From NCBI GenBank assembly GCA_017621495.1, contig JAGATB010000007.1, positions 1-64,000 on the forward strand: a DNA stretch of 64,000 bases. Reading direction: 5' to 3'. Made by a program: the position numbers and the translations under genes. Within the stretch, counting starts at the first letter, position 1, and each line of letters starts with the position of its first letter. The notes beneath the pieces were generated by a model. That model saw only the letters and a list, made by a program, of their open reading frames with translations, ran no database searches and had not been told where the DNA came from. Source of the DNA: Clostridia bacterium (GTDB taxonomy: Bacteria; Bacillota; Clostridia; UMGS1810). This document shows positions 1 through 64,000 of the stretch, one piece after another.

Positions 1-110
1 TCTCTCATGAGAGAATTAAAATGATTGAACATTGGATAAATAATTATCCAAGAAGATTGTTTAATGGTTTATCTTCGAACATGTTAATTCAGCAACAAAA
101 TGTCGCTTAA
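1..110 (+). CDS. C-terminal end of an IS transposase (5' cut by window edge)
   Basis: An open frame enters from the left edge (codons from base 3) and stops at TAA 108-110. The visible 35 residues include the stretch WINNYPRRLFNGLSS, which resembles the C-terminal tail of integrase-core (rve) transposases of IS30-like type, where a basic Asn-Tyr-Pro-Arg-Arg segment follows the last catalytic Glu. The catalytic residues would lie outside the window. I cannot tell whether the full element is intact or which IS family it belongs to. It is followed by an AT-rich spacer and the mscL promoter. Confidence 0.55.
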   Translation, partial: SHERIKMIEHWINNYPRRLFNGLSSNMLIQQQNVA

Positions 111-167
111 TATTTGTGGACATTTTATATTGCAATTTATACACAGGTACTTTAATAAAATAAAATA

Positions 168-196
168 TTGACAAAATCTCTCTTATGCGATAAAAT
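168..196 (+). promoter_or_regulatory. mscL promoter
   Basis: TTGACA at 168-173 and TAAAAT at 191-196 are separated by 17 bases, a near-consensus housekeeping sigma factor promoter. It would give a leader of about 30 bases before the mscL start. Confidence 0.75.
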
Positions 197-233
197 TTAA
201 GTAATAATTTGTCGAAAAAAGGAGATTTTGTCA

Positions 234-629
234 ATGTCTATTATTAAAGAATTCAAAGAATTTGCTTTCAAGGGCAATGTACTTGATATGGCAGTCGGTG
301 TTGTTATAGGTTCTGCTTTCGGTAAAATAGTTACCTCCGTAGTCAATGACCTTATAATGCCCATATGCTCACTTATGCTCAATGACATCAAGTTTACTGA
401 CTTCAAGATTGCCTTAAAGGGCGACAGCGCCATAATGATTGGGAACTTCATACAGTCATTCGTAGATTTTATCATCATAGCAGCTTCAATATTCCTTTTC
501 ATCAAGGTCATAAACAGATTTAAGAAAAAGGAAGAAATCAAGGAGGAAATAGCAGAAGAACCCAAGCCCACCACTGAGGATCTGCTCTCGGAAATCCGCG
601 ACTTGCTTAAAGAAAATAAGGAAAACTAA
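234..629 (+). CDS. mscL: Large-conductance mechanosensitive channel MscL
   Basis: MscL forms a homopentameric membrane channel that opens at high membrane tension and releases solutes during hypo-osmotic shock. The protein is about 131 residues, the usual size. The N-terminal amphipathic segment and TM1 carry the family signature (FKGNVLDMAVGVVIGSAFGK), a second hydrophobic helix follows at about residues 78-97, and the C-terminus is a charged helix rich in Glu and Lys, as in other MscL proteins. ATG 234 is preferred over the in-frame TTG at 228 because the ribosome site AGGAG at 220-224 lies 9 bases before the ATG but only 3 before the TTG. It appears monocistronic, with its own promoter and a terminator at 744-785. 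An antisense frame across the gene is a shadow. Confidence 0.97.
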   Translation: MSIIKEFKEFAFKGNVLDMAVGVVIGSAFGKIVTSVVNDLIMPICSLMLNDIKFTDFKIALKGDSAIMIGNFIQSFVDFIIIAASIFLFIKVINRFKKKEEIKEEIAEEPKPTTEDLLSEIRDLLKENKEN

Positions 630-743
630 GCGATATATTAAATTCATTTCTGAAAGCGGTTGACAAATACATATTTGTAATATCTAACATAATCGGAAAA
701 AGGCAAGACCTCAAACGGTTACGCCAATTAAAAAGCAAATTAT

Positions 744-785
744 AAAATAACTGCCTGACTTTTAGCGGAGTTGCGCAGTTATTTT
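744..785 (+). terminator. Rho-independent terminator after mscL
   Basis: Inverted repeat AAAATAACTGC (744-754) and GCAGTTATTTT (775-785), 11 perfect pairs with a 20-base loop, followed by a short T-rich stretch. The rest of the 281-base gap between mscL and the next gene shows only AT-rich DNA and the promoter at 851-879. Confidence 0.7.
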
Positions 786-850
786 ACTTTTATAGTAAAT
801 TCTATAAAAAAACGGTAAGTATAATTTACAAATATTTCCTTACTTATCTA

Positions 851-879
851 TTGATTTTTTTCAAGATGGAATATATAAT
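851..879 (+). promoter_or_regulatory. Promoter of the glycosyltransferase-csaB gene
   Basis: TTGATT at 851-856 and a perfect TATAAT at 874-879 with 17-base spacing. A G-rich ribosome site (AGGGGT) precedes the ATG at 911. Confidence 0.75.
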
Positions 880-910
880 ATATGTATAAATACCAAAAAG
901 GGGTAAACCA

Positions 911-3124
911 ATGAAAATTATAATGGCATTAGCTAGTCTTGATATAGGCGGAGCCGAAACTCATGTAGTCGAACTCTCCAAAGAAATAAAACGCAGAGGG
1001 CATGATGTAGTCATGATTTCCGGCGGAGGAGTTTATCAGAAGGAGATTGAGGAGTTTGGTATCAAGCACTACACTGTACCACTGAAATCAAGAAACTATA
1101 AAAATATCATAAAAGCCTGCGGTATGATTAAAAAGATTATCAAAGCCGAAAAGCCGGACCTGGTACATTCTCATGCCAGGATACCGAGCTTCATTATAGG
1201 TCTCATTCACAAAAGTATGCGTAAATCCTTCGTGTACGTTACCACGGTTCACGGAGCATTTGACACCTCTTTTGTGGTTCGCACCCTTACCTGCTGGGGA
1301 GAGAAAACCCTGGCTGTGAGCGACGACCTTAAGAATTACCTTATGAAATACTATGACGTACCCCCAAGGGATATATATATCAGCATCAACGGTATAGACT
1401 CCGGCAAATTCAATAAAAACATCTCCGGCGATACTGCCGCAAAGGAGCTTTCACTCACTACAGGAGCTCCGAGAATAGTATATGTGAGCCGTCTGGAGGA
1501 GGACGTATGCGCCCCTGCATATGCTGTTATGGACAAAATGGATAAAATCGCCGCAGCAGTACCGGGAGTGGAATTTATAATAGTAGGCGGAGGCGGTGCT
1601 TACGAAAATGTCAAAACAAAAGCCGATAAGGTAAACCGTGACCTGGGCAGAAGAGCCGTAATCCTTGCCGGTCAGAGGACAGACGTTAACATTGTACTTG
1701 CCGCAGCAGACGTGTGCGTAGGAGTAAGCCGTGCTATATTGGAACCCATGGCTATGGAGAAGCTGTGCGTTATAGCCGGTCAGGAGGGTTATATAGGAAT
1801 CCTTGACGAAAACAACCTGGGCGAAGCTGTAGACTGTAACTTCACCTGCCGAAAGTGTGCCCCGCTTGATGCGGATATCCTTGCAGATGATATAATCAAG
1901 CTCTTTCATATGGATGAAGATGAAGCTCATGCCACTAGATTATTTGGCAAAAATGTGGTGGACAGCCGCTACAGCATAACGAAAATGGCTGACGACAACA
2001 TGAATATGTATAACCACGCCATAAAAGACCATATACCTAATACCGTGATGGTGGGATATTACGGCTACGGCAACCGAGGTGATGATGCGCTGCTTGCGGC
2101 AATCATCGCAGATATGGAGAATACGTCAGAGAGCTTCTCACCAATTGTGCTCTCACGCAATCCCAAGAAAACAAGCGAGTATTACGGGGTCAAAAGTATA
2201 AACAGGTTCAATCTGTTTGCCGTAAGACGTGCCATGAAAAATGCCAAGGTATTCATAGCCGGCGGAGGCAGTCTGATTCAGGATGTTACCAGTACACGTT
2301 CGCTCATGTATTACCTGTATTGTCTCAAAGCCGCCAAAAAACACGGCCTCAAGGTGATGCTCTATGCCAACGGTATAGGCCCTGTAAACAAAGCCGAAAA
2401 CCGCATTAAAGCAGCAGAGGTGCTAAGCACCTTGGACATTATTACTTTAAGAGATGCTGACAGTGCCCGGGTACTCAAAGACCTCAATGTAAACGGACCT
2501 GAAATTACCATTACCGGCGATGCCGCCTTCGGTTTGGAGGAGTATGACGATACAGGAGCCGGAGAAATCCTTGCCGAATACGGTGTTACAGATAAGTTTT
2601 TTGCAGTTTCCGTGAGAAGCATAAATGCAGAGAATTCAGACTTTATAAAGGGATTTGCACAGATGACGGATTATATAGCCGATAAATATGCGCTTACTCT
2701 GGTATTTGTGCCCATGCAGTTTACCAAAGACAAGAAAATCAGCATGGACATCATATCTCATATGAGAAGCAAAGCATGCTTTATTGATGAAAACATAGAC
2801 GCCGCCAAAATAATGGGATTGGTACGCCGTTCAGAAGCCGTAATAGCTGTAAGACTCCATATGCTTGTATTCGGAGCGGTTATGGGTGTACCCGTACTGG
2901 GCATAAACTATGACCCCAAAGTAAAGAGCAACATACTCGCTCTGGGTCTCGGTGAGTGCATAGAGCCCACCGAGATTATAAATGCAGGCTTCAAAGATGC
3001 AATCGACAGCTTTATGGCTAAACGCAGCCACATCAAAGAAGCCATACCCGGAAAGATTGCAGCATACCGCGCCAAAGCAAAGGAAAATGCCCATATAGCC
3101 GCAAAGCTTTTTAATGACAATTAA
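911..3124 (+). CDS. csaB: Glycosyltransferase family 4 fused to CsaB-type polysaccharide pyruvyl transferase
   Basis: This is a two-domain fusion of 737 residues. Residues 1-370 form a GT-B glycosyltransferase of family 4: GGAETHVVELS near the start, the HSHAR loop, AVSDDLKNYL, and an E-x7-E-like stretch near EPMAMEK. From about residue 377 the protein is a CsaB pyruvyl transferase, recognised by GYYGYGNRGDDALLAAI, GGGSLIQDVTSTRSLMYYL and LYANGIGP. CsaB adds a ketal pyruvate to the secondary cell wall polymer, the ligand that SLH domains bind. The GT half probably adds a sugar to the same polymer, an inference from the fusion. SLH proteins at 35672-38335, 39519-41204 and 58914-60296 give it a clear purpose. 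It has its own promoter, and mutS2 follows 15 bases downstream, so the two are probably co-transcribed. No frameshift is seen at the junction. Confidence 0.9.
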   Translation: MKIIMALASLDIGGAETHVVELSKEIKRRGHDVVMISGGGVYQKEIEEFGIKHYTVPLKSRNYKNIIKACGMIKKIIKAEKPDLVHSHARIPSFIIGLIHKSMRKSFVYVTTVHGAFDTSFVVRTLTCWGEKTLAVSDDLKNYLMKYYDVPPRDIYISINGIDSGKFNKNISGDTAAKELSLTTGAPRIVYVSRLEEDVCAPAYAVMDKMDKIAAAVPGVEFIIVGGGGAYENVKTKADKVNRDLGRRAVILAGQRTDVNIVLAAADVCVGVSRAILEPMAMEKLCVIAGQEGYIGILDENNLGEAVDCNFTCRKCAPLDADILADDIIKLFHMDEDEAHATRLFGKNVVDSRYSITKMADDNMNMYNHAIKDHIPNTVMVGYYGYGNRGDDALLAAIIADMENTSESFSPIVLSRNPKKTSEYYGVKSINRFNLFAVRRAMKNAKVFIAGGGSLIQDVTSTRSLMYYLYCLKAAKKHGLKVMLYANGIGPVNKAENRIKAAEVLSTLDIITLRDADSARVLKDLNVNGPEITITGDAAFGLEEYDDTGAGEILAEYGVTDKFFAVSVRSINAENSDFIKGFAQMTDYIADKYALTLVFVPMQFTKDKKISMDIISHMRSKACFIDENIDAAKIMGLVRRSEAVIAVRLHMLVFGAVMGVPVLGINYDPKVKSNILALGLGECIEPTEIINAGFKDAIDSFMAKRSHIKEAIPGKIAAYRAKAKENAHIAAKLFNDN

Positions 3125-3139
3125 TTGTGAGGAAGTAAA

Positions 3140-5503
3140 ATGAAATCAGAAACCTTTAAGACTCTGGAGTTTCATAAAATCCTGGATATGCTCAAGGTTT
3201 ACGCCGTAATGGACGTTACCCGCTCCAGGATAGAGACTCCCTACGTATCCGACAATATAAAAAAAGTAAACATAATGCAGGATGAAACGGCAGACGCAGT
3301 TACCCTCATCACCAAAAAAGGCAGTCCCCCGATTATGTGTACCTCAGATGTACGCCCGGGACTAAAGCGTGCCAAGATGGGCGGTATACTGTCTATATCC
3401 GAAATCCTCACCGTGGGCAAGGTGCTTGAGAGTGCGCGCCGTCTGAAGCTCTACCCCGATGATATCAACGATACCTCCCTGCAGGAGCACTTTGATGCAC
3501 TGTACATCAACAAGGATTTGGAGAAAAGGATATCACAGAGTATAATAGATGATGAAACCATAGCAGATGATGCTTCAAGCGAGCTTGCAGATATCCGCAG
3601 AAAGATCAAGCTGGCAAACAACAAGGTGCGTGATACGCTCAAAAGCATCATATCCTCTCCTGCCTATGCCAAATGCCTGCAGGAGCAGATTATCACAATG
3701 CGTGACGACCGCTACGTAGTACCTGTAAAATCCGAGCATAAAGGCGACATCAAGGGTATAGTACATGACACCTCCGCTACCGGGGCTACACTGTTTATAG
3801 AGCCTATGAGTGTAGTGGAGGCTAACAACGAAATCCGTGAGCTGGCAGACCGTGAACGTGATGAGATTGTGCGGATATTAAGCGAGTTTTCTGCTCATAT
3901 TGCCAATGAACATGAGCTTATAGAGATGACATTTTCCGTAATAGGCGAGCTGGACTATATATTTGCCAGAGCTCACTTTGCCTTAAGATATGACTGCTAC
4001 AGACCTATACTCAATGACTACGGACTTATAAAGCTCTCCAAGGCACGTCACCCTCTCATTGACCCCAAGAAGGTGGTGCCGGTAGATATTATACTTGGCG
4101 GTGACTTTGATACCTTAGTGGTTACAGGGCCCAACACAGGCGGTAAGACGGTGGTACTAAAGACCGCCGGCATCATCACCCTTATGGCTCAGGCAGGTCT
4201 GCATATACCTGCAAGGGAGGGCTCGGTAGTCTCTGTATTTAAAAACATCTTCGCAGATATCGGAGATGAACAAAGCATAGAGCAGTCGCTGAGTACCTTT
4301 TCATCTCACATGGTAAACATAGTGGATATACTCGCCAATGTAGATGAGCGCTCTCTGTGTCTTTTTGACGAGCTGGGCGCAGGCACAGACCCCATAGAGG
4401 GTGCATCACTGGCAGTAAGCATACTGGAGAGAGTTCGCTCCATGGGTGCCAAGACCATGGCTACCACACACTACAGTGAGCTTAAGACCTATGCCCTGGG
4501 TACTGACAGAGTAGAGAATGCCTCCTGCGAATTTGACGTAGATACTCTGGCACCCACGTACCGTCTGCTCATCGGCATACCCGGTAAGAGTAATGCATTT
4601 GCCATATCAAAGAGACTGGGTCTGGATGACAGCATCATAGAGCAAGCCAAAACCTATATAGCCGGAGAGAATATCAAGTTTGAAGATATCTTAAGTGAGC
4701 TTGAAAAAAGCCGCCGTGAAGCTATAGATGACAAAGAGCGTGCCGAAGCATATAAATCCGAAGCTCAAAGGCTCAAAGAGGACACCGCAGCCAAAAACAA
4801 AAAGCTGCAGGAAAAGACAGATAAGATTATAGAGCGCGCCCGTGCTGAAGCTAAAGAAATACTGGAGCAGGCAAAACGTGATTCCGAGGAACTCATGGCA
4901 GATATCCGGAGAACACGTCAGATAAAGGACAACAAAAAAGCTCAGCAGGAAATAGACAAGGTGCGTGCAAGTCTCAATAAGAAAATATCAGACAACAGTG
5001 CCAAGCTGACTCAAATGCAGTTCAAGCCCAAGGATGAGTATAAAGCCCCCAAAACCGTAAAAACAGGTGATGGTGTAGAGATAGTGACCTTAAAACAGCA
5101 GGGTGTGGTATGTTCACTGCCGGACAGCAGCGGTAACCTCATGGTAAAGGTAGGTATAATGAAAATCAAGACCAACCTTAAGGATTTGAAGCTGCTGAAT
5201 GTGCAGAAACCACAAAAGAAAAAGACTGCAGGAGGCGCTAACCTCGGCAAGACCATGAATCTGTCTCCCGAGATAGACGTCCGCGGTGAGACAGTGGACT
5301 CAGCAGAGCTGATTATAGATAAATTTCTTGACGATGCGGTGCTATCATCAGTAGGGGTAGTACGCATAATCCACGGCAAAGGAACAGGACAGCTGCGCAA
5401 GGGTATACACACCTTCCTTAAGAGCCGCCCATATGTAAAGAGCTACCGGCTTGGAGTATTCGGAGAAGGTGACAGCGGAGTAACGGTAGTTGAACTTAAA
5501 TAG
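3140..5503 (+). CDS. mutS2: Endonuclease MutS2 / ribosome quality-control ATPase
   Basis: The protein is 787 residues, the normal length for MutS2. It has the MutS-like core and ABC-type ATPase (Walker A TGPNTGGKTVVLKT near residue 330, Walker B LCLFDELGAGTDP), a long Lys/Glu-rich coiled coil at about 510-640, and a C-terminal Smr nuclease domain with IDVRGE and HGKGTGQLR. It lacks the mismatch-recognition domain of MutS1. In Bacillota, MutS2 homologues act on stalled or collided ribosomes and have also been linked to suppression of recombination; which role applies here is not shown by sequence. It follows the GT-csaB gene by 15 bases with a GTGAGGAAG ribosome site, and is followed by a hairpin that overlaps the spmA start. 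Confidence 0.96.
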   Translation: MKSETFKTLEFHKILDMLKVYAVMDVTRSRIETPYVSDNIKKVNIMQDETADAVTLITKKGSPPIMCTSDVRPGLKRAKMGGILSISEILTVGKVLESARRLKLYPDDINDTSLQEHFDALYINKDLEKRISQSIIDDETIADDASSELADIRRKIKLANNKVRDTLKSIISSPAYAKCLQEQIITMRDDRYVVPVKSEHKGDIKGIVHDTSATGATLFIEPMSVVEANNEIRELADRERDEIVRILSEFSAHIANEHELIEMTFSVIGELDYIFARAHFALRYDCYRPILNDYGLIKLSKARHPLIDPKKVVPVDIILGGDFDTLVVTGPNTGGKTVVLKTAGIITLMAQAGLHIPAREGSVVSVFKNIFADIGDEQSIEQSLSTFSSHMVNIVDILANVDERSLCLFDELGAGTDPIEGASLAVSILERVRSMGAKTMATTHYSELKTYALGTDRVENASCEFDVDTLAPTYRLLIGIPGKSNAFAISKRLGLDDSIIEQAKTYIAGENIKFEDILSELEKSRREAIDDKERAEAYKSEAQRLKEDTAAKNKKLQEKTDKIIERARAEAKEILEQAKRDSEELMADIRRTRQIKDNKKAQQEIDKVRASLNKKISDNSAKLTQMQFKPKDEYKAPKTVKTGDGVEIVTLKQQGVVCSLPDSSGNLMVKVGIMKIKTNLKDLKLLNVQKPQKKKTAGGANLGKTMNLSPEIDVRGETVDSAELIIDKFLDDAVLSSVGVVRIIHGKGTGQLRKGIHTFLKSRPYVKSYRLGVFGEGDSGVTVVELK

Positions 5504-5512
5504 TCATAAACT

Positions 5513-5546
5513 AATCACCCGATGAATATTAATTCATTGGGTGATT
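5513..5546 (+). terminator. Hairpin between mutS2 and spmA that covers the spmA ribosome site
   Basis: Arms 5513-5527 and 5532-5546 pair over 15 positions with one G-T wobble and a 4-base loop, followed by TTTT. It looks like a terminator for mutS2, but its 3' arm contains GGGTGAT, the only visible ribosome site for the ATG at 5549. It may therefore limit both read-through transcription and spmA translation. Confidence 0.65.
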
Positions 5547-5548
5547 TT

Positions 5549-6121
5549 ATGCTTAATTATATTTGGTCAGGTATGATTGTAATATCCCTGGCGGTGTCAT
5601 TTTTTAACGGTACCACAGCAGATGTATGTACCGCACTGGGCAAAGGTGCCTCCGAGGGTGTGATGCTCGCACTCTCCATAGCAGGTATCATGGCACTGTG
5701 GACCGGTATCATGAAAATCGCAGAAAAAAGCGGCTTGGTAAATCTTATAGCTAAGCTCTTTAGACCACTTATAGGATTTCTGTTTCCGGAAGCCAAAAAG
5801 GACCCTGCAGTAGGCGGAGCTATAGCCATGAATATGACAGCAAACTTCTTCGGCATGGGCAATGCAGCTACACCACTGGGATTAAATGCCATGAAACGAC
5901 TGGCGGGATACTCCAAAAGAGATATAGCGTCAAATTCCATGTGTATGCTGGCAGTGGTGAACTCTGCCTCCATACAGCTTATACCATCTACTCTCATAGC
6001 CGTGCGTGCCGCCTGCGGCAGTGCCTCGCCATCCGAGATAACGGTGCCCATATGGATAGTATCTGTGCTTACATTTATGTCAGGAGTTATTCTTTGTAAG
6101 ATAGTGGGGAAAAGGCTATGA
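5549..6121 (+). CDS. spmA: Spore maturation protein A
   Basis: This is a nucleoside-recognition-domain (Gate) membrane protein that works with SpmB; in Bacillus subtilis the pair is needed for spore core dehydration and heat resistance. It has several hydrophobic segments and the family motif region with GGAIAMNMTANFFGMGNAATP at about residues 83-103. ATG 5549 is chosen because it gives the usual SpmA opening (MLNYIWSGMIV). The longer frame from 5522 would start inside the hairpin at 5513-5546. The product is about 190 residues. It overlaps spmB by ATGA. The ribosome site is buried in the hairpin, so expression may be translationally controlled. Its presence points to a sporulating lineage but does not prove sporulation. 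Confidence 0.92.
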   Translation: MLNYIWSGMIVISLAVSFFNGTTADVCTALGKGASEGVMLALSIAGIMALWTGIMKIAEKSGLVNLIAKLFRPLIGFLFPEAKKDPAVGGAIAMNMTANFFGMGNAATPLGLNAMKRLAGYSKRDIASNSMCMLAVVNSASIQLIPSTLIAVRAACGSASPSEITVPIWIVSVLTFMSGVILCKIVGKRL

Positions 6122-6633
6122 ATTTATCGGAAATGATTATTCCCATCTTGGTGGGATTTGTGATTTTATTCGGACTGTTAAAAAGATGTGAGGTTTATCC
6201 GGCTTTCACCACAGGAGCAGAGGACGGACTCAAAACCGCAGTAAAAATAGTACCTCAGCTTGTGGGTCTGATGGTTGCCATTAAGGTATTCAATGCATCG
6301 GGAGCTATGGATTTCATAGTTAATATTTTGAGCCCTGTTGCAAAGCTGATACATTTCCCGTCAGAGGCTCTGCCATTTGCACTGCTGAGACCTGTGTCAG
6401 GCTCGGGGTCTCTTGCCATGGCTACGGATATATTCAAACGTTTCGGGCCGGATTCATTTGCAGGCAGAGTAGTATCTGTGATGATGGGCTCCACCGAAAC
6501 TACATTTTATACCGTGGCTGTGTATTTCGGTGCAGTAGGAGTAAGAGATGTGCGCCACACGTTGATGTGTGCATTATTTGCAGATTTTGTGAGCATGGTG
6601 CTCAGTGTAGTGGTGTGTACAATATTTTTTTAG
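6118..6633 (+). CDS. spmB: Spore maturation protein B
   Basis: A 171-residue membrane protein, the partner of SpmA. The Gate-domain signature RPVSGSGSLAMATDIFKRFGPDSF is present around residues 83-106, followed by MGSTETTFYTVAVYFGAVG, both typical of SpmB. Length is normal. The start codon overlaps the spmA stop (ATGA), so the pair should be translationally coupled. No strong terminator is seen in the 124 bases before the aconitase gene, which has its own promoter. Confidence 0.95.
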   Translation: MNLSEMIIPILVGFVILFGLLKRCEVYPAFTTGAEDGLKTAVKIVPQLVGLMVAIKVFNASGAMDFIVNILSPVAKLIHFPSEALPFALLRPVSGSGSLAMATDIFKRFGPDSFAGRVVSVMMGSTETTFYTVAVYFGAVGVRDVRHTLMCALFADFVSMVLSVVVCTIFF

Positions 6634-6696
6634 TAAGGCTCCCTCTGATAAGGCGGTGTTTTTAAAATTGAAATTCCTTATTTATATCACCAATTC

Positions 6697-6726
6697 TTGA
6701 CACCACACCCCTTTTTATGGTATACT
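6697..6726 (+). promoter_or_regulatory. Promoter of the acn operon
   Basis: TTGACA at 6697-6702 and TATACT at 6721-6726 with 18-base spacing. The ribosome site AGGAAGGA (6748-6755) follows at the right distance from ATG 6764. Confidence 0.75.
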
Positions 6727-6763
6727 TAACACATATTTTGTGTAACAGGAAGGATGTTTGGAA

Positions 6764-8695
6764 ATGGGACTTACACTTACAGAAAAAATTCTTAAAAGCC
6801 ACATTGTAGACGGCGAATTTACAAAGGGCTCTGAAATCGGTATAAGGATAGACCAGACCCTCACTCAGGATGCCACGGGAACTATGGCATATCTGGAGTT
6901 TGAGGCTATGGGTGTGCCGAGAGTTAAAACTGAGCGTTCCGTGGCATATATAGACCACAATACACTTCAATCCGGATTTGAAAATGCTGATGACCACAGA
7001 TTCATAGGCTCCGTAGCCAAGAAGCACGGTATATATTTTTCCAGACCCGGTAACGGTATCTGCCATCAGGTACACCTGGAGAGATTCGGTATCCCCGGCA
7101 AGACTCTCATAGGCTCCGACAGTCACACCCCCACAGGAGGCGGTCTGGGTATGATAGCAATCGGTGCCGGCGGACTTGACGTAGCAGTGGCTATGGGCGG
7201 TGGTGCTTACTACATTACCTATCCCAAGATTGTTAAGGTTAATTTAACAGGTAAGCTTTCCCCCTGGGTAGCTGCCAAAGACGTAATACTGGAAATCTTA
7301 AAACGCATGTCCGTTAAAGGCGGCGTAGGCAAGGTTATAGAATACTGCGGCGAAGGTGTCAAGAGCCTTTCCGTACCTGAAAGAGCTACCATTACAAACA
7401 TGGGTGCAGAGCTGGGTGCTACCACCTCTATATTCCCCTCGGATGAAATCACCAAGGAATTTTTAAAAGCTCAAAAGAGAGAGGACGTATGGATACCCCT
7501 CGCAGCAGACGAAGACGCAGTATATGACGAAGAAATAAACATAGATTTAAGTGCACTTGAGCCTGCGGCTGCGTGCCCTCACTCACCTGACAACATCAAG
7601 AGTATCTCCGAAATCGGCAGCATGAAGATAGACCAGGTATGCATAGGCTCATGTACCAACAGCTCCCTTCTGGATATGCTCAAGGTAGCCCACATACTTA
7701 AGGGCAAGACAGTTCACCCGGATGTATCTCTCTCCATAGCCCCGGGCTCCAAGCAGGTGCTCAACATGCTTGCCAAAAACGGTGCCCTCTCCATAATGAT
7801 AGAGGCCGGTGCCAGAATTCTGGAGAGTGCATGCGGACCCTGCATAGGTATGGGACAAGCCCCCAACTCCGGCGGTATATCATTAAGAACATTCAACAGA
7901 AACTTCCTGGGCAGAAGCGGTACCAAGGATGGACAGATATATCTGGTATCTCCCGAAGTAGCTGCGGCATCTGCAATTGCCGGTGTACTTACAGACCCCA
8001 GAACCCTGGGCGACATGCCGGAATTCAAGCTCCCCGAGGAATTTGATATAAACGACAACATGATAGTAACTCCTGCAGATGAAAAGGATATGGACTCTGT
8101 GGAAATCCTCCGCGGACCAAATATAAAGCCCTTCCCTCAGACGAGCCCGCTTGAAGACGTAATTGACTGCAAGTGCTCTCTTAAGGTTGGCGACAACATA
8201 ACCACAGACCACATCATGCCTGCAGGTGCTAAGATACTTCCTCTGCGTTCAAACATACCTGCAATCTCCAAGCATTGCTTCACTGTATGTGACGAAGCCT
8301 TCCCGGGCAGAGCAGAGGCACTGGGCAAGAGTATAATAGTAGGCGGTGCAAACTACGGTCAGGGCTCCTCCAGAGAGCATGCGGCACTGGCTCCGCTCCA
8401 CCTGGGAGTTAAGATTGTTATAACCAAATCATTTGCCAGAATTCACCGCTCCAACCTCATAAACGCAGGTATACTGCCCTTCACATTCGTAAACGAAAAC
8501 GACTACGACAAGATAAATGAAGGCGACGAGCTCATCTGCGAAAACTTAAAGGAAGCAATCCGCGAGGGTGGCGATATAATCGTAAGAAACAAGACCACAG
8601 GCGAGTATATTCCCTGTAGCTGCGAGCTCTCTGAGCGTGCTAAGGATATAATCCTTGCAGGAGGATTGCTCAGCTATACAAAGATGAATGGGTGA
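6764..8695 (+). CDS. acn: Aconitate hydratase (short, Aquifex type)
   Basis: This enzyme interconverts citrate and isocitrate using a [4Fe-4S] cluster in the cytoplasm. The product is about 643 residues, shorter than AcnA (about 890) and close to the Aquifex-type family. Cluster ligands are visible as Cys297 (in CIGSCTNSS), Cys357 and Cys360 (in CGPCIGMG). The swivel domain carries GSSREHAALAPLHLG with catalytic Ser535/Ser536-Arg537 region. ATG 6764 is preferred over TTG 6758 because of the distance to the AGGAAGGA ribosome site. It heads a three-gene operon with an SGNH hydrolase and isocitrate dehydrogenase. No citrate synthase is present in the window; the usual role of such a pair in anaerobes is 2-oxoglutarate and glutamate synthesis. 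Confidence 0.95.
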   Translation: MGLTLTEKILKSHIVDGEFTKGSEIGIRIDQTLTQDATGTMAYLEFEAMGVPRVKTERSVAYIDHNTLQSGFENADDHRFIGSVAKKHGIYFSRPGNGICHQVHLERFGIPGKTLIGSDSHTPTGGGLGMIAIGAGGLDVAVAMGGGAYYITYPKIVKVNLTGKLSPWVAAKDVILEILKRMSVKGGVGKVIEYCGEGVKSLSVPERATITNMGAELGATTSIFPSDEITKEFLKAQKREDVWIPLAADEDAVYDEEINIDLSALEPAAACPHSPDNIKSISEIGSMKIDQVCIGSCTNSSLLDMLKVAHILKGKTVHPDVSLSIAPGSKQVLNMLAKNGALSIMIEAGARILESACGPCIGMGQAPNSGGISLRTFNRNFLGRSGTKDGQIYLVSPEVAAASAIAGVLTDPRTLGDMPEFKLPEEFDINDNMIVTPADEKDMDSVEILRGPNIKPFPQTSPLEDVIDCKCSLKVGDNITTDHIMPAGAKILPLRSNIPAISKHCFTVCDEAFPGRAEALGKSIIVGGANYGQGSSREHAALAPLHLGVKIVITKSFARIHRSNLINAGILPFTFVNENDYDKINEGDELICENLKEAIREGGDIIVRNKTTGEYIPCSCELSERAKDIILAGGLLSYTKMNG

Positions 8696-8700
8696 ATGAT

Positions 8701-9492
8701 ATGAATATGGATTTATACTTCAATATCGAAAACGAAAAACCCCTGGACAACCTTGCAGTAAACGGCGGTATGTGCGGTATATTTCGCACGATAGGCTGTG
8801 TGGGTGACTCTCTCTCATCGGGAGAGTTTGAGTCCTTTAGCGAGGAAGGTATAGTAGGCTGGCACGACTTCTATGAATATTCATGGGGTCAATTCATGGC
8901 AAGAGACATAGGCACCAAGGTGTATAACTTTTCCAGAGGCGGTATGACCGCCAAGGCATTTATGGAAAGCTTCGGTGCACAATGCGGTGCATGGGATAAC
9001 CCCTGTCAGGCATACATACTTGCGCTTGGTGTAAATGATATAAGTGCAGTTATAAGAGGCGACATAGAGCTTGGAACCTCTGAAGACATAGGCAATCCTC
9101 CCAATGACTCCTTTGCCGGTGCGTATACAAATATTATACTTACCCTCAAAAGGCATCAGCCCAAGGCTAAATTCTTTTTAATGACATTACCCCAAAGCAA
9201 CAACGACGAGGTAAGAAGCAAATTGGAGGATCGCCATGCAGAAATCATGTATGAAATAGCAGAAAAATATCAAAACTGCTATGTGCTTGACTTCAGAAAG
9301 TACGCACCCGTATATGACGAAAAATTCAAGGAAGCATTCTACCTGGCAGGTCACTTAAACCCCATGGGCTACAGACTTACTGCCACCATGGTGGAATCAT
9401 ATATTGACTACATCATAAGGCACAATCCGGAGGACTTTAAGCAAGTTGGCTTTGTGGGAACTCCGTACTATAACTGTAATGAAAAATGGTAA
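8701..9492 (+). CDS. SGNH/GDSL-family hydrolase between acn and icd
   Basis: A protein of about 263 residues without a signal peptide, so probably cytoplasmic. The SGNH blocks are visible: GDSLSSGEF near residue 35 (nucleophile Ser), SRGGM, LGVNDIS (oxyanion Asn), and AGHLNPMG near the C-terminus (catalytic His). The substrate is unknown; family members cleave acetyl or acyl esters from sugars and lipids. ATG 8701 is used; GTG 8692 would overlap the acn stop. It sits tightly between acn and icd with only 5 and 16 bases between genes, so it is co-transcribed with central carbon enzymes. That placement is odd for an esterase and does not suggest a specific function. Confidence 0.8.
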
Positions 9493-9508
9493 GAAAGGAT
9501 TGATAAAA

Positions 9509-10720
9509 ATGGCAAAAATTCAGATGAAAACGCCCCTCGTAGAGATGGACGGCGACGAGATGACCAGGATTATCTGGCAGATGATAAAGGATATACTCCT
9601 CATACCCTATGTAGATTTAAAGACCGAATACTACGACTTGGGACTCGTAGAAAGAAACAATACCAATGACCAAGTAACCGTAGACAGTGCCGAAGCTACC
9701 AAGAAATACGGCGTAGCTGTAAAATGCGCTACTATCACACCCAATGCGGCAAGAATGACAGAATACGACCTTAAAGAAATGTGGAAATCCCCCAACGGCA
9801 CCATAAGAGCAATCCTTGACGGTACAGTGTTCAGAACACCCATCATAGTAAAGGGCATCACTCCCTACATACCCACATGGACCAAGCCTATCACAATTGC
9901 CCGTCACGCTTACGGCGACGTGTACAAAAACTCCGAGCTCAAGGTAAAGCAAGGCACCAAGTGTGAACTGGTGGCAACTGATGCAAGCGGCAATGAGGTA
10001 AGAGAGCTCATATATGACTTTGCTGACTCCGACGGCATAATCCAGGGTATGCACAACAAGGACAAATCCATTGCAAGCTTTGCCAGAAGCTGCTTTAACT
10101 TTGCCCTTGACACCAACCAGGATATATGGTTCGCTACAAAGGATACAATTTCCAAGAAATATGACCACACATTTAAGGATATTTTCCAGGAAATTTACGA
10201 TACTGAATATAAAGAGAAGTTTGAGAAAGCCGGCATCGAATACTTCTACACACTGATTGACGATGCAGTAGCAAGAGTGGTTCGCTCCGAAGGCGGCTAC
10301 ATCTGGGCTTGCAAGAACTACGACGGCGACGTAATGAGCGACATGGTAGCCACAGCATACGGAAGCCTTGCTATGATGACCAGTGTACTGGTATCACCCG
10401 ACGGTGTATATGAATATGAGGCTGCTCACGGTACCGTACAGCGCCACTACTACAAACACTTAAAGGGCGAAGAAACCTCCACCAACAGTGTGGCTACACT
10501 CTTTGCATGGACAGGCGCACTGCGTAAGAGAGGCGAACTGGACGAAACTCCCGAGCTCTGCAAATTTGCCGACAATCTGGAGAAGGCTACTATTCAGACA
10601 ATCGAAGAAGGCGTAATGACCGGTGACCTCTATGCTCTCTCCAAGCTTGAAAACAAGCAGAAGGTGAACACCGAGGACTTCCTGCGTGCGGTTGACGAAA
10701 GGCTTAAGAAATTGATGTAA
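9509..10720 (+). CDS. icd: NADP-dependent isocitrate dehydrogenase (eukaryote-like type)
   Basis: This enzyme oxidatively decarboxylates isocitrate to 2-oxoglutarate in the cytoplasm. The 403-residue product opens with [21 protein letters not shown] and has the substrate loop [17 protein letters not shown], the pattern of the dimeric eukaryotic-type IDH subfamily rather than E. coli Icd. ATG 9509 has an AGAAAGGA ribosome site 9 bases upstream; the longer frame from 9446 runs inside the SGNH gene. With aconitase in the same operon it provides two of the three steps from citrate precursors to 2-oxoglutarate. A palindromic repeat at 10725-10760 directly follows and could serve as the operon's end structure. 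Confidence 0.96.
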
Positions 10721-10724
10721 TATC

Positions 10725-10760
10725 ATTGTAGGGCACATCCTAAAGGCTGTGCCCTACAAT
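10725..10760. repeat. Palindromic intergenic repeat, copy R1
   Basis: Perfect 13-base arms ATTGTAGGGCACA (10725-10737) and TGTGCCCTACAAT (10748-10760) enclose a loop that itself pairs CCT with AGG. Thirty bases are repeated exactly at 28758-28787. It lies 4 bases after the icd stop codon. Confidence 0.85.
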
Positions 10761-10797
10761 TGAACCACTGTTTACTTAATAGAAAGGATGTATAACC

Positions 10798-10998
10798 ATG
10801 GCAGTAAAGCTCAACGAAAACAAAGAAATCGTAGCAAAAATCAAAGAAGGACTTAAGATGAAGGGCGGCTACTGCCCCTGCAGAATTGAGAAAACAGAAG
10901 AGTACAAATGCATGTGCAAGGAATTCAAGGAGCAGATAGCAGACCCCGACTTTGAGGGCTACTGCCACTGCATGCTGTATTATAAATCAAAAGATTAA
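10798..10998 (+). CDS. Ferredoxin-thioredoxin reductase catalytic-chain-like small protein
   Basis: A 66-residue protein with three CxC pairs: Cys26-Pro-Cys28, Cys38-Met-Cys40 and Cys56-His-Cys58. The CPC...CxC...CHC order is that of the FTR catalytic subunit, where four Cys bind a [4Fe-4S] cluster and two form the redox-active disulfide that passes ferredoxin electrons to thioredoxin. The protein is shorter than plant FTR (about 110) and the spacing is compressed (9 and 15 residues between pairs), as in stand-alone FTR-like proteins of anaerobes. The AGAAAGGA ribosome site is 10-11 bases upstream. No variable chain or thioredoxin is encoded nearby. A bidirectional terminator follows at 11003-11033. 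Confidence 0.85.
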   Translation: MAVKLNENKEIVAKIKEGLKMKGGYCPCRIEKTEEYKCMCKEFKEQIADPDFEGYCHCMLYYKSKD

Positions 10999-11002
10999 AC
11001 TT

Positions 11003-11033
11003 AATGGCTGTCTGAAAAATCATGACAGCCATT
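11003..11033. terminator. Bidirectional terminator between FTR-like gene and carD
   Basis: Perfect 10-base arms AATGGCTGTC (11003-11012) and GACAGCCATT (11024-11033) with an A-rich loop, placed between two convergent genes only 38 bases apart. Confidence 0.75.
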
Positions 11034-11036
11034 ATG

Positions 11037-11552
11037 TTATTCATCAATTTTCAATTTATTCTTTATGTAGCTTACCACTCTATCAGCAGAACACCTGAGA
11101 GCAAATGAAAATTCCTCTTCTACCAAACGTTCTGCGGACTTGAGTATATTCTCATCAGTGGAGGACAGTCTCTTACCTGCCGCCAGCTTCTCTTGCTTTT
11201 TCATATATATGCAGCCTACCAACAAGAGTAAATCACGGCTGTTTCCTCCGGACAATATGCCGTTAAAGGTCTCCAGACGTAAGTTTTTGGCATCAATCCA
11301 CTCTATCTCCTTGCCCATGGCAGACTCCAGCAGAGAATCAATCTCATCCTTGGTCATCACAGGGCGCATCTTGGATACGAGCTCCTCTTTAGCCAAAGGC
11401 ACATATACGGTAGAGTTACCGTTTGACTTGGGTCTCAAGACATAGTACTCCCCTTTTTCACCTGCGAAATCCATCGTCCTGATGTCCTCTATAAAGCAGA
11501 CACCGTTTTTACCATACACTACGAAATCGTCCTTACAAAATCTGTTATCCAT
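11037..11552 (-). CDS. CarD/CdnL-family transcription regulator
   Basis: A 171-residue cytoplasmic protein with an N-terminal CarD/TRCF RNA-polymerase-interaction domain: FCKDDFVVYGKNGVCFIEDI, then YYVLRP and YVPLA within the first 70 residues. The C-terminal half is alpha-helical with several Lys/Glu-rich helices. Proteins of this family bind the RNA polymerase beta subunit and affect open-complex stability, often at rRNA promoters. The ATG at 11552 has an AAAGGG ribosome site about 8 bases upstream; the 10-residue longer frame lacks one. It is monocistronic and convergent with the FTR-like gene. The upstream 180 bases are very AT-rich. Confidence 0.9.
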   Translation of the reverse strand: MDNRFCKDDFVVYGKNGVCFIEDIRTMDFAGEKGEYYVLRPKSNGNSTVYVPLAKEELVSKMRPVMTKDEIDSLLESAMGKEIEWIDAKNLRLETFNGILSGGNSRDLLLLVGCIYMKKQEKLAAGKRLSSTDENILKSAERLVEEEFSFALRCSADRVVSYIKNKLKIDE

Positions 11553-11722
11553 AATAATTTCCCTTTCAACACAACACGGCATATGAAAGCTCGATTGCAG
11601 TCAGTAATATGTTACATATATATTGTAACATATTTTGAAGAAAATTTCAAAGGATAATTTTATACAAAATTTAATATATATGTATAAATTTTGCACAACA
11701 TTAAGATTTTATGACATAAAAT

Positions 11723-11751
11723 GAGGGATATAATTGATTATTACATCCCTC
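11723..11751 (-). terminator. Probable terminator of the RND efflux operon
   Basis: GAGGGAT (11723-11729) pairs with ATCCCTC (11745-11751), extended by TAAT/ATTA inside, 12 bases after the permease stop on the minus strand and followed by ATTTTAT. The T-run is weak, so this is only probable. Confidence 0.5.
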
Positions 11752-11763
11752 AAAGACATTCAT

Positions 11764-14700
11764 TTATTGTATTTTTGCCTCTTTCTTAGCCTTACGCTTA
11801 AGCGCCTTGTCATCAAAAATTGTGTATACCACAGGTATCACAAAAAGTGTCAGGACTGTACCTATAGTGAGGCCTCCTGTAAGCGATACCGCCAAAGGCT
11901 GCATCATAGCCGCACCGCTTGAGCCTATAGCAAGCGCCATGGGCAGAAAGCCCAGCACAGATGTGAGCGTGGTCATAAGCACGGGACGCATCCTTGTGAT
12001 GCCGGCGTGAACCACAAGCTCCGTCCTGCTCATATCCGGATTTTCCTTTTTGGCTGTATTTATAAAGTCTATAAGCACTATGGCGTTATTAACTATGATA
12101 CCCATAAGCATGAGTATACCTATACAGCTCACTACAGAAAGCGGCATACCTGCTATCACATGACCCATTACAACACCAATCATTGCAAGCGGCAGTGTAA
12201 AGAGGATTATAAGCGGCTGTATGAGGCTCTCAAACTGAGCCGCCATTACCATATACATCAGCAGTATACCCAGTGCTATAGCCAATAGCAGCGAGAGCAT
12301 AGCATCTATCATTATCTCAAATTCACCACCGGTATTTCTGCTGATACCGTCCGGTATGGGGACATCCTTCATAGCCTCGTCAAAAGCCTTATTGGCACTT
12401 GCCATATCTGTATCGAAGAGTGTAGCAGAAAGTGTGATTACTCTCTTCTGGTCTACTCTGGTGAGGGTGGTGTAGCCTTCCTTCTCCACGATGTCTGCCA
12501 CGTCGGAGAGAGCTATCCACTGACCTGTCATGGTACGGATTCTCATGCTTCTCAGGGCATTTACATCCTCTACATAGCTATCGGGATATACAATATCTAT
12601 ATCATACTCCAGACCGTCTTCGTTGTATCTGCCGGCAGTGGTGCCCTCCAGCACATTATTAACCGTGTTGGCTACCACAGCTGTGCTCAGACCGTATCTC
12701 GCCGCCTTATCGGAGTCTATAATCATCTGTATCTCCGGCTTGGTATCTGCTATAGAGGTGGAGGTCTCCACTACTCCGTCTACCTTTGCCAGCACCTCCT
12801 GAGCCTTGAGCACATATTCCTCAAGCTCTCTGTCATTATTGCCCGTGAATTCAAACTGCAATCCGCCGGAGCCCATACTCATGGATGATGAGCTTGAAAC
12901 CGTAATTTCTGCACCTACTATATTTCCCAGTGAATCGCGGATTTGCTGTGCTGCTTCATCAGTGGTATCCTTGCGGTCATCTTTCAAAGTCACTGTAATA
13001 CTCGATGCATTTGACGATGACTGTCCCAAAGATGCCATACCGCCGGAGCCCACATTAGCAAATATCTTTTCTACATTTTTATTCTCACCAATTATCTTTT
13101 CTATTTCCAGAGTTATATCATTGGTATCCTCCAGTGTAGAGCCTACGGGAAGCTCTGCGCTTACAGTGAGAGTACCTTCATCAGTAGCATTCATGAGGGT
13201 CATGCCTATCATACCCAGTACCACGAGACTTACTACGAACACTATCATCACCGATGCCATAAATGACTTCCTGTGAGATAAAGTCCACCTTAATCCTTTA
13301 TCATACTTAACATATACTTTATCCATAAATCTTGCAAATGGATTGAGTATGAAGCCCAGCTTCTTATTCGGCTTATCCTCCTTAATCTTGGCTGTAAGCA
13401 TGGGCACCAGAAGATATGTAACTATGAGCGCCGCCGCCTGTGAGAATATAATAGCAAATGCCAACTGCTTAAACATGACAGCCATCATATTGTCTATAAA
13501 GAGGATGGGCACGTATACTATACATGTGGTAAGTACCGAAGCTACAACTGCACCCAGAACCTCGGAACCGCCCTTTATGGCTGAGGTCTCGGCATCTTCT
13601 CCCAAATCCTTACGTCTGCGGAAGATGTTTTCAAGAACTACTACTGAGTTATCCACCAGCATACCTACACCCAAAGCCAGACCGCCCAGAGATACTACGT
13701 TTAGCGTCATACCGGAGAAATACATGCCTATAAAGGTGGTTACTACCGATACCGGCATTGCTACGCCTATAACCAGTGAGTTTCTGAAATTTGCCAAAAA
13801 CAGCAGCAGTATCAGTATGGCAAGTACAGCACCCGTAACGGCGTTGCTTGCAACACTTGATACAGATTCCTTGATATAGGACGCCTGCTCCATGGTCATG
13901 TCATATTTAAACTTGGGATTCTGCGCTTCAAGCTGATTCAAAGCTGCGTATACTGCGTCCACCACCTCTACCGTGTTGGCATCAGACTCTGCAGTAACTG
14001 AAATAGCCAGAGATTCCTCATCATTTAATCTGGAAACGGTGCTTATATCTGAATATGTATCCTTAACCTTTGCTATATCCTTAAGGTAGATTACCTGACC
14101 TGTAGGCGTGGTAAGAGGAACTGCATCTATATCCTCTACTTTATCAAATTTACCCACTGCTCTTAGTGTGAATTCCTTGCTGCCGCTTTTGATACTTCCG
14201 GCAGGGAGGTTGCTGTTTTGAGCTGCTATGGCGCTTACTGCGTCATTCATGCTCACCCCGTATCCGAAAAGCTTCTCCGGGTCAACCTCTACCTCTATAA
14301 TTCTGTCCTGTGCACCGGTTACATTTACTGATGCCACTCCATCAACTGCCTCAAGCTTATTTTGTACATTGTCCTCTACGAACTTTTTGGTCTGTATCAG
14401 ATCCATGCCCTCATAGCTGACACTCATCATAGCCACAGGCATCATGGAGGTATCAAGCTTCATTACCATGGGGTCTTCAGTACCTTCGGGCAGAAACGCA
14501 CTCACGAGATCTACTTTATCCTTCAAATCCTGCACAGCCTTATCCATATTGGTACTGCTTGAGAACTCTACCATAACCATGCTGGAGCCCTCTGAGGACT
14601 GAGATGTGATACCCTTGGCACCGGACACGGAGCTTACAGCTCCCTCTATGGTCTTGGTTACCAAATTTTCTACTTCCTGAGAGCCTACATTGGGGTACTG

Positions 14701-14847
14701 TGTGTACACCAGAGCCATGGATAGCTCCATCTCCGGCATAAGCTCCATGGGAAGCATGCTCACCGAATACAATCCGATTACCACGAAAATAAGCACTATC
14801 ATGGTAACCGCAACGGGTCTTTTAACCGATAACTTACTTATGTTCAT
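11764..14847 (-). CDS. RND-family efflux permease (AcrB/HAE1 type)
   Basis: A 1027-residue inner-membrane proton antiporter of the resistance-nodulation-division superfamily. The N-terminal helix (ISKLSVKRPVAVTMIVLIFVV) is typical, followed by a first large extracytoplasmic loop, six helices around residues 330-530 including GVGMLVDNSVVVLENIFRRR with the conserved TM4 Asp, a second loop, and six C-terminal helices with LTGGLTIGTVLTLFVIPVVYTIFDD. Length matches the family. It is the last gene of a MarR-TolC-MFP-RND operon, with 27 bases to the adaptor gene. Such permeases export drugs, bile acids, fatty acids or other amphiphiles; the substrate cannot be read from sequence. RND pumps also occur in monoderm Clostridia. 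Confidence 0.95.
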   Translation of the reverse strand: MNISKLSVKRPVAVTMIVLIFVVIGLYSVSMLPMELMPEMELSMALVYTQYPNVGSQEVENLVTKTIEGAVSSVSGAKGITSQSSEGSSMVMVEFSSSTNMDKAVQDLKDKVDLVSAFLPEGTEDPMVMKLDTSMMPVAMMSVSYEGMDLIQTKKFVEDNVQNKLEAVDGVASVNVTGAQDRIIEVEVDPEKLFGYGVSMNDAVSAIAAQNSNLPAGSIKSGSKEFTLRAVGKFDKVEDIDAVPLTTPTGQVIYLKDIAKVKDTYSDISTVSRLNDEESLAISVTAESDANTVEVVDAVYAALNQLEAQNPKFKYDMTMEQASYIKESVSSVASNAVTGAVLAILILLLFLANFRNSLVIGVAMPVSVVTTFIGMYFSGMTLNVVSLGGLALGVGMLVDNSVVVLENIFRRRKDLGEDAETSAIKGGSEVLGAVVASVLTTCIVYVPILFIDNMMAVMFKQLAFAIIFSQAAALIVTYLLVPMLTAKIKEDKPNKKLGFILNPFARFMDKVYVKYDKGLRWTLSHRKSFMASVMIVFVVSLVVLGMIGMTLMNATDEGTLTVSAELPVGSTLEDTNDITLEIEKIIGENKNVEKIFANVGSGGMASLGQSSSNASSITVTLKDDRKDTTDEAAQQIRDSLGNIVGAEITVSSSSSMSMGSGGLQFEFTGNNDRELEEYVLKAQEVLAKVDGVVETSTSIADTKPEIQMIIDSDKAARYGLSTAVVANTVNNVLEGTTAGRYNEDGLEYDIDIVYPDSYVEDVNALRSMRIRTMTGQWIALSDVADIVEKEGYTTLTRVDQKRVITLSATLFDTDMASANKAFDEAMKDVPIPDGISRNTGGEFEIMIDAMLSLLLAIALGILLMYMVMAAQFESLIQPLIILFTLPLAMIGVVMGHVIAGMPLSVVSCIGILMLMGIIVNNAIVLIDFINTAKKENPDMSRTELVVHAGITRMRPVLMTTLTSVLGFLPMALAIGSSGAAMMQPLAVSLTGGLTIGTVLTLFVIPVVYTIFDDKALKRKAKKEAKIQ

Positions 14848-14874
14848 TATTTAAAGCCTTCCTTTCCGAATAAG

Positions 14875-16149
14875 TTATTTCACAATCTTGATTTTGTTAT
14901 TCTTCTCAGAAAGAAAGTCCTTTCCGTCTGTTATTACTTTATCTCCGGCATTAATACCGCTTATAACCTGTGCTTTCTTGCCGTCGGTTATGCCGATTTC
15001 CACGTCTTTTTTGACTGCTGTGTCACCTTCTGCCACATATACATGATATTTATCATTCTTTAATGTAAGTGCGTTGAAATCAACCGTAAGCACATCCTCT
15101 ACGGTCTCCGTGGTAAGTGATACATCTGCCAGCATACCTACCTTGATTTTGCCGTCTTTATTGTTTATGGTTACCTTAACAGGGAACATACCCGTAGCAT
15201 CATTCTTTGCCTCACCTACTGCGGATACCAGACCCTTGATGTCTTCAAGCTTTGCAGATTTAATGTCTATATTTGCCTCGGCACCCTCGGTAATTGAACC
15301 GATTACGGATTCAGTAACATTGATTTCTATATCCACAGAGTCGGAATTTTTGATATTAAATGCCTCTACACCGGGAGAAGCCATCTGACCTATACTTACA
15401 GTCTTGGAGGCTATATAGCCGGAGATAGGTGCGGTAATGGTGCAGTTGGCAAGGTTGGAGGCTGCTATATCCAAGGCTGCCTTTGCCTGGCTTACAGCCG
15501 CCTGTGCCTGATTAACTCCTGCGCCTGCACTTGCCTCGGTCTGAGGTGCTACCACACTTTCGTTAATCTGTGCATTTGTCTTAGCGGTATCCAATGCTAC
15601 CTTGGCATTGTCCATCTGAGTTTTGGCAGTGTCCAGAGCCACCTGACTTATGGCACCTATATCAAAAAGTGCCTTCTGGCGGTTGTAATTATCCAGAGCT
15701 GTGTCATATGCAGACTGAGCCTGTGACACCTGCTGGTTCATATTCACCTTGGACTGCTCCAGGCTGCCGCCGCTCACCTGATTGTATGATGCCTGAGCGT
15801 TATTTTTGGCAGCAAGTGCACTGTTGTATGCGGCTGATGCCTGATTATACGCCAGGGAATACTGTGTAGAATCAAGTGTCATAAGCACCTGACCTGCCTT
15901 TACATAATCGCCTATTTCCACATTTATACTCTTTACATTGGCGGAAACCTTGGAGGAAACACTGGAGGATGAAGTAGCCTTGACCTCACCGGTGTACTCT
16001 ATGAGCTTTGCCACATTGCCCTTTTTGGCTTCGCTTACCGTTACATTTACAGCTGTGGTTTCGGGTGCTTTTTCTTCCTTTTTGCCGCAGCCTGCAAAGC
16101 TGAGAGCCAGTGTGCATGCTGTAATTACCGAGATTATTTTTTTATTCAT
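14875..16149 (-). CDS. RND periplasmic adaptor lipoprotein (membrane fusion protein)
   Basis: An HlyD/AcrA-type adaptor of about 424 residues linking the RND permease to the TolC-like partner. It has a lipoprotein signal with lipobox SFAGC around residue 21, so it is anchored in the cytoplasmic membrane by a lipid. A biotinyl-lipoyl half-motif (YVKAGQVLMTLDS) is followed by a long alpha-helical hairpin rich in Ala and Gln at about residues 95-210, a second lipoyl half (LANCTITAPISGYIASKTVS) and beta-barrel domains. The start at 16149 is chosen because an AAAGGA site lies upstream and it gives a standard lipoprotein signal. It is co-transcribed with its neighbours: 27 bases between it and each flanking efflux gene. 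Confidence 0.93.
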   Translation of the reverse strand: MNKKIISVITACTLALSFAGCGKKEEKAPETTAVNVTVSEAKKGNVAKLIEYTGEVKATSSSSVSSKVSANVKSINVEIGDYVKAGQVLMTLDSTQYSLAYNQASAAYNSALAAKNNAQASYNQVSGGSLEQSKVNMNQQVSQAQSAYDTALDNYNRQKALFDIGAISQVALDTAKTQMDNAKVALDTAKTNAQINESVVAPQTEASAGAGVNQAQAAVSQAKAALDIAASNLANCTITAPISGYIASKTVSIGQMASPGVEAFNIKNSDSVDIEINVTESVIGSITEGAEANIDIKSAKLEDIKGLVSAVGEAKNDATGMFPVKVTINNKDGKIKVGMLADVSLTTETVEDVLTVDFNALTLKNDKYHVYVAEGDTAVKKDVEIGITDGKKAQVISGINAGDKVITDGKDFLSEKNNKIKIVK

Positions 16150-16176
16150 TGTTGATATCTGTCCTTTCATTTAAAT

Positions 16177-17358
16177 TTATTGTTGCGGTAAACCAATTGT
16201 TATATCATATTTGTATTTTTCCACAGACATTCTGTAGTCAAGCTTTTTCTGTGCATAATCAACCTGAGCCTCATACAGAGCGTTTATCTTGTCGGTTAGT
16301 TCAAGGTTGGTTATCATACCAAGCTCATACTGAAGCTTTGATGCATCATATTCCTTGAGCTTCATTTCATATGTACGGCGTGCTATGTCCATAGCCGAGT
16401 GGTTTGTGAGTATGGTATTGTATGCTGAGTGGATTGACAGCTCAACGAGGTCTCTTGCCTTGTCATAGCCGTACTGAGCATCTATGTAGCTTGAATATGC
16501 AGTGTTATAAGCGGCAGAGCTCGATGTAAATGCACCGGATATATCAAAGTTAAGATACGCCAGCTCCATACCCTCTTTGGCATTGGTGAGGTCATATCTT
16601 GTCTCCAGAGCAGCAGCCGCATCCGCCTCCACGTCTGACTCAAACTCCTCACTCTCTATCTCATCGGTGAGTATAACCTCACTGTCTTTATCTATATTGA
16701 GAATATTTTTTAAGTTCAATAATGCGATTTCTCTGTTAAGCTCATAAGCCTCAAGCATACTCTTGGCACCGTCAACTGATATATCTGCATTGTCATATAC
16801 CATTTGTGCCACAAGTCCCAGTTCATACTGAGCATCAACCACAGCTTTGTTATCCAGTGCAAGGCCGTATGAATTCTTAGCAGCATTCACAAGCTTATCC
16901 ATGAGCACAACATTGTAGTATGCATTAGTTGTATTGTACGCTATGGATGCCTTTATCTGCTCTGCCTCAAGAATACTCATTCTGTGCTCCATTTCGGCTT
17001 GTGCTACACCGAACCCCTCCTTTACAAGAAGAGTCTGCATAGTTGTAACAGACATTTTGTTATAGTCGCTTGCAGCTTTAAGTGACTTTTTCATAGCTGA
17101 TTTATCAAGGTATGCACTTTTTATATTTATCTCCTTGGCTGTTTGCTCATATTCATTGGCTATAATCTGAGGATTATCTGTCATAGCAAGCTCAATTGCA
17201 TCATGGAGGCTCAAGGTGTACACCTTAGGCTCATCGACAGCTTCTTCGGTCTGCGATGTCACATTCGTTTCATCAGTCAAAGCTTCATCAGCATATGTAA
17301 CACTCCATGCTGATATACTGACTATCAATGCTACTAATAATGAAGTAAATCTTTTCAT
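16177..17358 (-). CDS. TolC-family efflux protein
   Basis: A secreted protein of about 393 residues with an N-terminal signal peptide (MKRFTSLLVALIVSISAWSVTYA) and two alpha-helical OEP repeats (from about residue 50: LSLHDAIELAMTDNPQI, repeated pattern after residue 240). Long helices rich in Ala, Tyr and Asn match the TolC trunk. In diderms TolC forms the outer-membrane duct. Here the genome otherwise looks monoderm, where TolC-like proteins are also found but their role is unclear. Three ATG codons lie close together (17367, 17364, 17358); I prefer the last because the AAAGGA site is too near the others. The gene sits between marR and the adaptor gene. Confidence 0.85.
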   Translation of the reverse strand: MKRFTSLLVALIVSISAWSVTYADEALTDETNVTSQTEEAVDEPKVYTLSLHDAIELAMTDNPQIIANEYEQTAKEINIKSAYLDKSAMKKSLKAASDYNKMSVTTMQTLLVKEGFGVAQAEMEHRMSILEAEQIKASIAYNTTNAYYNVVLMDKLVNAAKNSYGLALDNKAVVDAQYELGLVAQMVYDNADISVDGAKSMLEAYELNREIALLNLKNILNIDKDSEVILTDEIESEEFESDVEADAAAALETRYDLTNAKEGMELAYLNFDISGAFTSSSAAYNTAYSSYIDAQYGYDKARDLVELSIHSAYNTILTNHSAMDIARRTYEMKLKEYDASKLQYELGMITNLELTDKINALYEAQVDYAQKKLDYRMSVEKYKYDITIGLPQQ

Positions 17359-17377
17359 TGTCATCATTTCCTTTCTG

Positions 17378-17845
17378 TTATACTTCTTTGTTTTCTAAAA
17401 AGCTCTTACATTCGCTGTCCAATACGGATTGCAAATCTCTGTGAAAGTTAATTGCAAAATTTATCTCCTCCGTGCTGAACCTCTGCATAACCTTATCCAT
17501 CAGGCAGTATACTCTCTCCTCGTTTTCCTTGAAAAGCTCCTTGCCTTTTTCAGAAATAATCACAAAGGTATTCCTGCGGCAGTTTTCATCAGTAACACGG
17601 CTTATAAGGCCGCGCTCTTCAAGCTTTCTGAGGCTCCTCGATACAGAGGGCACCGCCACTGCAAGATTTGATGCAAGCTCGTTTACAGTGATATGCTTGC
17701 CGTCATGCTCGGATTCATAAGCCAGAAACGACCCTACGAGCATAAATTCTCCTACTGACAAATCGTTAAACAGGACCGATAACGGAAGCTTTTTCGGATA
17801 GAGCACATGACGTATGACTTCTTTACGGATTTGCTCTTTATTCAC
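17378..17845 (-). CDS. MarR-family repressor of the efflux operon
   Basis: A 155-residue winged-helix DNA-binding protein. The core region ITVNELASNLAVAVPSVSRSLRKLEERGLISR is a MarR helix-turn-helix at about residues 50-85, followed by the beta-wing (RRNTFVIISEKG). It starts at a GTG codon (17845) with AGGAG 8 bases upstream. It is the first gene of the operon and its promoter contains a perfect palindrome between -35 and -10, so it very probably represses itself and the pump and is released by a ligand, as MarR proteins usually are. The spacer to the tolC-like gene is about 20 bases. Confidence 0.93.
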   Translation of the reverse strand: MNKEQIRKEVIRHVLYPKKLPLSVLFNDLSVGEFMLVGSFLAYESEHDGKHITVNELASNLAVAVPSVSRSLRKLEERGLISRVTDENCRRNTFVIISEKGKELFKENEERVYCLMDKVMQRFSTEEINFAINFHRDLQSVLDSECKSFLENKEV

Positions 17846-17862
17846 TTTATCATCTCCTATGT

Positions 17863-17892
17863 ATAATAGTTAACCATGTTAACTGTTGTCAA
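17863..17892 (-). promoter_or_regulatory. Promoter of the MarR-TolC-MFP-RND operon
   Basis: On the minus strand TTGACA (complement of 17887-17892) and TATTAT (complement of 17863-17868) are 18 bases apart. The ribosome site of marR follows closely. Confidence 0.75.
17868..17884. promoter_or_regulatory. MarR operator palindrome
   Basis: AGTTAAC-N3-GTTAACT forms a perfect 17-base palindrome that fills the space between -35 and -10. Its length and position are those of MarR-dimer operators, so binding would directly block RNA polymerase. Assignment to this MarR protein is an inference from position. Confidence 0.75.
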
Positions 17893-17960
17893 GTTTAACA
17901 CTTATTTATGCATATGTCAAGAGAGAAAAATTTAACATTTTGTAAACAGGCAAAAAATTT

Positions 17961-17992
17961 CCGCAAAAGTGCACAACCATGCACCTTTGCGG
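17961..17992 (-). terminator. glyQS terminator
   Basis: Arms 17961-17973 and 17980-17992 (13 bases, one mismatch, 6-base loop) form a strong hairpin; on the minus strand it is followed by AAATTTTTT, a typical Rho-independent terminator after glyQS. Confidence 0.85.
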
Positions 17993-18014
17993 ATTGTTAA
18001 CGTTATGTTAATTT

Positions 18015-19406
18015 TTAGAATTCAAGGTGTTTTTCAATGTAAGGAATAACCTCTTCCATCTTGAGTGTAATCTGCTCCATGGTGTCACGGTCTCTTACGG
18101 TTACGTTGCCTGTCTCTTCGGATTCGAAATCATATGTGATGCACCAGGGTGTACCGATTTCATCCTGACGGCGGTATCTCTTGCCTATGCTGCCGGATTC
18201 ATCAAATTCGCAGGGGAACTTCTTGGAGAGCTGCTCAAAGAGCTCCAATGCCTTGTCAGAGAGCTTCTTGGAGAGAGGAAGCACTGCCGCCTTAACGGGA
18301 GCCAATGCGGGGTGCAAGTGCATTACTACACGTGTATCGTTATCCCCTACCTGCTCTTCATCATAAGCTTCCACCAAAAATGCAAGTGCCACACGGTCTG
18401 CACCCAGTGAAGGCTCTACGCAGTAAGGAATGTATTTTTCATTGGTAACAGGGTCTATGTACTCCAGACTTTGACCACTGTGCTCGTGATGCTGCTTTAA
18501 GTCGTAATCCGTTCTGTCTGCTATACCCCAGAGTTCACCCCATCCAAATGGAAATACGAACTCTATATCCGAGGTAGCCTTGGAATAGAACGAAAGCTCC
18601 TCGGGAGAGTGGTCTCTGAATCTTAAGTTCTCCTTCTTCATACCTAGGCTTAAGAGGAAGTCCATACAATACTGCTTCCAGTATTCGTACCACTCCAAGT
18701 CTGTACCGGGCTTACAGAAGAATTCAAGCTCCATCTGTTCAAATTCTCTGGTTCTGAAGGTGAAGTTGCCGGGAGTAATCTCATTACGGAAGGACTTACC
18801 TATCTGACCTATACCGAAGGGAATCTTCTTCCTGGAGGTTCTCTGTACATTCTTAAAGTTTACGAATATACCCTGAGCGGTCTCCGGACGAAGGTATACT
18901 GTAGAGGAGGAGTCCTCTGTTACACCCTGGAAGGTCTTGAACATCAGGTTAAACTCGCGTATATCAGTGAAGTTAGCCTTGCCGCAGTTGGGGCAGGTTA
19001 TGCCGTTGTCCTTGATGTAGCTTTCCATCTCGTCCTTGCTCCAGCCGTCTACCACTACGTCGTTGCCGCTTTCGTGAGCGAAGTCCTCTATAAGCTTGTC
19101 TGCTCTGTGACGAGCCTTGCACTCTTTACAATCCATAAGAGGGTCTGAAAAAGAACCCACATGACCGGAAGCTACCCATGTTTCCGGATTCATAAGGATA
19201 GCACAGTCCAGACCTACATTCAAATTGGTATCCTGGATGAATTTCTTCCACCAAGCTTTCTTTACATTATTCTTAAATTCCACACCCAAGGGGCCGTAAT
19301 CCCATGTGTTTGCAAGACCGCCGTATATCTCACTTCCTGCATATACATAACCTCTGCCTTTGCAAAGGGCTACAATCTTTTCCATAGTTTTTTCTGAATT
19401 AAGCAT
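18015..19406 (-). CDS. glyQS: Glycyl-tRNA synthetase (dimeric class II type)
   Basis: This enzyme charges tRNA-Gly in the cytoplasm. It is 463 residues, the single-chain alpha2 type (archaeal/eukaryotic/Bacillus-like), not the two-subunit GlyQ+GlyS type. Class II motifs are visible: motif 2 [29 protein letters not shown] and motif 3 [14 protein letters not shown]. The anticodon-binding domain occupies the last 110 residues ([30 protein letters not shown]). A Zn-like pair CKEC and CPNC lies near residues 93 and 140. Many Bacillota genes of this kind are preceded by a T-box; here the leader is only about 35 bases, so none can be present. The ATG has an AAGGAAGG site upstream. Confidence 0.96.
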
Positions 19407-19440
19407 GTGAAAACCTTCCTTCTATTTACATATATACTAT

Positions 19441-19469
19441 AGTTTATTTTATAAATCGCATTTTGTCAA
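19441..19469 (-). promoter_or_regulatory. glyQS promoter
   Basis: On the minus strand TTGACA (complement of 19464-19469) is 17 bases from TAAACT (complement of 19441-19446). The -35 is perfect, the -10 weak. Confidence 0.55.
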
Positions 19470-19560
19470 GTGAAATAACGCAATTTTAACGTAGATATCG
19501 CTTTTTTCATGTTTTTTATCTGTATTTTTGATAAAAATAAAAATTTTTTTAAAATAATAC

Positions 19561-19589
19561 TTGATTTTTCCTTAAGTATATACTATAAT
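19561..19589 (+). promoter_or_regulatory. tRNA-Pro promoter
   Basis: TTGATT at 19561-19566 and perfect TATAAT at 19584-19589 with 17-base spacing, ending 17 bases before the mature tRNA 5' end. Confidence 0.8.
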
Positions 19590-19606
19590 ATTATAGTAAA
19601 TTTTTT

Positions 19607-19684
19607 CGAGGTGTAGCGAAGTTTGGTCATCGCACTTGGTTTGGGACCAAGGGACCGGGGGTTCGAATCCCTTCACCTCGACCA
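19607..19684 (+). tRNA. tRNA-Pro (anticodon TGG)
   Basis: The acceptor arm pairs CGAGGTG with CACCTCG (7 of 7), followed by discriminator A and an encoded CCA. The anticodon stem-loop CTTGG-TTTGGGA-CCAAG contains TGG. The T-loop has GGTTCGAATCC. A hairpin with A-run and T-run arms (around 19685-19718) follows as terminator. The tRNA 3' end is partly duplicated at 19872-19888. Confidence 0.97.
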
Positions 19685-19749
19685 ACAAAAAACATCACTT
19701 CATGTGGTGTTTTTTTGTTGCGTTAAAATTAAGGGATTCGAACCCCGAG
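19668..19749 (+). repeat. Direct repeat copy 1: tRNA-Pro 3' end plus terminator
   Basis: These 82 bases contain the last 17 bases of tRNA-Pro, the terminator hairpin (centre CATCAC...GTGGTG) and an inverted copy of the T-arm (AAGGGATTCGAACCCC). They recur at 19872-19955. Confidence 0.9.
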
Positions 19750-19871
19750 GGGGCATTTGCCGTTAAGCAAAATAGCCCGGTGGGCTGTTTTGTAGGCAAA
19801 TGGTGCGCAGTCGGGTACTGAAATGCTTGCATTTCGGTCGACAAGCAGGGCAGATTGCTTGCAATCTGTTT
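19750..19871. other. Hairpin-rich spacer between tRNA-Pro-derived repeats
   Basis: This 122-base stretch has no gene. It folds into nested inverted repeats: CATTTGCC with GGCAAATG around an inner AGCCC/GGGCT hairpin, then GAAATG/CATTTC and CAGATTGC/GCAATCTG hairpins. Its composition is more GC-rich than the intergenic DNA around it. Confidence 0.7.
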
Positions 19872-19955
19872 TCCCTTCACCTCGACCAACAAAAAAACAT
19901 CACTTCATGTGGTGTTTTTTTTGTTGCGTTAAAATTAAGGGATTCGAACCCCGAG
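19872..19955 (+). repeat. Direct repeat copy 2: tRNA-Pro 3' end plus terminator
   Basis: An 84-base near-identical copy of 19668-19749. It differs only by one extra A in the left arm and one extra T in the right arm of the hairpin, a change that keeps the stem paired. It ends one base before the stop codon of the TRIC-type gene. Confidence 0.9.
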
Positions 19956-19956
19956 C

Positions 19957-20586
19957 TTACTTCACCTTAGGCAAACTCCAGCGAAATTTTGTTGCAGCCA
20001 TTCGTATAGCAATTACAGAAAGCATCGCCATAGCAGATGCTATAGATACACTATCTATATACTGTCTCAAAATATAATAAAACCAGCTGCCCCAAACCGA
20101 TGCCAACGCATAAATGTGTTTTTTAAACACATAGGGTGTAGTATCGATCATTATATCACGCATAATACCTCCCCCTACGCCGGTAATCATACCCACAATC
20201 ACCACGATAAGAGCATTGTGACCTGCAGATAATCCTACTTGTGCACCCGTTACAGAAAACGCCGCCAATCCTACTGCATCAAAGAAATTATTCACATAGT
20301 CAATCTTTGACTTGAGGATACTGAACTTATCTTTATTAATATAAGCTATTATAAATACACCAAGGGCTGATATCACTGCAATTAAAAACATGAGATAATT
20401 TGAAAATACAGTCGGGGGAGTGATTCCCAAAAGAATATCTCTAAGTATTCCGCCTCCGAAAGCTGTAATACAACCAACAAAAACCACACCAAAAATATCG
20501 AGACCGGCACTGCATGCAATCAAAGCGCCCGATATAGAGAAAGCCATAGTTCCGATTATTTCCAAAATCTTAATAAATTCTGTCAA
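19957..20586 (-). CDS. TRIC-type (UPF0126/YicG) membrane channel protein
   Basis: A 209-residue integral membrane protein with two repeated three-helix units, each with the glycine-rich signature of the family: FGGGILRDILLG near residue 42 and GVGGGIMRDIMID near residue 132. Family members are prokaryotic trimeric intracellular cation channels; some YicG-related proteins have been suggested to move glycine. It starts at TTG 20586 with an AGGAGTG site 8-9 bases upstream. It lies downstream of and on the same strand as the kbl gene, with an 88-base gap, so possible co-transcription. Its 3' end abuts the tRNA-Pro-derived repeat. Confidence 0.88.
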   Translation of the reverse strand: MTEFIKILEIIGTMAFSISGALIACSAGLDIFGVVFVGCITAFGGGILRDILLGITPPTVFSNYLMFLIAVISALGVFIIAYINKDKFSILKSKIDYVNNFFDAVGLAAFSVTGAQVGLSAGHNALIVVIVGMITGVGGGIMRDIMIDTTPYVFKKHIYALASVWGSWFYYILRQYIDSVSIASAMAMLSVIAIRMAATKFRWSLPKVK

Positions 20587-20674
20587 TTTAATACACTCCT
20601 GTCAAAGACATATTTATACTCAACACATAAACAAAAATGTCAACTTCGTGAAATTGTCATTTTCGTAAATATTA

Positions 20675-21856
20675 TTAAAGCTTCATTTCTTCCTTTACCT
20701 GTTCAAAACATTCTGCAATATATAAAATATCCTCTTTATTTAGAGCAGCAGACATCTGGGTTCTTATTCTTGCTTTTCCTTTAGGTACAACGGGATACGA
20801 AAAAGCTACTACATAAACGCCCTTTTCCATCATACGTTCAGCCACCTCTGCAGCCTTGTGTTCATCATAAAGCATAATCGGAATAATAGGCGTACCGCCA
20901 TCCAACACATCCAAACCGATTTCTTTAATTTTTTCTGCAAAGAGCTTAGTGTTACTAAACAGCTTTTCCCTCATTGAGAGGTCTTTTTCTATAATTTCCA
21001 GCACTTTCAATGACCCGGCAGCAACCGCAGGTGCCAATGTGTTTGAAAAAAGATAAGGTCTGGATCGCTGTCGAAGTAAATCAATAATTTCCTTTCGGCC
21101 TGATACAAATCCTCCGGAAGCCCCTCCGAGTGCTTTACCAAAGGTTCCGGTTATAATGTCGATTCTGTCGGATACGCCACAGTACTCAGGTGTACCTCTG
21201 CCGGTATCGCCCATAAATCCGGTTGCATGGCTGTCATCAACCATAACAAGAGCATCAAACTCGTCCGCAAGAGCACAGATGTTTTTTAAGTCGGCAACTA
21301 TACCGTCCATTGAGAACACTCCGTCAGTTGCAATGAGCTTTATGCGGCAATCTTTCGCTTCCTCCAGCTTTGTGCGCAGGTCGTTCATATCATTATTTCT
21401 ATAACGAAATCTCTGTGCTTTGCAAAGTCTGATACCGTCTATGATACTTGCGTGATTGAGCTCATCACTGATTATGGCATCATCGGGACCGAGCAGCGTC
21501 TCAAATAGTCCCCCGTTTGCATCAAAACATGAAGAATATAGAATTGTATCTTCGGTACCGAGGAATCCGGTAAGCTTTGCTTCCAAATCCTTATGAAGCT
21601 TCTGCGTTCCGCAGATGAACCTAACCGAAGACAATCCGTAGCCGTATTCATCATAGCTGTTTTTAGCAGTCTTAATAACATCAGGGTTATTGGCCAGACC
21701 AAGATAATTATTCGCACACATATTTATAACCTCTCTGTCGCCTTTGAGGCGTACCCTGGAACCCTGCGGAGAAGTTATTACCTTTTCATTTTTTGTAAGA
21801 CCCTCTTTTTCTATACTTTCGCAGACTTCTTTAAAATATTTCAATGCTGTTTTCAT
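20675..21856 (-). CDS. kbl: Glycine C-acetyltransferase (2-amino-3-ketobutyrate CoA ligase)
   Basis: A 393-residue PLP enzyme of the alpha-oxoamine synthase family. It splits 2-amino-3-ketobutyrate with CoA to give glycine and acetyl-CoA. The conserved [11 protein letters not shown] and the PLP-lysine segment [14 protein letters not shown] (Lys near residue 240) are present. The tdh gene lies 12 bases upstream and makes the substrate, so the two form the two-step threonine-to-glycine route. It is probably induced by the LysR regulator that heads the operon. Confidence 0.95.
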
Positions 21857-21868
21857 ACCGTTTCCTCC

Positions 21869-22903
21869 TCAATTAAGCGAATTCCAGTCAAGGATAACCT
21901 TGCCGCATTTACCGCTGTTCATTGCTTCAAATCCTTTTTCAAATTCAGTGATATCCATACGATGAGTTATTATGCCGGAGATATCCAGCCCACCCTGAAG
22001 CATGGCGGACATTTTATACCAGGTCTCATGCATCTCTCTGCCGTATATACCTTTGATAATCAGACCATTAAATATAATCTTGGACCAATCTACCCTGCTG
22101 TCACTTTTTAAAAGTCCAAGCAAGGCTATTTTTCCACCGTGTACCATGTGGTCTATCATCGTATTAAGGGCTGATTCACTTCCCGACATTTCAAGTCCTA
22201 CATCGAAACCCTCCTTTATAGATAGCTGCTCCATTATATTTAAAAGATTTTCCTTTTGAGTATTTACCGTGTATTGTATCCCGAGCTTTTTGGCAAGCTC
22301 AAGTCTATCATCATTTATATCAGTGATAACAACACGCCTTGCACCCACATGCTTACACACTGCCGCCGCCATGATTCCTATAGGACCGGCACCTGTAATG
22401 AGGACATCTTCGCCAGTAAGCTCAAAAGAAAGTGCTGTGTGTACAGCATTGCCAAAGGGATCAAAAATTGAATACATTTCCTCAGAAATATCTTTTTCAC
22501 ATTTACGTACATTCTCCTGCGGGATAACCAGATACTGTGCAAATGCACCATCTCGATTTACGCCCACACCAACTGTATCTTTACATAAATGCCCGTTCCC
22601 GGCAAGGCAATTACGACATCTGCCGCAAACAATATGCCCCTCTCCCGATACAATGTCACCAATCTCCATATTCTTTACATTGCTTCCGATTTCAACTATT
22701 TCACCCACATATTCGTGACCTATAATACGTGGAGTCTGTATCGTATTTTGTGACCATTCATCCCAATTATATATGTGAAGGTCTGTTCCGCAAATGGCAG
22801 TTTTGTGTACTTTGATTTTCACATCATTAACTCCCGTCTGCGGCTCCGGTACGTCCTCAAACCATAATCCCTTTTCAGGATATTTCTTTACAAGTGCTTT
22901 CAT
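21869..22903 (-). CDS. tdh: L-threonine 3-dehydrogenase (zinc, MDR family)
   Basis: A 344-residue cytoplasmic zinc dehydrogenase that oxidises L-threonine to 2-amino-3-ketobutyrate with NAD+. Catalytic zinc ligands are visible as Cys in [11 protein letters not shown] and the GHEYVGEI motif; the structural zinc site is the four-cysteine set in [15 protein letters not shown]. The Rossmann motif [18 protein letters not shown] follows. The length and [10 protein letters not shown] segment are specific to Tdh. It is 17 bases from the LysR gene and 12 from kbl. Confidence 0.95.
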
Positions 22904-22920
22904 AAATACCTTCCTTTCAA

Positions 22921-23823
22921 TTATATTTTTTTAAGCGATGCTTCCATTAATTCAATAAATGTCCCGGCTGTGTCAGATAATTTACGTTCTTCGTTAAGCA
23001 GATATCCTATAATATAGAATTCATCGCTTTCAAACGGAATGCTTATAATATCTCCTTTATTAAGCGCCGACGGCATTATTCCCGTACCTACGGTATAGGC
23101 ATCTGTAAGCATTAAAACATTCATCAATGTAGCTCTGTCACTTATCTCAATATGCTTATCAATATACGAAACATTGCATAACTCTTCTGTGAAAAATGAA
23201 GTGTTATGCTCGCCCTGTTCATAAGACACATACGGGAACTCCTTAAGGTCCGAAGTTGAGAGCCTATCATAGTTTGAAAGCGGATGTGCCTTCCTGAAAA
23301 AGACGTGGGGATTAACCTTAATTACAGATGTAAAACTCAGGCTTTTTTTGCCAAGATAACGTTTCATTACATCCAAATCACTGTCTTTTATCGCAATTAT
23401 GCCTATATCACTGCGTGCTGTTTCCACATCATGAATGACATTATAAGTTTCTATTTCTCTTATGGAAAATCTATAGCTTTCGCTTTTTACGGATTTTAGA
23501 AAATTACCGAATATATCAGCTACAAAATCATAATGCTGAGTAGCAATATACAGTTTATCCTTGATGCTCTTTGTCTTATATCTTTCAGCGACATAATCGC
23601 TGCTTTCACAAATCTGCGTTGCATATTTTACAAATTCAGCACCCTCATCGGTAAGATATACGCCTTTTCCCGAACGCTCAAATATTCTTATTTTCAATTC
23701 CTGCTCCAAAGAATTTATACTTATTGACAGTGACGACTGAGCTACAAAAAGTTGCTTAGCCGCTTCATTGAATGAACACGTTTTGGCAACAGCTAATACA
23801 TATTTGCATTGTTGTATAGTCAT
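22921..23823 (-). CDS. LysR-family regulator heading the tdh-kbl operon
   Basis: A 300-residue LysR-type regulator. The N-terminal winged HTH ([51 protein letters not shown]) covers residues 1-65, followed by a periplasmic-binding-protein-like ligand domain. Unlike most LysR genes it is not divergent from its likely targets but is the first gene of the same transcript, 17 bases ahead of tdh. It probably responds to threonine or a product, an inference from context only. Confidence 0.92.
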
Positions 23824-23858
23824 GAATACTTCACCCCATGTATCAATACTTTATTTAT

Positions 23859-23887
23859 ATTATACATCTGTTTAAGCCTGTTGTCTA
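23859..23887 (-). promoter_or_regulatory. Promoter of the lysR-tdh-kbl operon
   Basis: On the minus strand TAGACA (complement of 23882-23887) and perfect TATAAT (complement of 23859-23864) have 17-base spacing, about 35 bases ahead of the lysR start. The remaining DNA up to the tRNA cluster promoter is AT-rich and shows nothing else. Confidence 0.7.
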
Positions 23888-24050
23888 ATATATAAATCCT
23901 ATTAACTGCGTTAGGAAAAATCGATAAGCTATGGCAATCTGCCAAGTTAGTTTTGCATTGCTGAATTTCAAAAGGATTCATATATTTACTCAATAAAATA
24001 AGTGTTTTTTAAGCCCAATAAAAAATTTTTAAATTTTTTTCAAAAAAAGC

Positions 24051-24079
24051 TTGACATTTGCCAAAAAATGAGGTATACT
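24051..24079 (+). promoter_or_regulatory. Promoter of the tRNA-Val-Thr-Tyr cluster
   Basis: Perfect TTGACA at 24051-24056 and TATACT at 24074-24079 with 17-base spacing, 33 bases before the first tRNA. Confidence 0.85.
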
Positions 24080-24112
24080 ATCATAGTCGCTGATGAGTGA
24101 CATACAGTGTAC

Positions 24113-24188
24113 GGGAGCTTAGCTCAGCTGGGAGAGCATCTGCCTTACAAGCAGAGGGTCACAGGTTCGAGCCCTGTAGCTCCCACCA
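24113..24188 (+). tRNA. tRNA-Val (anticodon TAC)
   Basis: Acceptor arm GGGAGCT/AGCTCCC, discriminator A and encoded CCA. The anticodon arm CTGCC-TTACAAG-CAGAG carries TAC; T-arm contains GGTTCGAGCC. First of three closely spaced tRNAs. Confidence 0.97.
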
Positions 24189-24203
24189 CTTAAAATTTAA
24201 TAT

Positions 24204-24279
24204 GCTGGTGTAGCTCAATTGGCAGAGCAGCTGATTTGTAATCAGCAGGTTGCGGGTTCAAGTCCCATCACCAGCTCCA
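24204..24279 (+). tRNA. tRNA-Thr (anticodon TGT)
   Basis: Acceptor arm GCTGGTG/CACCAGC, discriminator T and encoded CCA. Anticodon arm GCTGA-TTTGTAA-TCAGC carries TGT. It lies 15 bases after tRNA-Val and directly abuts tRNA-Tyr. Confidence 0.97.
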
Positions 24280-24364
24280 GGGGAGGTTCCCGAGTGGCCA
24301 AAGGGGGCAGACTGTAAATCTGTTAGCTACGCTTTCGATGGTTCGAATCCATCTCTCCCCACCA
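24280..24364 (+). tRNA. tRNA-Tyr (anticodon GTA)
   Basis: An 85-base class II tRNA with a long variable arm. Acceptor GGGGAGG pairs with TCTCCCC (one G-T pair), followed by discriminator A and CCA. The anticodon loop in GCAGA-CTGTAAA-TCTGT carries GTA. It starts on the base directly after the CCA of tRNA-Thr. Confidence 0.97.
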
Positions 24365-24403
24365 CAAAAAAGAGTCGTTCGTAAGAATGGCTCTTTTTTG
24401 TGG
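24362..24403 (+). terminator. Terminator of the tRNA cluster
   Basis: CCACAAAAAAGAG (24362-24374) pairs with CTCTTTTTTGTGG (24391-24403), 13 perfect pairs; the loop can extend the stem further. The left arm includes the CCA of tRNA-Tyr. Confidence 0.85.
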
Positions 24404-24444
24404 TATTTGAAAAGATGGGTTCGAAGTTTATGCCCGCAGGGGTA

Positions 24445-24463
24445 AATCCATCTCTCCCCACCA
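24445..24463 (+). repeat. Displaced copy of the tRNA-Tyr 3' end
   Basis: Nineteen bases identical to the last 19 bases of tRNA-Tyr (24346-24364), 99 bases further on. The preceding GATGGGTTCGAA (24413-24424) resembles the 5' side of the T-arm, so the copy looks like a T-arm split by about 20 foreign bases. Confidence 0.8.
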
Positions 24464-24494
24464 AAAATCCGTACACGCAAGTGTGCGGATTTTT
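24463..24494 (+). terminator. Second terminator-like hairpin after the tRNA cluster
   Basis: AAAAATCCGTACAC (24463-24476) pairs with GTGTGCGGATTTTT (24481-24494), 14 pairs with one G-T wobble and loop GCAA. It directly follows the displaced tRNA-Tyr 3' copy, mirroring the tRNA-terminator arrangement. Confidence 0.75.
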
Positions 24495-24742
24495 ACTTAT
24501 TCACTATTACCTCTTCACTCTTCACTAAAAACGTAAGCGTCAAATGATACACACTCAAACCACATTTTAATCTTTTGAACCCGGTTTTGTGTACGGATTT
24601 TTGAAGTAATAAGGCATAGTGAAAAAGGAAGAAGTTAAGGTTGCTTTGCTTACGCAAAGCTTCACTTCATAATTTTGCAAAGCAAATTGGCTTCATCTAT
24701 AAAAAGAGAGCGCTATGACAACCGGTTTTTCACAACTCCCTC
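24495..24742. other. Intergenic DNA without a recognisable gene
   Basis: No frame of convincing coding character. A GCTTTGC-TTAC-GCAAAGC hairpin lies around 24652-24669, and a third partial copy of the GTGTACGGATTTTT sequence occurs near 24590. Nothing else is recognised. Confidence 0.6.
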
Positions 24743-24771
24743 TTGACATTCTTTTCTCCATGTGCTATACT
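24743..24771 (+). promoter_or_regulatory. Promoter of the fic gene
   Basis: TTGACA at 24743-24748 and TATACT at 24766-24771 with 17-base spacing. The initially transcribed region has a direct repeat, CTGATAC at 24770-24776 and again at 24780-24786, which could be an operator. Confidence 0.75.
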
Positions 24772-24809
24772 GATACAAACTGATACCAACAACTATCATG
24801 GGGTGTATT

Positions 24810-25970
24810 ATGGATATTAAAATTTTTACTAAGATGCTCAAGGATAAGCATTTTACCGATTATCAAAAAATGAATTATAAATACAAGGAAGATTTTAAAG
24901 CATTTTTGGAGACTTTGGAAGACTTATATTATAGACCGGTACCTCTCTCGGACTTTCAAGGCAACAGTATAGTTTTTGTTGAAAATCATGCTGCGGTCAA
25001 TCAAAGTGCAATAAAGCTGCTGTTGCAGTCGCAAAATTACAATTACGGTGTAAAGGCTGCCGAGGATGAAATAGTTGCAACATCCGCTATAGAAAGCATC
25101 GATTTCAGCCGAGACAGTGTACGTAAAATTTTGAAAGGCATGGCGCCTGTTGACCGGCAGGAAAGCAGAATTTTCGGTATTAAACACGGTCTTGAATTTA
25201 TAGCAGATACCTCTAATATAATTACCGAAGAGAACCTGCATAAGCTCTATATGATGACCGTAGACAATTTCCTTTACGATGATGATAAGCTCGTGTCCGG
25301 AAGTCTCTATCGGCACGATAGTGTCTACGTTGTCAGCGACCGCATAGAGCACTCCGGTCTTGATTATAAAAAAATACCGGATTATATGAAATCGCTCATA
25401 AGCTTTATCAACGCAGACGACGACATTAACGACCTTACCAAAGCTGTGATTATACATTTTTATATTGCTTATATACACCCGTATTTTGACGGTAACGGAA
25501 GAATGGCTCGGCTTGTGCATCTGTGGTTCCTGATTCAAAAAGGTTATCAATCGGCACTGTTTATTCCCTTTTCAAGCCAAATTGCCAAAAGCCGTAAACT
25601 TTATTATGATGCTTATACGGCTGTTGAGGCTAACAGAAAATACAGTGGCAGAATTGATGTTACTCCGTTTATTTTGTATTTCATAGAAAATGTATATAAC
25701 AAAATGAGCGAAGGCTCCGCCTCGGTTGAAACATTAAATTTCTACCGGGATGCACTCAAAAAAGGTATCGTAACAGAAAAAGAAACAAAGCTTTGGAAAT
25801 TCGTTTTGTCTTACTACGGCACAGAGGAGTTTTCTACAAAGCAACTGGAAAAAGACTTTGGCGATGCTGCCTACGCAACAATACGGGGTTTTGTTTTAAA
25901 ATTTGAGGAATTAGGTCTGATTTCTTCGGTTAAATACAGCAAAAGAGTTAAATATAAAGTTATTAAGTAA
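24810..25970 (+). CDS. Fic-domain protein (probable AMP transferase) with C-terminal winged helix
   Basis: A 386-residue cytoplasmic protein. The complete Fic motif HPYFDGNGRMAR lies at residues 223-234 with catalytic His223. An inhibitory-helix-like TSAIES sequence with the key Glu lies near residue 94, upstream of the Fic core, as in class II Fic proteins, which are auto-inhibited. The last 60 residues (LEKDFGDAAYATIRGFVLKFEELGLIS) resemble a winged helix. Fic enzymes usually transfer AMP to target proteins; the target is unknown. ATG 24810 is preferred over 24798 because GGGGTG just upstream can act as its ribosome site. It is monocistronic; no antitoxin gene is adjacent. Confidence 0.92.
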   Translation: MDIKIFTKMLKDKHFTDYQKMNYKYKEDFKAFLETLEDLYYRPVPLSDFQGNSIVFVENHAAVNQSAIKLLLQSQNYNYGVKAAEDEIVATSAIESIDFSRDSVRKILKGMAPVDRQESRIFGIKHGLEFIADTSNIITEENLHKLYMMTVDNFLYDDDKLVSGSLYRHDSVYVVSDRIEHSGLDYKKIPDYMKSLISFINADDDINDLTKAVIIHFYIAYIHPYFDGNGRMARLVHLWFLIQKGYQSALFIPFSSQIAKSRKLYYDAYTAVEANRKYSGRIDVTPFILYFIENVYNKMSEGSASVETLNFYRDALKKGIVTEKETKLWKFVLSYYGTEEFSTKQLEKDFGDAAYATIRGFVLKFEELGLISSVKYSKRVKYKVIK

Positions 25971-26221
25971 TCATTGAAAAATATTTTTATAAAACATATA
26001 ATTTATTTGAGAAAAATTGAGTATATCTCACCAATGTAGCGAGCGACGACCTGGGATGCGACCTCGTTTTGTCATAGAAATCGTAGATTTCGTTGACATA
26101 AACAGGTCCGTCTCCAAGGGCGTTCGAGCGTATCAAACCTGCGTTAGAGCGTTTCGTCCTATAGCTAATTTGCGCAGGGCGGATGTTTTCCTCTATCTTA
26201 GTAAATAATCACAACTTATAT
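25971..26221. other. Intergenic DNA before the alanine symporter gene
   Basis: A 63-codon frame (26017-26208) exists, but its composition is unlike the neighbouring genes and its product matches nothing I know. The DNA contains a GAAATC/GATTTC hairpin around 26078-26092 and a GC-richer block at 26030-26190 flanked by AT-rich DNA. No riboswitch consensus was recognised. Confidence 0.55.
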
Positions 26222-26250
26222 TTGACAATCCCCTCAATAACATATATAAT
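26222..26250 (+). promoter_or_regulatory. Promoter of the alanine symporter operon
   Basis: Perfect TTGACA (26222-26227) and TATAAT (26245-26250) with 17-base spacing, the strongest consensus promoter in the window, about 35 bases ahead of the start codon. Confidence 0.85.
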
Positions 26251-26285
26251 ATTAGTATACAAAAAGGAAATAAGAGGTAAAAATT

Positions 26286-27686
26286 ATGCTTGAAACAATC
26301 GTATCAAACATAAGCAATGCTCTCTACAGCTACATACTCATTATTATACTTGTAGCGGGCAGCTTATATTTTTCCATTCGTACCAAATTTGTGCAGTTTC
26401 GTCTGTTTGGCGAGCAGCTGAGGGCCGTTACCGAGAAGCCGGGAGAGAAAGGCGGAGTATCGTCATTCCAGGCACTCATGGTATCTACTGCTTCCAGAGT
26501 GGGTACCGGCAATATCATAGGTGTATCTACCGCCATATGTATAGGCGGCTTCGGCTCCGTATTCTGGATGTGGATTATAGCGCTGCTGGGCAGTGCATCT
26601 GCATTTGCAGAGAGCACACTGGCTCAGATATATAAGAAACGAGGCCCCGATGAGAGCTACGGCGGACCTGCGTACTACATAGAAGCAGCATTAAAAAGCA
26701 GACCCCTGGCGCTGGTATTCTCGGTATTTCTCATACTCACCTACGGATTTGGCTTCAATATGCTGGCATCCTACAACCTGCAGTCCACATTTGAGCCCTA
26801 CCCCTTCTACAATGCCGAGACATCACCATGGATAATCGGTGCCATACTGGCGCTGATTGTAGGTTACTGCCTTATAGGCGGCGGCAAACGCATTATCAAG
26901 GTCACCAGTCTGCTGGTACCTGTGATGGGTATAGCATACATCCTTGTAGCGGTGCTTGTAGTGCTTATTAATTACAAGCTGCTTCCCGATATTTTCAGCC
27001 GTATATTCGAGGAGGCATTTGACCTTAGTGCAATATTCGGAGGTTTCTCCGGTTCATGTGTGATGTACGGCATCAAGAGGGGCTTATTCAGCAATGAAGC
27101 CGGTGTGGGCTCTGCGCCCAACGCCTCTGCTTCTGCGGATGTCAAGCACCCCGCCAAGCAGGGTCTGGTACAGGTGCTGTCAGTATTTATAGACACCATC
27201 CTCGTGTGCACGGCTACTGCATTTCTGTGCATGTGCTCCGGTATAGAGCCGACTGCAGAAATATCCGGTGCACCCTATGTGCAGGCATCCCTACTCAAAA
27301 CCCTCGGTGAGTTCGGCCCTGTATTCATCACTGTTGCTATGATTTTGTTTGCATTTACCACCCTTTTGGGCAATCTCTACTACGTAGATAAATGCCTTTT
27401 CTATATGATAGGTCACGTACCCGGCAAAAAGACACAGCTTGCATCCCATATAATTGCATCTCTTGTTATATTCATAGGCGCAGGCTTAAGTGCTGACCTT
27501 CTGTGGAATATCGCTGACATCACCATGGGCGGTATGACCATCATCAACATGCCTGTAATTATTATACTGAGTAAATACGTAGTCCGCACCCTCAAAGACT
27601 ACGACAAACAGCGCAAAGAAGGCAAAGAACCTATATTCCATGCAAAGGATATAGGTCTGCCTCATGATGTGGATTATTGGAAATAA
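26286..27686 (+). CDS. Alanine/glycine:sodium symporter (AGCS family)
   Basis: A 466-residue inner-membrane transporter importing alanine or glycine with Na+. About 11 hydrophobic segments are visible. Signatures are FQALMVSTASRVGTGNIIGV near residue 60, GGPAYYIE near residue 125, and GIKRGLFSNEAGVGSAPNASA near residue 265, all standard for AGCS. It has a strong promoter and is followed after 21 bases by azlC, so the downstream genes may share its transcript. Which amino acid is preferred cannot be read from sequence. Confidence 0.95.
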   Translation: MLETIVSNISNALYSYILIIILVAGSLYFSIRTKFVQFRLFGEQLRAVTEKPGEKGGVSSFQALMVSTASRVGTGNIIGVSTAICIGGFGSVFWMWIIALLGSASAFAESTLAQIYKKRGPDESYGGPAYYIEAALKSRPLALVFSVFLILTYGFGFNMLASYNLQSTFEPYPFYNAETSPWIIGAILALIVGYCLIGGGKRIIKVTSLLVPVMGIAYILVAVLVVLINYKLLPDIFSRIFEEAFDLSAIFGGFSGSCVMYGIKRGLFSNEAGVGSAPNASASADVKHPAKQGLVQVLSVFIDTILVCTATAFLCMCSGIEPTAEISGAPYVQASLLKTLGEFGPVFITVAMILFAFTTLLGNLYYVDKCLFYMIGHVPGKKTQLASHIIASLVIFIGAGLSADLLWNIADITMGGMTIINMPVIIILSKYVVRTLKDYDKQRKEGKEPIFHAKDIGLPHDVDYWK

Positions 27687-27707
27687 ATTTTACAGGAAGC
27701 GAAACTC

Positions 27708-28427
27708 ATGCAAATACAAAAGAACACTTTTTTAAAAGGAATAATAGACGGTATACCCATATGCCTGGGGTACCTTTCGGTATCATTTGCATTTGGTATA
27801 TTCTCGGTAGAGAGCGGGCTTAGTATATTGGAAGCTGTGCTCATATCCATGACCAATGTAACCTCCGCAGGTCAGCTGGCGGCAGTGCCCATTATAACCG
27901 GCGGAGGGGCATTTCTTGAGCTGGCGGCAACCCAGCTTGTAATTAATCTTCGCTATGCGCTTATGTCTGTGTCATTATCCCAAAAGCTTCACCCCAATGT
28001 GCGGCTATTTGACAGGTTTATAATCTCATTTGTAAACACAGACGAGGTATTCGCAGTGGCATCCTCCAACACCGGAGAAGTAAAACGCAATTACCTCTAC
28101 GGACTTATACTCACCCCTTACCTGGGCTGGGCATCCGGTACTCTACTGGGGGCAGTAGCCGGCAATATACTCCCGGCTATAGTAATCTCATCACTGGGTG
28201 TTGCCATATATGCCATGTTTGTGGCGATAGTGGTGCCGGAAGCTAAGAAACGTTCCTGTACGGCTATGTGCGTGGTATTCGCCATAGCACTTAGCTGTGT
28301 TTTTAAGTACACTCCCCTGCTATGCCACATACCCCAAGGCTTTGTGATAATAATTTGTGCAGTGGCGGCAAGTGCACTTTTTGCGGCAGTAATGCCCATA
28401 CCACAGCCGGAAAGCGAGGATATATAG
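27708..28427 (+). CDS. azlC: AzlC-family branched-chain amino acid exporter, large subunit
   Basis: A 239-residue membrane protein with the AzlC signatures FLKGIIDGIPICLGYLSVSFAFG at the N-terminus and ATQLVINLRYALMSVSLSQKL near residue 85. AzlC and AzlD form a two-subunit exporter for branched-chain amino acids and analogues. AzlD follows after one base, as is usual. An AGGAAG ribosome site lies about 10 bases before ATG. Confidence 0.93.
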   Translation: MQIQKNTFLKGIIDGIPICLGYLSVSFAFGIFSVESGLSILEAVLISMTNVTSAGQLAAVPIITGGGAFLELAATQLVINLRYALMSVSLSQKLHPNVRLFDRFIISFVNTDEVFAVASSNTGEVKRNYLYGLILTPYLGWASGTLLGAVAGNILPAIVISSLGVAIYAMFVAIVVPEAKKRSCTAMCVVFAIALSCVFKYTPLLCHIPQGFVIIICAVAASALFAAVMPIPQPESEDI

Positions 28428-28428
28428 C

Positions 28429-28734
28429 ATGACACCAAACTTCTTTCTATATCTTCTTACGGCGGCGGGTGTTACATACCTCATACGTATGCTGCCTCTG
28501 GTGCTTGTAAAAAAGAAAATTCAAAACCGCTTCCTGCTGTCATTCCTGTACTACATACCATACGCAGTACTGTCGGTAATGACCATACCTGCCATATTCT
28601 ACGCTACCGAACACACACTCACAGCTGTGGCAGGCTTTGCGGTGGCTTTGCTGCTGGCATACAGACAAAAAAGCCTGGTAACAGTAGCGGCATTTTCCTG
28701 TGCGGCGGTATTGATATGCGAACTTTTGTTATAA
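28429..28734 (+). CDS. azlD: AzlD-family branched-chain amino acid exporter, small subunit
   Basis: A 101-residue membrane protein with about four hydrophobic segments and the AzlD pattern VTYLIRMLPLVLVKKKI followed by FLYYIPYAVLSVMTIPAIFY. It is the partner of the AzlC protein encoded one base upstream. Length is typical. The next gene is separated by 90 bases that contain a palindromic repeat copy. Confidence 0.92.
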   Translation: MTPNFFLYLLTAAGVTYLIRMLPLVLVKKKIQNRFLLSFLYYIPYAVLSVMTIPAIFYATEHTLTAVAGFAVALLLAYRQKSLVTVAAFSCAAVLICELLL

Positions 28735-28757
28735 TAATTGCAATTAACCATAATCAC

Positions 28758-28787
28758 GGCACATCCTAAAGGCTGTGCCCTACAATT
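28758..28787. repeat. Palindromic intergenic repeat, copy R2
   Basis: Thirty bases identical to 10731-10761 core of R1, including the CCT-AAA-AGG centre and the TGTGCCCTACAATT end. The left TTGTAGG end is replaced by CAC, so the outer stem is shorter. It lies between azlD and the MATE gene. Confidence 0.8.
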
Positions 28788-28824
28788 CCCGATAAAATCA
28801 GTTATAATACAGAGGAAATTCAAA

Positions 28825-30159
28825 ATGACAGAAACAGACTTATACTATCAAAAAATGACCCAAACACCCGTGGCAAAGCTTGTGATAACTCTGGGCATAC
28901 CCACCACCATCTCCATGCTGATTACCAATATATACAACATGGCAGACACATACTTCGTGGGTACCCTGGGCGAAAGTCCCCAGGCGGCTACGGGCATACT
29001 CTTTACCCTGCAAGCCATCATTCAGGCGATAGCCTTTATGATAGGGCAGGGCTCCGGTACCATGGTATCAAAGGGTCTGGCAGATAAAAATCAATCCGAA
29101 GCCTCGGAGTACGTATCCACGGGATTTTTCACCGGAGGTGCACTGGGGCTTGCTCTATGCGTATTCGGGCTCATATTTTTAAAGCATTTCATGCAGCTAT
29201 TGGGCAGCACACGGACCATACTGCCATATGCCTGTGATTACGGTATGTGGGTGCTCATAGCCTGTCCGTTTATGGTGTGCTCCCTGGTACTGAACAACTG
29301 CCTCAGATATGAAGGCAAAGCCTTCTACTCCATGATAGGTCTCACCACCGGCGGTATACTAAACATCTTCGGTGACTGGTTGCTGGTACCAAGATATGGT
29401 GTATTCGGAGCAGGACTGTCTACAGCGGTATCCCAGATAATAAGCTTCGGTATACTTATGTATTTTCACAACAAGCTGGCTCAAGGACACATATCCGTAA
29501 AGCTCATAAGCAAAAAATCCAGAGTGTATCTGAATATAATAAGAGTAGGTATCCCCGCTATGATACGTCAGGGGCTTACCTCCATATCTCACGGACTTCT
29601 CAACAACCTCACCAAACCCTTCGGCGATGCGGCAATAGCAGCTATGAGTGTGGTGAATCGTTTCTCGTCATTTGTTATGTGTGTAGGACTGGGTATAGGT
29701 CAGGGCTTCCAGCCTGTGGCTTCATTTAACTATCAGGCTAAGAGATACTCCCGTGTCAAAAAAGGTCTCGTAGTCACCATGACTGTGGGATTCGTCATGG
29801 TGAGCCTGCTTGCCGTACCGGGATTTATATTTGCAGACAAGGTAGTGTATGCATTTCAAAAAAGTCAAAAAGTAGTGGATATAGGCGCCTACGCACTCAG
29901 GTGGGCTACGGTGGGGGTTATGTTTCTGCCGCTGTCTGTACCGGTAAATATGCTGTATCAGAGCATACGCAAGGCAGCTCTGTCGTCATTTCTGTCACTG
30001 ATGCGCTCGGGGCTGGCTTTCATACCCACACTTATTATAACCACACATTATATGGGAATTACCGGAATACAAATCTCCCAGCCGATTGCAGATATGCTCA
30101 CGGGGCTTATAAGCATACCGTTTAGCATGTATTTCCTCTTTAAAACAAAGGATGAATAA
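28825..30159 (+). CDS. MATE-family multidrug exporter
   Basis: A 444-residue inner-membrane antiporter with 12 hydrophobic segments in two halves. The first half has LGIPTTISMLITNIYNMADTYFVG near residue 22, typical of the bacterial DinF/NorM-like MATE proteins, and the second half has IGQGFQPVASFNYQAKRY near residue 290, a strong family signature. ATG 28825 has an AGAGGA site 8 bases upstream; the longer frame from 28738 runs through the R2 repeat and is discarded. It probably exports cationic or other toxic compounds with Na+ or H+; the substrate is unknown. Confidence 0.94.
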   Translation: MTETDLYYQKMTQTPVAKLVITLGIPTTISMLITNIYNMADTYFVGTLGESPQAATGILFTLQAIIQAIAFMIGQGSGTMVSKGLADKNQSEASEYVSTGFFTGGALGLALCVFGLIFLKHFMQLLGSTRTILPYACDYGMWVLIACPFMVCSLVLNNCLRYEGKAFYSMIGLTTGGILNIFGDWLLVPRYGVFGAGLSTAVSQIISFGILMYFHNKLAQGHISVKLISKKSRVYLNIIRVGIPAMIRQGLTSISHGLLNNLTKPFGDAAIAAMSVVNRFSSFVMCVGLGIGQGFQPVASFNYQAKRYSRVKKGLVVTMTVGFVMVSLLAVPGFIFADKVVYAFQKSQKVVDIGAYALRWATVGVMFLPLSVPVNMLYQSIRKAALSSFLSLMRSGLAFIPTLIITTHYMGITGIQISQPIADMLTGLISIPFSMYFLFKTKDE

Positions 30160-30176
30160 TCAATTACCTATTCATA

Positions 30177-30277
30177 AAAAGGAACTGTAAAAAAGTCAAA
30201 ATCGCACTTCATCCGGTGGCATTGTAGGGAATGGCGCTTGCCGACATTCCGAAATTGACTTTTTTACAGTTCCTTTT
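30177..30277. terminator. Long inverted repeat between convergent genes, with repeat copy R3 in its loop
   Basis: Perfect 23-base arms at 30177-30199 and 30255-30277 (AAAAGGAACTGTAAAAAAGTCAA and its complement, quoted in halves: AAAAGGAACTG / TAAAAAAGTCAA) enclose a 55-base loop that carries repeat R3. It sits between the MATE gene and the convergent GH110 gene and is followed by T-rich DNA on both sides, so it probably ends both transcripts. Confidence 0.75.
30221..30254 (+). repeat. Intergenic repeat with TTGTAGGG end, copy R3
   Basis: Thirty-four bases starting ATTGTAGGGAATGGC and ending ACATTCCGAAA. An exact inverted copy occurs at 52304-52337. GGAATG/CATTCC arms make a hairpin. It fills most of the loop of the 30177-30277 inverted repeat. 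Confidence 0.9.
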
Positions 30278-30283
30278 CTAAAT

Positions 30284-31876
30284 TTATTCTATAATACAAT
30301 CATAACATTCTGTAAGTGTAACGGGATTACTTAGCAGACCCTTTGGTTTAAAGGTGTCTGTTTTTATAACCTTATTATTCCTAAAAACAATCTTTTCGGC
30401 ACAATTCGCCCACAGCAAAGGTATATCGAACGTCTGAAAAAGGTTGTCTTCTATGCAAATATTTTTATGCACTGCGCCTTGGGGATGCTTCACCTCAGGT
30501 GCAATATCAATAACCGCCTGACCCCACCTTGAATTGGCATTTAAATCAATGAACTTGTTATTACGTATGGTAACGTCCTTTACGCATCCGGACTCAAACC
30601 AAAAATTGCAGTCACCGGAAATACGAATTGCCGCACCGGATCTTTCAAAACAGTTATTCTCTATTAATACCTTACCTCGTGTCGTAATCAATAATCCGCG
30701 TGCACGGTTTTTACCAAAATAGCAGTCTCTTACCGTCAAATCCGGCGTATGAGATACATTTTCCAGATAATCACCGATTTTCACCGAGGGTTTATTATTC
30801 ATGACCAGTTTAATCAGATTATCACTGCACATTTGAGAGGATATTATCTCATTGCCTCCGTAGGATAGCAAGGTTTGGCAATCTATGTATTCCACCTTGT
30901 CTCCACGCTCAAATATCAGCATGCCCAACGCCTGATAGTGTCTGAGCTTTACATACACAATATTACCCTCCACATTGGAAACCTGAGCATATATTCCGTG
31001 ACAATTCAAAAAATCATCCATTTGTTTTTCAATATGGCACTTCTCCACCAATATATTACCGCTGCATTCAACAAAATGCACTCCGTCAGCATATGCACTG
31101 ACGAAACGTTTATCCGATGGTACAATCTTTAATTTGTGTATATGTATATCTTGAGAAAGCTGTGCCAGAATTCCCATTCCCAAACAGTGATGTATAGTTA
31201 CCCCATCAATTTTTATATTATTGCTTTTGTTTATAAAAATCCCGGGAGCAAAACGTTCTCCCAATCTGAAAAACATGTAATTACCTTTACGGGGAACAAC
31301 GTCAAACTTATGTTTGATACGCAGGATACCTTCCGATATTTCATCCGCAGAGCTATGGGTGAAGTAGTCACGGTCATTGGTTCCGTATTCTATACATTCC
31401 AACTCGGAGTTAAATTCAAGTGCGTTATTATACATGAATTCATATTCTCCATCGATACTAAACAGCGGTATATCCTCACGCATTCTGTAGGGGGTGTTTT
31501 CCCACAATTTAATATCACAAAACCTCTCCGAAGCATCGACAACTGTGGAATGAACATATGCAGTGACAGGGAAATTAACAGAGAAATTACGCAGTTCAAC
31601 ATTTGCGGAGTGATCTACAGATATTGGCAGCATGATTCCATGAAACACAAAATCCGAACCATTGCCGTCAATGACTATCTTATCAACATCCTCTATTTGA
31701 ATTCCTACATGTTTAACTCCGTCGTTATCATGGTTAGAGATGCAGCTAAACCTTTCTATGCCTTGATTCTGATAAAAATGGTATTCTCCCTTTTCAAAAA
31801 CAATCTCTCTTTCACCCTGTTCTATTGCCTGCAGGACAGCTGATGTAACATTTGAGCATGTACGCTTTATTAACAT
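30284..31876 (-). CDS. GH110-like alpha-1,3-galactosidase (cytoplasmic, parallel beta-helix)
   Basis: A 530-residue protein without a signal peptide. Many short repeats of beta-helix type run from about residue 70 to the end (for example VTIRNNKFIDLN and ICIEDNLFQTFD). The pattern ADGVHF followed after 23 residues by QMDDFLNCHG places three acids at Asp264, Asp287 and Asp288. That spacing matches the three catalytic Asp of characterised GH110 enzymes as I remember them, which remove terminal alpha-1,3-linked galactose by an inverting mechanism. It is the last gene of the eleven-gene glycan locus, 26 bases after the SGNH gene. Because it lacks a signal it should act on imported oligosaccharides. 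Another beta-helix hydrolase family remains possible; the triad is the main reason for this call. Confidence 0.78.
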   Translation of the reverse strand: MLIKRTCSNVTSAVLQAIEQGEREIVFEKGEYHFYQNQGIERFSCISNHDNDGVKHVGIQIEDVDKIVIDGNGSDFVFHGIMLPISVDHSANVELRNFSVNFPVTAYVHSTVVDASERFCDIKLWENTPYRMREDIPLFSIDGEYEFMYNNALEFNSELECIEYGTNDRDYFTHSSADEISEGILRIKHKFDVVPRKGNYMFFRLGERFAPGIFINKSNNIKIDGVTIHHCLGMGILAQLSQDIHIHKLKIVPSDKRFVSAYADGVHFVECSGNILVEKCHIEKQMDDFLNCHGIYAQVSNVEGNIVYVKLRHYQALGMLIFERGDKVEYIDCQTLLSYGGNEIISSQMCSDNLIKLVMNNKPSVKIGDYLENVSHTPDLTVRDCYFGKNRARGLLITTRGKVLIENNCFERSGAAIRISGDCNFWFESGCVKDVTIRNNKFIDLNANSRWGQAVIDIAPEVKHPQGAVHKNICIEDNLFQTFDIPLLWANCAEKIVFRNNKVIKTDTFKPKGLLSNPVTLTECYDCIIE

Positions 31877-31902
31877 GTTGCCTCCTCAAAACTAATAATA
31901 TA

Positions 31903-32520
31903 TTAATCAATCGAACGAATAGCACCTGCAATGAATGCAGCCTGAAGCTTGCGAACCTCATAATTGAAATGTGCATAATCAAGATACTTCTCTCCGGTCA
32001 GATTTTCAACAAAGTTATATAAGTCAATAACCGGTGAATCATATTTTTTTGCTGTTTTAACAGCCACCTCATTATATAAACAAACGTCCGAGTTATATCT
32101 CTTTACTCCGGCAGGAATAATCTCAACATTATGAGCTTTCTCCAGAACAGGCGTGGTAGTTATAAACACGCACTTGATACCATGGGACTGCATAATCTTA
32201 TAAACAGAATTTATGTTTTCTTCATACTTATCTACAGTCACCTGGTAGTTTTCCTCGGGTACTACACGCTTTATATCATGCAGTCCACAGTTAAACACAA
32301 GCAAATCAAAATCTAACAAATCCTTTTTTTCCAGTTCCTTAATATAATCTAACACTCTTGAACTGTCTCCACCATTGCCGCCAACAGGCTTATCAATATC
32401 CTGCAGGGCTTCCTTCTCTCCCGGTCTTGATTGTATGTCATATTCATCTGCAAGGTAGCCTTTTAAATTAGGACCGTAATGTAGGTTTATGCTGTCTCCC
32501 AATAAAAGCATCTTTTTCAT
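31903..32520 (-). CDS. Cytoplasmic SGNH hydrolase of the glycan locus
   Basis: A protein of about 205 residues without signal peptide. SGNH blocks are LLLGDSINLHYG at the N-terminus (Ser nucleophile), a Gly-rich GGNGGDSSRV segment near residue 48, FNCGLHDIK in place of GxND, and DYAHFNYE near the C-terminus (Asp-His). It is probably a carbohydrate esterase that removes acetyl groups from imported sugars, inferred from its place between the binding lipoprotein and the GH110 gene. ATG 32520 is chosen with a GGAG site 8 bases upstream; the TTG six bases earlier is too close. The hairpin at 32550-32589 separates it from the binding-protein gene. Confidence 0.8.
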   Translation of the reverse strand: MKKMLLLGDSINLHYGPNLKGYLADEYDIQSRPGEKEALQDIDKPVGGNGGDSSRVLDYIKELEKKDLLDFDLLVFNCGLHDIKRVVPEENYQVTVDKYEENINSVYKIMQSHGIKCVFITTTPVLEKAHNVEIIPAGVKRYNSDVCLYNEVAVKTAKKYDSPVIDLYNFVENLTGEKYLDYAHFNYEVRKLQAAFIAGAIRSID

Positions 32521-32549
32521 AGTCAAATCTCCTCAGTGTTAATACTACG

Positions 32550-32589
32550 GCAACAAAACCACTGCCAAATCGGCATATGGTTTTGTTGC
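32550..32589 (-). terminator. Intercistronic hairpin after the binding-protein gene
   Basis: Perfect 12-base arms GCAACAAAACCA (32550-32561) and TGGTTTTGTTGC (32578-32589) with an inner TGCC/GGCA stem. No T-run follows on the minus strand. Such hairpins after binding-protein genes often stabilise the upstream mRNA or partly end transcription. Confidence 0.65.
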
Positions 32590-32618
32590 ACAGAACATCT
32601 ATTTTGTCATCAATACTA

Positions 32619-33902
32619 TTAGTACTCTCCCTTGAGAACCTTAGAAACAACAGAATCCAACTCCTTGATACCATCGTTGAATCCTACCAGTCCGTTTCTC
32701 ATCTGAGTAATAATCTCGTCAGCCTTTGGTCTCCATTCTTCGTAAGTACCGTTTTCATATATTGTTGTTCCGTGTTTTTCCAATCCGGAATAGAAAGCCG
32801 ACAAGTTCTCAGGTCCGTTATACTCCATCTGCTCCATATATTCGATAGCAGTCTTTTTCACCTGAATACCATCCAGACCGGATTCTGTCATGATTTTTTG
32901 CGCTTCATCGCTCATGTAATATTTTATCCAGGTCCAAGCGGCTTCTTGTTCTTCTTCTGTAGCGGTAGAGCTTACTACCCAAAGATTGGGCACATATACA
33001 CAAGGTCTCTTGCCGTCAACACCATAGGGCATTATCTGTGCATTGTATCTGAAGCCCTCGGGAGCATTGTTTTCAATAACAGGTATCATGGAATGAAGTG
33101 CTATATACATACCTATCTTACCTGTATAGAATGCTGCCGTACCTCCCTGTGCAGCACTCCACTCTGCATCGGGTGCAATACCGTCTTTAACACAGTCAAC
33201 ATATTTCTTTAATCCGGATACTGTCTTTTTATCCTTAAACATAGATTTGGTTCTGGTTTCATCAAGAGGAGCTCCGCCCTCTGCCAAAACAAAGGGAAGC
33301 CATCCGGTAGAAATGTTTGTACCAAGCATCAGACCGTACTGGTCGACTTCTCCATCCGAATCCAAATCCTTTGTCAATTTCTTCGCCATTTTGATCATAT
33401 CATCAAATGTCCATGATTCATCAGGATACTCAAGACCGGCTTCATCAAAAATCTCTTCGTTATAATATATAGCCAGAGTATTTAAACCGTGAGGTATACC
33501 CCACAAATGACCTTCTGCATCCTGACCGGCATATAGAGCTGAGCTGTAGTCATCTGCATTTAAATCCGATTTTACTCTATCTGCCAAATCAACCGCCATG
33601 CCATTGGCTCCCATATATGCTACATGACCCGAATCCATTATAAATACTGTGGGCGCAGTCTTGGAAGCTGACTGAAGCTTAACCTTTTTCTTAAATTCAC
33701 TCCAGGGGGTTTCATCAATTTCCAGTTCAATTTCCGGATGAGCCTTTTGGAAGTTATCAACAACCTCTTTTGCAGTGATATCATATCCGCTGGGCAGACC
33801 CAGTCTCAGGGTTACCTTATCACTATCCTTTTTATCATTACATCCTGCAAAAATTGAAGCACACATCACAACAATCAATATAATGCTAAATATTCTTTTC
33901 AT
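32619..33902 (-). CDS. Sugar ABC transporter substrate-binding lipoprotein (CUT1 type)
   Basis: A 427-residue family 1 solute-binding protein. The lipoprotein signal ends in lipobox IFAGC near residue 20. Domain features include TLRLGLPSGYD, GIPHGLNTLAIYYNEEIFDEAGL (the typical SBP hinge region near residue 135) and ETSWTFDDM-like TFDDMIKMAKKL. It should capture oligosaccharides released at the surface and deliver them to the two permeases encoded just upstream (32 bases). The ligand is unknown; the GH110 gene suggests alpha-galactosyl oligosaccharides. Confidence 0.93.
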   Translation of the reverse strand: MKRIFSIILIVVMCASIFAGCNDKKDSDKVTLRLGLPSGYDITAKEVVDNFQKAHPEIELEIDETPWSEFKKKVKLQSASKTAPTVFIMDSGHVAYMGANGMAVDLADRVKSDLNADDYSSALYAGQDAEGHLWGIPHGLNTLAIYYNEEIFDEAGLEYPDESWTFDDMIKMAKKLTKDLDSDGEVDQYGLMLGTNISTGWLPFVLAEGGAPLDETRTKSMFKDKKTVSGLKKYVDCVKDGIAPDAEWSAAQGGTAAFYTGKIGMYIALHSMIPVIENNAPEGFRYNAQIMPYGVDGKRPCVYVPNLWVVSSTATEEEQEAAWTWIKYYMSDEAQKIMTESGLDGIQVKKTAIEYMEQMEYNGPENLSAFYSGLEKHGTTIYENGTYEEWRPKADEIITQMRNGLVGFNDGIKELDSVVSKVLKGEY

Positions 33903-33934
33903 ATAAAATCCTCCATTTATAAATCACACATAAT

Positions 33935-34786
33935 TTAACCCTTAACGGCAGCCGATACCATACCCTGCACAAATTGCTTTTGAGCAAAGAAGTAAAGCAC
34001 TACTGCAGGCAGCATAGCAAGTACCGAAGCTGCAATGAGTATCTCTGTATTATTTGTTTCGAACGTACCCTTAAGATACAGAAGCCCTACCGAGATGGTG
34101 TATTTCGACTTTGTAGTCAGGTATATAAGCGGTTGAAACATGTTGTTCCAACTGTTTAAAAATGTCTGTATGGTCACGGTTGCTATAATCGGCTTGGACA
34201 TCGGCATATACACCTGCATAAATATCCTGGGTGGCGAAGCACCGTCCACCAATGCTGCAGAATATATATCCGTAGGTATGCTCAAAAAGTGCTGTCGGAA
34301 TAAAAATGTCATCATAGCCGACCCGAAAAACGACGGCACAATCAGCGGTATGTATGTATCAAGAGCGCCCACATTCTGCCACATGATATAGTGAACAATC
34401 GCTGTGATATTTCCCGGAAGCATCATCGTGCACAAAACAGTGAAAAACAAAACCTGCGACCCCTTGAATTGATAACGTGCAAATCCAAATCCTATGAAAG
34501 AGTTGGATGCAACAGCACCTATAATATTCAGTACAGCTATGAAAAGGCTGTTCAAAAAGTATCTGAACATATTTGCCTTTGCAAATGCTTCAGAATAATT
34601 GCTGAAATAGAACGGTGCCTTAAAAAACCTCGGCGGAGTAATATATGCAAGTCCCGGTCCCTGAAGCGATACCGATAATGCCCATATAAACGGAAATACC
34701 ATAATGACGGTTCCTAAAATGAGTAAACATGTAACAAGTATGTTTGGTACGTTGTTTAAGATTTTATTTTTGTTCCTTTTAAGCAT
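33935..34786 (-). CDS. Sugar ABC transporter permease (MalG/AraQ-like)
   Basis: A 283-residue inner-membrane subunit with about six helices. The EAA loop that contacts the ATPase is DIYSAALVDGASPPRIFMQVYMPMSKP near residue 190, and ATVTIQTFLNSWNNMFQPLIYL follows, as in MalG-type permeases. ATG 34786 has GAGGT 9 bases upstream; the gene overlaps the end of the other permease gene by 8 bases, so translation is coupled. No ATPase gene is found in the locus, so a shared MsmK/MsmX-type ATPase elsewhere is expected. Confidence 0.93.
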   Translation of the reverse strand: MLKRNKNKILNNVPNILVTCLLILGTVIMVFPFIWALSVSLQGPGLAYITPPRFFKAPFYFSNYSEAFAKANMFRYFLNSLFIAVLNIIGAVASNSFIGFGFARYQFKGSQVLFFTVLCTMMLPGNITAIVHYIMWQNVGALDTYIPLIVPSFFGSAMMTFLFRQHFLSIPTDIYSAALVDGASPPRIFMQVYMPMSKPIIATVTIQTFLNSWNNMFQPLIYLTTKSKYTISVGLLYLKGTFETNNTEILIAASVLAMLPAVVLYFFAQKQFVQGMVSAAVKG

Positions 34787-35657
34787 AGTGTACATACCTC
34801 TTTTCCATGCGTTTCTGAATCCATGTCAACACCGCCATTACTATAAACGAAACCCAGGCAATTGACGAGCCGATACCCAATTTATTATATACAAATGCAT
34901 TTTCATAAATTAATGTTCCTACAACCTTAATATTGGCACCGGTATTGGCACTTTGAGCCATGATATAGAACTGGTCAAACACCTGCAATGAGTTAATGAC
35001 ACCTATAACCAGCAGGAAGAATAATGTAGGGCTGAGCAGCGGTACGGTTATGGAAAAGAACTTCCTTACAGGTCCTGCACCGTCCACTTCTGCTGCCTCC
35101 ATAACCTCTGTGCTGATATTCTGGAGTCCTCCCAAAACATAGAGGATGATATACCCTAAGCCCTTCCATGCATTCATCAGTGCTACGCCTACAACAAACT
35201 CAAACCAGTTGCTTGAAAATGTGTATTTAAACGGCCCTATACCCAGGAAAGACAGCAGGTAGTTAAGCACACCGTAGGATGGGTTATATATGTACGACCA
35301 TACAAAGCTTATAGCTACCATGGGCGTAAGCACCGGCAGGAAGTACAACGTCCTGAAAATCCCGGTTCCCTTCATCTTGCGGTTCAATGCTACAGCAAGA
35401 ATACAGCCTAAAAACAATTGCAAAAATTCATTTATAAATCCATACACAAAGACATTTCTGAAGGATGTCCATAAGCTCACATCCGTCAAGACATTTATGT
35501 AATTTCTGAAACCTACCCATTTAGGTGGGTTAAAGAGGTTGTATTCCGTAAATGACAGATATCCGGAAAACAGTACCGATGATAACGTGAATATGCTGAA
35601 GCCGATTATGTACGGTGCTATAAAAAACCAACCCCAAAGCTGATGCTTCTTTGTCAT
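34779..35657 (-). CDS. Sugar ABC transporter permease (MalF/UgpA-like)
   Basis: A 292-residue inner-membrane subunit. It begins with HQLWGWFFIAPYIIGFSIFTL and carries the EAA loop ISTEVMEAAEVDGAGPVRKFFSITVPLLSP near residue 190, typical of UgpA/LacF-type permeases of the CUT1 class. It pairs with the permease encoded at 33935-34786. The SLH protein gene upstream ends 14 bases before it, so transport and surface genes share one transcript. Confidence 0.93.
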   Translation of the reverse strand: MTKKHQLWGWFFIAPYIIGFSIFTLSSVLFSGYLSFTEYNLFNPPKWVGFRNYINVLTDVSLWTSFRNVFVYGFINEFLQLFLGCILAVALNRKMKGTGIFRTLYFLPVLTPMVAISFVWSYIYNPSYGVLNYLLSFLGIGPFKYTFSSNWFEFVVGVALMNAWKGLGYIILYVLGGLQNISTEVMEAAEVDGAGPVRKFFSITVPLLSPTLFFLLVIGVINSLQVFDQFYIMAQSANTGANIKVVGTLIYENAFVYNKLGIGSSIAWVSFIVMAVLTWIQKRMEKRYVHYA

Positions 35658-35671
35658 AATCCCTTACCTCC

Positions 35672-38335
35672 TTAGTAGATAATAATCAATTTAACGGTAG
35701 AACTCTGCGCATATATAAATGCCTTATCTCCCGACTGTATGCTTTCTTTTGAGATTTTCTCCATAACATTCCTCTCATGGTTGTATCTCATGATAAGTGT
35801 ACTGCTTAAAATCGGATACGCTCTCATCCACATTTCTAAGCCATCTGTGCTTGGTACCAATACTCTTATACCACCGTCAAGAAGCTTATCAATCTCAACA
35901 AAGCTGCATGTCCTCATAGAGTACACATTATCCTTGGTAATGGTAAGAAGACTTGATTCCTTGAGAGACTGAGTACCCTGACGGTACATCAAATTCACTG
36001 TTGAGATTTTTGAATTTGAGTCTCTGGAGTATTCTATTATATCGCCTGTCTTAATTTCGTGCGGTAAGATATAATTTACACCAAGCTGTGTCTTGTAATC
36101 GGTCAAGGATAAATCGACTATGGCAGAGCTGTCTATTACCACATGCAAATCCTCATCCACCGTTATCATCTCTTCTGTACGTCCGCCGCGGTGGATATAT
36201 ATCTTTGATGCATTGTCCCCCTCTGAATCCAATACAGACGAGGTTTTTAATACTACTCCAATCAAACGATTATCCTGTACAAATATGCTGTCTTCATATT
36301 TTATAACTGCTGCCCCTATTTTGTGATTTACGTCGATATCATAAAGCTTTACATTTCTGTACGTATCATCTGTCTGTAATCTGTTTAATTGTATCACAAA
36401 AAACTTTTCTTCCAGGGATATATCCTCCGGTATTACAAAGAAAGGCGTATCGCTTTTTATAAAATATCTTGAAGCCAGCATATTCATATTGCCCTTACGG
36501 CAGATAACGCTGGAGTATTGATCATCGAGTGTAAACACACTCTGTCTTTCTTCATCTGTAGAGTATCCGCTTCCGTTTTGTGCATATGATAAGGAACGTA
36601 TTTTACCCTCGGAGTCTAATTCAAATGTTATAAGCTGAGGTACTACCTTTCCTGCGCTTACCAATTTGCGGTTACTTAAAATATCTGACGAAGTAGCCGA
36701 AGCTTCATTGAGCTTTAGCTTATTTGCTACATCGTAAACATAGAATTTGCTGTCCTGAGCAAATATCTTCACCTGCAGACTGCCGCTTAATCCGGATGTC
36801 TGATTAATACCTACAAGATATGCATAATTTCTCACTGTACCACCGGTATATGTAACTGCAGCTACCTTGCCTAAAGCATCAAAATAATATGTACCGGATT
36901 TACCAAACTCTATGATGCCTCTGTTTAAGGGGTCATCATTTATGCTTAAATCTATAGTATATGCTGTATCATCTATTGTTATCTCATCATCACTCACAGA
37001 CGTACATGTGCCGCTGAGCTTGTCGGTTGATACCTTCATTATATATACCTTACCGTCGTTGCTTCTCGCAGTGGAAATTATAGTGTCCTCTTTGAGTTCG
37101 GCAGGGTCTACTGCATTGCCATCTATATCTGTAAGCTCATAACGCAGTCCCGAATCGGCAGATAAATCAATACCCGCATACTCACTCAGTGATGTTTTAA
37201 AATAGATTGTCTCGTCAAGCTCTATATAGCTTTTGACAATCAGATTTACATAATCATCTGCAAATATGATATCATAATATCCGTTACCGTCGGTGTCAAG
37301 CAGTCTTATATAATCAGCAGAGGTAATATCGGCAGGTGCCCACGATACCTTTGCTGCACCATTATATATTAAATCAGCGCCTTCATAAAGCCTTGCAGTT
37401 TTCTTACTGCCGGATGCATTGAAGTAAGAAATCTCATCATATGCAATTTCATTCACATCATCACCGGTAAGACACAGCTCGGAGGATTTGACATCCTGCT
37501 CTCTGTAGGCTATTATAGTATCTCTTCCTGACACATTGCGTACATAACACACGAGATACTTACCGATTTCCTTATATAAGCTGTCCGATGAAGTATTGTA
37601 CACCTTTTCGTCAATCATTACTTCGTCTGTGTCCAGAGTACTCTCTGCAGTAAGGCTTGTAAGGTAGTTCTCGGTCAATCTGCCGTAGATAACATCTATA
37701 TCCCAATATGTGGATAGTATGGTCTTGCCTTTTACTGTCTCATAAGAGATACTGTCACCCTTTACAGACACAGTATCCATCATATCGATTTCCAACGTTT
37801 CAACAAGCATCAGGCAAAATTCGCCCAAGGTAATGATATCATCTCCCGATACCTGTATGCCCTGATTGATTTTGAGGCTGTTTGCAGCGATATGATATCC
37901 ATAGGGCCATCCGCCTTTGCACTCGGCGTATTCAGCATAACCCGCCATAGTAACCAGGGTTTTTACCGCTTCATTGTATGTAATGGCTTTAAACGGTTGA
38001 AATGTTCCGTCAAAATAACCATTCATAATTCCCATAGAATAAGCAGCATATATATACGCCGACTTATCATCCTCGGATACATCCGCAAAGACCTTCTGTT
38101 CATTTTCCGGGGCATTTATCTGCATACATTTGGCTGCAGCCTCTGCCAAATCCCTTCTCTGTACGACGTAGTCCGGGTCGTATTCACCAAGTGTAAGAAT
38201 ACCTAAATCTTTGACAAGATTTATACTCTCGGTATACATATCACCTGTATCAGGCTCTGCAGCCATGACTACGGGATTCACCTGAATGCAAAATATCATA
38301 AAAAACAATGTAAATATAGCCGTAAGCCTTTTCAC
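35672..38335 (-). CDS. Secreted surface protein with N-terminal SLH domains
   Basis: An 887-residue exported protein with a signal peptide (MKRLTAIFTLFFMIFCIQVNPVVMAA). SLH repeats occupy about residues 30-195: INLVKDLGILTLGEYDPDYVVQRRDLAEAAAKC, then FADVSEDDKSAYIYAAYSMGIMNGYFDGTFQP (each quoted only to locate the motif by its start). The remaining ~690 residues are beta-rich with repeated short units such as DGNGYYDIIFADDYVNLIV and KVYIMKVSTDKLSG; I do not recognise a catalytic domain. It should be held on the wall polymer by SLH binding. The gene overlaps the next one upstream by 4 bases. A scaffold or glycan-binding role is an inference from the locus. Confidence 0.85.
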   Translation of the reverse strand: MKRLTAIFTLFFMIFCIQVNPVVMAAEPDTGDMYTESINLVKDLGILTLGEYDPDYVVQRRDLAEAAAKCMQINAPENEQKVFADVSEDDKSAYIYAAYSMGIMNGYFDGTFQPFKAITYNEAVKTLVTMAGYAEYAECKGGWPYGYHIAANSLKINQGIQVSGDDIITLGEFCLMLVETLEIDMMDTVSVKGDSISYETVKGKTILSTYWDIDVIYGRLTENYLTSLTAESTLDTDEVMIDEKVYNTSSDSLYKEIGKYLVCYVRNVSGRDTIIAYREQDVKSSELCLTGDDVNEIAYDEISYFNASGSKKTARLYEGADLIYNGAAKVSWAPADITSADYIRLLDTDGNGYYDIIFADDYVNLIVKSYIELDETIYFKTSLSEYAGIDLSADSGLRYELTDIDGNAVDPAELKEDTIISTARSNDGKVYIMKVSTDKLSGTCTSVSDDEITIDDTAYTIDLSINDDPLNRGIIEFGKSGTYYFDALGKVAAVTYTGGTVRNYAYLVGINQTSGLSGSLQVKIFAQDSKFYVYDVANKLKLNEASATSSDILSNRKLVSAGKVVPQLITFELDSEGKIRSLSYAQNGSGYSTDEERQSVFTLDDQYSSVICRKGNMNMLASRYFIKSDTPFFVIPEDISLEEKFFVIQLNRLQTDDTYRNVKLYDIDVNHKIGAAVIKYEDSIFVQDNRLIGVVLKTSSVLDSEGDNASKIYIHRGGRTEEMITVDEDLHVVIDSSAIVDLSLTDYKTQLGVNYILPHEIKTGDIIEYSRDSNSKISTVNLMYRQGTQSLKESSLLTITKDNVYSMRTCSFVEIDKLLDGGIRVLVPSTDGLEMWMRAYPILSSTLIMRYNHERNVMEKISKESIQSGDKAFIYAQSSTVKLIIIY

Positions 38336-39522
38336 TGTGAAATCACCGCCTCTCCGACAGTACTGCCGTAAACATGCGGCATTATGTTCGTATTGCTGTC
38401 AAGCAGGATTGCTTTGACAATATAATTTGCCGGATTTGCCGCTACCTCCGGCAGAATTTCCAATTCCACATTCTTGCTTACAATATTGCCTGCGGCACCT
38501 GTAGCATTCCATCTGGTCATCACAGAGGAAACCATACGTTTTTCATCCTTGGTATATATTCCTGCAAAAACATACGGACGCTGCAGACCTCCAAGGTGTT
38601 TCTCGGCAAAAATCTCTACATTGATGGCGGTAGCTTCGGGTGAAATCTTCGTAAGGTCATCTATGGGTATGTCATTGGCATCCTTTAATTGGACATCTGT
38701 CAGCTTCCAGTCATATAAGTTTATATCACATTCACTTTGACTGATATTGCCCAGATTATCAAATGCCTTTACCATAACATTATGAGTGCTGAGAGGCAAA
38801 AGTCCCTGTGCACTGTATGAATTATTTTCATCGGCTTCTACAGGCTCTTCATCTACAAAGTACTGATATCCGGCTACGGCGTTGTTGTCCGTAGCGGTAG
38901 GAAATGTTACAGAAAAGGAAGATAAGCTGTCTCTGTCTACCACGAAAGCATCTATAAATGACGGCTTCTGCAAATCTGTATACTGCTCTATGTCTGTATA
39001 CGCAGTCTCTTCATTTAATACAAACTCAAGGTCATTGGTTACGAATACGGCAGCACAGCACGTAGACGGATAACCCACGCCTACGCCAATTGTATGCAGA
39101 CCCGGTGTTAGGTAATATGCTTTCTTGGTGCATGACCACGAAAAGCCGTTTCTCACTGTAGAACCGAAGCTATTCTCATCTTTAACACCGTCAACTGAGA
39201 TTAATGCGTGTCTTTGGCCAAAATTTGCATCATCAAAGTCACACACCATAGCCCATACCACATAGTCTCCCTCTTGTGTCACATATATGCTTGTCTCAGC
39301 AGCGGGACCGGTTTTGGAAGACTTCAGATACTTACCGGGGAGGGCATTGGCATATTTGTCTGCATCGCTCTGCAGGGTCCACAGCTCCGGCAAGGTAAAG
39401 TTCTCGGTTCTCAGCAGATAGTAGCTGTACTCACCCTCTGCACATACAGAAATCATGCTGAAAATTGAAAGGATAATTGTTGCCGCTATGCATAAACCTA
39501 AAATTCGTTTTTTTAGTCTCAT
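38332..39522 (-). CDS. Secreted beta-sandwich protein, possible glycan-binding
   Basis: A 396-residue exported protein with a signal peptide ending near residue 28 (SMISVCAEG). Residues 35-175 look like a carbohydrate-binding-type beta-sandwich: GDYVVWAMVCDFDDANFG and GLHTIGVGVGYPSTC are of the kind seen in PIG/golvesin-related modules. Residues 190-275 resemble a fibronectin-III-like unit (FSVTFPTATDNNAVAGYQYFVD, HNVMVKAFDNLGN). The C-terminal ~110 residues form an Ig-like unit that also ends the 1075-residue protein of this locus. It has no SLH domain and may bind one of its SLH neighbours. It overlaps both flanking SLH genes by 4 bases. Confidence 0.7.
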   Translation of the reverse strand: MRLKKRILGLCIAATIILSIFSMISVCAEGEYSYYLLRTENFTLPELWTLQSDADKYANALPGKYLKSSKTGPAAETSIYVTQEGDYVVWAMVCDFDDANFGQRHALISVDGVKDENSFGSTVRNGFSWSCTKKAYYLTPGLHTIGVGVGYPSTCCAAVFVTNDLEFVLNEETAYTDIEQYTDLQKPSFIDAFVVDRDSLSSFSVTFPTATDNNAVAGYQYFVDEEPVEADENNSYSAQGLLPLSTHNVMVKAFDNLGNISQSECDINLYDWKLTDVQLKDANDIPIDDLTKISPEATAINVEIFAEKHLGGLQRPYVFAGIYTKDEKRMVSSVMTRWNATGAAGNIVSKNVELEILPEVAANPANYIVKAILLDSNTNIMPHVYGSTVGEAVISQ

Positions 39523-41204
39523 ATCTCACCAATCCTTTCCAATACTTCATAAATAATCTTTGCAGTCTGGGCACGTGTAGCATAACCGCCGGGATTGAAG
39601 CATCCATCGCCTATGCCGTTTACAATTCCTGATCTGAACATAGCCTCTACCGCCTGCACTGCATATTCCGAGATATCCTGCGCATCTGCAATGTAAACCG
39701 ACATATCTGCAACCTCTATCTCTGCATTTTTAAGAAGCATTGCTCTGTAAATAATTGCACATACCTGTTCTCTGGTTATAGGCTGACCGGTACCGAATTT
39801 CTCATAATCCACACCGTTGATAATTCCGGCTGCATACGCCTTCATTACAGGCTTATAAAACCAATCATCTTCTCTGACATCTGCAAAGGTATTCTCCGTG
39901 CTATAATCCGGCACATCCAATGCACCAATCAGGAGCTTTACAAATTCCTCTCTGGTGATTAAACCGTCGGGGTCAAATGTATCACTGCTGCGTCCGTCTA
40001 CTATACCCTTTTGTGCCAGATACTCTATCTGATTTACCGCCCACGGAACAGATGATAAATCTTTGAATTTACGTACCTGTACAGGCACAGAGGTCTCACC
40101 TGTCACCTTATCTTCAGCTTTCTCCGGCTGTACAGATATAGATACAGAAGGACTCTTCTTTGATGGCTTAGAGGGTTTTGTATCAGAGGGTGAGGAATTG
40201 GGTGTGAGGTCATCTACCTCATCATCAAATCTCTCGGCAGCATCCTCTAAGTCATCAAAATCATCATCGTTTTTGGAGTCTATCATATTCTTTATAAGCT
40301 GAATCTGATTCTTCTGCGACAGCTTGCCATAGCCGCTTAAATTAAACTCGGCGTAGTCCAAATCATTGCAAGCCTCAGCATAATCAATGAGCTTTTCTCT
40401 GTCTGAGGTATCAAGTCCGTTTAACAAAGCAGTATAGACTGATTTCTCATATACCTCATGAAAATCCTCTGCAGTGAGGTCTATATCAGCGGAGCAAACC
40501 GCATCATATACATATCCCCTTAGTTCATCATTCTTGATATCTGCAAAAATGCCTTCCAAATCAATACCAAGCACCTTTTCATTTAAAGCCAAAAGCTCTG
40601 AGGCATCCTGCGCAGATGATTCATTAAAGAGCTGAATGGCAACAGCCGTCTCAAATATCTCTCTGAAATTCTGCACACCGGTATAATTCTGCTTTTGTGA
40701 GAGCATAAAATTATATACTTTATCCGCATCGGTAAGTGTGGATATATTGCCCTCCATATCCAGCTGCAGTAAATCATTTTTTCTACCTATGAGGTCTGTC
40801 AAATCATCTATGGTGCTGCATTGTTTTATCTCATCAAGTATGATACCTGTATCAAATGCATTTACAAATACGATTTTATCGTCAACCAACACAGCGTCAT
40901 GTCCTGCAAATCCTATGACTACATCATAATCACCTGTATCATCCGTATCGGGGTCCAAAGTACATACAAATTTAAAGTTGCCGTCGCTGTCTGTCTGAGC
41001 AAAGTTAAAATAAACCATTTCAGATTCACAGCTTATCATGGCGGTAACCATATGACCTTCACCATACATTGACGAACCGCCGACTGTAATTATATTTTCA
41101 TTAATACATGCATAATAATCATCACTAACTTGTGCAAAGGAGGATATTGAGGGGATTAATAATAATGCCAGTAATATTGCAAATAATCTTTTAGATAAAT
41201 TCAA
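39519..41204 (-). CDS. Secreted protein with three C-terminal SLH domains
   Basis: A 561-residue exported protein. It starts at TTG 41204, which has AAAGGAG 8 bases upstream and gives a clean signal peptide (NLSKRLFAILLALLLIPSISSFA); longer frames read through a hairpin. Residues 20-110 form a small beta-domain, residues 110-320 are helical and Asp-rich, and a Ser/Pro/Lys linker follows at about 330-365. Three SLH repeats end the protein from about residue 375 (WAVNQIEYLAQKGIVDG, FADVREDDWFYKPVMKAYAAG, AVQAVEAMFRSGIVNG). It is anchored to the pyruvylated wall polymer, and its helical part may dock other proteins of the locus. Confidence 0.88.
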   Translation of the reverse strand: MNLSKRLFAILLALLLIPSISSFAQVSDDYYACINENIITVGGSSMYGEGHMVTAMISCESEMVYFNFAQTDSDGNFKFVCTLDPDTDDTGDYDVVIGFAGHDAVLVDDKIVFVNAFDTGIILDEIKQCSTIDDLTDLIGRKNDLLQLDMEGNISTLTDADKVYNFMLSQKQNYTGVQNFREIFETAVAIQLFNESSAQDASELLALNEKVLGIDLEGIFADIKNDELRGYVYDAVCSADIDLTAEDFHEVYEKSVYTALLNGLDTSDREKLIDYAEACNDLDYAEFNLSGYGKLSQKNQIQLIKNMIDSKNDDDFDDLEDAAERFDDEVDDLTPNSSPSDTKPSKPSKKSPSVSISVQPEKAEDKVTGETSVPVQVRKFKDLSSVPWAVNQIEYLAQKGIVDGRSSDTFDPDGLITREEFVKLLIGALDVPDYSTENTFADVREDDWFYKPVMKAYAAGIINGVDYEKFGTGQPITREQVCAIIYRAMLLKNAEIEVADMSVYIADAQDISEYAVQAVEAMFRSGIVNGIGDGCFNPGGYATRAQTAKIIYEVLERIGEI

Positions 41205-41225
41205 TGTGATATCTCCTTTCATTGA

Positions 41226-41247
41226 GTGGGGCCTTTTACAGCCCCAC
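41226..41247 (-). terminator. Intercistronic hairpin upstream of the SLH gene
   Basis: GTGGGGC (41226-41232) pairs with GCCCCAC (41241-41247) with an 8-base loop, in the 58-base gap between the 1075-residue protein gene and the SLH gene. No strong T-run follows, so it may be an attenuator or RNA-stability element. Confidence 0.55.
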
Positions 41248-41262
41248 ATCCTGTACAATATC

Positions 41263-44200
41263 TTACTGTGCCGTTATTTCCGCATGGTGTGTCAGCGGTT
41301 TCAATTCAGAAGTACCGTCTGTACCGTCCCATACGAAGGCTTTAACAATTGTATTTGCCATATCGGCTACCGCAATCGCATCGGTATCAAAACGGATAAA
41401 TCCGTTTGCTACGGTAACATTTGCACTCTTGCATGCTAAGAGCTTATTGGTTATCTTATCATAGGAAGCTATGATTGCAGTTACAGTCTCCTCTGTGTCT
41501 CCGTTGTAAGCGTATGCCCATGCGTTGACATTACTGCCCGATACGATGAACTCAGGCTCACAAATGCTAAGACCGGTCTGCTTATTAACGAACTTAACAG
41601 CACTTATATATGCTATATTATCATCACCGGCAGCCACAGTCAACTTTTCGCCGGATACCGAGCTGTCAAAACGGTATGTATCTCCTGCTTTATACCATCC
41701 CTCGGTCTGAGGAGTGTAGTCTACGCTGTACACATCATCTGCATCTGCTACACTTATGCTTATCTGTGCGGAGAGTCCATCAAGAGTCTCTGCATCTACC
41801 GGTACGAAGTACACATAGGCATCGTATTCACCTGAGAGTGAATCAGGAACAGCAAACTCTACAGAATCAGCAATCAATACAGCCGCTCCGTTACCGTTGT
41901 AACCATGCACACCCGGTACGCTATCGGGATCAGAATTCCATTCTGCATCAGCCCATGCTATGGCTGTGCCTGTCTTAACAACTGCGAAATTATATTTATC
42001 CTCACCTACGGTAATCTCTATATTATTCACACCGTCATCAAGCGCTATATTAGTTTCAGCTTCAGAGCTTAATACCACTTCGTTTGCTTTAACTTCATCT
42101 TCCGTAATAATAGCATGCATAATTCTGGCATCTGTGCTCTCTGTATAGAAAACCTTGTCATTTATATCATTAAGCTCTGTATATACACCATCTACAGTTA
42201 TACCGTCGGAGAGCTTAATGAACTTAACAGTATCCAAAAGGAATCTCTTACCGGATACCGTACCGAAATCCAGTCTCTGCTCTGCATCATTGAAATAATA
42301 CGAGCCCAAATCTACCCATTTACCCTCAGATGATGTCCAGTCAACGGTGCCTTTGAATGTACCGTTTGCAGCTGTAACAGTGTAGGGCATGTCCTCTCCG
42401 CCGTAGTAAACGGACGGAGTGGCATTGCTTCTTGCGGTGAAGCTAAATCCGGGAACCCATGCCAGCAATTTGTAATATCCTGCCGGCAAAGTATCTCTGA
42501 AGCTGAAATAATTCTTAGCAGCTGCAGCACTCGCATCGCTCATATAACCGGTCTTGTGACCTGTATTCCACGGGTCGAGAGAAACAGGAGCTATCTCAAA
42601 GCTGTATCCGTTTTCGCTGATCTCTACCAATCTTCTGGTTACACTGTTTTCATCTGTCTGGGCATATATACTAAAGGTGTATGTCTGTGCAGCATCCTGA
42701 TTTGTTAATTTAATTTCCAGGGTCATATCGTTGCCGCCCTCTGCCAGTACAAGGCTCTTAGCAGTATTAACGGTGAGTGTCTCTCCGTTTAATGTAATAT
42801 ATTCGTACTTGTTGTTGTTACCTATAACACTTATGGATACATCTGTACCTGCCACAGGCTGTACATAGTCTCCCTGTGCTATTACAGTCTTTGTAATTGA
42901 TGCACTTTCCTCTCCGGCAGTGATTGCTATACCGGCAAAATCCTCCGCTGCCATAGCAGCACCTGCGGGTACAAGCTGCATACCGTTAATACACAGCTGT
43001 TTATCTGTCAATGCTTCCTGAGGATTCATAACAGCTACTGCTTCATTACCGCTGCCGTCAAAGTAATATGTACCTGCAAACACCTTGGTCATCCATTTTT
43101 TGTGATATTTACCGGGCATTACAAGCTTACGCTCTATTATACCTGCATGGTCTACTATAACCTCTGCATACTCTCCCATAATATTGGGGATAAATGACGG
43201 ATATAAATACAGATTGTAGTAGCCTGCAGTCATAATATCTGTGCCCAGTGTCCAATGCGCAAAGTTACCCAGACTACCAAGCTTGGCATTACCTGTCCAA
43301 GAAGTGTCCACAACTCCCCATCCACTTGTTACATTTGAATTATTCGGAGACATAGAACCAACAGAATTAGGAGAACCACTGTTTCTTATCCAGAAATTAC
43401 CGCTTTTATTACTGCTGCTTACGGAGGTGGGAACCTTGAGGTTTACGGAGCTGTTCTTCTCCACTACAAATGATATATCATATCTCTCCTTGTTAGTTCC
43501 ATCCTCGGACTCTACATAAATGATCCTGCTGTATTCACCGCCGTACTCTATATATTGCTGTAGTGTAACAAATGCTTTGCCGTCGGTGCTTATTTGAGTC
43601 ATCTTATCATTATAGATTTTAGCATTGGGGTCTTCTGCTTCCAGTGTATAATAAAGCTTCCTTCTGGTACCGCCGCCGGATACTGTGGTCTCTGCACCGT
43701 ACTCCTTAGGTACAGACATCACTATACGATTAGAATCTACGGTAGCTTCTTCGCACAGAATCTTTGTAATTTTAGTATCATCGACACTCGCTGCCGCAGT
43801 AGTGTTTACGTTGGTGTAAACATGGGTAAGCTTAGCACTGGATTTCCTGTCTACAGGCACAAACTTAACCGCACTTGCATATGCGTAAGAATTCCACAAA
43901 TCATTTCTGAGCTCTACATACTCTGCTCCGTCAACACCGGAAAAATAGTGAGTACCCAATTTTACCCAACCGTTGGTTGAGACGCTTGCTGTAGCCTGGT
44001 TTACATAGTATGTGGTCTGAGTGTTTCTGGGTGCCTGCAGAGTTACACCGTTATTGGAGTCAACACGGGTATTAACTGTGTATCTGGTGTGGTAACCAGG
44101 CTGAGCTTTCTGATTATTAGTTCCACCATTTCTGAATAAATCAGTTCCGTTATTTATTACATTATAAACATATACATCATATGTACCTGCCGGAGCACTG

Positions 44201-44490
44201 CTGCCCTTGGCAAAATACCACCTTGCATATGTATCGGGGTGATACACTGCGGTGACACCCCTACCGTTGTATCCGGTTAATTTACTGTCTACCAGTCTGC
44301 CGTTTGTAGTCCACGAAGCCTCAATAACAGCGGATGCCGTAAATCTGGTTTCATCCGTAAGTGATGAAGTATTGTTAAGTACTATTATAGTACCCTCGGG
44401 GTCTGTATCTGCCGCAAGCACTGCTCCTGCAGGAAAAGCAGAGAGCACGAATGCAAATACTAACAAAATCGACAATAATTTTTTCTTCAT
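41263..44490 (-). CDS. Large secreted protein with four golvesin-like beta-sandwich modules
   Basis: A 1075-residue exported protein with a signal peptide ending around AGAVLAAD. Four related modules of about 130-160 residues lie near 55-215, 365-510, 635-760 and 845-970. Each has a Trp- and Gly-rich start, an AGTYDVYVY-like strand (AGYYNLYLYP, AGYYKLLAWVP, SGEYDAYVYFVP), a W-x-LG-x-YYF strand and an end like AVKFV. This is the golvesin/xanthan-lyase C-terminal-like pattern, associated with polysaccharide binding. Cadherin-like or Ig-like linkers lie between, and the last 105 residues form an Ig-like unit. No catalytic motif or SLH domain was found. It probably binds the target glycan at the surface. 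Confidence 0.75.
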   Translation of the reverse strand: MKKKLLSILLVFAFVLSAFPAGAVLAADTDPEGTIIVLNNTSSLTDETRFTASAVIEASWTTNGRLVDSKLTGYNGRGVTAVYHPDTYARWYFAKGSSAPAGTYDVYVYNVINNGTDLFRNGGTNNQKAQPGYHTRYTVNTRVDSNNGVTLQAPRNTQTTYYVNQATASVSTNGWVKLGTHYFSGVDGAEYVELRNDLWNSYAYASAVKFVPVDRKSSAKLTHVYTNVNTTAAASVDDTKITKILCEEATVDSNRIVMSVPKEYGAETTVSGGGTRRKLYYTLEAEDPNAKIYNDKMTQISTDGKAFVTLQQYIEYGGEYSRIIYVESEDGTNKERYDISFVVEKNSSVNLKVPTSVSSSNKSGNFWIRNSGSPNSVGSMSPNNSNVTSGWGVVDTSWTGNAKLGSLGNFAHWTLGTDIMTAGYYNLYLYPSFIPNIMGEYAEVIVDHAGIIERKLVMPGKYHKKWMTKVFAGTYYFDGSGNEAVAVMNPQEALTDKQLCINGMQLVPAGAAMAAEDFAGIAITAGEESASITKTVIAQGDYVQPVAGTDVSISVIGNNNKYEYITLNGETLTVNTAKSLVLAEGGNDMTLEIKLTNQDAAQTYTFSIYAQTDENSVTRRLVEISENGYSFEIAPVSLDPWNTGHKTGYMSDASAAAAKNYFSFRDTLPAGYYKLLAWVPGFSFTARSNATPSVYYGGEDMPYTVTAANGTFKGTVDWTSSEGKWVDLGSYYFNDAEQRLDFGTVSGKRFLLDTVKFIKLSDGITVDGVYTELNDINDKVFYTESTDARIMHAIITEDEVKANEVVLSSEAETNIALDDGVNNIEITVGEDKYNFAVVKTGTAIAWADAEWNSDPDSVPGVHGYNGNGAAVLIADSVEFAVPDSLSGEYDAYVYFVPVDAETLDGLSAQISISVADADDVYSVDYTPQTEGWYKAGDTYRFDSSVSGEKLTVAAGDDNIAYISAVKFVNKQTGLSICEPEFIVSGSNVNAWAYAYNGDTEETVTAIIASYDKITNKLLACKSANVTVANGFIRFDTDAIAVADMANTIVKAFVWDGTDGTSELKPLTHHAEITAQ

Positions 44491-44542
44491 TATATATTCC
44501 TCCTCGTTTTATAAAACTGCCTTATGGGCAATGTTTTCAAAA

Positions 44543-47296
44543 TTAATAAGTATATCCAACCTTAAAATTATCCAGACAGAAAGCTGAGCCATATCCCTGA
44601 AAAGAAAATTCATGATTACTTATGTAGAAGAAATCCTCACTGATTTTCATACGGGTTATAAGCTTGGCACCATCTGCTGTTATGGTAAGTAAATGATTAT
44701 CGGTATCCACTTCAAGCTTTATATTGTGCCATGTATTTCGGCTGAGATTACACAGAGTTGCATATCCGCCGTCGGTGTTCCTGATTTTGAGCTTATTGTC
44801 TGCAGAGATTTGCAGGCCTATGCCGTCGGAGCCGTAATCATCATACATGCTGTATACATAGTTGCCGGGTTCATCCACCTTTATATCAAACTCCACCGAT
44901 ACACTGCCCGATAAAGACATACTGCGTTTAAAGAGACTTCCCTCAAAGAGCATAGGATTGTTGCGCAGCTTTACCGCACTGTCATCACCGTGTGTAACCG
45001 GCTGTGAATTGATATTTGTCATTTCATATTCATCAGAAATATCGTCTGTATCAAAGTTATCATCTATTACAGGTACATAGCCTATATATGACAATCTGTC
45101 CTTGGTGAGCTTCCTCGCCAGAGGTGCATAATACTTTTCATAGTAATTATCTTCATTACCGTATGTCTTCCAATTCTCCTCCAGGGCATTTTTCACCGGC
45201 AGATAGTATTTGGTCCAGTTTTCCTCACCATCGTCCATTCGTGGCATACCACCGTTTATTACGGTTATAAGCCCCACATCCGTGAGATTTATTTTCTGCA
45301 GATTGCCGTTGCTGTCATAGTAAGCCCATGCATCACCCTTTGATATACCTACACAGTTTGCCAGTCCGTACTGCGGCCAGGTCATATTCGCCAGTGGCGA
45401 TGCAAATCCATCTACCTTTACTGACTCACCCTTTAAGGTAGCGGTATAGTATGCATCCATATTCGGCAGGAAAAATGCACTTGATGATAATGGTGCACCA
45501 CCGTTACCGGGCTGTCCTGTCTGATGAACAATCAGAATTCCGTCCGGGAAAAGCTCCCTTAGCATCCTGGATTCTTCATATGCCACAACCCATGCTCCCT
45601 CTCCGGGAGTTCCATCCGAGTAAACTCCGTCTACCCCGTATCTGTCACGTAAACGTCTGACTTCATTTATATATCTGTCCGGTGACGAACGGTCAAAATA
45701 GAAATGCATAGTGGTATAGGTTATAGCCTTGGCATCGTTATTATGTGCTGCTTTTATGGCTTCTTTGGTAATGCCTTCGGTTACATCATGCTTATAATAC
45801 GGACTGTATTGCATACCTGCAGTAGTATTGTGACAAAAATCCCAAAGCATCAATATATCCAGATCCAATTCCTCTACATATCTGGTCATATTATCCAGAT
45901 GGGTCTGTGCCGGAAATATATTTCTGTATGAGGAATTAAAAGCCGCCTCCCAATCATACTCCCTGGGCGGAAATGTGCCTATACACAGACGCTCACCGGG
46001 AGATATGGTCCACTTAAACTGCCATCCGGGCTTTTCGCTTGAAATAAACCAATTTCTCTTGGCATTTCTATCCTCTTTTATCTCATTATCAAACTTTATA
46101 TTTACAAAATCCAGATTTTCCGTTATAGGCTCCGAACGGCAAATTCTGCCGGTACCCTCCGGGATATCCGGAGTCACATTAAATCCACCATAGTCATCAA
46201 ATGCTATAAGGTGTCCGCATCCATATCTGTTCCAATGACCGCCTATCTCCGAGGTGCATATCAGATTAATATCAGATTGATGCGGTGTCAAAAACAAGCT
46301 GCCGTCCATCTGTACACCAAAGGTCACAAGACTGTTGGACAATACTGCTTCTGTTTCTGTATGACTTCTTACCTTGAGATCTTTAAAACTCAGGTCGGAT
46401 TTCCATGTAGATACCTTTCTTTCCATATTGATTTTTTGTTCGGCAGTTATTGTATTATTTACCAAATCAAAGGTATATCCGGCACCTGTGGTATCCACTC
46501 TGATTTCATCTGAGGTTGTGGTTACACCTTCAATAGCCATGTCCAGACTTCCTGCACTGCCTCTGAAGGTAACACCCTCTCCCTCCTTATACGGAATCAA
46601 TTCCTTTTCGGGAAGCTCATATACCTGATAGTCTGCAATCAGTATGTTGCTTTCGGGCATTCCCTCCACAAAACCGGTTGTTACTAAGTTTGCCTGACAG
46701 TATTTGGCATTTTCCAAAATCCAGGGGCTCATGACGAACTCTATTCTGGTCCAGCCTTCTGTATCACCGGGTACGCCGCAACGGCGATTTAAAGCATACT
46801 TACCGTTTTCATCAGTAAACAGCAGATTAAGATTAAACTCACGTGTTCTGTTGGTATACCTGCTGAAATCAGACCATATAAGTACCGATGCCATGTAGTT
46901 ACGATTGGGTTTGACTTCAAATCTGCCGCTTCGGCAGTATTTATCACCCGCACCGGTTGGTAGACATACACGATAGTAGCCTCTGCCGGCGATTTCGTTG
47001 TATTCCATAGCTATGGAGCTTAAATCAAACTGTGTACCCGGAGTTCCGAAATCATAATTCTCGAGTTCAATTCTGGTACCGCCCCGTGAGTCTACCTCAT
47101 ACAGTTCGTCCGGTATGGGCTCTATGGGTCTGTTTTTAAATGATTCAATCGGGGTCAAATTTGCCACATGCTCCTCGTATGTCGTAACCTTGGCTGCTGT
47201 TTGCATATCATTGGCTGATGCGCTTAGTCCAAATATGCAAAACGCATACAAGACTACAAGCATACGAGAGCATGCCAGTATGGATTTTTTCTTCAT
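44543..47296 (-). CDS. Secreted putative glycoside hydrolase, unassigned family (paralogue A)
   Basis: A 917-residue exported protein with a signal peptide (residues 1-28). Residues 50-225 form a CBM4/9-like beta-sandwich (YRVCLPTGAGDKYC to ILIADYQVYELP). Residues 230-430 look like a beta-sandwich of the galactose-mutarotase kind that precedes TIM-barrel glycosidases (VTFGVQMDGSLFLTPHQSD). Residues 440-740 look like a TIM barrel: REYDWEAAF, DLDILMLWDFCHN, YGVDGVYSDGTPGEGAW, IVHQTGQPGNGG, TLKGESV. Asp561 (with Asp556) is the best nucleophile candidate and Glu624 a second acid; both are conserved in paralogue B. A LamG-like lectin module ends the protein (from about 755). The barrel is reminiscent of clan D/GH101-like alpha-glycosidases, but I cannot assign a family. 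No enzyme activity is shown by sequence alone. Confidence 0.7.
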   Translation of the reverse strand: MKKKSILACSRMLVVLYAFCIFGLSASANDMQTAAKVTTYEEHVANLTPIESFKNRPIEPIPDELYEVDSRGGTRIELENYDFGTPGTQFDLSSIAMEYNEIAGRGYYRVCLPTGAGDKYCRSGRFEVKPNRNYMASVLIWSDFSRYTNRTREFNLNLLFTDENGKYALNRRCGVPGDTEGWTRIEFVMSPWILENAKYCQANLVTTGFVEGMPESNILIADYQVYELPEKELIPYKEGEGVTFRGSAGSLDMAIEGVTTTSDEIRVDTTGAGYTFDLVNNTITAEQKINMERKVSTWKSDLSFKDLKVRSHTETEAVLSNSLVTFGVQMDGSLFLTPHQSDINLICTSEIGGHWNRYGCGHLIAFDDYGGFNVTPDIPEGTGRICRSEPITENLDFVNIKFDNEIKEDRNAKRNWFISSEKPGWQFKWTISPGERLCIGTFPPREYDWEAAFNSSYRNIFPAQTHLDNMTRYVEELDLDILMLWDFCHNTTAGMQYSPYYKHDVTEGITKEAIKAAHNNDAKAITYTTMHFYFDRSSPDRYINEVRRLRDRYGVDGVYSDGTPGEGAWVVAYEESRMLRELFPDGILIVHQTGQPGNGGAPLSSSAFFLPNMDAYYTATLKGESVKVDGFASPLANMTWPQYGLANCVGISKGDAWAYYDSNGNLQKINLTDVGLITVINGGMPRMDDGEENWTKYYLPVKNALEENWKTYGNEDNYYEKYYAPLARKLTKDRLSYIGYVPVIDDNFDTDDISDEYEMTNINSQPVTHGDDSAVKLRNNPMLFEGSLFKRSMSLSGSVSVEFDIKVDEPGNYVYSMYDDYGSDGIGLQISADNKLKIRNTDGGYATLCNLSRNTWHNIKLEVDTDNHLLTITADGAKLITRMKISEDFFYISNHEFSFQGYGSAFCLDNFKVGYTY

Positions 47297-47323
47297 AAGC
47301 TCTCTCCTCTCTATATTTACTCT

Positions 47324-49966
47324 TTAAAATCCCTGAAGCAATTCTAAATTACTGAAATATGCTGTAGTAGTTCCTGTGTCACTTGACGCTAATACCAAAG
47401 CCTGCGGTACACCGGATTTATAGTAGAAATGCATATCTTCGGCAATGGTTACGTCGTCCTTCATAATCATAAATGTTTTCCTGCCGCAATCAATTATGAT
47501 TGTTATGTTATGCCAGGTATCCGCTTCATATGATTCAAGTATATCATACGAGCCGGTATTATCCGTAGCTCTTATAATGCCGTTACCCATCAGCAGCTTC
47601 ATACAGGAGTTGCCATTTGCATCATTAAAGCATATCTGAGCACTCCCCGAAGCGTCTGTCCTCACATCGATATCTAGACGAAGTCTTCCGGATTGCTTGC
47701 CTATATTCTTCACTGCCGCTCCCTTGGAGTTTAGCCCACCTCCATCATCTACACAGAGAGCATTAACTCCGTCAACCGGCTCAATTGATACAGATGACAT
47801 GCTGCCGCTGTCTACACTCCACGAGGATAGATGTGATGACTTCGTAAAATCATAATCCGCCAACAGCTTGGTGCCTTTTTCTTCTTCAATTTCACTTCCG
47901 TAGTAATCATCTTCTCTAATCAGCTTGTGAACAAAAGGCAAATAATGCTCATTATAATAGTCGCTGCGATTTTGGTGAACCAAATAATTTATACGAAGCT
48001 TTTGAAGCAGGGTATCATATAATGATGCATATTTAACCTCACTTCCTTCATCACGGGATTCTACACGTGCCCTGCCGTTATATAATAAGGAAATTAAATT
48101 TTGCTTATACTCAGGCATCACTTCATCATTTTCCATCCAAGCATTGCCCTTTAATAGGCCTATGGCATTGGATACATTATAGCCGGGGGCTATTTCCCTT
48201 GCGTATGACCAGTCAATGCCCTCTCCGGGGATATCTTCTCCCCTTAAAGTGATAGTGAAGTATGAGTCAATGGCGGGTATAAACATATCATGGAGCCCTG
48301 CAGGCGGACCGCCGTTCCCATGTTTGCCTGTCTGATGCACTATAATCGGTCCATCCGGGAAGAGCTCTCTTAACCTTCTGGCACCTTCATATGCTGCCAG
48401 CCACTCTATATCCGGGGTACCATCGGTATACACACCGTCTATACCATATGTATCTCTGTGACGTTTGACCTCATTTATGTATTCATCAATATCACGATTG
48501 TACCAGAAGTACATACTCATATACGGTGCAACCTTAATTCCATTGTTATGTGCTTCGGCAATATCAGTCTTATACTTGCTCTCATACCCGGAGGCAACTT
48601 CATAAATATTGCCGTATGACATACCCCATGATTTTTTGGTATAGTCCCAGAACACACCCACATCAACTCCATACAGCTCAGCATCCTGTGCAAACCGTGC
48701 AGTATTACCGTTTTTATAATAATTGATATAAGTACTTTCAAAAGAATCTTGCCAGTCATACTCCCTTGCAGGGAATATACTCACTCCCAAAAGCTCTCCC
48801 GAGCTGATTTGATAATCTATATACCACCCTGCCTGTGAAAATGTAACGAAATCCGGATTATTATATACATTATCAAAGTCTACATCATCACTTACAGTAT
48901 ATCTGCAAAGTCTGCCGGTACCCAATGGAATATACGGGTTTATGGTAAATCCACCCAGGTCATCCTTTGATACCACATGACCCTGATACGACCGGTTCCA
49001 ATCGCCTTTAAAAACTGACTCGCAGTTTATCTGAAGGTCTGTATCACCGTGATTTGAAATCAGCATCATAGAATCCATCTGTACACCAAATGTCACACCG
49101 CCTTCACCGGTGGTAAGGACTGCCTCGTTATCGCTTTTGCTCAGAAGGCTGAGATTTTGCAGTGACTTGTTTAGTGTCAGCGACACTAAATTACGCTCGG
49201 TATTGATATGCTGAGAAATCAATACTGTGTCATCTGATTTATTAAAGACGAATTTGACAGCCGTTGTCTTAACGGTGATGGTTTCATCTCCTGTGGTGAC
49301 ATCGGAAACTTTCATATTATATTTACCGCTGCTACCGCCGAATATCATACCCTCACCCGGTGACAATGGTGTGATTTCTTCCGCAGGCAGCTCTATGATA
49401 TGTAAATCGGATATATAAAAACTATTTGCATTATCCGGTATGCTGAATCCGTACAGTGCTATATTGATGAGACCACTGTTACAAACGGCACCGGTTGTAA
49501 ATGTCTTTTCTATACGCTGCCAGCCATCTGTTTTTGCGGGAGTTCCAATACGGTTTGAGTGTGAGAGATTGCCGTCTTTATCATAGCTTTTCAGTATAAT
49601 ATCCACTTCACAGTTGTCTCTGGAATAATCAGAATATATCAAAGCAGTCAATATATAGTTCCTGTTGGGCTTTAAGCTCATGCTGCCCTGAGACAGAACA
49701 TTTCTTCCTGTTTTGGGAGTGAGCATATAACATCCGGTTGTACCATCCAAGCTGTGAAACGTAGTATAAGCAGTGGTTTCCTTCGAGTTAAACTTAGCAC
49801 CGGTTTTGGTAAGGTCAAAATTCGGTATCGCAATCTCCGTACCCCGCTCGGCACCATATTCCAGTAATGCCGAATCTATCTCGGGAGGAGACGAGGCAGC
49901 ATATACCGTTAAACAAAGAAGCATAGTGCAGAGCAATACAGTGATGATAATGAGGAACCTTTTCAT
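47324..49966 (-). CDS. Secreted putative glycoside hydrolase, unassigned family (paralogue B)
   Basis: An 880-residue exported protein (signal peptide residues 1-23), first gene of the locus. It has the same order as paralogue A along most of its length: CBM-like module (about 35-200), mutarotase-like sandwich (VTFGVQMDSMMLISNHGDTD), TIM-barrel region (AREYDWQDSFESTY, DVGVFWDY, YGIDGVYTDGTPDIEW, IVHQTGKHGNGGPP, TLRGEDI) and a C-terminal LamG-like module. Asp515, Asp510 and Glu577 align with Asp561, Asp556 and Glu624 of A. Identity outside the motifs is low, so the pair diverged long ago and may cut different linkages. An AAAAGGAG site lies before ATG. Its promoter region holds AraC-type direct repeats. 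Confidence 0.7.
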   Translation of the reverse strand: MKRFLIIITVLLCTMLLCLTVYAASSPPEIDSALLEYGAERGTEIAIPNFDLTKTGAKFNSKETTAYTTFHSLDGTTGCYMLTPKTGRNVLSQGSMSLKPNRNYILTALIYSDYSRDNCEVDIILKSYDKDGNLSHSNRIGTPAKTDGWQRIEKTFTTGAVCNSGLINIALYGFSIPDNANSFYISDLHIIELPAEEITPLSPGEGMIFGGSSGKYNMKVSDVTTGDETITVKTTAVKFVFNKSDDTVLISQHINTERNLVSLTLNKSLQNLSLLSKSDNEAVLTTGEGGVTFGVQMDSMMLISNHGDTDLQINCESVFKGDWNRSYQGHVVSKDDLGGFTINPYIPLGTGRLCRYTVSDDVDFDNVYNNPDFVTFSQAGWYIDYQISSGELLGVSIFPAREYDWQDSFESTYINYYKNGNTARFAQDAELYGVDVGVFWDYTKKSWGMSYGNIYEVASGYESKYKTDIAEAHNNGIKVAPYMSMYFWYNRDIDEYINEVKRHRDTYGIDGVYTDGTPDIEWLAAYEGARRLRELFPDGPIIVHQTGKHGNGGPPAGLHDMFIPAIDSYFTITLRGEDIPGEGIDWSYAREIAPGYNVSNAIGLLKGNAWMENDEVMPEYKQNLISLLYNGRARVESRDEGSEVKYASLYDTLLQKLRINYLVHQNRSDYYNEHYLPFVHKLIREDDYYGSEIEEEKGTKLLADYDFTKSSHLSSWSVDSGSMSSVSIEPVDGVNALCVDDGGGLNSKGAAVKNIGKQSGRLRLDIDVRTDASGSAQICFNDANGNSCMKLLMGNGIIRATDNTGSYDILESYEADTWHNITIIIDCGRKTFMIMKDDVTIAEDMHFYYKSGVPQALVLASSDTGTTTAYFSNLELLQGF

Positions 49967-50048
49967 TGATTAACACTCCTTTTGTATAAGTCTTGTCCTT
50001 GTGTAATATCATAATAACATGATTGCCCTTTGCTTTCCATACAGTATT

Positions 50049-50076
50049 TGCTCAACTTTTTTCAATATCTGCTCAA
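50049..50076. promoter_or_regulatory. Direct repeats, probable AraC operator of the glycan locus
   Basis: TGCTCAA occurs at 50049-50055 and 50070-50076, exactly 21 bases apart (two helical turns), in a TTGCTCAAC / CTGCTCAAA context. They lie in the 179-base region between the araC gene and the first gene of the locus, upstream of both. The arrangement is that of AraC-family activator half-sites. Confidence 0.6.
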
Positions 50077-50145
50077 ACAATAGACAAATATTTCAATTTA
50101 ATGTATTATTAAACTGTGATAATATAACTTTATAAGGAGGGGCTT

Positions 50146-51063
50146 ATGCGATATATAAAAACCGAATTACATGATTTCTTTCCTGTTTCACATATTATCA
50201 GTATCTTTTACAGAGGTATCCCCAAAGAATGTGTATGTGAGAAATGTGCAACACAAAACCCACATTGGGAGGTGCTGTATATTGACAGGGGTAATGTACA
50301 ATTGGAAATAAACCGTGAAATTGTCTGCTTATCCGCCGGACAAGGGATTCTTTATGCCCCCGGAAGTGCTCACAGGCTGATTTCATCAAACAATGAATTC
50401 ATTAATATATTTACGGTATCTTTTGATTCTGCAAAAAAATCAGAACCGTTGCTGGAAAACAAAATATATACATTTGACCCATTTGAAAAAAATCTAATCT
50501 CTAAATTGGTAATCGTAGGTAATCGATATTTTGAAAGATGGTCATCAAAGCCCGACGGTATTAAAGGCATGCGACCCAAGGCAGACGCTCCCGACTATGT
50601 AATTCCTTTTGTAAAATCATCTATAGAATATTTACTTACGCTGCTGTATCAAAAAAAGAATAATACCGGTGAAATAATTCACACAAAGCATTATACAACA
50701 CCGCTGATAAACCAGGCAATAGAGTATATGTATCAGAACATTGAGAAAAAATTAACGATAACAGATATAGCCGAACATGTCAAAATGAGCAGTTCACGGT
50801 TCAGAACTTTATTCAAAGAAGCTACCAATCAAAGTGTAATTGACTATTTCAATGATATAAAAATTGAAAGAGCTAAAATTTTAATACGAAAAAACCTATA
50901 TTCGATATCGGAAATTGCCATAAAACTGGGCTACACCTCCGAAAGCTATTTTTCGAGGCATTTCAAGCAAAAAACTTCTATGACTCCCTCCGAATACGGG
51001 CATCTGGTTAATCATGACTATGATGCCATAAACAGAAATATAAACAGTAACAGCGAAAACTGA
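50146..51063 (+). CDS. AraC-family regulator of the glycan locus
   Basis: A 305-residue cytoplasmic regulator. The N-terminal ~160 residues are cupin-like (HWEVLYIDRGNVQLEINREIV, LSAGQGILYAPGSAHRL) and should bind a sugar ligand. The C-terminal AraC domain holds two HTH motifs: LTITDIAEHVKMSSSRFRTLF near residue 203 and ISEIAIKLGYTSESYFSRHFKQ near residue 252. It is divergent from the eleven-gene locus, with probable operator repeats between them. It is the natural candidate activator. A GGAGGGG-like ribosome site precedes the ATG. It converges on a second AraC gene with a shared hairpin. Confidence 0.93.
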   Translation: MRYIKTELHDFFPVSHIISIFYRGIPKECVCEKCATQNPHWEVLYIDRGNVQLEINREIVCLSAGQGILYAPGSAHRLISSNNEFINIFTVSFDSAKKSEPLLENKIYTFDPFEKNLISKLVIVGNRYFERWSSKPDGIKGMRPKADAPDYVIPFVKSSIEYLLTLLYQKKNNTGEIIHTKHYTTPLINQAIEYMYQNIEKKLTITDIAEHVKMSSSRFRTLFKEATNQSVIDYFNDIKIERAKILIRKNLYSISEIAIKLGYTSESYFSRHFKQKTSMTPSEYGHLVNHDYDAINRNINSNSEN

Positions 51064-51077
51064 TTTTCGCTGTTACT
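51046..51077. terminator. Shared bidirectional terminator of two convergent araC genes
   Basis: Perfect 14-base arms (51046-51059 and 51064-51077; AGTAACAGCGAAAA and complement) with a 4-base loop. The stop codon of the plus-strand gene is in the loop, and the minus-strand stop codon starts at the right arm edge, so the coding ends form part of the stem. Confidence 0.85.
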
Positions 51078-51781
51078 TAATACATCCCTATATATTCCTT
51101 GGGTGTGAAGCCCGTCTTTTTCTTAAAAATTCTGCTGAAGTAGTTAGCATCCTCGAAGCCCACCTGCTCTGCAATCTCGCCCACGTTGTAATCACCTGTA
51201 AGGAGCAAGTCCTTGGCTTTGAGTATGCGCTTATCGATACGGTAATCTGTGGGGCTCATGCCCAGCGTCTGCACAAATAATCTGCGAAAGTGCGTCTCGC
51301 TCAAGCCGCACATGTCTGCAAGCTCTCTTACACTTATATCCCGGTCAAAGTTTGCATCAATATACTTTTTTGCCGATGATATCTTGCTGTAATGGGTGTT
51401 CTTGCGGTATTTTTTTGCCATATCGTTAAGGTACAGGTACATCATCTCATATAGCAGAGACTTTGCCATCACACGGTAGCCGTTCCCTTTAATCTGCCAT
51501 ACAGACAATAGTCTCTCTATCATAGGTGCAAGGCGTGCAGTGTCTTCGGATATAGGAAACGAGCTGTATACGCCATTCATGATTCCCGCAAATACACTTT
51601 GGTCACAGCATCCATGACTTCTCATAGCAAAGTTGGCAGTTATGTGTATAAATGGCTCTGCAGACGGATTTTTAATAGTGTATGAGCAGTTGGGACTTAA
51701 AAAAATCATCTGCCCTTCTTTCAATGTGCAGGTACTGTCTGTAAATTCAGAATAATTAGAATTAAACCGATTTTGCCACAT
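51077..51781 (-). CDS. AraC-family regulator, apparently shortened at the N-terminus
   Basis: A 234-residue protein with a clear C-terminal AraC DNA-binding domain: ISVRELADMCGLSETHFRRLFVQ near residue 145 and VGEIAEQVGFEDANYFSRIFKKKTGFTP near residue 195. The N-terminal cupin-like part starts in its middle (LKEGQMIFLSPNCSYTI at about residue 20), so roughly 40-50 residues usual for this family are missing. A stop codon lies in frame two codons upstream of the ATG, and no ribosome site is visible. The start is only 24 bases from the broken tspO gene, so the 5' end may have been lost. It may still work or be a decaying gene. Confidence 0.8.
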   Translation of the reverse strand: MWQNRFNSNYSEFTDSTCTLKEGQMIFLSPNCSYTIKNPSAEPFIHITANFAMRSHGCCDQSVFAGIMNGVYSSFPISEDTARLAPMIERLLSVWQIKGNGYRVMAKSLLYEMMYLYLNDMAKKYRKNTHYSKISSAKKYIDANFDRDISVRELADMCGLSETHFRRLFVQTLGMSPTDYRIDKRILKAKDLLLTGDYNVGEIAEQVGFEDANYFSRIFKKKTGFTPKEYIGMY

Positions 51782-51805
51782 ATACTATATCCGAGGTGAT
51801 ATTTT

Positions 51806-52279
51806 ATGTGGAAGAAAATCAAACCTTACATCATATCCATAGCAATTGCCCTGGCTGTAGGCGGTCTGTCTGCCTTGCTTACCCGAGGCAACATGGATAT
51901 ATACGCAGAGATACAAAAGCCTGCCTTGGCTCCTCCCGGATGGCTATTTCCTGTAGTGTGGAGCATATTGTATGTACTTATGGGTATAAGCTCGGCAATG
52001 ATTTATGTAAAGAGCGGCTTACCCTCTGCTGATAATCAAAACGGGCTTGCGGTATACGCACTAAGCCTTGTGGTGAATTTCTTCTGAAGTATAATTTTCT
52101 TTAATCTAAGGGCATTTTGGGTATCATTTATATGGCTTATTCTGCTGTGGATTTTGATACTTGCCACCATATTACGTTACAGAAAAACAAGCAAAACAGC
52201 GGCATATCTGCAGATACCCTATCTAATCTGGGTGACATTTGCAGGGTATCTCAATTATATGATAGCTGTACTTAATTAA
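51806..52279 (+). pseudogene. tspO: TspO/MBR-family membrane protein gene interrupted by TGA
   Basis: The first 93 codons encode a TspO start (PALAPPGWLFPVVWSILYVLMGISSAMIY) ending at ALSLVVNFF. TGA follows at 52085-52087, and the same frame continues with SIIFFNLRAFWVSF to PYLIWVTFAGYLNYMIAVLN and stops at TAA 52277-52279. The joined frame of 157 codons is the normal TspO length, and family members have Trp at the TGA position (NFLWSPLFF). A single TGG-to-TGA change explains it. TspO proteins bind porphyrins. It could be a real nonsense mutation, a sequencing error or a read-through codon; the stop function of TGA elsewhere in the window speaks against recoding. It has a GAGGTG ribosome site. 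Confidence 0.9.
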
Positions 52280-52303
52280 TACGCGGGATGTAAAACAAAT
52301 AGA

Positions 52304-52337
52304 TTTCGGAATGTCGGCAAGCGCCATTCCCTACAAT
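52304..52337 (-). repeat. Intergenic repeat with TTGTAGGG end, copy R4
   Basis: An exact 34-base inverted copy of R3 (30221-30254), with its CTACAAT end at 52331-52337. It lies 25 bases downstream of the tspO pseudogene. Confidence 0.9.
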
Positions 52338-52369
52338 ATTTCAGTATAATCTGTTTTGACAGATATCGT

Positions 52370-52398
52370 TTGTAGGGTTCGGCGATTTCCGACGAACC
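52370..52398 (+). repeat. Intergenic repeat with TTGTAGGG end, copy R5
   Basis: TTGTAGGGTTCGGCGATTTCC followed by GACGAACC; the GTTCG and CGAAC arms form a hairpin. It shares the TTGTAGGG end with R1, R3 and R4 but has a different core. It faces R4 at a distance of 32 bases. Confidence 0.65.
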
Positions 52399-52461
52399 GT
52401 AATTTCAAGTTTTTACAATCCGGCTTTTATTTTATTTCCGCACAAAATTACCTTATTTTTC

Positions 52462-52490
52462 TTGACGTTTTTAAAGATATCTGTTAAAAT
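52462..52490 (+). promoter_or_regulatory. Promoter of the NSS transporter gene
   Basis: TTGACG at 52462-52467 and TAAAAT at 52485-52490 with 17-base spacing, 30 bases before the ATG. Confidence 0.75.
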
Positions 52491-52520
52491 ATATTTATAT
52501 AATTTTAAGGATGTGACTAT

Positions 52521-53900
52521 ATGCAACAACAGAAAAAGGGCGGTTTTACAAGCTCGCTCGGATTTATACTTTCTGCCGCAGGTAGTGCGGTAGGTCTCGG
52601 TAATATATGGAGATTTCCTTATCTTGCCGCAAAGGGAGGCGGAGGTCTCTTCATATTGGTATACATTGTGCTTACTCTCACCTTTGGATTTACTCTGCTT
52701 ACTACCGACCTTGCCATAGGCAGGAAAACCGGAAAAAGCTCACTGCAGGCATTCGGAGCTGTACACCCCAAGTGGAAATTTATAGGCCCGCTTACGTTCA
52801 TAGTACCATGTATTATACTTACATATTATTGTGCAATTGGTGGCTGGGTGCTTAAGTATATAACCGTATACCTTACGGGCGCAAGCTCTGCCGCTGCGGC
52901 TCCGGATTACTTTACTTCATTTATAACATCTCATATATCGCCGATTGTCATGATGCTCATATATTTGGCATTAACCGCATTCATCGTGTATAACGGCGTA
53001 GAGAAAGGTGTAGAAAAGTTCTCCAAGATTGTAATGCCCGGACTGATTATAATGATTATAGGCATAGCAATATTCTCAATGACGCTCTCACACGATGGCA
53101 GAACTGCCATGGACGGACTCAAGATATATCTGGTGCCGGATTTCAGCGGACTTACACTAAATAAATTTATGACAATTCTTCTCGATGCTACAGGTCAGCT
53201 TTTTTACTCGTTGAGCATAGCCATGGGTATAATGGTAACATACGGTTCATACGTAGACAAGAAGGATAACCTGGGTCAATCCATAACCAGAATTGAAATA
53301 TTTGACACCGGTGTCGCTTTCCTTGCAGGTCTTATGATAATCCCTGCGGTATACATATTCTCCGGCAGAGAAGGTCTCTCGGCAAACGGTCCCGGACTTA
53401 TGTTTGTGGCACTTCCGCAGATTTTCGATAAGATGGGATATATTGGTATTGTGGTAGGAGTAGTATTCTTTGTAATGGTAGCCTTCGCCGCACTTACATC
53501 TTCTGTATCTATCATGGAGACTATAGTAGCCAGCATTATGGAAAAAACCGGAAAGACCAGAAAGCAGATAAGTCTCTTTGTTGCCATAGCTGCTACAATC
53601 GGCGCTATAGTAATCTGCCTGGGATATAACCTGTTCTACTTTGAACTCACACTGCCCAACGGTACAGTAGGACAGCTACTGGATATAGCAGACTACGTAA
53701 GCAACAGCTTACTTATGCCTCTCGTAGCACTCTTCACAAGTATACTCATAGGATGGGTTGTGAAGCCCAAATGGGTTATAGATGAACTCGAATCCTCGGG
53801 ACATACATTTAAAAGGAAAACCCTCTACACGGTTATTATCAAATATATAGCACCGGTAGTAATGGCAATCCTCTTCCTGCAGGCAATCGGAGTATTTTGA
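52521..53900 (+). CDS. Neurotransmitter:sodium symporter (NSS/SNF) family transporter
   Basis: A 459-residue inner-membrane Na+-coupled transporter, probably for an amino acid or amine. The TM1 signature GFILSAAGSAVGLGNIWRFPYLAAKGGGG (located by GLGNIWRFPYL near residue 30) is diagnostic, and there are about 11 hydrophobic segments as in bacterial LeuT/MhsT-like proteins. TM6-8 region LFYSLSIAMGIMVTYGSYV near residue 230 agrees. The substrate cannot be predicted. It has its own promoter and a perfect palindromic terminator. Confidence 0.94.
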   Translation: MQQQKKGGFTSSLGFILSAAGSAVGLGNIWRFPYLAAKGGGGLFILVYIVLTLTFGFTLLTTDLAIGRKTGKSSLQAFGAVHPKWKFIGPLTFIVPCIILTYYCAIGGWVLKYITVYLTGASSAAAAPDYFTSFITSHISPIVMMLIYLALTAFIVYNGVEKGVEKFSKIVMPGLIIMIIGIAIFSMTLSHDGRTAMDGLKIYLVPDFSGLTLNKFMTILLDATGQLFYSLSIAMGIMVTYGSYVDKKDNLGQSITRIEIFDTGVAFLAGLMIIPAVYIFSGREGLSANGPGLMFVALPQIFDKMGYIGIVVGVVFFVMVAFAALTSSVSIMETIVASIMEKTGKTRKQISLFVAIAATIGAIVICLGYNLFYFELTLPNGTVGQLLDIADYVSNSLLMPLVALFTSILIGWVVKPKWVIDELESSGHTFKRKTLYTVIIKYIAPVVMAILFLQAIGVF

Positions 53901-53925
53901 TTGAAATATTAATAGTCAAAAAGTA

Positions 53926-53959
53926 GGCTGTAAATAAAGTCATGACTTTATTTACAGCC
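53926..53959 (+). terminator. Terminator after the NSS transporter gene
   Basis: A perfect 34-base palindrome (GGCTGTAAATAAAGTCA and its complement) followed by CCCTTTCATTT. It can form a 15-pair stem with a small loop. Confidence 0.8.
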
Positions 53960-54035
53960 CCTTTCATTTAATCCGTATAATCATCAGCATATTAAGAAAA
54001 AATATTACAAATAAAGGTTATCCGGAGGTAAAGCC

Positions 54036-55010
54036 ATGTGCACAGCAATCACATACCAAACCAAAGATTTCTACTTTGGCAGAACACTTGATTATGACTT
54101 TTCGTATTCTGAAGAGGTCACGGTAACTCCCCGAAACTACCCGTTTGAATTTCGCCATGCTGATGCGTGCTCTGCCGATTATGCTATAATAGGCATGGCG
54201 CATGTGGCGGATAGCTATCCATTGTACTATGATGCCGTAAATGAAAAGGGACTGGCTATGGCAGGGCTCAACTTCGTAGGAAATGCATTTTACAGGGACT
54301 GTATATCCGGTAAAGACAACGTAGCTCAGTTTGAATTCATACCGTGGATTCTCAGGCAGTGCTCCTCCGTGAAAGATGCACGGGCATTACTTGAAAATAT
54401 CAACATAACCTCTACATCATTTGGTCATAACCTACCGGTAGCTCAGCTTCACTGGATTATAGCCGACCGATACGATGCTATTACCGTAGAATCTGTAAAG
54501 GAGGGTATAAGCATATATGACAATCCTCCGGGAGTGCTTACCAATAATCCCCCATTTGGCATGCAATTATTTGCTCTAAACGACTATATGCAGCTTACCG
54601 CAGGCGACCCTCAAAATACATTTTCACAAAAAATATCCCTCTGCCGCTACAGCAGAGGGATGGGTGCTATGGGACTGCCGGGAGATTTGTCATCCCGGTC
54701 ACGTTTTATAAGAGCTGCATTTATTAAACTGAACTCCGTCTCCGGTGAGTCGGAAACAGAGAGTGTAAGTCAGTTTTTTCATATTCTGGGCAGTGTAAGC
54801 CAGCCGAGAGGATGCTGTATAGCCGAAAACGGCAACCTTGAAATCACCTTATATACCTCCTGCTGTAATGCAAGCAAAGGCATATACTACTACACCACCT
54901 ATGACAACCACCAAATCAACGCGGTGGATATGCACAGGGAAAACCTTGACAGCAACACACTCATACGTTACCAGCTTATACTTAATGAGCAAATCAAATA
55001 TCAAAATTAG
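54036..55010 (+). CDS. Choloylglycine hydrolase family protein (bile salt hydrolase / penicillin V acylase type)
   Basis: A 324-residue Ntn-hydrolase with catalytic Cys2 exposed after Met removal (MCTAITYQ). Other conserved residues are visible: Arg16 and Asp19 (FGRTLDYD), Asn in GLAMAGLNFVGNAFY, Asn in VLTNNPPFGMQL, and Arg in GLPGDLSSRSRFIRAAF. There is no signal peptide, so it is cytoplasmic. This combination is that of bile salt hydrolases, which free bile acids from glycine or taurine; penicillin V acylases share the fold. The full catalytic set and GDLSSRSRFIR favour bile salt hydrolase, but sequence does not settle substrate preference. It converges on the phosphoribosyltransferase gene with a 4-base overlap of stop codons. 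Confidence 0.9.
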   Translation: MCTAITYQTKDFYFGRTLDYDFSYSEEVTVTPRNYPFEFRHADACSADYAIIGMAHVADSYPLYYDAVNEKGLAMAGLNFVGNAFYRDCISGKDNVAQFEFIPWILRQCSSVKDARALLENINITSTSFGHNLPVAQLHWIIADRYDAITVESVKEGISIYDNPPGVLTNNPPFGMQLFALNDYMQLTAGDPQNTFSQKISLCRYSRGMGAMGLPGDLSSRSRFIRAAFIKLNSVSGESETESVSQFFHILGSVSQPRGCCIAENGNLEITLYTSCCNASKGIYYYTTYDNHQINAVDMHRENLDSNTLIRYQLILNEQIKYQN

Positions 55011-55567
55011 TCTATTATATTGCCGTCTGCATCGAAGAGAGGGAGCTTCTCCAGATAAATGATATCTTCTCTGTCTGCAGCTTCGCCCTCTGCCAGGATT
55101 GCCATCTTGCCTACTATCTCTGCGCCGCACTTCTCAGCGAGTAATTCCAGGCATTTGAGAGATTCTCCTGTGCTTATCACATCATCAACTATAAGTACCT
55201 TTTTACCCTTTAATGCCTCTGCGCTGTCGTCACCAAGGTTGAGCACCTGAGGATGGTCCGTGGTTATGGATTTAACCTCTGCGCTTATTACATTCTCCAT
55301 ATAAACCTTGGTACCCTTGCGGGCTATCACGTAGTTATCATCTCCGGACTGTCTTGCCATCTCATATATCAGCGGTATACTCTTGCACTCTGCTGTGAGC
55401 ATCACATCATACTCCGGTGCTTTCTTCAAGAGCTCCGCTGCCGCCGCCTTGGTAATCTCCACATCACCGAAGAGTATAAAGGCAGCTATATACAGGTTAT
55501 CTGCCACCTTGCACAGAGGCAAATCTCTTTTAAGTCCTGCTATGTTCATGGTATATGATTTATTCAT
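55007..55567 (-). CDS. Purine-type phosphoribosyltransferase (Apt-like)
   Basis: A 186-residue type I PRTase. The PRPP-binding motif VLIVDDVISTGES lies near residues 125-137, and the flexible-loop region RKGTKVYMENVISAEV near residue 85 resembles adenine phosphoribosyltransferases. It would salvage a free base to its nucleotide with PRPP in the cytoplasm. It is somewhat longer and more diverged than standard Apt (about 172), so the base is not certain. The gene has an AAGGAG site and overlaps the end of the convergent acylase gene by 4 bases. Confidence 0.87.
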   Translation of the reverse strand: MNKSYTMNIAGLKRDLPLCKVADNLYIAAFILFGDVEITKAAAAELLKKAPEYDVMLTAECKSIPLIYEMARQSGDDNYVIARKGTKVYMENVISAEVKSITTDHPQVLNLGDDSAEALKGKKVLIVDDVISTGESLKCLELLAEKCGAEIVGKMAILAEGEAADREDIIYLEKLPLFDADGNIID

Positions 55568-55640
55568 CTTACATATCTCCTTTGTATTTAGAATACAATA
55601 TAATTTTATTACTTTTCAATCAAAATTGCAAGTATTTTTT

Positions 55641-56771
55641 TTAAAACATTAACCACGATGTGCTGCTGTCTGTCAGTAAGGTATCAATTCCGTACAGAAA
55701 CAGTACTTCGTCAATCTCCTTCTCCTTAACAAGCCCTAAAACCGAATTTCTGTAATAACGCATATCCAGCATATAAATATTACGATAATTATGGCTTATA
55801 AAGGGTGCAAAGCACTGAGCATATGAATCTCTGATTATGAGCAGGTTTCCTTTTTTGACACCGGGGTTTTCTATCTTAACATAGCTGTGGTTACCGTCCA
55901 GGAACACAGGATATTTATCTTTCTTAGTAAGGTGTGTCTTGAAAAACACTGTATCCCACTTGGTTTTAGTATCTTCATCATGAGTTACACAGACCTTTTC
56001 ACCGCTGTCCCAGAGTTCTATATTATCCGCCTCGGTCATCCAGTAACCGCTCGATGAATACGTAGTACCGTAAAATCCACCGTGAATCTCCTTGGTATAG
56101 GTACTTTCTATCGGATAATTAATCTCTGCGAAATCGCAGTATGCTTTGTACAGCTCGTAGGTACCCGATGAGGTGAGATGGTGGTCTGTCCTGTAGTAAA
56201 CCTGTTTACCTGCATTGTACGCCTCTATAAGCGGCACTCTGGCATCAAAGAACTTAACCGAAGGAGTAAGACTGCTCGCCTTCTCAAAGAGCTTGTCGTC
56301 ATTGTATTGACCGTGAAAAGCGGGAAGCCTGTCCTCCATTATATAACCTGCCGAGGGTACTATAATCATAGAGCACGGTACGCCTATCTTGTCGGCAAAC
56401 TTCTCAAAGTTATTCATATTCTTAACGAAATGTCCGTTCGAGTCATTTTTCGGTGCATTAATAAGATAATCTCCATCAGACCTATATATATCGCCAAGAG
56501 CATTTCTACCCATCAAATGCGAAAAATATGTATCTACCCCCACGAAAAAATCTCTGCCGGAAATGTGGTCGCTTATATATGTTTCCAGCTGTTTCTGATA
56601 ACTGCCGCTCATAACCGCTTCAAGGCTGAACTTGGGAAACTCAGCAAGCATCCTCTTTTCGTTTTCCGAGTATGTTTTATGAGTGCCAAAGAATGTCACA
56701 AGTGATAATACTGTAATCGTACCCATAAACAATATGGGCAGAATCCACTTCCTTATACGTATGTTATTCAT
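55641..56771 (-). CDS. DHHW-family protein (AlgX/AlgJ-like polysaccharide acetylation)
   Basis: A 376-residue exported or membrane-anchored protein with an N-terminal hydrophobic helix (WILPILFMGTITVLSLVTFF). It has the SGNH-like set seen in AlgJ/AlgX: YYRTDHHLTSSG (the DHH motif near residue 195) and LLIIRDSYAQCFAPF (Ser region near residue 310). Members act with an MBOAT protein that passes acetyl groups across the membrane, and then transfer them to an extracellular polymer. The MBOAT gene lies 9 bases upstream. ATG 56771 is chosen with GAGG 7 bases before it. It is the last gene of the operon. Confidence 0.87.
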   Translation of the reverse strand: MNNIRIRKWILPILFMGTITVLSLVTFFGTHKTYSENEKRMLAEFPKFSLEAVMSGSYQKQLETYISDHISGRDFFVGVDTYFSHLMGRNALGDIYRSDGDYLINAPKNDSNGHFVKNMNNFEKFADKIGVPCSMIIVPSAGYIMEDRLPAFHGQYNDDKLFEKASSLTPSVKFFDARVPLIEAYNAGKQVYYRTDHHLTSSGTYELYKAYCDFAEINYPIESTYTKEIHGGFYGTTYSSSGYWMTEADNIELWDSGEKVCVTHDEDTKTKWDTVFFKTHLTKKDKYPVFLDGNHSYVKIENPGVKKGNLLIIRDSYAQCFAPFISHNYRNIYMLDMRYYRNSVLGLVKEKEIDEVLFLYGIDTLLTDSSTSWLMF

Positions 56772-56780
56772 CACAATACC

Positions 56781-58160
56781 TCAAAATCTAAAATATAAAA
56801 ACGGATTATAGCTTTCTGTAATAAGGCTTGACATACAGAGTACGAATCCTCCGGCACACAGAGCTATCTCCCATAAGGTAAGCTTGCGTTTAAGCTTTAT
56901 AGTACCCCATACCGCAGTCATGAGCGGTGTGGATGCTGTTATACCCACTATGAAGGTAAATGCCCACGGCACCAGCGACAGAGCATTTCCCGTAACAGGA
57001 GTAAACATCACCTTAAGGTATGCGAATGCGCTGCCGAATGTGGGCGAAGCGAAGAATATCCACCCTACCACCACGATAAGCAGTGTGTATATATGGCATA
57101 CAGCCTTGGGCAGCCTTGACAGAAATTTGCCGTAAAGCATCTTTTCTGCCAGAAGCAGGACTCCGTAGTACAGACCCCACGCCACAAAATTCCAGCCTGC
57201 ACCGTGCCACAGACCCGTAAGAGCCCATACCACCAAGAGATTAAATGCCTGCCTGCCCTTTGACCTGCGATTGCCTCCCAGAGGGATATATACATAGTCC
57301 TTAAACCATGTACTTAAGGATATGTGCCATCTGCGCCAAAACTCGGTAATGGTACGTGATATATACGGATAGCTGAAGTTAATACAAAAGTCAAATCCCA
57401 GCATCTTGCCAAGGCCTCGTGCCATATCGGAATACCCTGCAAAATCAAAGTAAATCTGCAGCGTATATGCAAACGCACCTATCCATGCACCTACGGTACC
57501 GTAAGCAGCAGTATCTGCAAAGATTTGTTCCCACAGCATGCCAAATTTATTGGCAAGCAGTACCTTCTTGGCGAGACCTATTATAAACAGCTTGATACCA
57601 TTGGAAAACATCTCCACTGATACATGACGTTCCTTGAGCTTGCGCTCCACGTCACTGTAACGTACTATAGGACCCGCTATAAGCTGAGGAAACAGCGATA
57701 TATATGCCGCGAAATCTACAAAGCTTTTGGAGCTGCGGCACTCTCTGCGGTATACATCTATAACATACGATACCGCCTGGAAAGTATAAAATGATATACC
57801 TATAGGCAGTACAATATTCGCTCCGGGCAAGCTCCTAAGCGCAGGTATGATTCTCAAAGTATCCAATATAAGCGAAGTATACTTAAAGAAACACAGAGCG
57901 CCTATATTGATAACTATATCCGCCACCAATACCGCCTTGCGCAGCTTCAGCGAAGAGCATCTGTCCAACAGAAGTGCCGCAATGTAGTTGACAAGTATTG
58001 ACGCGAGCATCAAAAGTACATATACAGGCTCACCGTATGCGTAAAAAAATAAGTTAGCTATCAGCAAGAAGAAGTTCCTGTATCTGCCGGGCAGTAAAAA
58101 ATTAACTATTATTACCACCGGCAAAAAAATCAATAAAAAAACAAGACTTGAAAATACCAT
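56781..58160 (-). CDS. MBOAT-family O-acyltransferase (AlgI/DltB-like)
   Basis: A 459-residue polytopic membrane protein that moves acetyl groups to the outer face. It starts MVFSSLVFLLIFLPVVI with GGAG 9 bases upstream. The MBOAT family signature GISFYTFQAVSYVIDVYRRE, the FPQLIAGPIVRYSDVERKL segment and the TGLWHGAGWNFVAWGLYYG block with the conserved His are all present. It shares an operon with the DHHW protein, so the pair should O-acetylate a cell-surface polysaccharide. The 109 bases before it contain an unassigned structured element (58192-58257). Confidence 0.93.
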   Translation of the reverse strand: MVFSSLVFLLIFLPVVIIVNFLLPGRYRNFFLLIANLFFYAYGEPVYVLLMLASILVNYIAALLLDRCSSLKLRKAVLVADIVINIGALCFFKYTSLILDTLRIIPALRSLPGANIVLPIGISFYTFQAVSYVIDVYRRECRSSKSFVDFAAYISLFPQLIAGPIVRYSDVERKLKERHVSVEMFSNGIKLFIIGLAKKVLLANKFGMLWEQIFADTAAYGTVGAWIGAFAYTLQIYFDFAGYSDMARGLGKMLGFDFCINFSYPYISRTITEFWRRWHISLSTWFKDYVYIPLGGNRRSKGRQAFNLLVVWALTGLWHGAGWNFVAWGLYYGVLLLAEKMLYGKFLSRLPKAVCHIYTLLIVVVGWIFFASPTFGSAFAYLKVMFTPVTGNALSLVPWAFTFIVGITASTPLMTAVWGTIKLKRKLTLWEIALCAGGFVLCMSSLITESYNPFLYFRF

Positions 58161-58191
58161 ATGTAATTCTCCAATACCTTGACACAGACTC

Positions 58192-58257
58192 ATAAAGTCA
58201 CCACACACCAAGGACGCAGCTAATCAAAGCTCCGTCCCGTGGTTGATGCGACTTTAT
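58192..58257 (-). ncRNA. Candidate structured RNA element upstream of the MBOAT gene
   Basis: Four nested stems can form on the minus strand: 58192-58199 with 58250-58257 (8 pairs), 58200-58204 with 58239-58243 (5), 58212-58216 with 58233-58237 (5), 58218-58220 with 58229-58231 (3), separated by internal loops. No T-run follows, so it is not a normal terminator. I recognise no known riboswitch family. It lies between the DUF4358 stop and the MBOAT start. Confidence 0.45.
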
Positions 58258-58269
58258 ACGTAGTCCCAA

Positions 58270-58887
58270 TTATTTTATATATTTTTCGTAAACCGATTTA
58301 ATCTGCTCACAATCCGGTGAGAGAAACAGCGCCACATAATTGCCGTTTTTCTCCACCTTGCACTTCTGTGCAAGTGCATAATTCTCAGGGTCGTAGCCTT
58401 TGGACTGCTCCACAAATGACTCAAGCTTCACCTTGAGCAAAGACTCCAGTGCAGATGCACAGGATGCGTCCTTGCCCTTTACCATGATTACTTCATGAGG
58501 AAATGTACCCTCCATGAGTACAAACCCGGCAGCCTCGGCTATATGAGCTGTATCAAATCCGTATATAGAGCTCATAGCCTCCGCATCCATCTCGACAGCT
58601 CCGCTTGCCCCGATTGATGCCATAATGATGCTTTTGATTTCCGTAAGAGTTTTGCCCGGTGTAGTTTTATCAGATACCGGCTCGTCTGCTTTATCACTCT
58701 TTTCTTCAACTGATGGTGTCTGAGTGTCCGGTTTAGCATCCGCATCGTCCTTATCGATTTTGGCAGGCTCTTTGGTCTCTTCATTTCTGCTTATGCTTTC
58801 GGGAGCTTTCTTGGGCTCCTCTTTATCAGAGCATCCGCTTAATGCAAATGCAAGAGCCAATATCATAATTAAAGATAATCTTTTCAT
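58270..58887 (-). CDS. DUF4358 lipoprotein
   Basis: A 205-residue lipoprotein with lipobox ALSGC near residue 19, followed by a Lys/Glu/Asp-rich linker up to about residue 78. The folded part begins at TLTEIKSIIMASIGASGAVEMDAEA and contains YGFDTAHIAEAAGFVL and CKVEKNGNYVALFLSPD, as in DUF4358 proteins. These are typically near MBOAT and DHHW genes in Clostridia. The function is unknown; association with surface-polymer acetylation is inferred from context. It starts 26 bases downstream of the SLH-SGNH gene. Confidence 0.85.
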   Translation of the reverse strand: MKRLSLIMILALAFALSGCSDKEEPKKAPESISRNEETKEPAKIDKDDADAKPDTQTPSVEEKSDKADEPVSDKTTPGKTLTEIKSIIMASIGASGAVEMDAEAMSSIYGFDTAHIAEAAGFVLMEGTFPHEVIMVKGKDASCASALESLLKVKLESFVEQSKGYDPENYALAQKCKVEKNGNYVALFLSPDCEQIKSVYEKYIK

Positions 58888-58913
58888 TTCTAATCCTCTT
58901 CTCTACAGCTTCA

Positions 58914-60296
58914 TCATATTTTAGGTGCATGAGTTCTCAGGTAGTTTGCCCACACCTTATCTGCTTCAAAATTAAAGTGTATGCCCATGGTCTGTGGGTC
59001 ACTGCAATAGCTGCTTTTCAAAAAAGTGTCCTTGCCGGCTACACATTCGGCTACATTGATATAATACCAGCCGTTTTTCTGAGCAAGCTCCAACAGTTTG
59101 GAATTGTAGGTATATATTACGTCATTATTGAGCTTATTTGTGGTAATAGGGCTCGTCTTAGTCATGGGAGTCACAGACTGAAGTATTATCTGTGCGTCGG
59201 GAGACTTAGCTGAAATTCTGCTTATGAGAGTAGTCATATCGGCTATACAAGCGTCCACCCCTGCACGCAGGCTGTTAATGCCCAGCATTATATATACTTT
59301 TTTGCCGCCTGCAGCTGCTACGGCATCCTCTACCTTAAGCTTTTGACCCTTGTACACAGGGTGCTTGGAATCGGGGGTCACATCCCACAGAGCATTCTGA
59401 GGGCTCAGGCTTCCTGCACACAGGAAGGTAGCCTTACCCAGTGCCTTGCTGGAAGCACAATAATACTGCAGCGACATGGATACCGAATCGCCCACGAACA
59501 CCGCATCATCGAAATACGACAGGTCTACGGCATCACCCTCACCCACATATGCCTCAAAATTAAACAGCTTCTCTGTAAGATACGAATCATACAAGGGTGT
59601 GTAGGCACCATCCGTAGTATCTACGAAGGGCTCACCCTCCGGACAGGGATTTAGTGCAATATCGAGCAGTGAATTAAGTATCACAGCAAGCTCTGCACGT
59701 ATTACGGGAGCATGGGGATGCAGGTAAGAGTTACCATTGCCCTTTACCACTCCGGCAAGCTTTGCGGAAATCACATAAGAACGTGCATATCCGCTGACAG
59801 CCAGAGAATCTGCAAACTGCCCTTCATCGCCCTTTATGGCGGGCTTGATACCTGCGTATGTAAGAAACCTCATAGCCATAACGCACATCTGCTCTCTGGA
59901 GCACTGAGCCTCGGGGCGGAAGGTATTGTCCTGATAGCCGGATATTATTTTGTTTTCATATGCCCATGCCACAGCATCATAATATTCATCTTCCTCCACA
60001 TCTGCAAAGGGTACACTCTCTGCCTTGTCGGCTTTAATACCCAATGAATTATTAAGCTTGTACATATAGAGGGCTATATCTTTTCTGGAAGCAGGTGCCT
60101 CTCCGTAAAATTTATCACCGGGGTCTATAACATCATGATTAAAGAGATTAGCCACGCTGTTGTAGTACCACTCCCCGGATGAGATATCTGTAAAGAACCC
60201 CGCCTTCTCTTCATCACACTTTGTAAAGTTAACGGGTACCGCCAGTGCGAAGAGTATACACACTGCGATAATTATCCGTATGTTTTTTTTCATCAT
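58914..60296 (-). CDS. SLH-anchored SGNH hydrolase or acetyltransferase
   Basis: A 460-residue exported protein with signal peptide (residues 1-26). Three SLH repeats fill residues 30-215 (FTDISSGEWYYNSVANLF, FADVEEDEYYDAVAWAYENK, FADSLAVSGYARSYVISAKLAGV). An SGNH domain follows from about residue 255: DAVFVGDSVSMSLQYY (Ser), LGINSLRAG in place of GxND, and MGIHFNFEAD (His). Such domains in MBOAT operons can be acetyltransferases or esterases that modify the surface polymer. SLH anchoring would hold it on the wall polymer beside its substrate. It is the first gene of the operon; no strong promoter was identified upstream. Confidence 0.88.
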   Translation of the reverse strand: MMKKNIRIIIAVCILFALAVPVNFTKCDEEKAGFFTDISSGEWYYNSVANLFNHDVIDPGDKFYGEAPASRKDIALYMYKLNNSLGIKADKAESVPFADVEEDEYYDAVAWAYENKIISGYQDNTFRPEAQCSREQMCVMAMRFLTYAGIKPAIKGDEGQFADSLAVSGYARSYVISAKLAGVVKGNGNSYLHPHAPVIRAELAVILNSLLDIALNPCPEGEPFVDTTDGAYTPLYDSYLTEKLFNFEAYVGEGDAVDLSYFDDAVFVGDSVSMSLQYYCASSKALGKATFLCAGSLSPQNALWDVTPDSKHPVYKGQKLKVEDAVAAAGGKKVYIMLGINSLRAGVDACIADMTTLISRISAKSPDAQIILQSVTPMTKTSPITTNKLNNDVIYTYNSKLLELAQKNGWYYINVAECVAGKDTFLKSSYCSDPQTMGIHFNFEADKVWANYLRTHAPKI

Positions 60297-60508
60297 TTAT
60301 CACCAAAATCTTATTATATTCGCAACTATATTATTATATCACTACGCTCCCGCTCTGTCAATGAAATAAGTGATATCTTTCGCAGAAAATTTTACAAAAT
60401 TTTTACGGATTTTTTAAAGGCTTTTAAGTGCAAATAATACAAACAAGTAATTTTCTTTATTTTTAAAAATATTCATGTAAAAATACACGAATAATTTTTA
60501 AAAACATA

Positions 60509-60537
60509 TTGATTTCAACACGAATCCGTGGTATACT
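60509..60537 (+). promoter_or_regulatory. Promoter of the DUF4143 ATPase gene
   Basis: TTGATT at 60509-60514 and TATACT at 60532-60537 with 17-base spacing. It lies inside the longest open frame, which shows that the protein starts further downstream. Confidence 0.75.
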
Positions 60538-60568
60538 AAATGTAAACCAAGATAGGATGGTGAAAGTA

Positions 60569-61864
60569 ATGAAAAGAAAAATAATGGAATTTTTAAAATT
60601 CTGGAAGGATAATCCTCACAGAAAACCGCTTATTCTGCAAGGAGCAAGGCAGGTTGGAAAGACCTATTCTCTTTTGGAATTTGGTCGTACCTGCTACGAA
60701 AATGTTGCATACTTTAATTTTGAAAGCAACCCCAAGCTCAGCTCTGTTTTCGATGGCGACATAAGTCCGGATTATCTTATTCCCATACTCTCACACATTT
60801 CAGGGCAGACTATTATTAAGGAAAAAACCCTCGTTATATTTGACGAAGTGCAGAGGTGCGAACGTGCTCTGACATCACTTAAATATTTTTGCGAAGAAGC
60901 ACCCGAATACCACATAGCGGTTGCAGGAAGTCTTTTGGGCGTGGCAGTAAACAGAGCGGAATTCTCTTTTCCGGTGGGCAAGGTTGATATAAAGACCATG
61001 TATCCAATGGATATGGAGGAATTTATGCTGGCTCTCGATAAGGAGGATTTGGTATTGCGTATCAAAGAGTGCTTTGCATCAAATACGCCCATGCCGGAAA
61101 TACTCCACGAAGAAGCCATGAATTTGTACAGGCAATATCTTGTGGTGGGCGGAATGCCCGAATGCGTAATGAAATATGCCCAGACCAAGGACTATATCCT
61201 TATTCGCCATACTCAAAATATGATTCTTGAGGGATATCTTGATGATATGAGTAAGTACAATAATAAAAATGAGATAAAGAAAACAAGACTTACCTATGAT
61301 AATATCACAGTTCAGCTTTCGAAGAAAAATACAAGATTTCAATACAAGCTTATCAAAAAGGGTGCAAGAGCAGCCGAGTTTGAAAATGCTGTTGAGTGGC
61401 TTTCATTATCGGGCATAGTATCACAGATTTATAAAGTTGAACAGATTAAGAAGCCATTGGAGAACTACCGGGATATCGACTCATTCAAGATTTATGTGTC
61501 CGATGTGGGGCTTTTGTGTGCAAAAAAAGATTTGCTTGCACAGGATGTGCTCTATATGTCCGATGAGCTTGATGACTTCAAAGGCGGTATGGCAGAAAAC
61601 TATGTTAATTCACAGCTTACTTTTAACGGCCACAAAACTTACTATTGGATGACCGAACGAGGTGCAGAGATTGATTTTATTATTCAGCTTGACGGAGATA
61701 TTATACCTGTTGAAGTTAAAAGCGCCGATAACACCAAAGCTAAAAGCCTTAATTTATATATGCAGACAAATGAACCCAAATATGCAATTAAACTCTCTGC
61801 CAAAAACTTCGGATTTGAAACCGGCAAGAAAACCGTTCCGCTGTATGCAGCATTTTGTATATAA
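60569..61864 (+). CDS. AAA_14/DUF4143 ATP-binding protein
   Basis: A 431-residue cytoplasmic protein. The N-terminal AAA domain has Walker A LQGARQVGKTYSLLEFG near residue 23 and Walker B LVIFDEVQRCERALTSLK near residue 90. The DUF4143 domain ends the protein with a PD-(D/E)xK-like segment ERGAEIDFIIQLDGDIIPVEVKSAD near residue 375. These are widespread in Bacteria as single genes; their role is unclear. ATG 60569 is chosen because longer starts overlap the promoter; ATG 60557 is a possible alternative. A long hairpin terminator follows. Confidence 0.9.
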   Translation: MKRKIMEFLKFWKDNPHRKPLILQGARQVGKTYSLLEFGRTCYENVAYFNFESNPKLSSVFDGDISPDYLIPILSHISGQTIIKEKTLVIFDEVQRCERALTSLKYFCEEAPEYHIAVAGSLLGVAVNRAEFSFPVGKVDIKTMYPMDMEEFMLALDKEDLVLRIKECFASNTPMPEILHEEAMNLYRQYLVVGGMPECVMKYAQTKDYILIRHTQNMILEGYLDDMSKYNNKNEIKKTRLTYDNITVQLSKKNTRFQYKLIKKGARAAEFENAVEWLSLSGIVSQIYKVEQIKKPLENYRDIDSFKIYVSDVGLLCAKKDLLAQDVLYMSDELDDFKGGMAENYVNSQLTFNGHKTYYWMTERGAEIDFIIQLDGDIIPVEVKSADNTKAKSLNLYMQTNEPKYAIKLSAKNFGFETGKKTVPLYAAFCI

Positions 61865-61866
61865 TA

Positions 61867-61919
61867 AAAAGTAACAGCAAATAGTGAACCATGTTTATTC
61901 ACTGTTTGCTGTTACTTTT
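61867..61919 (+). terminator. Terminator after the DUF4143 ATPase gene
   Basis: Arms 61867-61888 and 61898-61919 pair over 22 positions with one G-T wobble (AAAAGTAACAGCAAA with TTTGCTGTTACTTTT), followed by TACG. It is the strongest terminator in the window. Confidence 0.85.
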
Positions 61920-61940
61920 TACGAAAATATAAACTTTATT

Positions 61941-62088
61941 TTATTCCAACAACCAATCAATTACATTTATCTGCTTTATGCCCTCGTAATTTGCTCCGTT
62001 TCCAATGTCATCAAAAGTTTTTGCTCAAACGAGAAAAAACTTTTAAAATTTTAGATTTTTTTCTTGTATCGGAATAAAATTCAGACGT
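61941..62088 (-). pseudogene. Possible frameshifted remnant of a protein gene
   Basis: On the minus strand a frame encodes DDIGNGANYEGIKQINVIDWLLE and ends at TAA (complement of 61941-61943). Upstream a second frame encodes a lysine-rich stretch ending VFSRLSKNF; deleting one T in the TTTT run near 62011-62014 joins the two. The product is not recognised. The remaining DNA to 62186 is AT-rich with a GCGAC/GTCGC hairpin near 62105-62133 and nothing else. This 322-base gap has no intact gene. Confidence 0.25.
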
Positions 62089-62186
62089 ATATTCTAATAG
62101 CGACCATTCCACAAAGAACAGTCGCCATTTTTATAAATTATACTTTTTTTGGAATATGTAACTACCCTCAAAATTTGCTTTTTACT

Positions 62187-62690
62187 TTACTGAATTGCGT
62201 TAATAGGTGTAATATATCCCTTCGATACAGCAAATATTTTTTCTGTATATCCTTGAACAGTTGCAATCATAATTGAGAATATAGTTTCAATATCACTCAT
62301 TCCTATAGCTGAATCAAATATATACTGTGCTATTTGGAAAGAAATATTATCTTTCAGATTCCAATTAAATGAGCCGTTCATAAGTTGGCTGTTTATTAAA
62401 CATAGGGTTTCCGCAATCACATGCTTATATTCCGGCGATACTTCAATCGGCAAAGTACATTCAAATTTAAGTATATCCTTTTCAGCATCAATAAACACTA
62501 CTGTATGCAAAAAGAATCCTTTTAAATTTCCGCGAAAAACTATCACGTTTTTAACTTCTTTATGAGGGACTATATCATATTTTATCTCCCTATTTTCCAA
62601 CATTTCGCAAATTGCATTAAAGGTTTTATCGTATTTATTTTCAATATCGATATCTAAACCAAGTTCAGATTTTCTTTCAAAATTAAACAT
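62187..62690 (-). CDS. YbjN-like domain protein
   Basis: A 167-residue cytoplasmic protein without signal or membrane segments. The sequence (from FNAICEMLENREIKYDIV to CLINSQLMNGSFNWNLKDNISF, located by NSQLMNGSFNWN near residue 105) resembles YbjN, which has a type III secretion chaperone-like alpha/beta fold and an unknown function in stress responses. It lies 32 bases downstream of a stalk-domain protein gene on the same strand, so probably in the same operon. Length is typical. Confidence 0.7.
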   Translation of the reverse strand: MFNFERKSELGLDIDIENKYDKTFNAICEMLENREIKYDIVPHKEVKNVIVFRGNLKGFFLHTVVFIDAEKDILKFECTLPIEVSPEYKHVIAETLCLINSQLMNGSFNWNLKDNISFQIAQYIFDSAIGMSDIETIFSIMIATVQGYTEKIFAVSKGYITPINAIQ

Positions 62691-62722
62691 TTCCTTATCT
62701 CCCTTTAGATAAATTATACTTA

Positions 62723-63376
62723 CTAATTTAAAATTTCTACTACCTGTGTTTCACCATACCAATTAACTGCACAATCAAGGCTTTCTGCAATTGCTCTTAC
62801 AGGAACTAAAGTTCTGCCTGAAATCACAACGGCAGGAGAGTCTAAAACAACTATGTTGTCATTTTTTAATAGATAATCTTTTCCAATAGTAATTTTAATA
62901 GTTGTACTTTTTGTAACGCCTATAGCGGTTTGTGTTGTTCCGTCCCAATCAACCTTTGCTCCAAGAGCTTCAAAAATCACTCTAATTGGCACCATTGTTC
63001 TGCTGTTAATAAGCATTGGCTCAACATCAAATTCAAGTTGTTTTCCGTTTAGAATAACTGTTATTCCGTTCGGTTGAGAATAAGTTGGAGTTTCAGCGTT
63101 AGTTACACTTTCGTCAAATTCTTTGTTATATGACTGAGAAACATCATCATATTTTCCCGATGATATATCTTGTGTTCCGCTTTCATCGTAGTCCTCATCA
63201 TAAGAGGTATGAATGTCATCACTTGCTCCTATTGTTATTTCATCCTGTTTTTCAGTTTCATCGTAGCTTTCATCGTAACCATAATCTACGTTTGCTGACT
63301 CTGAATATTCTTCGGCAAATGCTGTTGCTGTAAACAACATCATTGTCGCTAAAATTATACTTAATATTTTTTTCAT
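62723..63376 (-). CDS. Secreted protein with C-terminal copper-amine-oxidase N-like (stalk) domain
   Basis: A 217-residue exported protein with a signal peptide (MKKILSIILATMMLFTATAFA). Residues 22-95 are acidic and built from imperfect repeats of an S-Y-D-E-x-Y-D-E-S-like unit. Residues 105-217 form the stalk domain: GITVILNGKQLEFDVEPMLIN, TMVPIRVIFEALGAKVDWDG, TLVPVRAIAESLDCAVNWYG. Such domains are common on Clostridia surface proteins and are of unknown function; no catalytic part is present. It lies 14 bases downstream of the SH3-repeat gene. Confidence 0.85.
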   Translation of the reverse strand: MKKILSIILATMMLFTATAFAEEYSESANVDYGYDESYDETEKQDEITIGASDDIHTSYDEDYDESGTQDISSGKYDDVSQSYNKEFDESVTNAETPTYSQPNGITVILNGKQLEFDVEPMLINSRTMVPIRVIFEALGAKVDWDGTTQTAIGVTKSTTIKITIGKDYLLKNDNIVVLDSPAVVISGRTLVPVRAIAESLDCAVNWYGETQVVEILN

Positions 63377-63390
63377 TTGGTTTTACCTCA

Positions 63391-64000
63391 TTATTGTAAA
63401 TTTATTCTATTTCCGGCTGCATAGCCACTAACGCCGTTGTATTCAACATAGTACCAACCATTACTTGCTTTATCGGGATATACTGTGCATCTTGCTCCTT
63501 GTGGCATACCTCCAACAATTTGATAATTGGTGGATGGGCCTGTGCGAATACTTAAATCTGTCCAACTTGACGGAATATTTACAATTCCTGTTCTTGTATT
63601 TGCGTTTGATGAATTGTTAAGATTTATTTGATTTCCTGAAGCATATCCCCAAATGCCGTTGTAATTTACATAATACCAACCATTGCTTGTTTTGTTTGGA
63701 TAAACAGTACATTTTGCTCCGTTGTTCATACTTCCAACGATTTGATAATTAGTGGAGGGTCCGCTTCTAATACTGAGATTTTCCCAACTTGAAGGAATAG
63801 CAACAGTACCCGTAACACCATTTCCGTTTGGAGAATTATCAACATATACATCTTTTGCTTTTACCGTAAAATTCTTTGTTGCTTCAACAGTTCTTCCTGA
63901 AGCATCTACAGCAACAACTCTCATTGTATAATTACCTGCTGAAAGGTTATTAAATATAAGGTCTGCATTAAGGTGTGCAGGTTTTATATCCATATAAGTT
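63391..64000 (-). CDS. Secreted SH3-repeat protein (5' end beyond window)
   Basis: The frame is open to the right edge, so the start is outside. About 200 residues are visible. The first 40 form an Ig- or CBM-like strand set (ADLIFNNLSAGNYTMRVVAVDASGRTVEATKN, located by GNYTMRVVAVDASG). Two bacterial SH3 repeats follow, about 60 residues each, both with LSIRSGPSTNYQIVG-like starts and WYYVNYNGIWGYASGNQINL-like ends (the second LSIRTGPSTNYQIVGGMPQGA). SH3b domains usually bind cell wall peptides, so this is likely a wall-associated protein, possibly an enzyme whose catalytic part lies outside. Confidence 0.85.
   Translation of the reverse strand, partial: TYMDIKPAHLNADLIFNNLSAGNYTMRVVAVDASGRTVEATKNFTVKAKDVYVDNSPNGNGVTGTVAIPSSWENLSIRSGPSTNYQIVGSMNNGAKCTVYPNKTSNGWYYVNYNGIWGYASGNQINLNNSSNANTRTGIVNIPSSWTDLSIRTGPSTNYQIVGGMPQGARCTVYPDKASNGWYYVEYNGVSGYAAGNRINLQ

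Follow-up and report, generated by a model that had tools for sequence, protein, structure and literature searches.

A predicted glycan utilisation locus with a recurrent tandem of SLH proteins in an uncultured Clostridia gut bacterium

The eleven genes that tile positions 30284-49966 of a 64-kb window (the whole stretch of DNA analysed) from an uncultured Clostridia gut bacterium raise the question of what a sugar importer, two large secreted proteins and a pair of SLH proteins accomplish together. The initial annotation read them as a locus for glycan capture, cleavage and import, and this reading is supported, with a GH110 enzyme that matches a solved GH110 at E 2e-90 and keeps its catalytic residues. 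Very likely, the locus serves to cleave, take up and trim a sugar polymer.

Gene content and organisation of the locus

The locus, its regulator and one further gene of the window are as follows, in transcription order from the operon head:
50146..51063, plus strand: P0012, divergent AraC-type regulator (profile match)
47324..49966, minus strand: P0001, putative secreted enzyme of ~880 aa (profile and fold matches)
44543..47296, minus strand: P0002, secreted ~917-aa paralogue, same family as P0001
41263..44490, minus strand: P0003, secreted 1075-aa golvesin-module protein with two golvesin stretches
39519..41258, minus strand: P0004, 579 aa, SLH-pair protein encoded upstream ("P4" type; SLH x3)
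38332..39522, minus strand: P0005, secreted beta-sandwich protein between the SLH pair members
35672..38335, minus strand: P0006, 887 aa, SLH-pair protein encoded downstream ("P6" type; SLH and beta-barrels)
34779..35657, minus strand: P0007, CUT1-type permease (BPD_transp_1)
33935..34795, minus strand: P0008, CUT1-type permease (BPD_transp_1)
32619..33902, minus strand: P0009, sugar-binding lipoprotein (SBP_bac_1)
31903..32526, minus strand: P0010, SGNH/GDSL esterase, predicted cytoplasmic (sequence reading shows no signal peptide)
30284..31876, minus strand: P0011, predicted GH110 alpha-1,3-galactosidase without signal peptide (profile, PDB match, catalytic residues)
911..3124, plus strand: fusion of a GT4 and a polysaccharide pyruvyl-transferase (CsaB-like)

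The ten junctions measure, in transcription order, 27, 52, 4, -4, -4, 14, -17, 32, 92 and 26 nt. ORF tiling and these lengths confirm eleven minus-strand genes with no gap above 92 nt; the "several 4-base overlaps" described earlier exist, but number two, plus one of 17 bases. The AraC gene is divergent from the operon head, as annotated, across a 179-nt gap. Between the eleven genes the coding strand shows no strong terminator, and the 92-nt gap holds one weak 5-pair hairpin; the organisation is consistent with a putative single transcript. Profile matches (SLH, golvesin C-terminal domain, SBP_bac_1, GDSL and GLAA-B/GH110) bear out the earlier domain calls, including SLH on the 579-aa and 887-aa proteins and BPD_transp_1 on the permeases. 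Gene content, the catalytic residues of GH110, the presence or absence of signal peptides, and SLH trimers are direct readings of the sequence. The nearest solved relative of P0009 is an arabino-oligosaccharide-binding protein. The locus itself holds no ATPase gene for the importer.

A Gram-positive polysaccharide utilisation locus (gpPUL) is defined by the combination of at least one polysaccharide-degrading enzyme, a carbohydrate transport system and a transcriptional regulator (Sheridan 2016, PMC5320581). All three are present here, as the predicted GH110, the two permeases with the binding lipoprotein (the ATPase lying outside the locus) and the divergent AraC. Thus, although the initial annotation did not recognise a described polysaccharide utilisation locus, the gene content fits the gpPUL of Sheridan 2016. 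As in the gpPUL of Roseburia and Eubacterium rectale (PMC5320581), enzyme, ABC sugar transporter and AraC-type regulator stand together; in contrast, the locus has in addition an SLH tandem that recurs genome-wide, and neither "S-layer" nor "SLH" occurs in the main text of Sheridan 2016 (PMC5320581).

A diverged sister locus elsewhere in the source genome repeats the large enzymes, the golvesin module, the P4-P5-P6 trio (with a P0005 paralogue in the matching place) and the CUT1 trio; there, GH106 replaces GH110/SGNH, and sugar oxidoreductases are also present. The C-terminal "KAFVWD" module that ends P0003 was rejected as a general surface-retention tag, being carried by only three secreted proteins in the loci examined.

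GH110 and the large secreted paralogues

P0011 matches the solved GH110 7jw4 at E 2.2e-90, and its residues D264, D287 and D288 align to D321, D344 and D345, which form the catalytic Asp triad of PdGH110B (PMC7939477). The beta-helix, the GLAA-B barrels and the three catalytic Asp are shared with PdGH110B/7jw4 (PMC7939477), whereas P0011 lacks a signal peptide and serves an importer in a Clostridia. We assign it, based on these sequence features, as a predicted GH110 alpha-1,3-galactosidase; GH110 is single-copy in the genome. Neither P0011 nor the SGNH esterase has a signal peptide, so that both are expected to work on imported material inside the cell and not on the cell surface. Of the wall-attached glycan-degrading assembly proposed initially, the capture, cleavage and import locus stands, but these two predicted cytoplasmic enzymes are not part of it.

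P0001 and P0002 share 31% identity over their alignment and fall below every Pfam and NCBIfam cut-off. P0001 consists of an N-terminal CBM-like jelly roll (67-192), a beta-sandwich (220-400), a TIM barrel (405-690) and a C-terminal lectin-like jelly roll (699-880) that resembles the corresponding module of BT_1020 (Z 20.3). Within the TIM barrel, the invariant D515 closes strand 4 and the invariant E577 closes strand 6; D515, H544, D567, Y569 and E577 are invariant in 7/7 family members, one of which is a 451-aa stand-alone core. The fold matches of P0001 are glycosidases (GH101, GH31, GH66, GH36 and GH129). Assignment to GH101 was provisionally set aside, its fold rank being high but a two-sequence GH101 profile showing no relation; so was assignment to GH129, a likeness of fold rank.

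In profile comparison, P0001 scores 17.7 bits against DUF6259 (PF19773; cut-off 28.7) and P0002 has no match, while hhalign of the P0001 family profile with DUF6259 gives 94.6% probability (E 7e-8, a pairwise E-value only), the Asp of GVYxDG (D515) aligning with the invariant Asp of DUF6259 in the TIM barrel. The TIM-barrel segment and the invariant Asp are thus held in common; P0001/P0002 differ in scoring under the family cut-off, in their extra jelly rolls at both ends and in their conserved residues elsewhere. P0001 and P0002 appear, by sequence comparison, to be secreted, carbohydrate-binding TIM-barrel proteins distantly related to DUF6259, and they probably constitute a new and rare glycosidase family. 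The earlier description of two unassigned hydrolase-like proteins therefore holds, in that fold and profile matches make them look like unassigned glycosidases. Conserved gene neighbourhoods, which the initial annotation had named as a check, did not extend to relatives: large-paralogue synteny is absent among 39 of them, and the sole parallel is the second locus in the same genome. No wall anchor is visible in P0001/P0002, and neither SLH nor dockerin was detected on the enzymes of the locus.

A recurrent tandem of SLH proteins

P0004 comprises a signal peptide, a beta-sandwich, a helical region, a linker and three C-terminal SLH repeats, with Arg kept in all three TRAE-type motifs; its start codon (TTG, 41258) is uncertain. 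P0006 has a SpaA-like SLH trimer at its N-terminus (model residues 31-210 against SpaA-SLH: Z 18.6, rmsd 2.6, 157 residues), with the groove Arg present in the first SLH repeat only, followed by a string of OB-like beta-barrel domains that match generic OB folds only (Z ≤7.1). An OmpM-like porin was considered for P6 and judged unlikely from sequence and model: solved-SLH profile matches are limited to the SLH part, the model consists of small-barrel strings, and no large outer-membrane barrel occurs among the fold matches listed.

SLH anchoring needs a pyruvyl-transferase. The only one detected in the genome is the CsaB-like fusion inside the window, and it is expected to make the SLH ligand. 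The SLH trimer fold, TRAE-type motifs and a genomic pyruvyl-transferase are shared with SpaA (Paenibacillus alvei) and Sap, but here two SLH proteins stand in tandem within sugar loci. SLH-anchored CAZymes and cellulosome anchors (e.g., Cel5I) likewise use SLH for wall display, whereas here most SLH domains belong to separate proteins that are not enzymes.

The initial annotation overlooked that the SLH proteins are not particular to this locus: the same kind of pair recurs throughout the genome and in the family. This fixed tandem, a P4 type (~550 aa, C-terminal SLH) followed by a P6 type (~870 aa, N-terminal SLH and beta-barrels), occurs at 16 loci of the 2.2-Mb genome, in an order that is never reversed; recurrence and order, too, are read from the sequence itself. 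The two genes are directly adjacent in 14/20 P6 loci of the source genome and, in a second genus (G012), in 27/38 checked P6 loci (at least 27 sites in that genome), with P4 always first in both. Pair counts rest on searches and sampled genome stretches; a contig scan with P0006 alone gave no matches, but one with the core P6 orthologue did. An unpaired single-copy P6 orthologue lies outside sugar loci in many genomes. In Acetivibrio sp. MSJd-27, the searches showed the core P6 orthologue alone.

The enzymes adjoining the pairs vary and are of secreted GH or PL types, with neighbours that include GH78, GH88, GH39, GH3, GH106, GH20, heparinase-II/III-type lyases, and CBM9 and CBM32-like domains. 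The majority of the large secreted proteins beside the pairs match nothing in Pfam, so that they are assumed to act in glycan breakdown. A CUT1 permease lies within 10 kb of 10 of the 16 pairs in the source genome (P about 1e-4); in G012, however, no CUT1 gene was found near any of 38 sampled P6 loci (roughly 5-6 kb each side), 29 of which have a nearby P4. Thus, the pair is tied to enzymes, not to import, and a role as CUT1 importer partner was rejected. Strict P4/P6 co-evolution was also rejected: distances outside the SLH parts are correlated (Mantel r 0.44, p 1e-4, 16 pairs), yet the nearest neighbours coincide in no more than 5/16, which makes partner exchange or long divergence likely.

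In Bacteroidota PULs, SusC/SusD is an outer-membrane TonB-dependent transporter with the SusD lipoprotein. The tandem has in common with it a constant, ordered surface gene pair, variable enzymes alongside and tens of copies per genome. There is no homology: P4/P6 are SLH wall proteins that Pfam matches to SLH only (plus CBM-like/Ig-like domains in some P4s) and not to SusC/SusD. As a surface signature of loci, P4-P6 resembles SusC/SusD, with a putative role in glycan capture. Its recurrence in fixed order beside different enzymes suggests a standard surface module, of which no description was found in the open-access literature.

Proposed mechanism, alternatives and implications

The best explanation of the locus as a whole, to which we give a probability of about 0.65, is a gpPUL with a reusable SLH pair and enzymes swapped between loci. 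We infer its co-transcription, its substrate, an enzymatic activity for the large proteins and a capture role for the SLH pair. AraC would sense a sugar and switch on the operon. The jelly rolls of P0001/P0002 would bind the polymer and the DUF6259-like TIM barrel would cut it, with D515 as likely nucleophile and E577 as likely acid/base, while P0004 and P0006, probably with the golvesin and beta-sandwich proteins, would hold polymer and enzymes at the pyruvylated wall polymer. Oligosaccharides would be imported by P0009 and the permeases using an ATPase from elsewhere in the genome; in the cytoplasm, the SGNH esterase would strip acyl groups and GH110 terminal alpha-1,3-galactose. The SLH pair would be a standard module at many such loci, with different enzymes at each.

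Alternatively, the P4/P6 pairs could be conditional S-layer subunits that form a locus-specific coat for permeability or shielding. The N-terminal SLH trimer and beta-barrel string make P6 look S-layer-like, and the unpaired P6 orthologue could be the main S-layer protein; however, the pairs lie within enzyme operons, and in some P4s there are F5/8-type C or Big domains, or a CBM_4_9-like match below threshold, so that we regard a coat as unlikely relative to glycan capture. Less probable again is that P0001/P0002 are non-catalytic glycan binders on a dead TIM barrel: five residues are invariant across all seven members, the 451-aa core included, even though the relation to DUF6259 is weak and no published DUF6259 activity was found in the open-access literature. 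Remodelling of polysaccharide that the cell itself makes, in its wall or as exopolysaccharide, in place of feeding on an external glycan, is very unlikely. The SLH proteins and SGNH esterase of the locus, an O-acetyltransferase pair close by (DHHW/MBOAT, 55641-58211) and, within the window, an SLH-GDSL protein would suit it, but the CUT1 importer, divergent AraC and cytoplasmic exo-galactosidase fit catabolism, and GH106 and the sugar oxidoreductases of the sister locus likewise argue against it.

For a gpPUL with a reusable SLH pair, a bolder and more tentative proposal, which we put forward with some doubt, is that the tandem is a general surface apparatus of glycan loci, a constant wall-anchored two-protein receptor taking the place of SusC/SusD within one lineage of gut Clostridia not yet cultured, and that P0001/P0002 form a new glycoside hydrolase family. 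If so, the P4-P6 receptor would be copied along with each locus and reused with differing enzymes. Much less is known about how Gram-positive gut bacteria keep polymers and enzymes at their surface than about the Sus system of Bacteroidota. The SLH tandem offers a sequence marker with which to find glycan loci in Clostridia of the rumen and hindgut whose genomes are poorly annotated, and its many Pfam-less secreted neighbours include numerous candidates for new enzymes; P0001/P0002, adjoining a GH110, would be candidates for a new alpha-linkage glycosidase family.

Layout of the locus and its sister

The interval 30284-49966 is filled by eleven minus-strand genes with junctions of, in order, 27, 52, 4, -4, -4, 14, -17, 32, 92, and 26 nt. 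The initial annotation's observation of a single-strand cluster headed by a divergent regulator therefore holds. Its gene list is also correct in substance: Pfam identified SLH, golvesin, SBP_bac_1, GDSL, GLAA-B, and AraC domains, and both permeases as BPD_transp_1.

30284-49966, minus strand: in transcription order, two ~900-aa paralogues (P0001, P0002), golvesin protein (P0003), SLH protein (P0004), beta-sandwich protein (P0005), SLH protein (P0006), two permeases (P0007, P0008), binding lipoprotein (P0009), SGNH protein (P0010), GH110 enzyme (P0011)
50146-51063, divergent from the locus: AraC gene (P0012; Pfam)

By a simple heuristic, P0001-P0006 carry signal peptides and the binding protein P0009 a lipobox, and no signal peptide was detected on the GH110 enzyme P0011; in the SGNH protein P0010 a signal peptide is likewise absent, as read from the sequence. 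P0011 matches PdGH110B over nearly its full length (E 2.2e-90), and its D264, D287, and D288 align with the catalytic aspartates D321, D344, and D345 of that enzyme (PMC7939477). It is the sole GH110 copy found in the genome (G000; 2.2 Mb, 89% complete) and, because it lacks a signal peptide, would act on imported sugars. The general reading as a glycan capture and cleavage locus is thus partly supported: the GH110 match with its catalytic Asp and the importer speak for it, but the missing signal peptides of GH110 and SGNH do not.

A sister locus in the same genome (G000:C10, ~39-63 kb) encodes relatives of P0001, P0002, the golvesin protein, P0004, P0005, P0006, and the three transporter genes (permease 51% identical), and has two Gfo/Idh/MocA oxidoreductases at its upstream end. 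GH110 and SGNH are absent, with GH106 and a 675-aa protein in their stead; therefore, the recurring core comprises the enzyme pair, golvesin protein, SLH trio, and importer, around which the trimming enzymes are exchangeable. Conserved synteny in relatives, raised in the initial annotation, was not borne out in the relatives search, where the full gene set was confined to G000: of 39 further genomes, 38 gave no match to P0001 and one matched the C-terminal module only.

The large paralogues

P0001 and P0002 form one family, with two further copies in the second locus of G000 and few homologues elsewhere. Its profile was matched in only 6 of 391 genomes of the class (three by the C-terminal module only), and its catalytic core only in G000, G149, and G063. 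The AlphaFold model of P0001 (mean pLDDT 73) begins with a CBM-like N-terminus, continues into a beta-sandwich and then a TIM barrel, and closes with a C-terminal jelly roll resembling the corresponding BT_1020 module (Z 20.3). The best whole-chain Foldseek matches are glycosidases (GH101, GH31, GH66, and related), at superfamily level only. In profile comparison, the barrel matched DUF6259 (PF19773; 94.6%, E 7e-8), with D515 (the Asp of GVYxDG) falling on its invariant Asp; the P0001 family is likewise invariant at E577, where strand 6 ends. P0001 and P0002 are putative retaining glycosidases, with D515 and E577 as the likely catalytic residues. A 451-aa stand-alone core of this family, with neither signal peptide nor jelly rolls, occurs in another family of the class (L112:1486-2841) and would be a convenient minimal version for enzyme assays or crystallisation.

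Other genes of the window

Consecutive genes at 11764-17367 encode an AcrB-type RND pump, an HlyD-type fusion protein, and an OEP (TolC-like outer-membrane efflux) protein, a row unexpected for monoderm Clostridia. Another row (55641-60296: DHHW protein, MBOAT O-acyltransferase, 205-aa gene, SLH-GDSL protein) looks like surface-polymer O-acetylation. The window also encodes a choloylglycine-hydrolase-family enzyme of the gut-associated bile-salt or acylase type (54036-55010; E 3e-100) and a Fic/DOC-domain protein (24798-25970) with a relative at L108.

The SLH pair

P0006 occurs in multiple copies across the GTDB family, with 27 matches of all lengths in G000. Scanning 20-kb neighbourhoods of that genome with a home-made profile yielded 20 genes of this type (P6, N-terminal SLH), 14 of them directly preceded by a P0004-like gene (P4, C-terminal SLH) at a median gap of 18 nt (range -4 to 32); in two further pairs, at this locus and at the sister locus, the two genes are separated by one of P0005 type. 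A relative of a second genus (G012; 3.3 Mb, 79% complete) gave 51 matches to the P6 query in one search, about 40 of them long. Among 38 P6 genes in its sampled stretches, P4 was directly upstream in 27 (gaps -34 to 27 nt) and one gene further off in two more. P4 was directly downstream in 0 of 58 cases across both genomes, and chance adjacency was put at <1e-17 by a rough binomial estimate. G025, from a different family of the class, contains such pairs too.

In the P0006 model, an SLH trimer that superposes on SpaA-SLH (157 residues, rmsd 2.6, Z 18.6) is followed by beta-barrel domains whose OB-fold matches are only generic (Z at most 7.1). At least 90% of family members keep the Arg of the first SLH repeat (R60); the corresponding Arg of SpaA touches pyruvate (PMC6081394). 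All three TRAE-type motifs of P0004, as read from its sequence, have Arg, and the one pyruvyl-transferase detected in the genome lies at 911-3124 of the window. Some longer P4 proteins have F5/8-type C or Big domains before the SLH part, or a CBM_4_9-like match below threshold, which favours a substrate-holding role.

An unpaired, single-copy P6 orthologue outside sugar loci is conserved in many genomes (L095:7148-9769, L118-L197) and is a candidate for the main S-layer protein. Its named relatives are uncultured Clostridia/Oscillospiraceae MAGs, many with ruminant hindgut labels (goat, sheep, deer, yak, buffalo); it also occurs in Acetivibrio sp. MSJd-27, Candidatus Ornithomonoglobus, and Lachnospiraceae MD329. 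The genome literature on Monoglobus pectinilyticus reportedly mentions SLH domains. A second cassette type (L105, L251, L253, L263, L275) has a longer P6 (930-1300 aa), usually without P4, and neighbouring genes of ~385 and ~790 aa.

Pair neighbours in G000 include GH78, GH88, GH39, GH3, GH106, sortilin/BNR-type (GH74-like) proteins, and CBM9. Of 50 neighbours in G012, 13-15 are heparinase II/III-type lyases with F5/8-type C (CBM32-like) domains; GH20, GH78, GH39, and GHL6 occur there as well. Many G012 pairs (L261, L272, L273, L274, L259, L264, L247) directly adjoin a ~1400-aa protein family, whose L273 member, a heparinase-II/III-like lyase, also carries an F5/8-type C domain. AraC-type genes were present at 18 of 38 sampled G012 loci. 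A CUT1 permease lies within 10 kb of 10 of 16 G000 pairs and within 20 kb of 15, but near none of the sampled G012 loci; thus, the constant partner of the pair is the enzyme set rather than the importer.

Display of CAZymes by SLH proteins has been stated previously (e.g., PMC9177762, PMC12871809). No description of the P4/P6 tandem was found in the open-access literature on SLH proteins and PULs, which is weak evidence of novelty. The locus is a Gram-positive polysaccharide utilisation locus of a new variety, and the SLH tandem is its most interesting element, a candidate SusC/D-like signature judging by its recurrence, order, and neighbourhood rather than its function.
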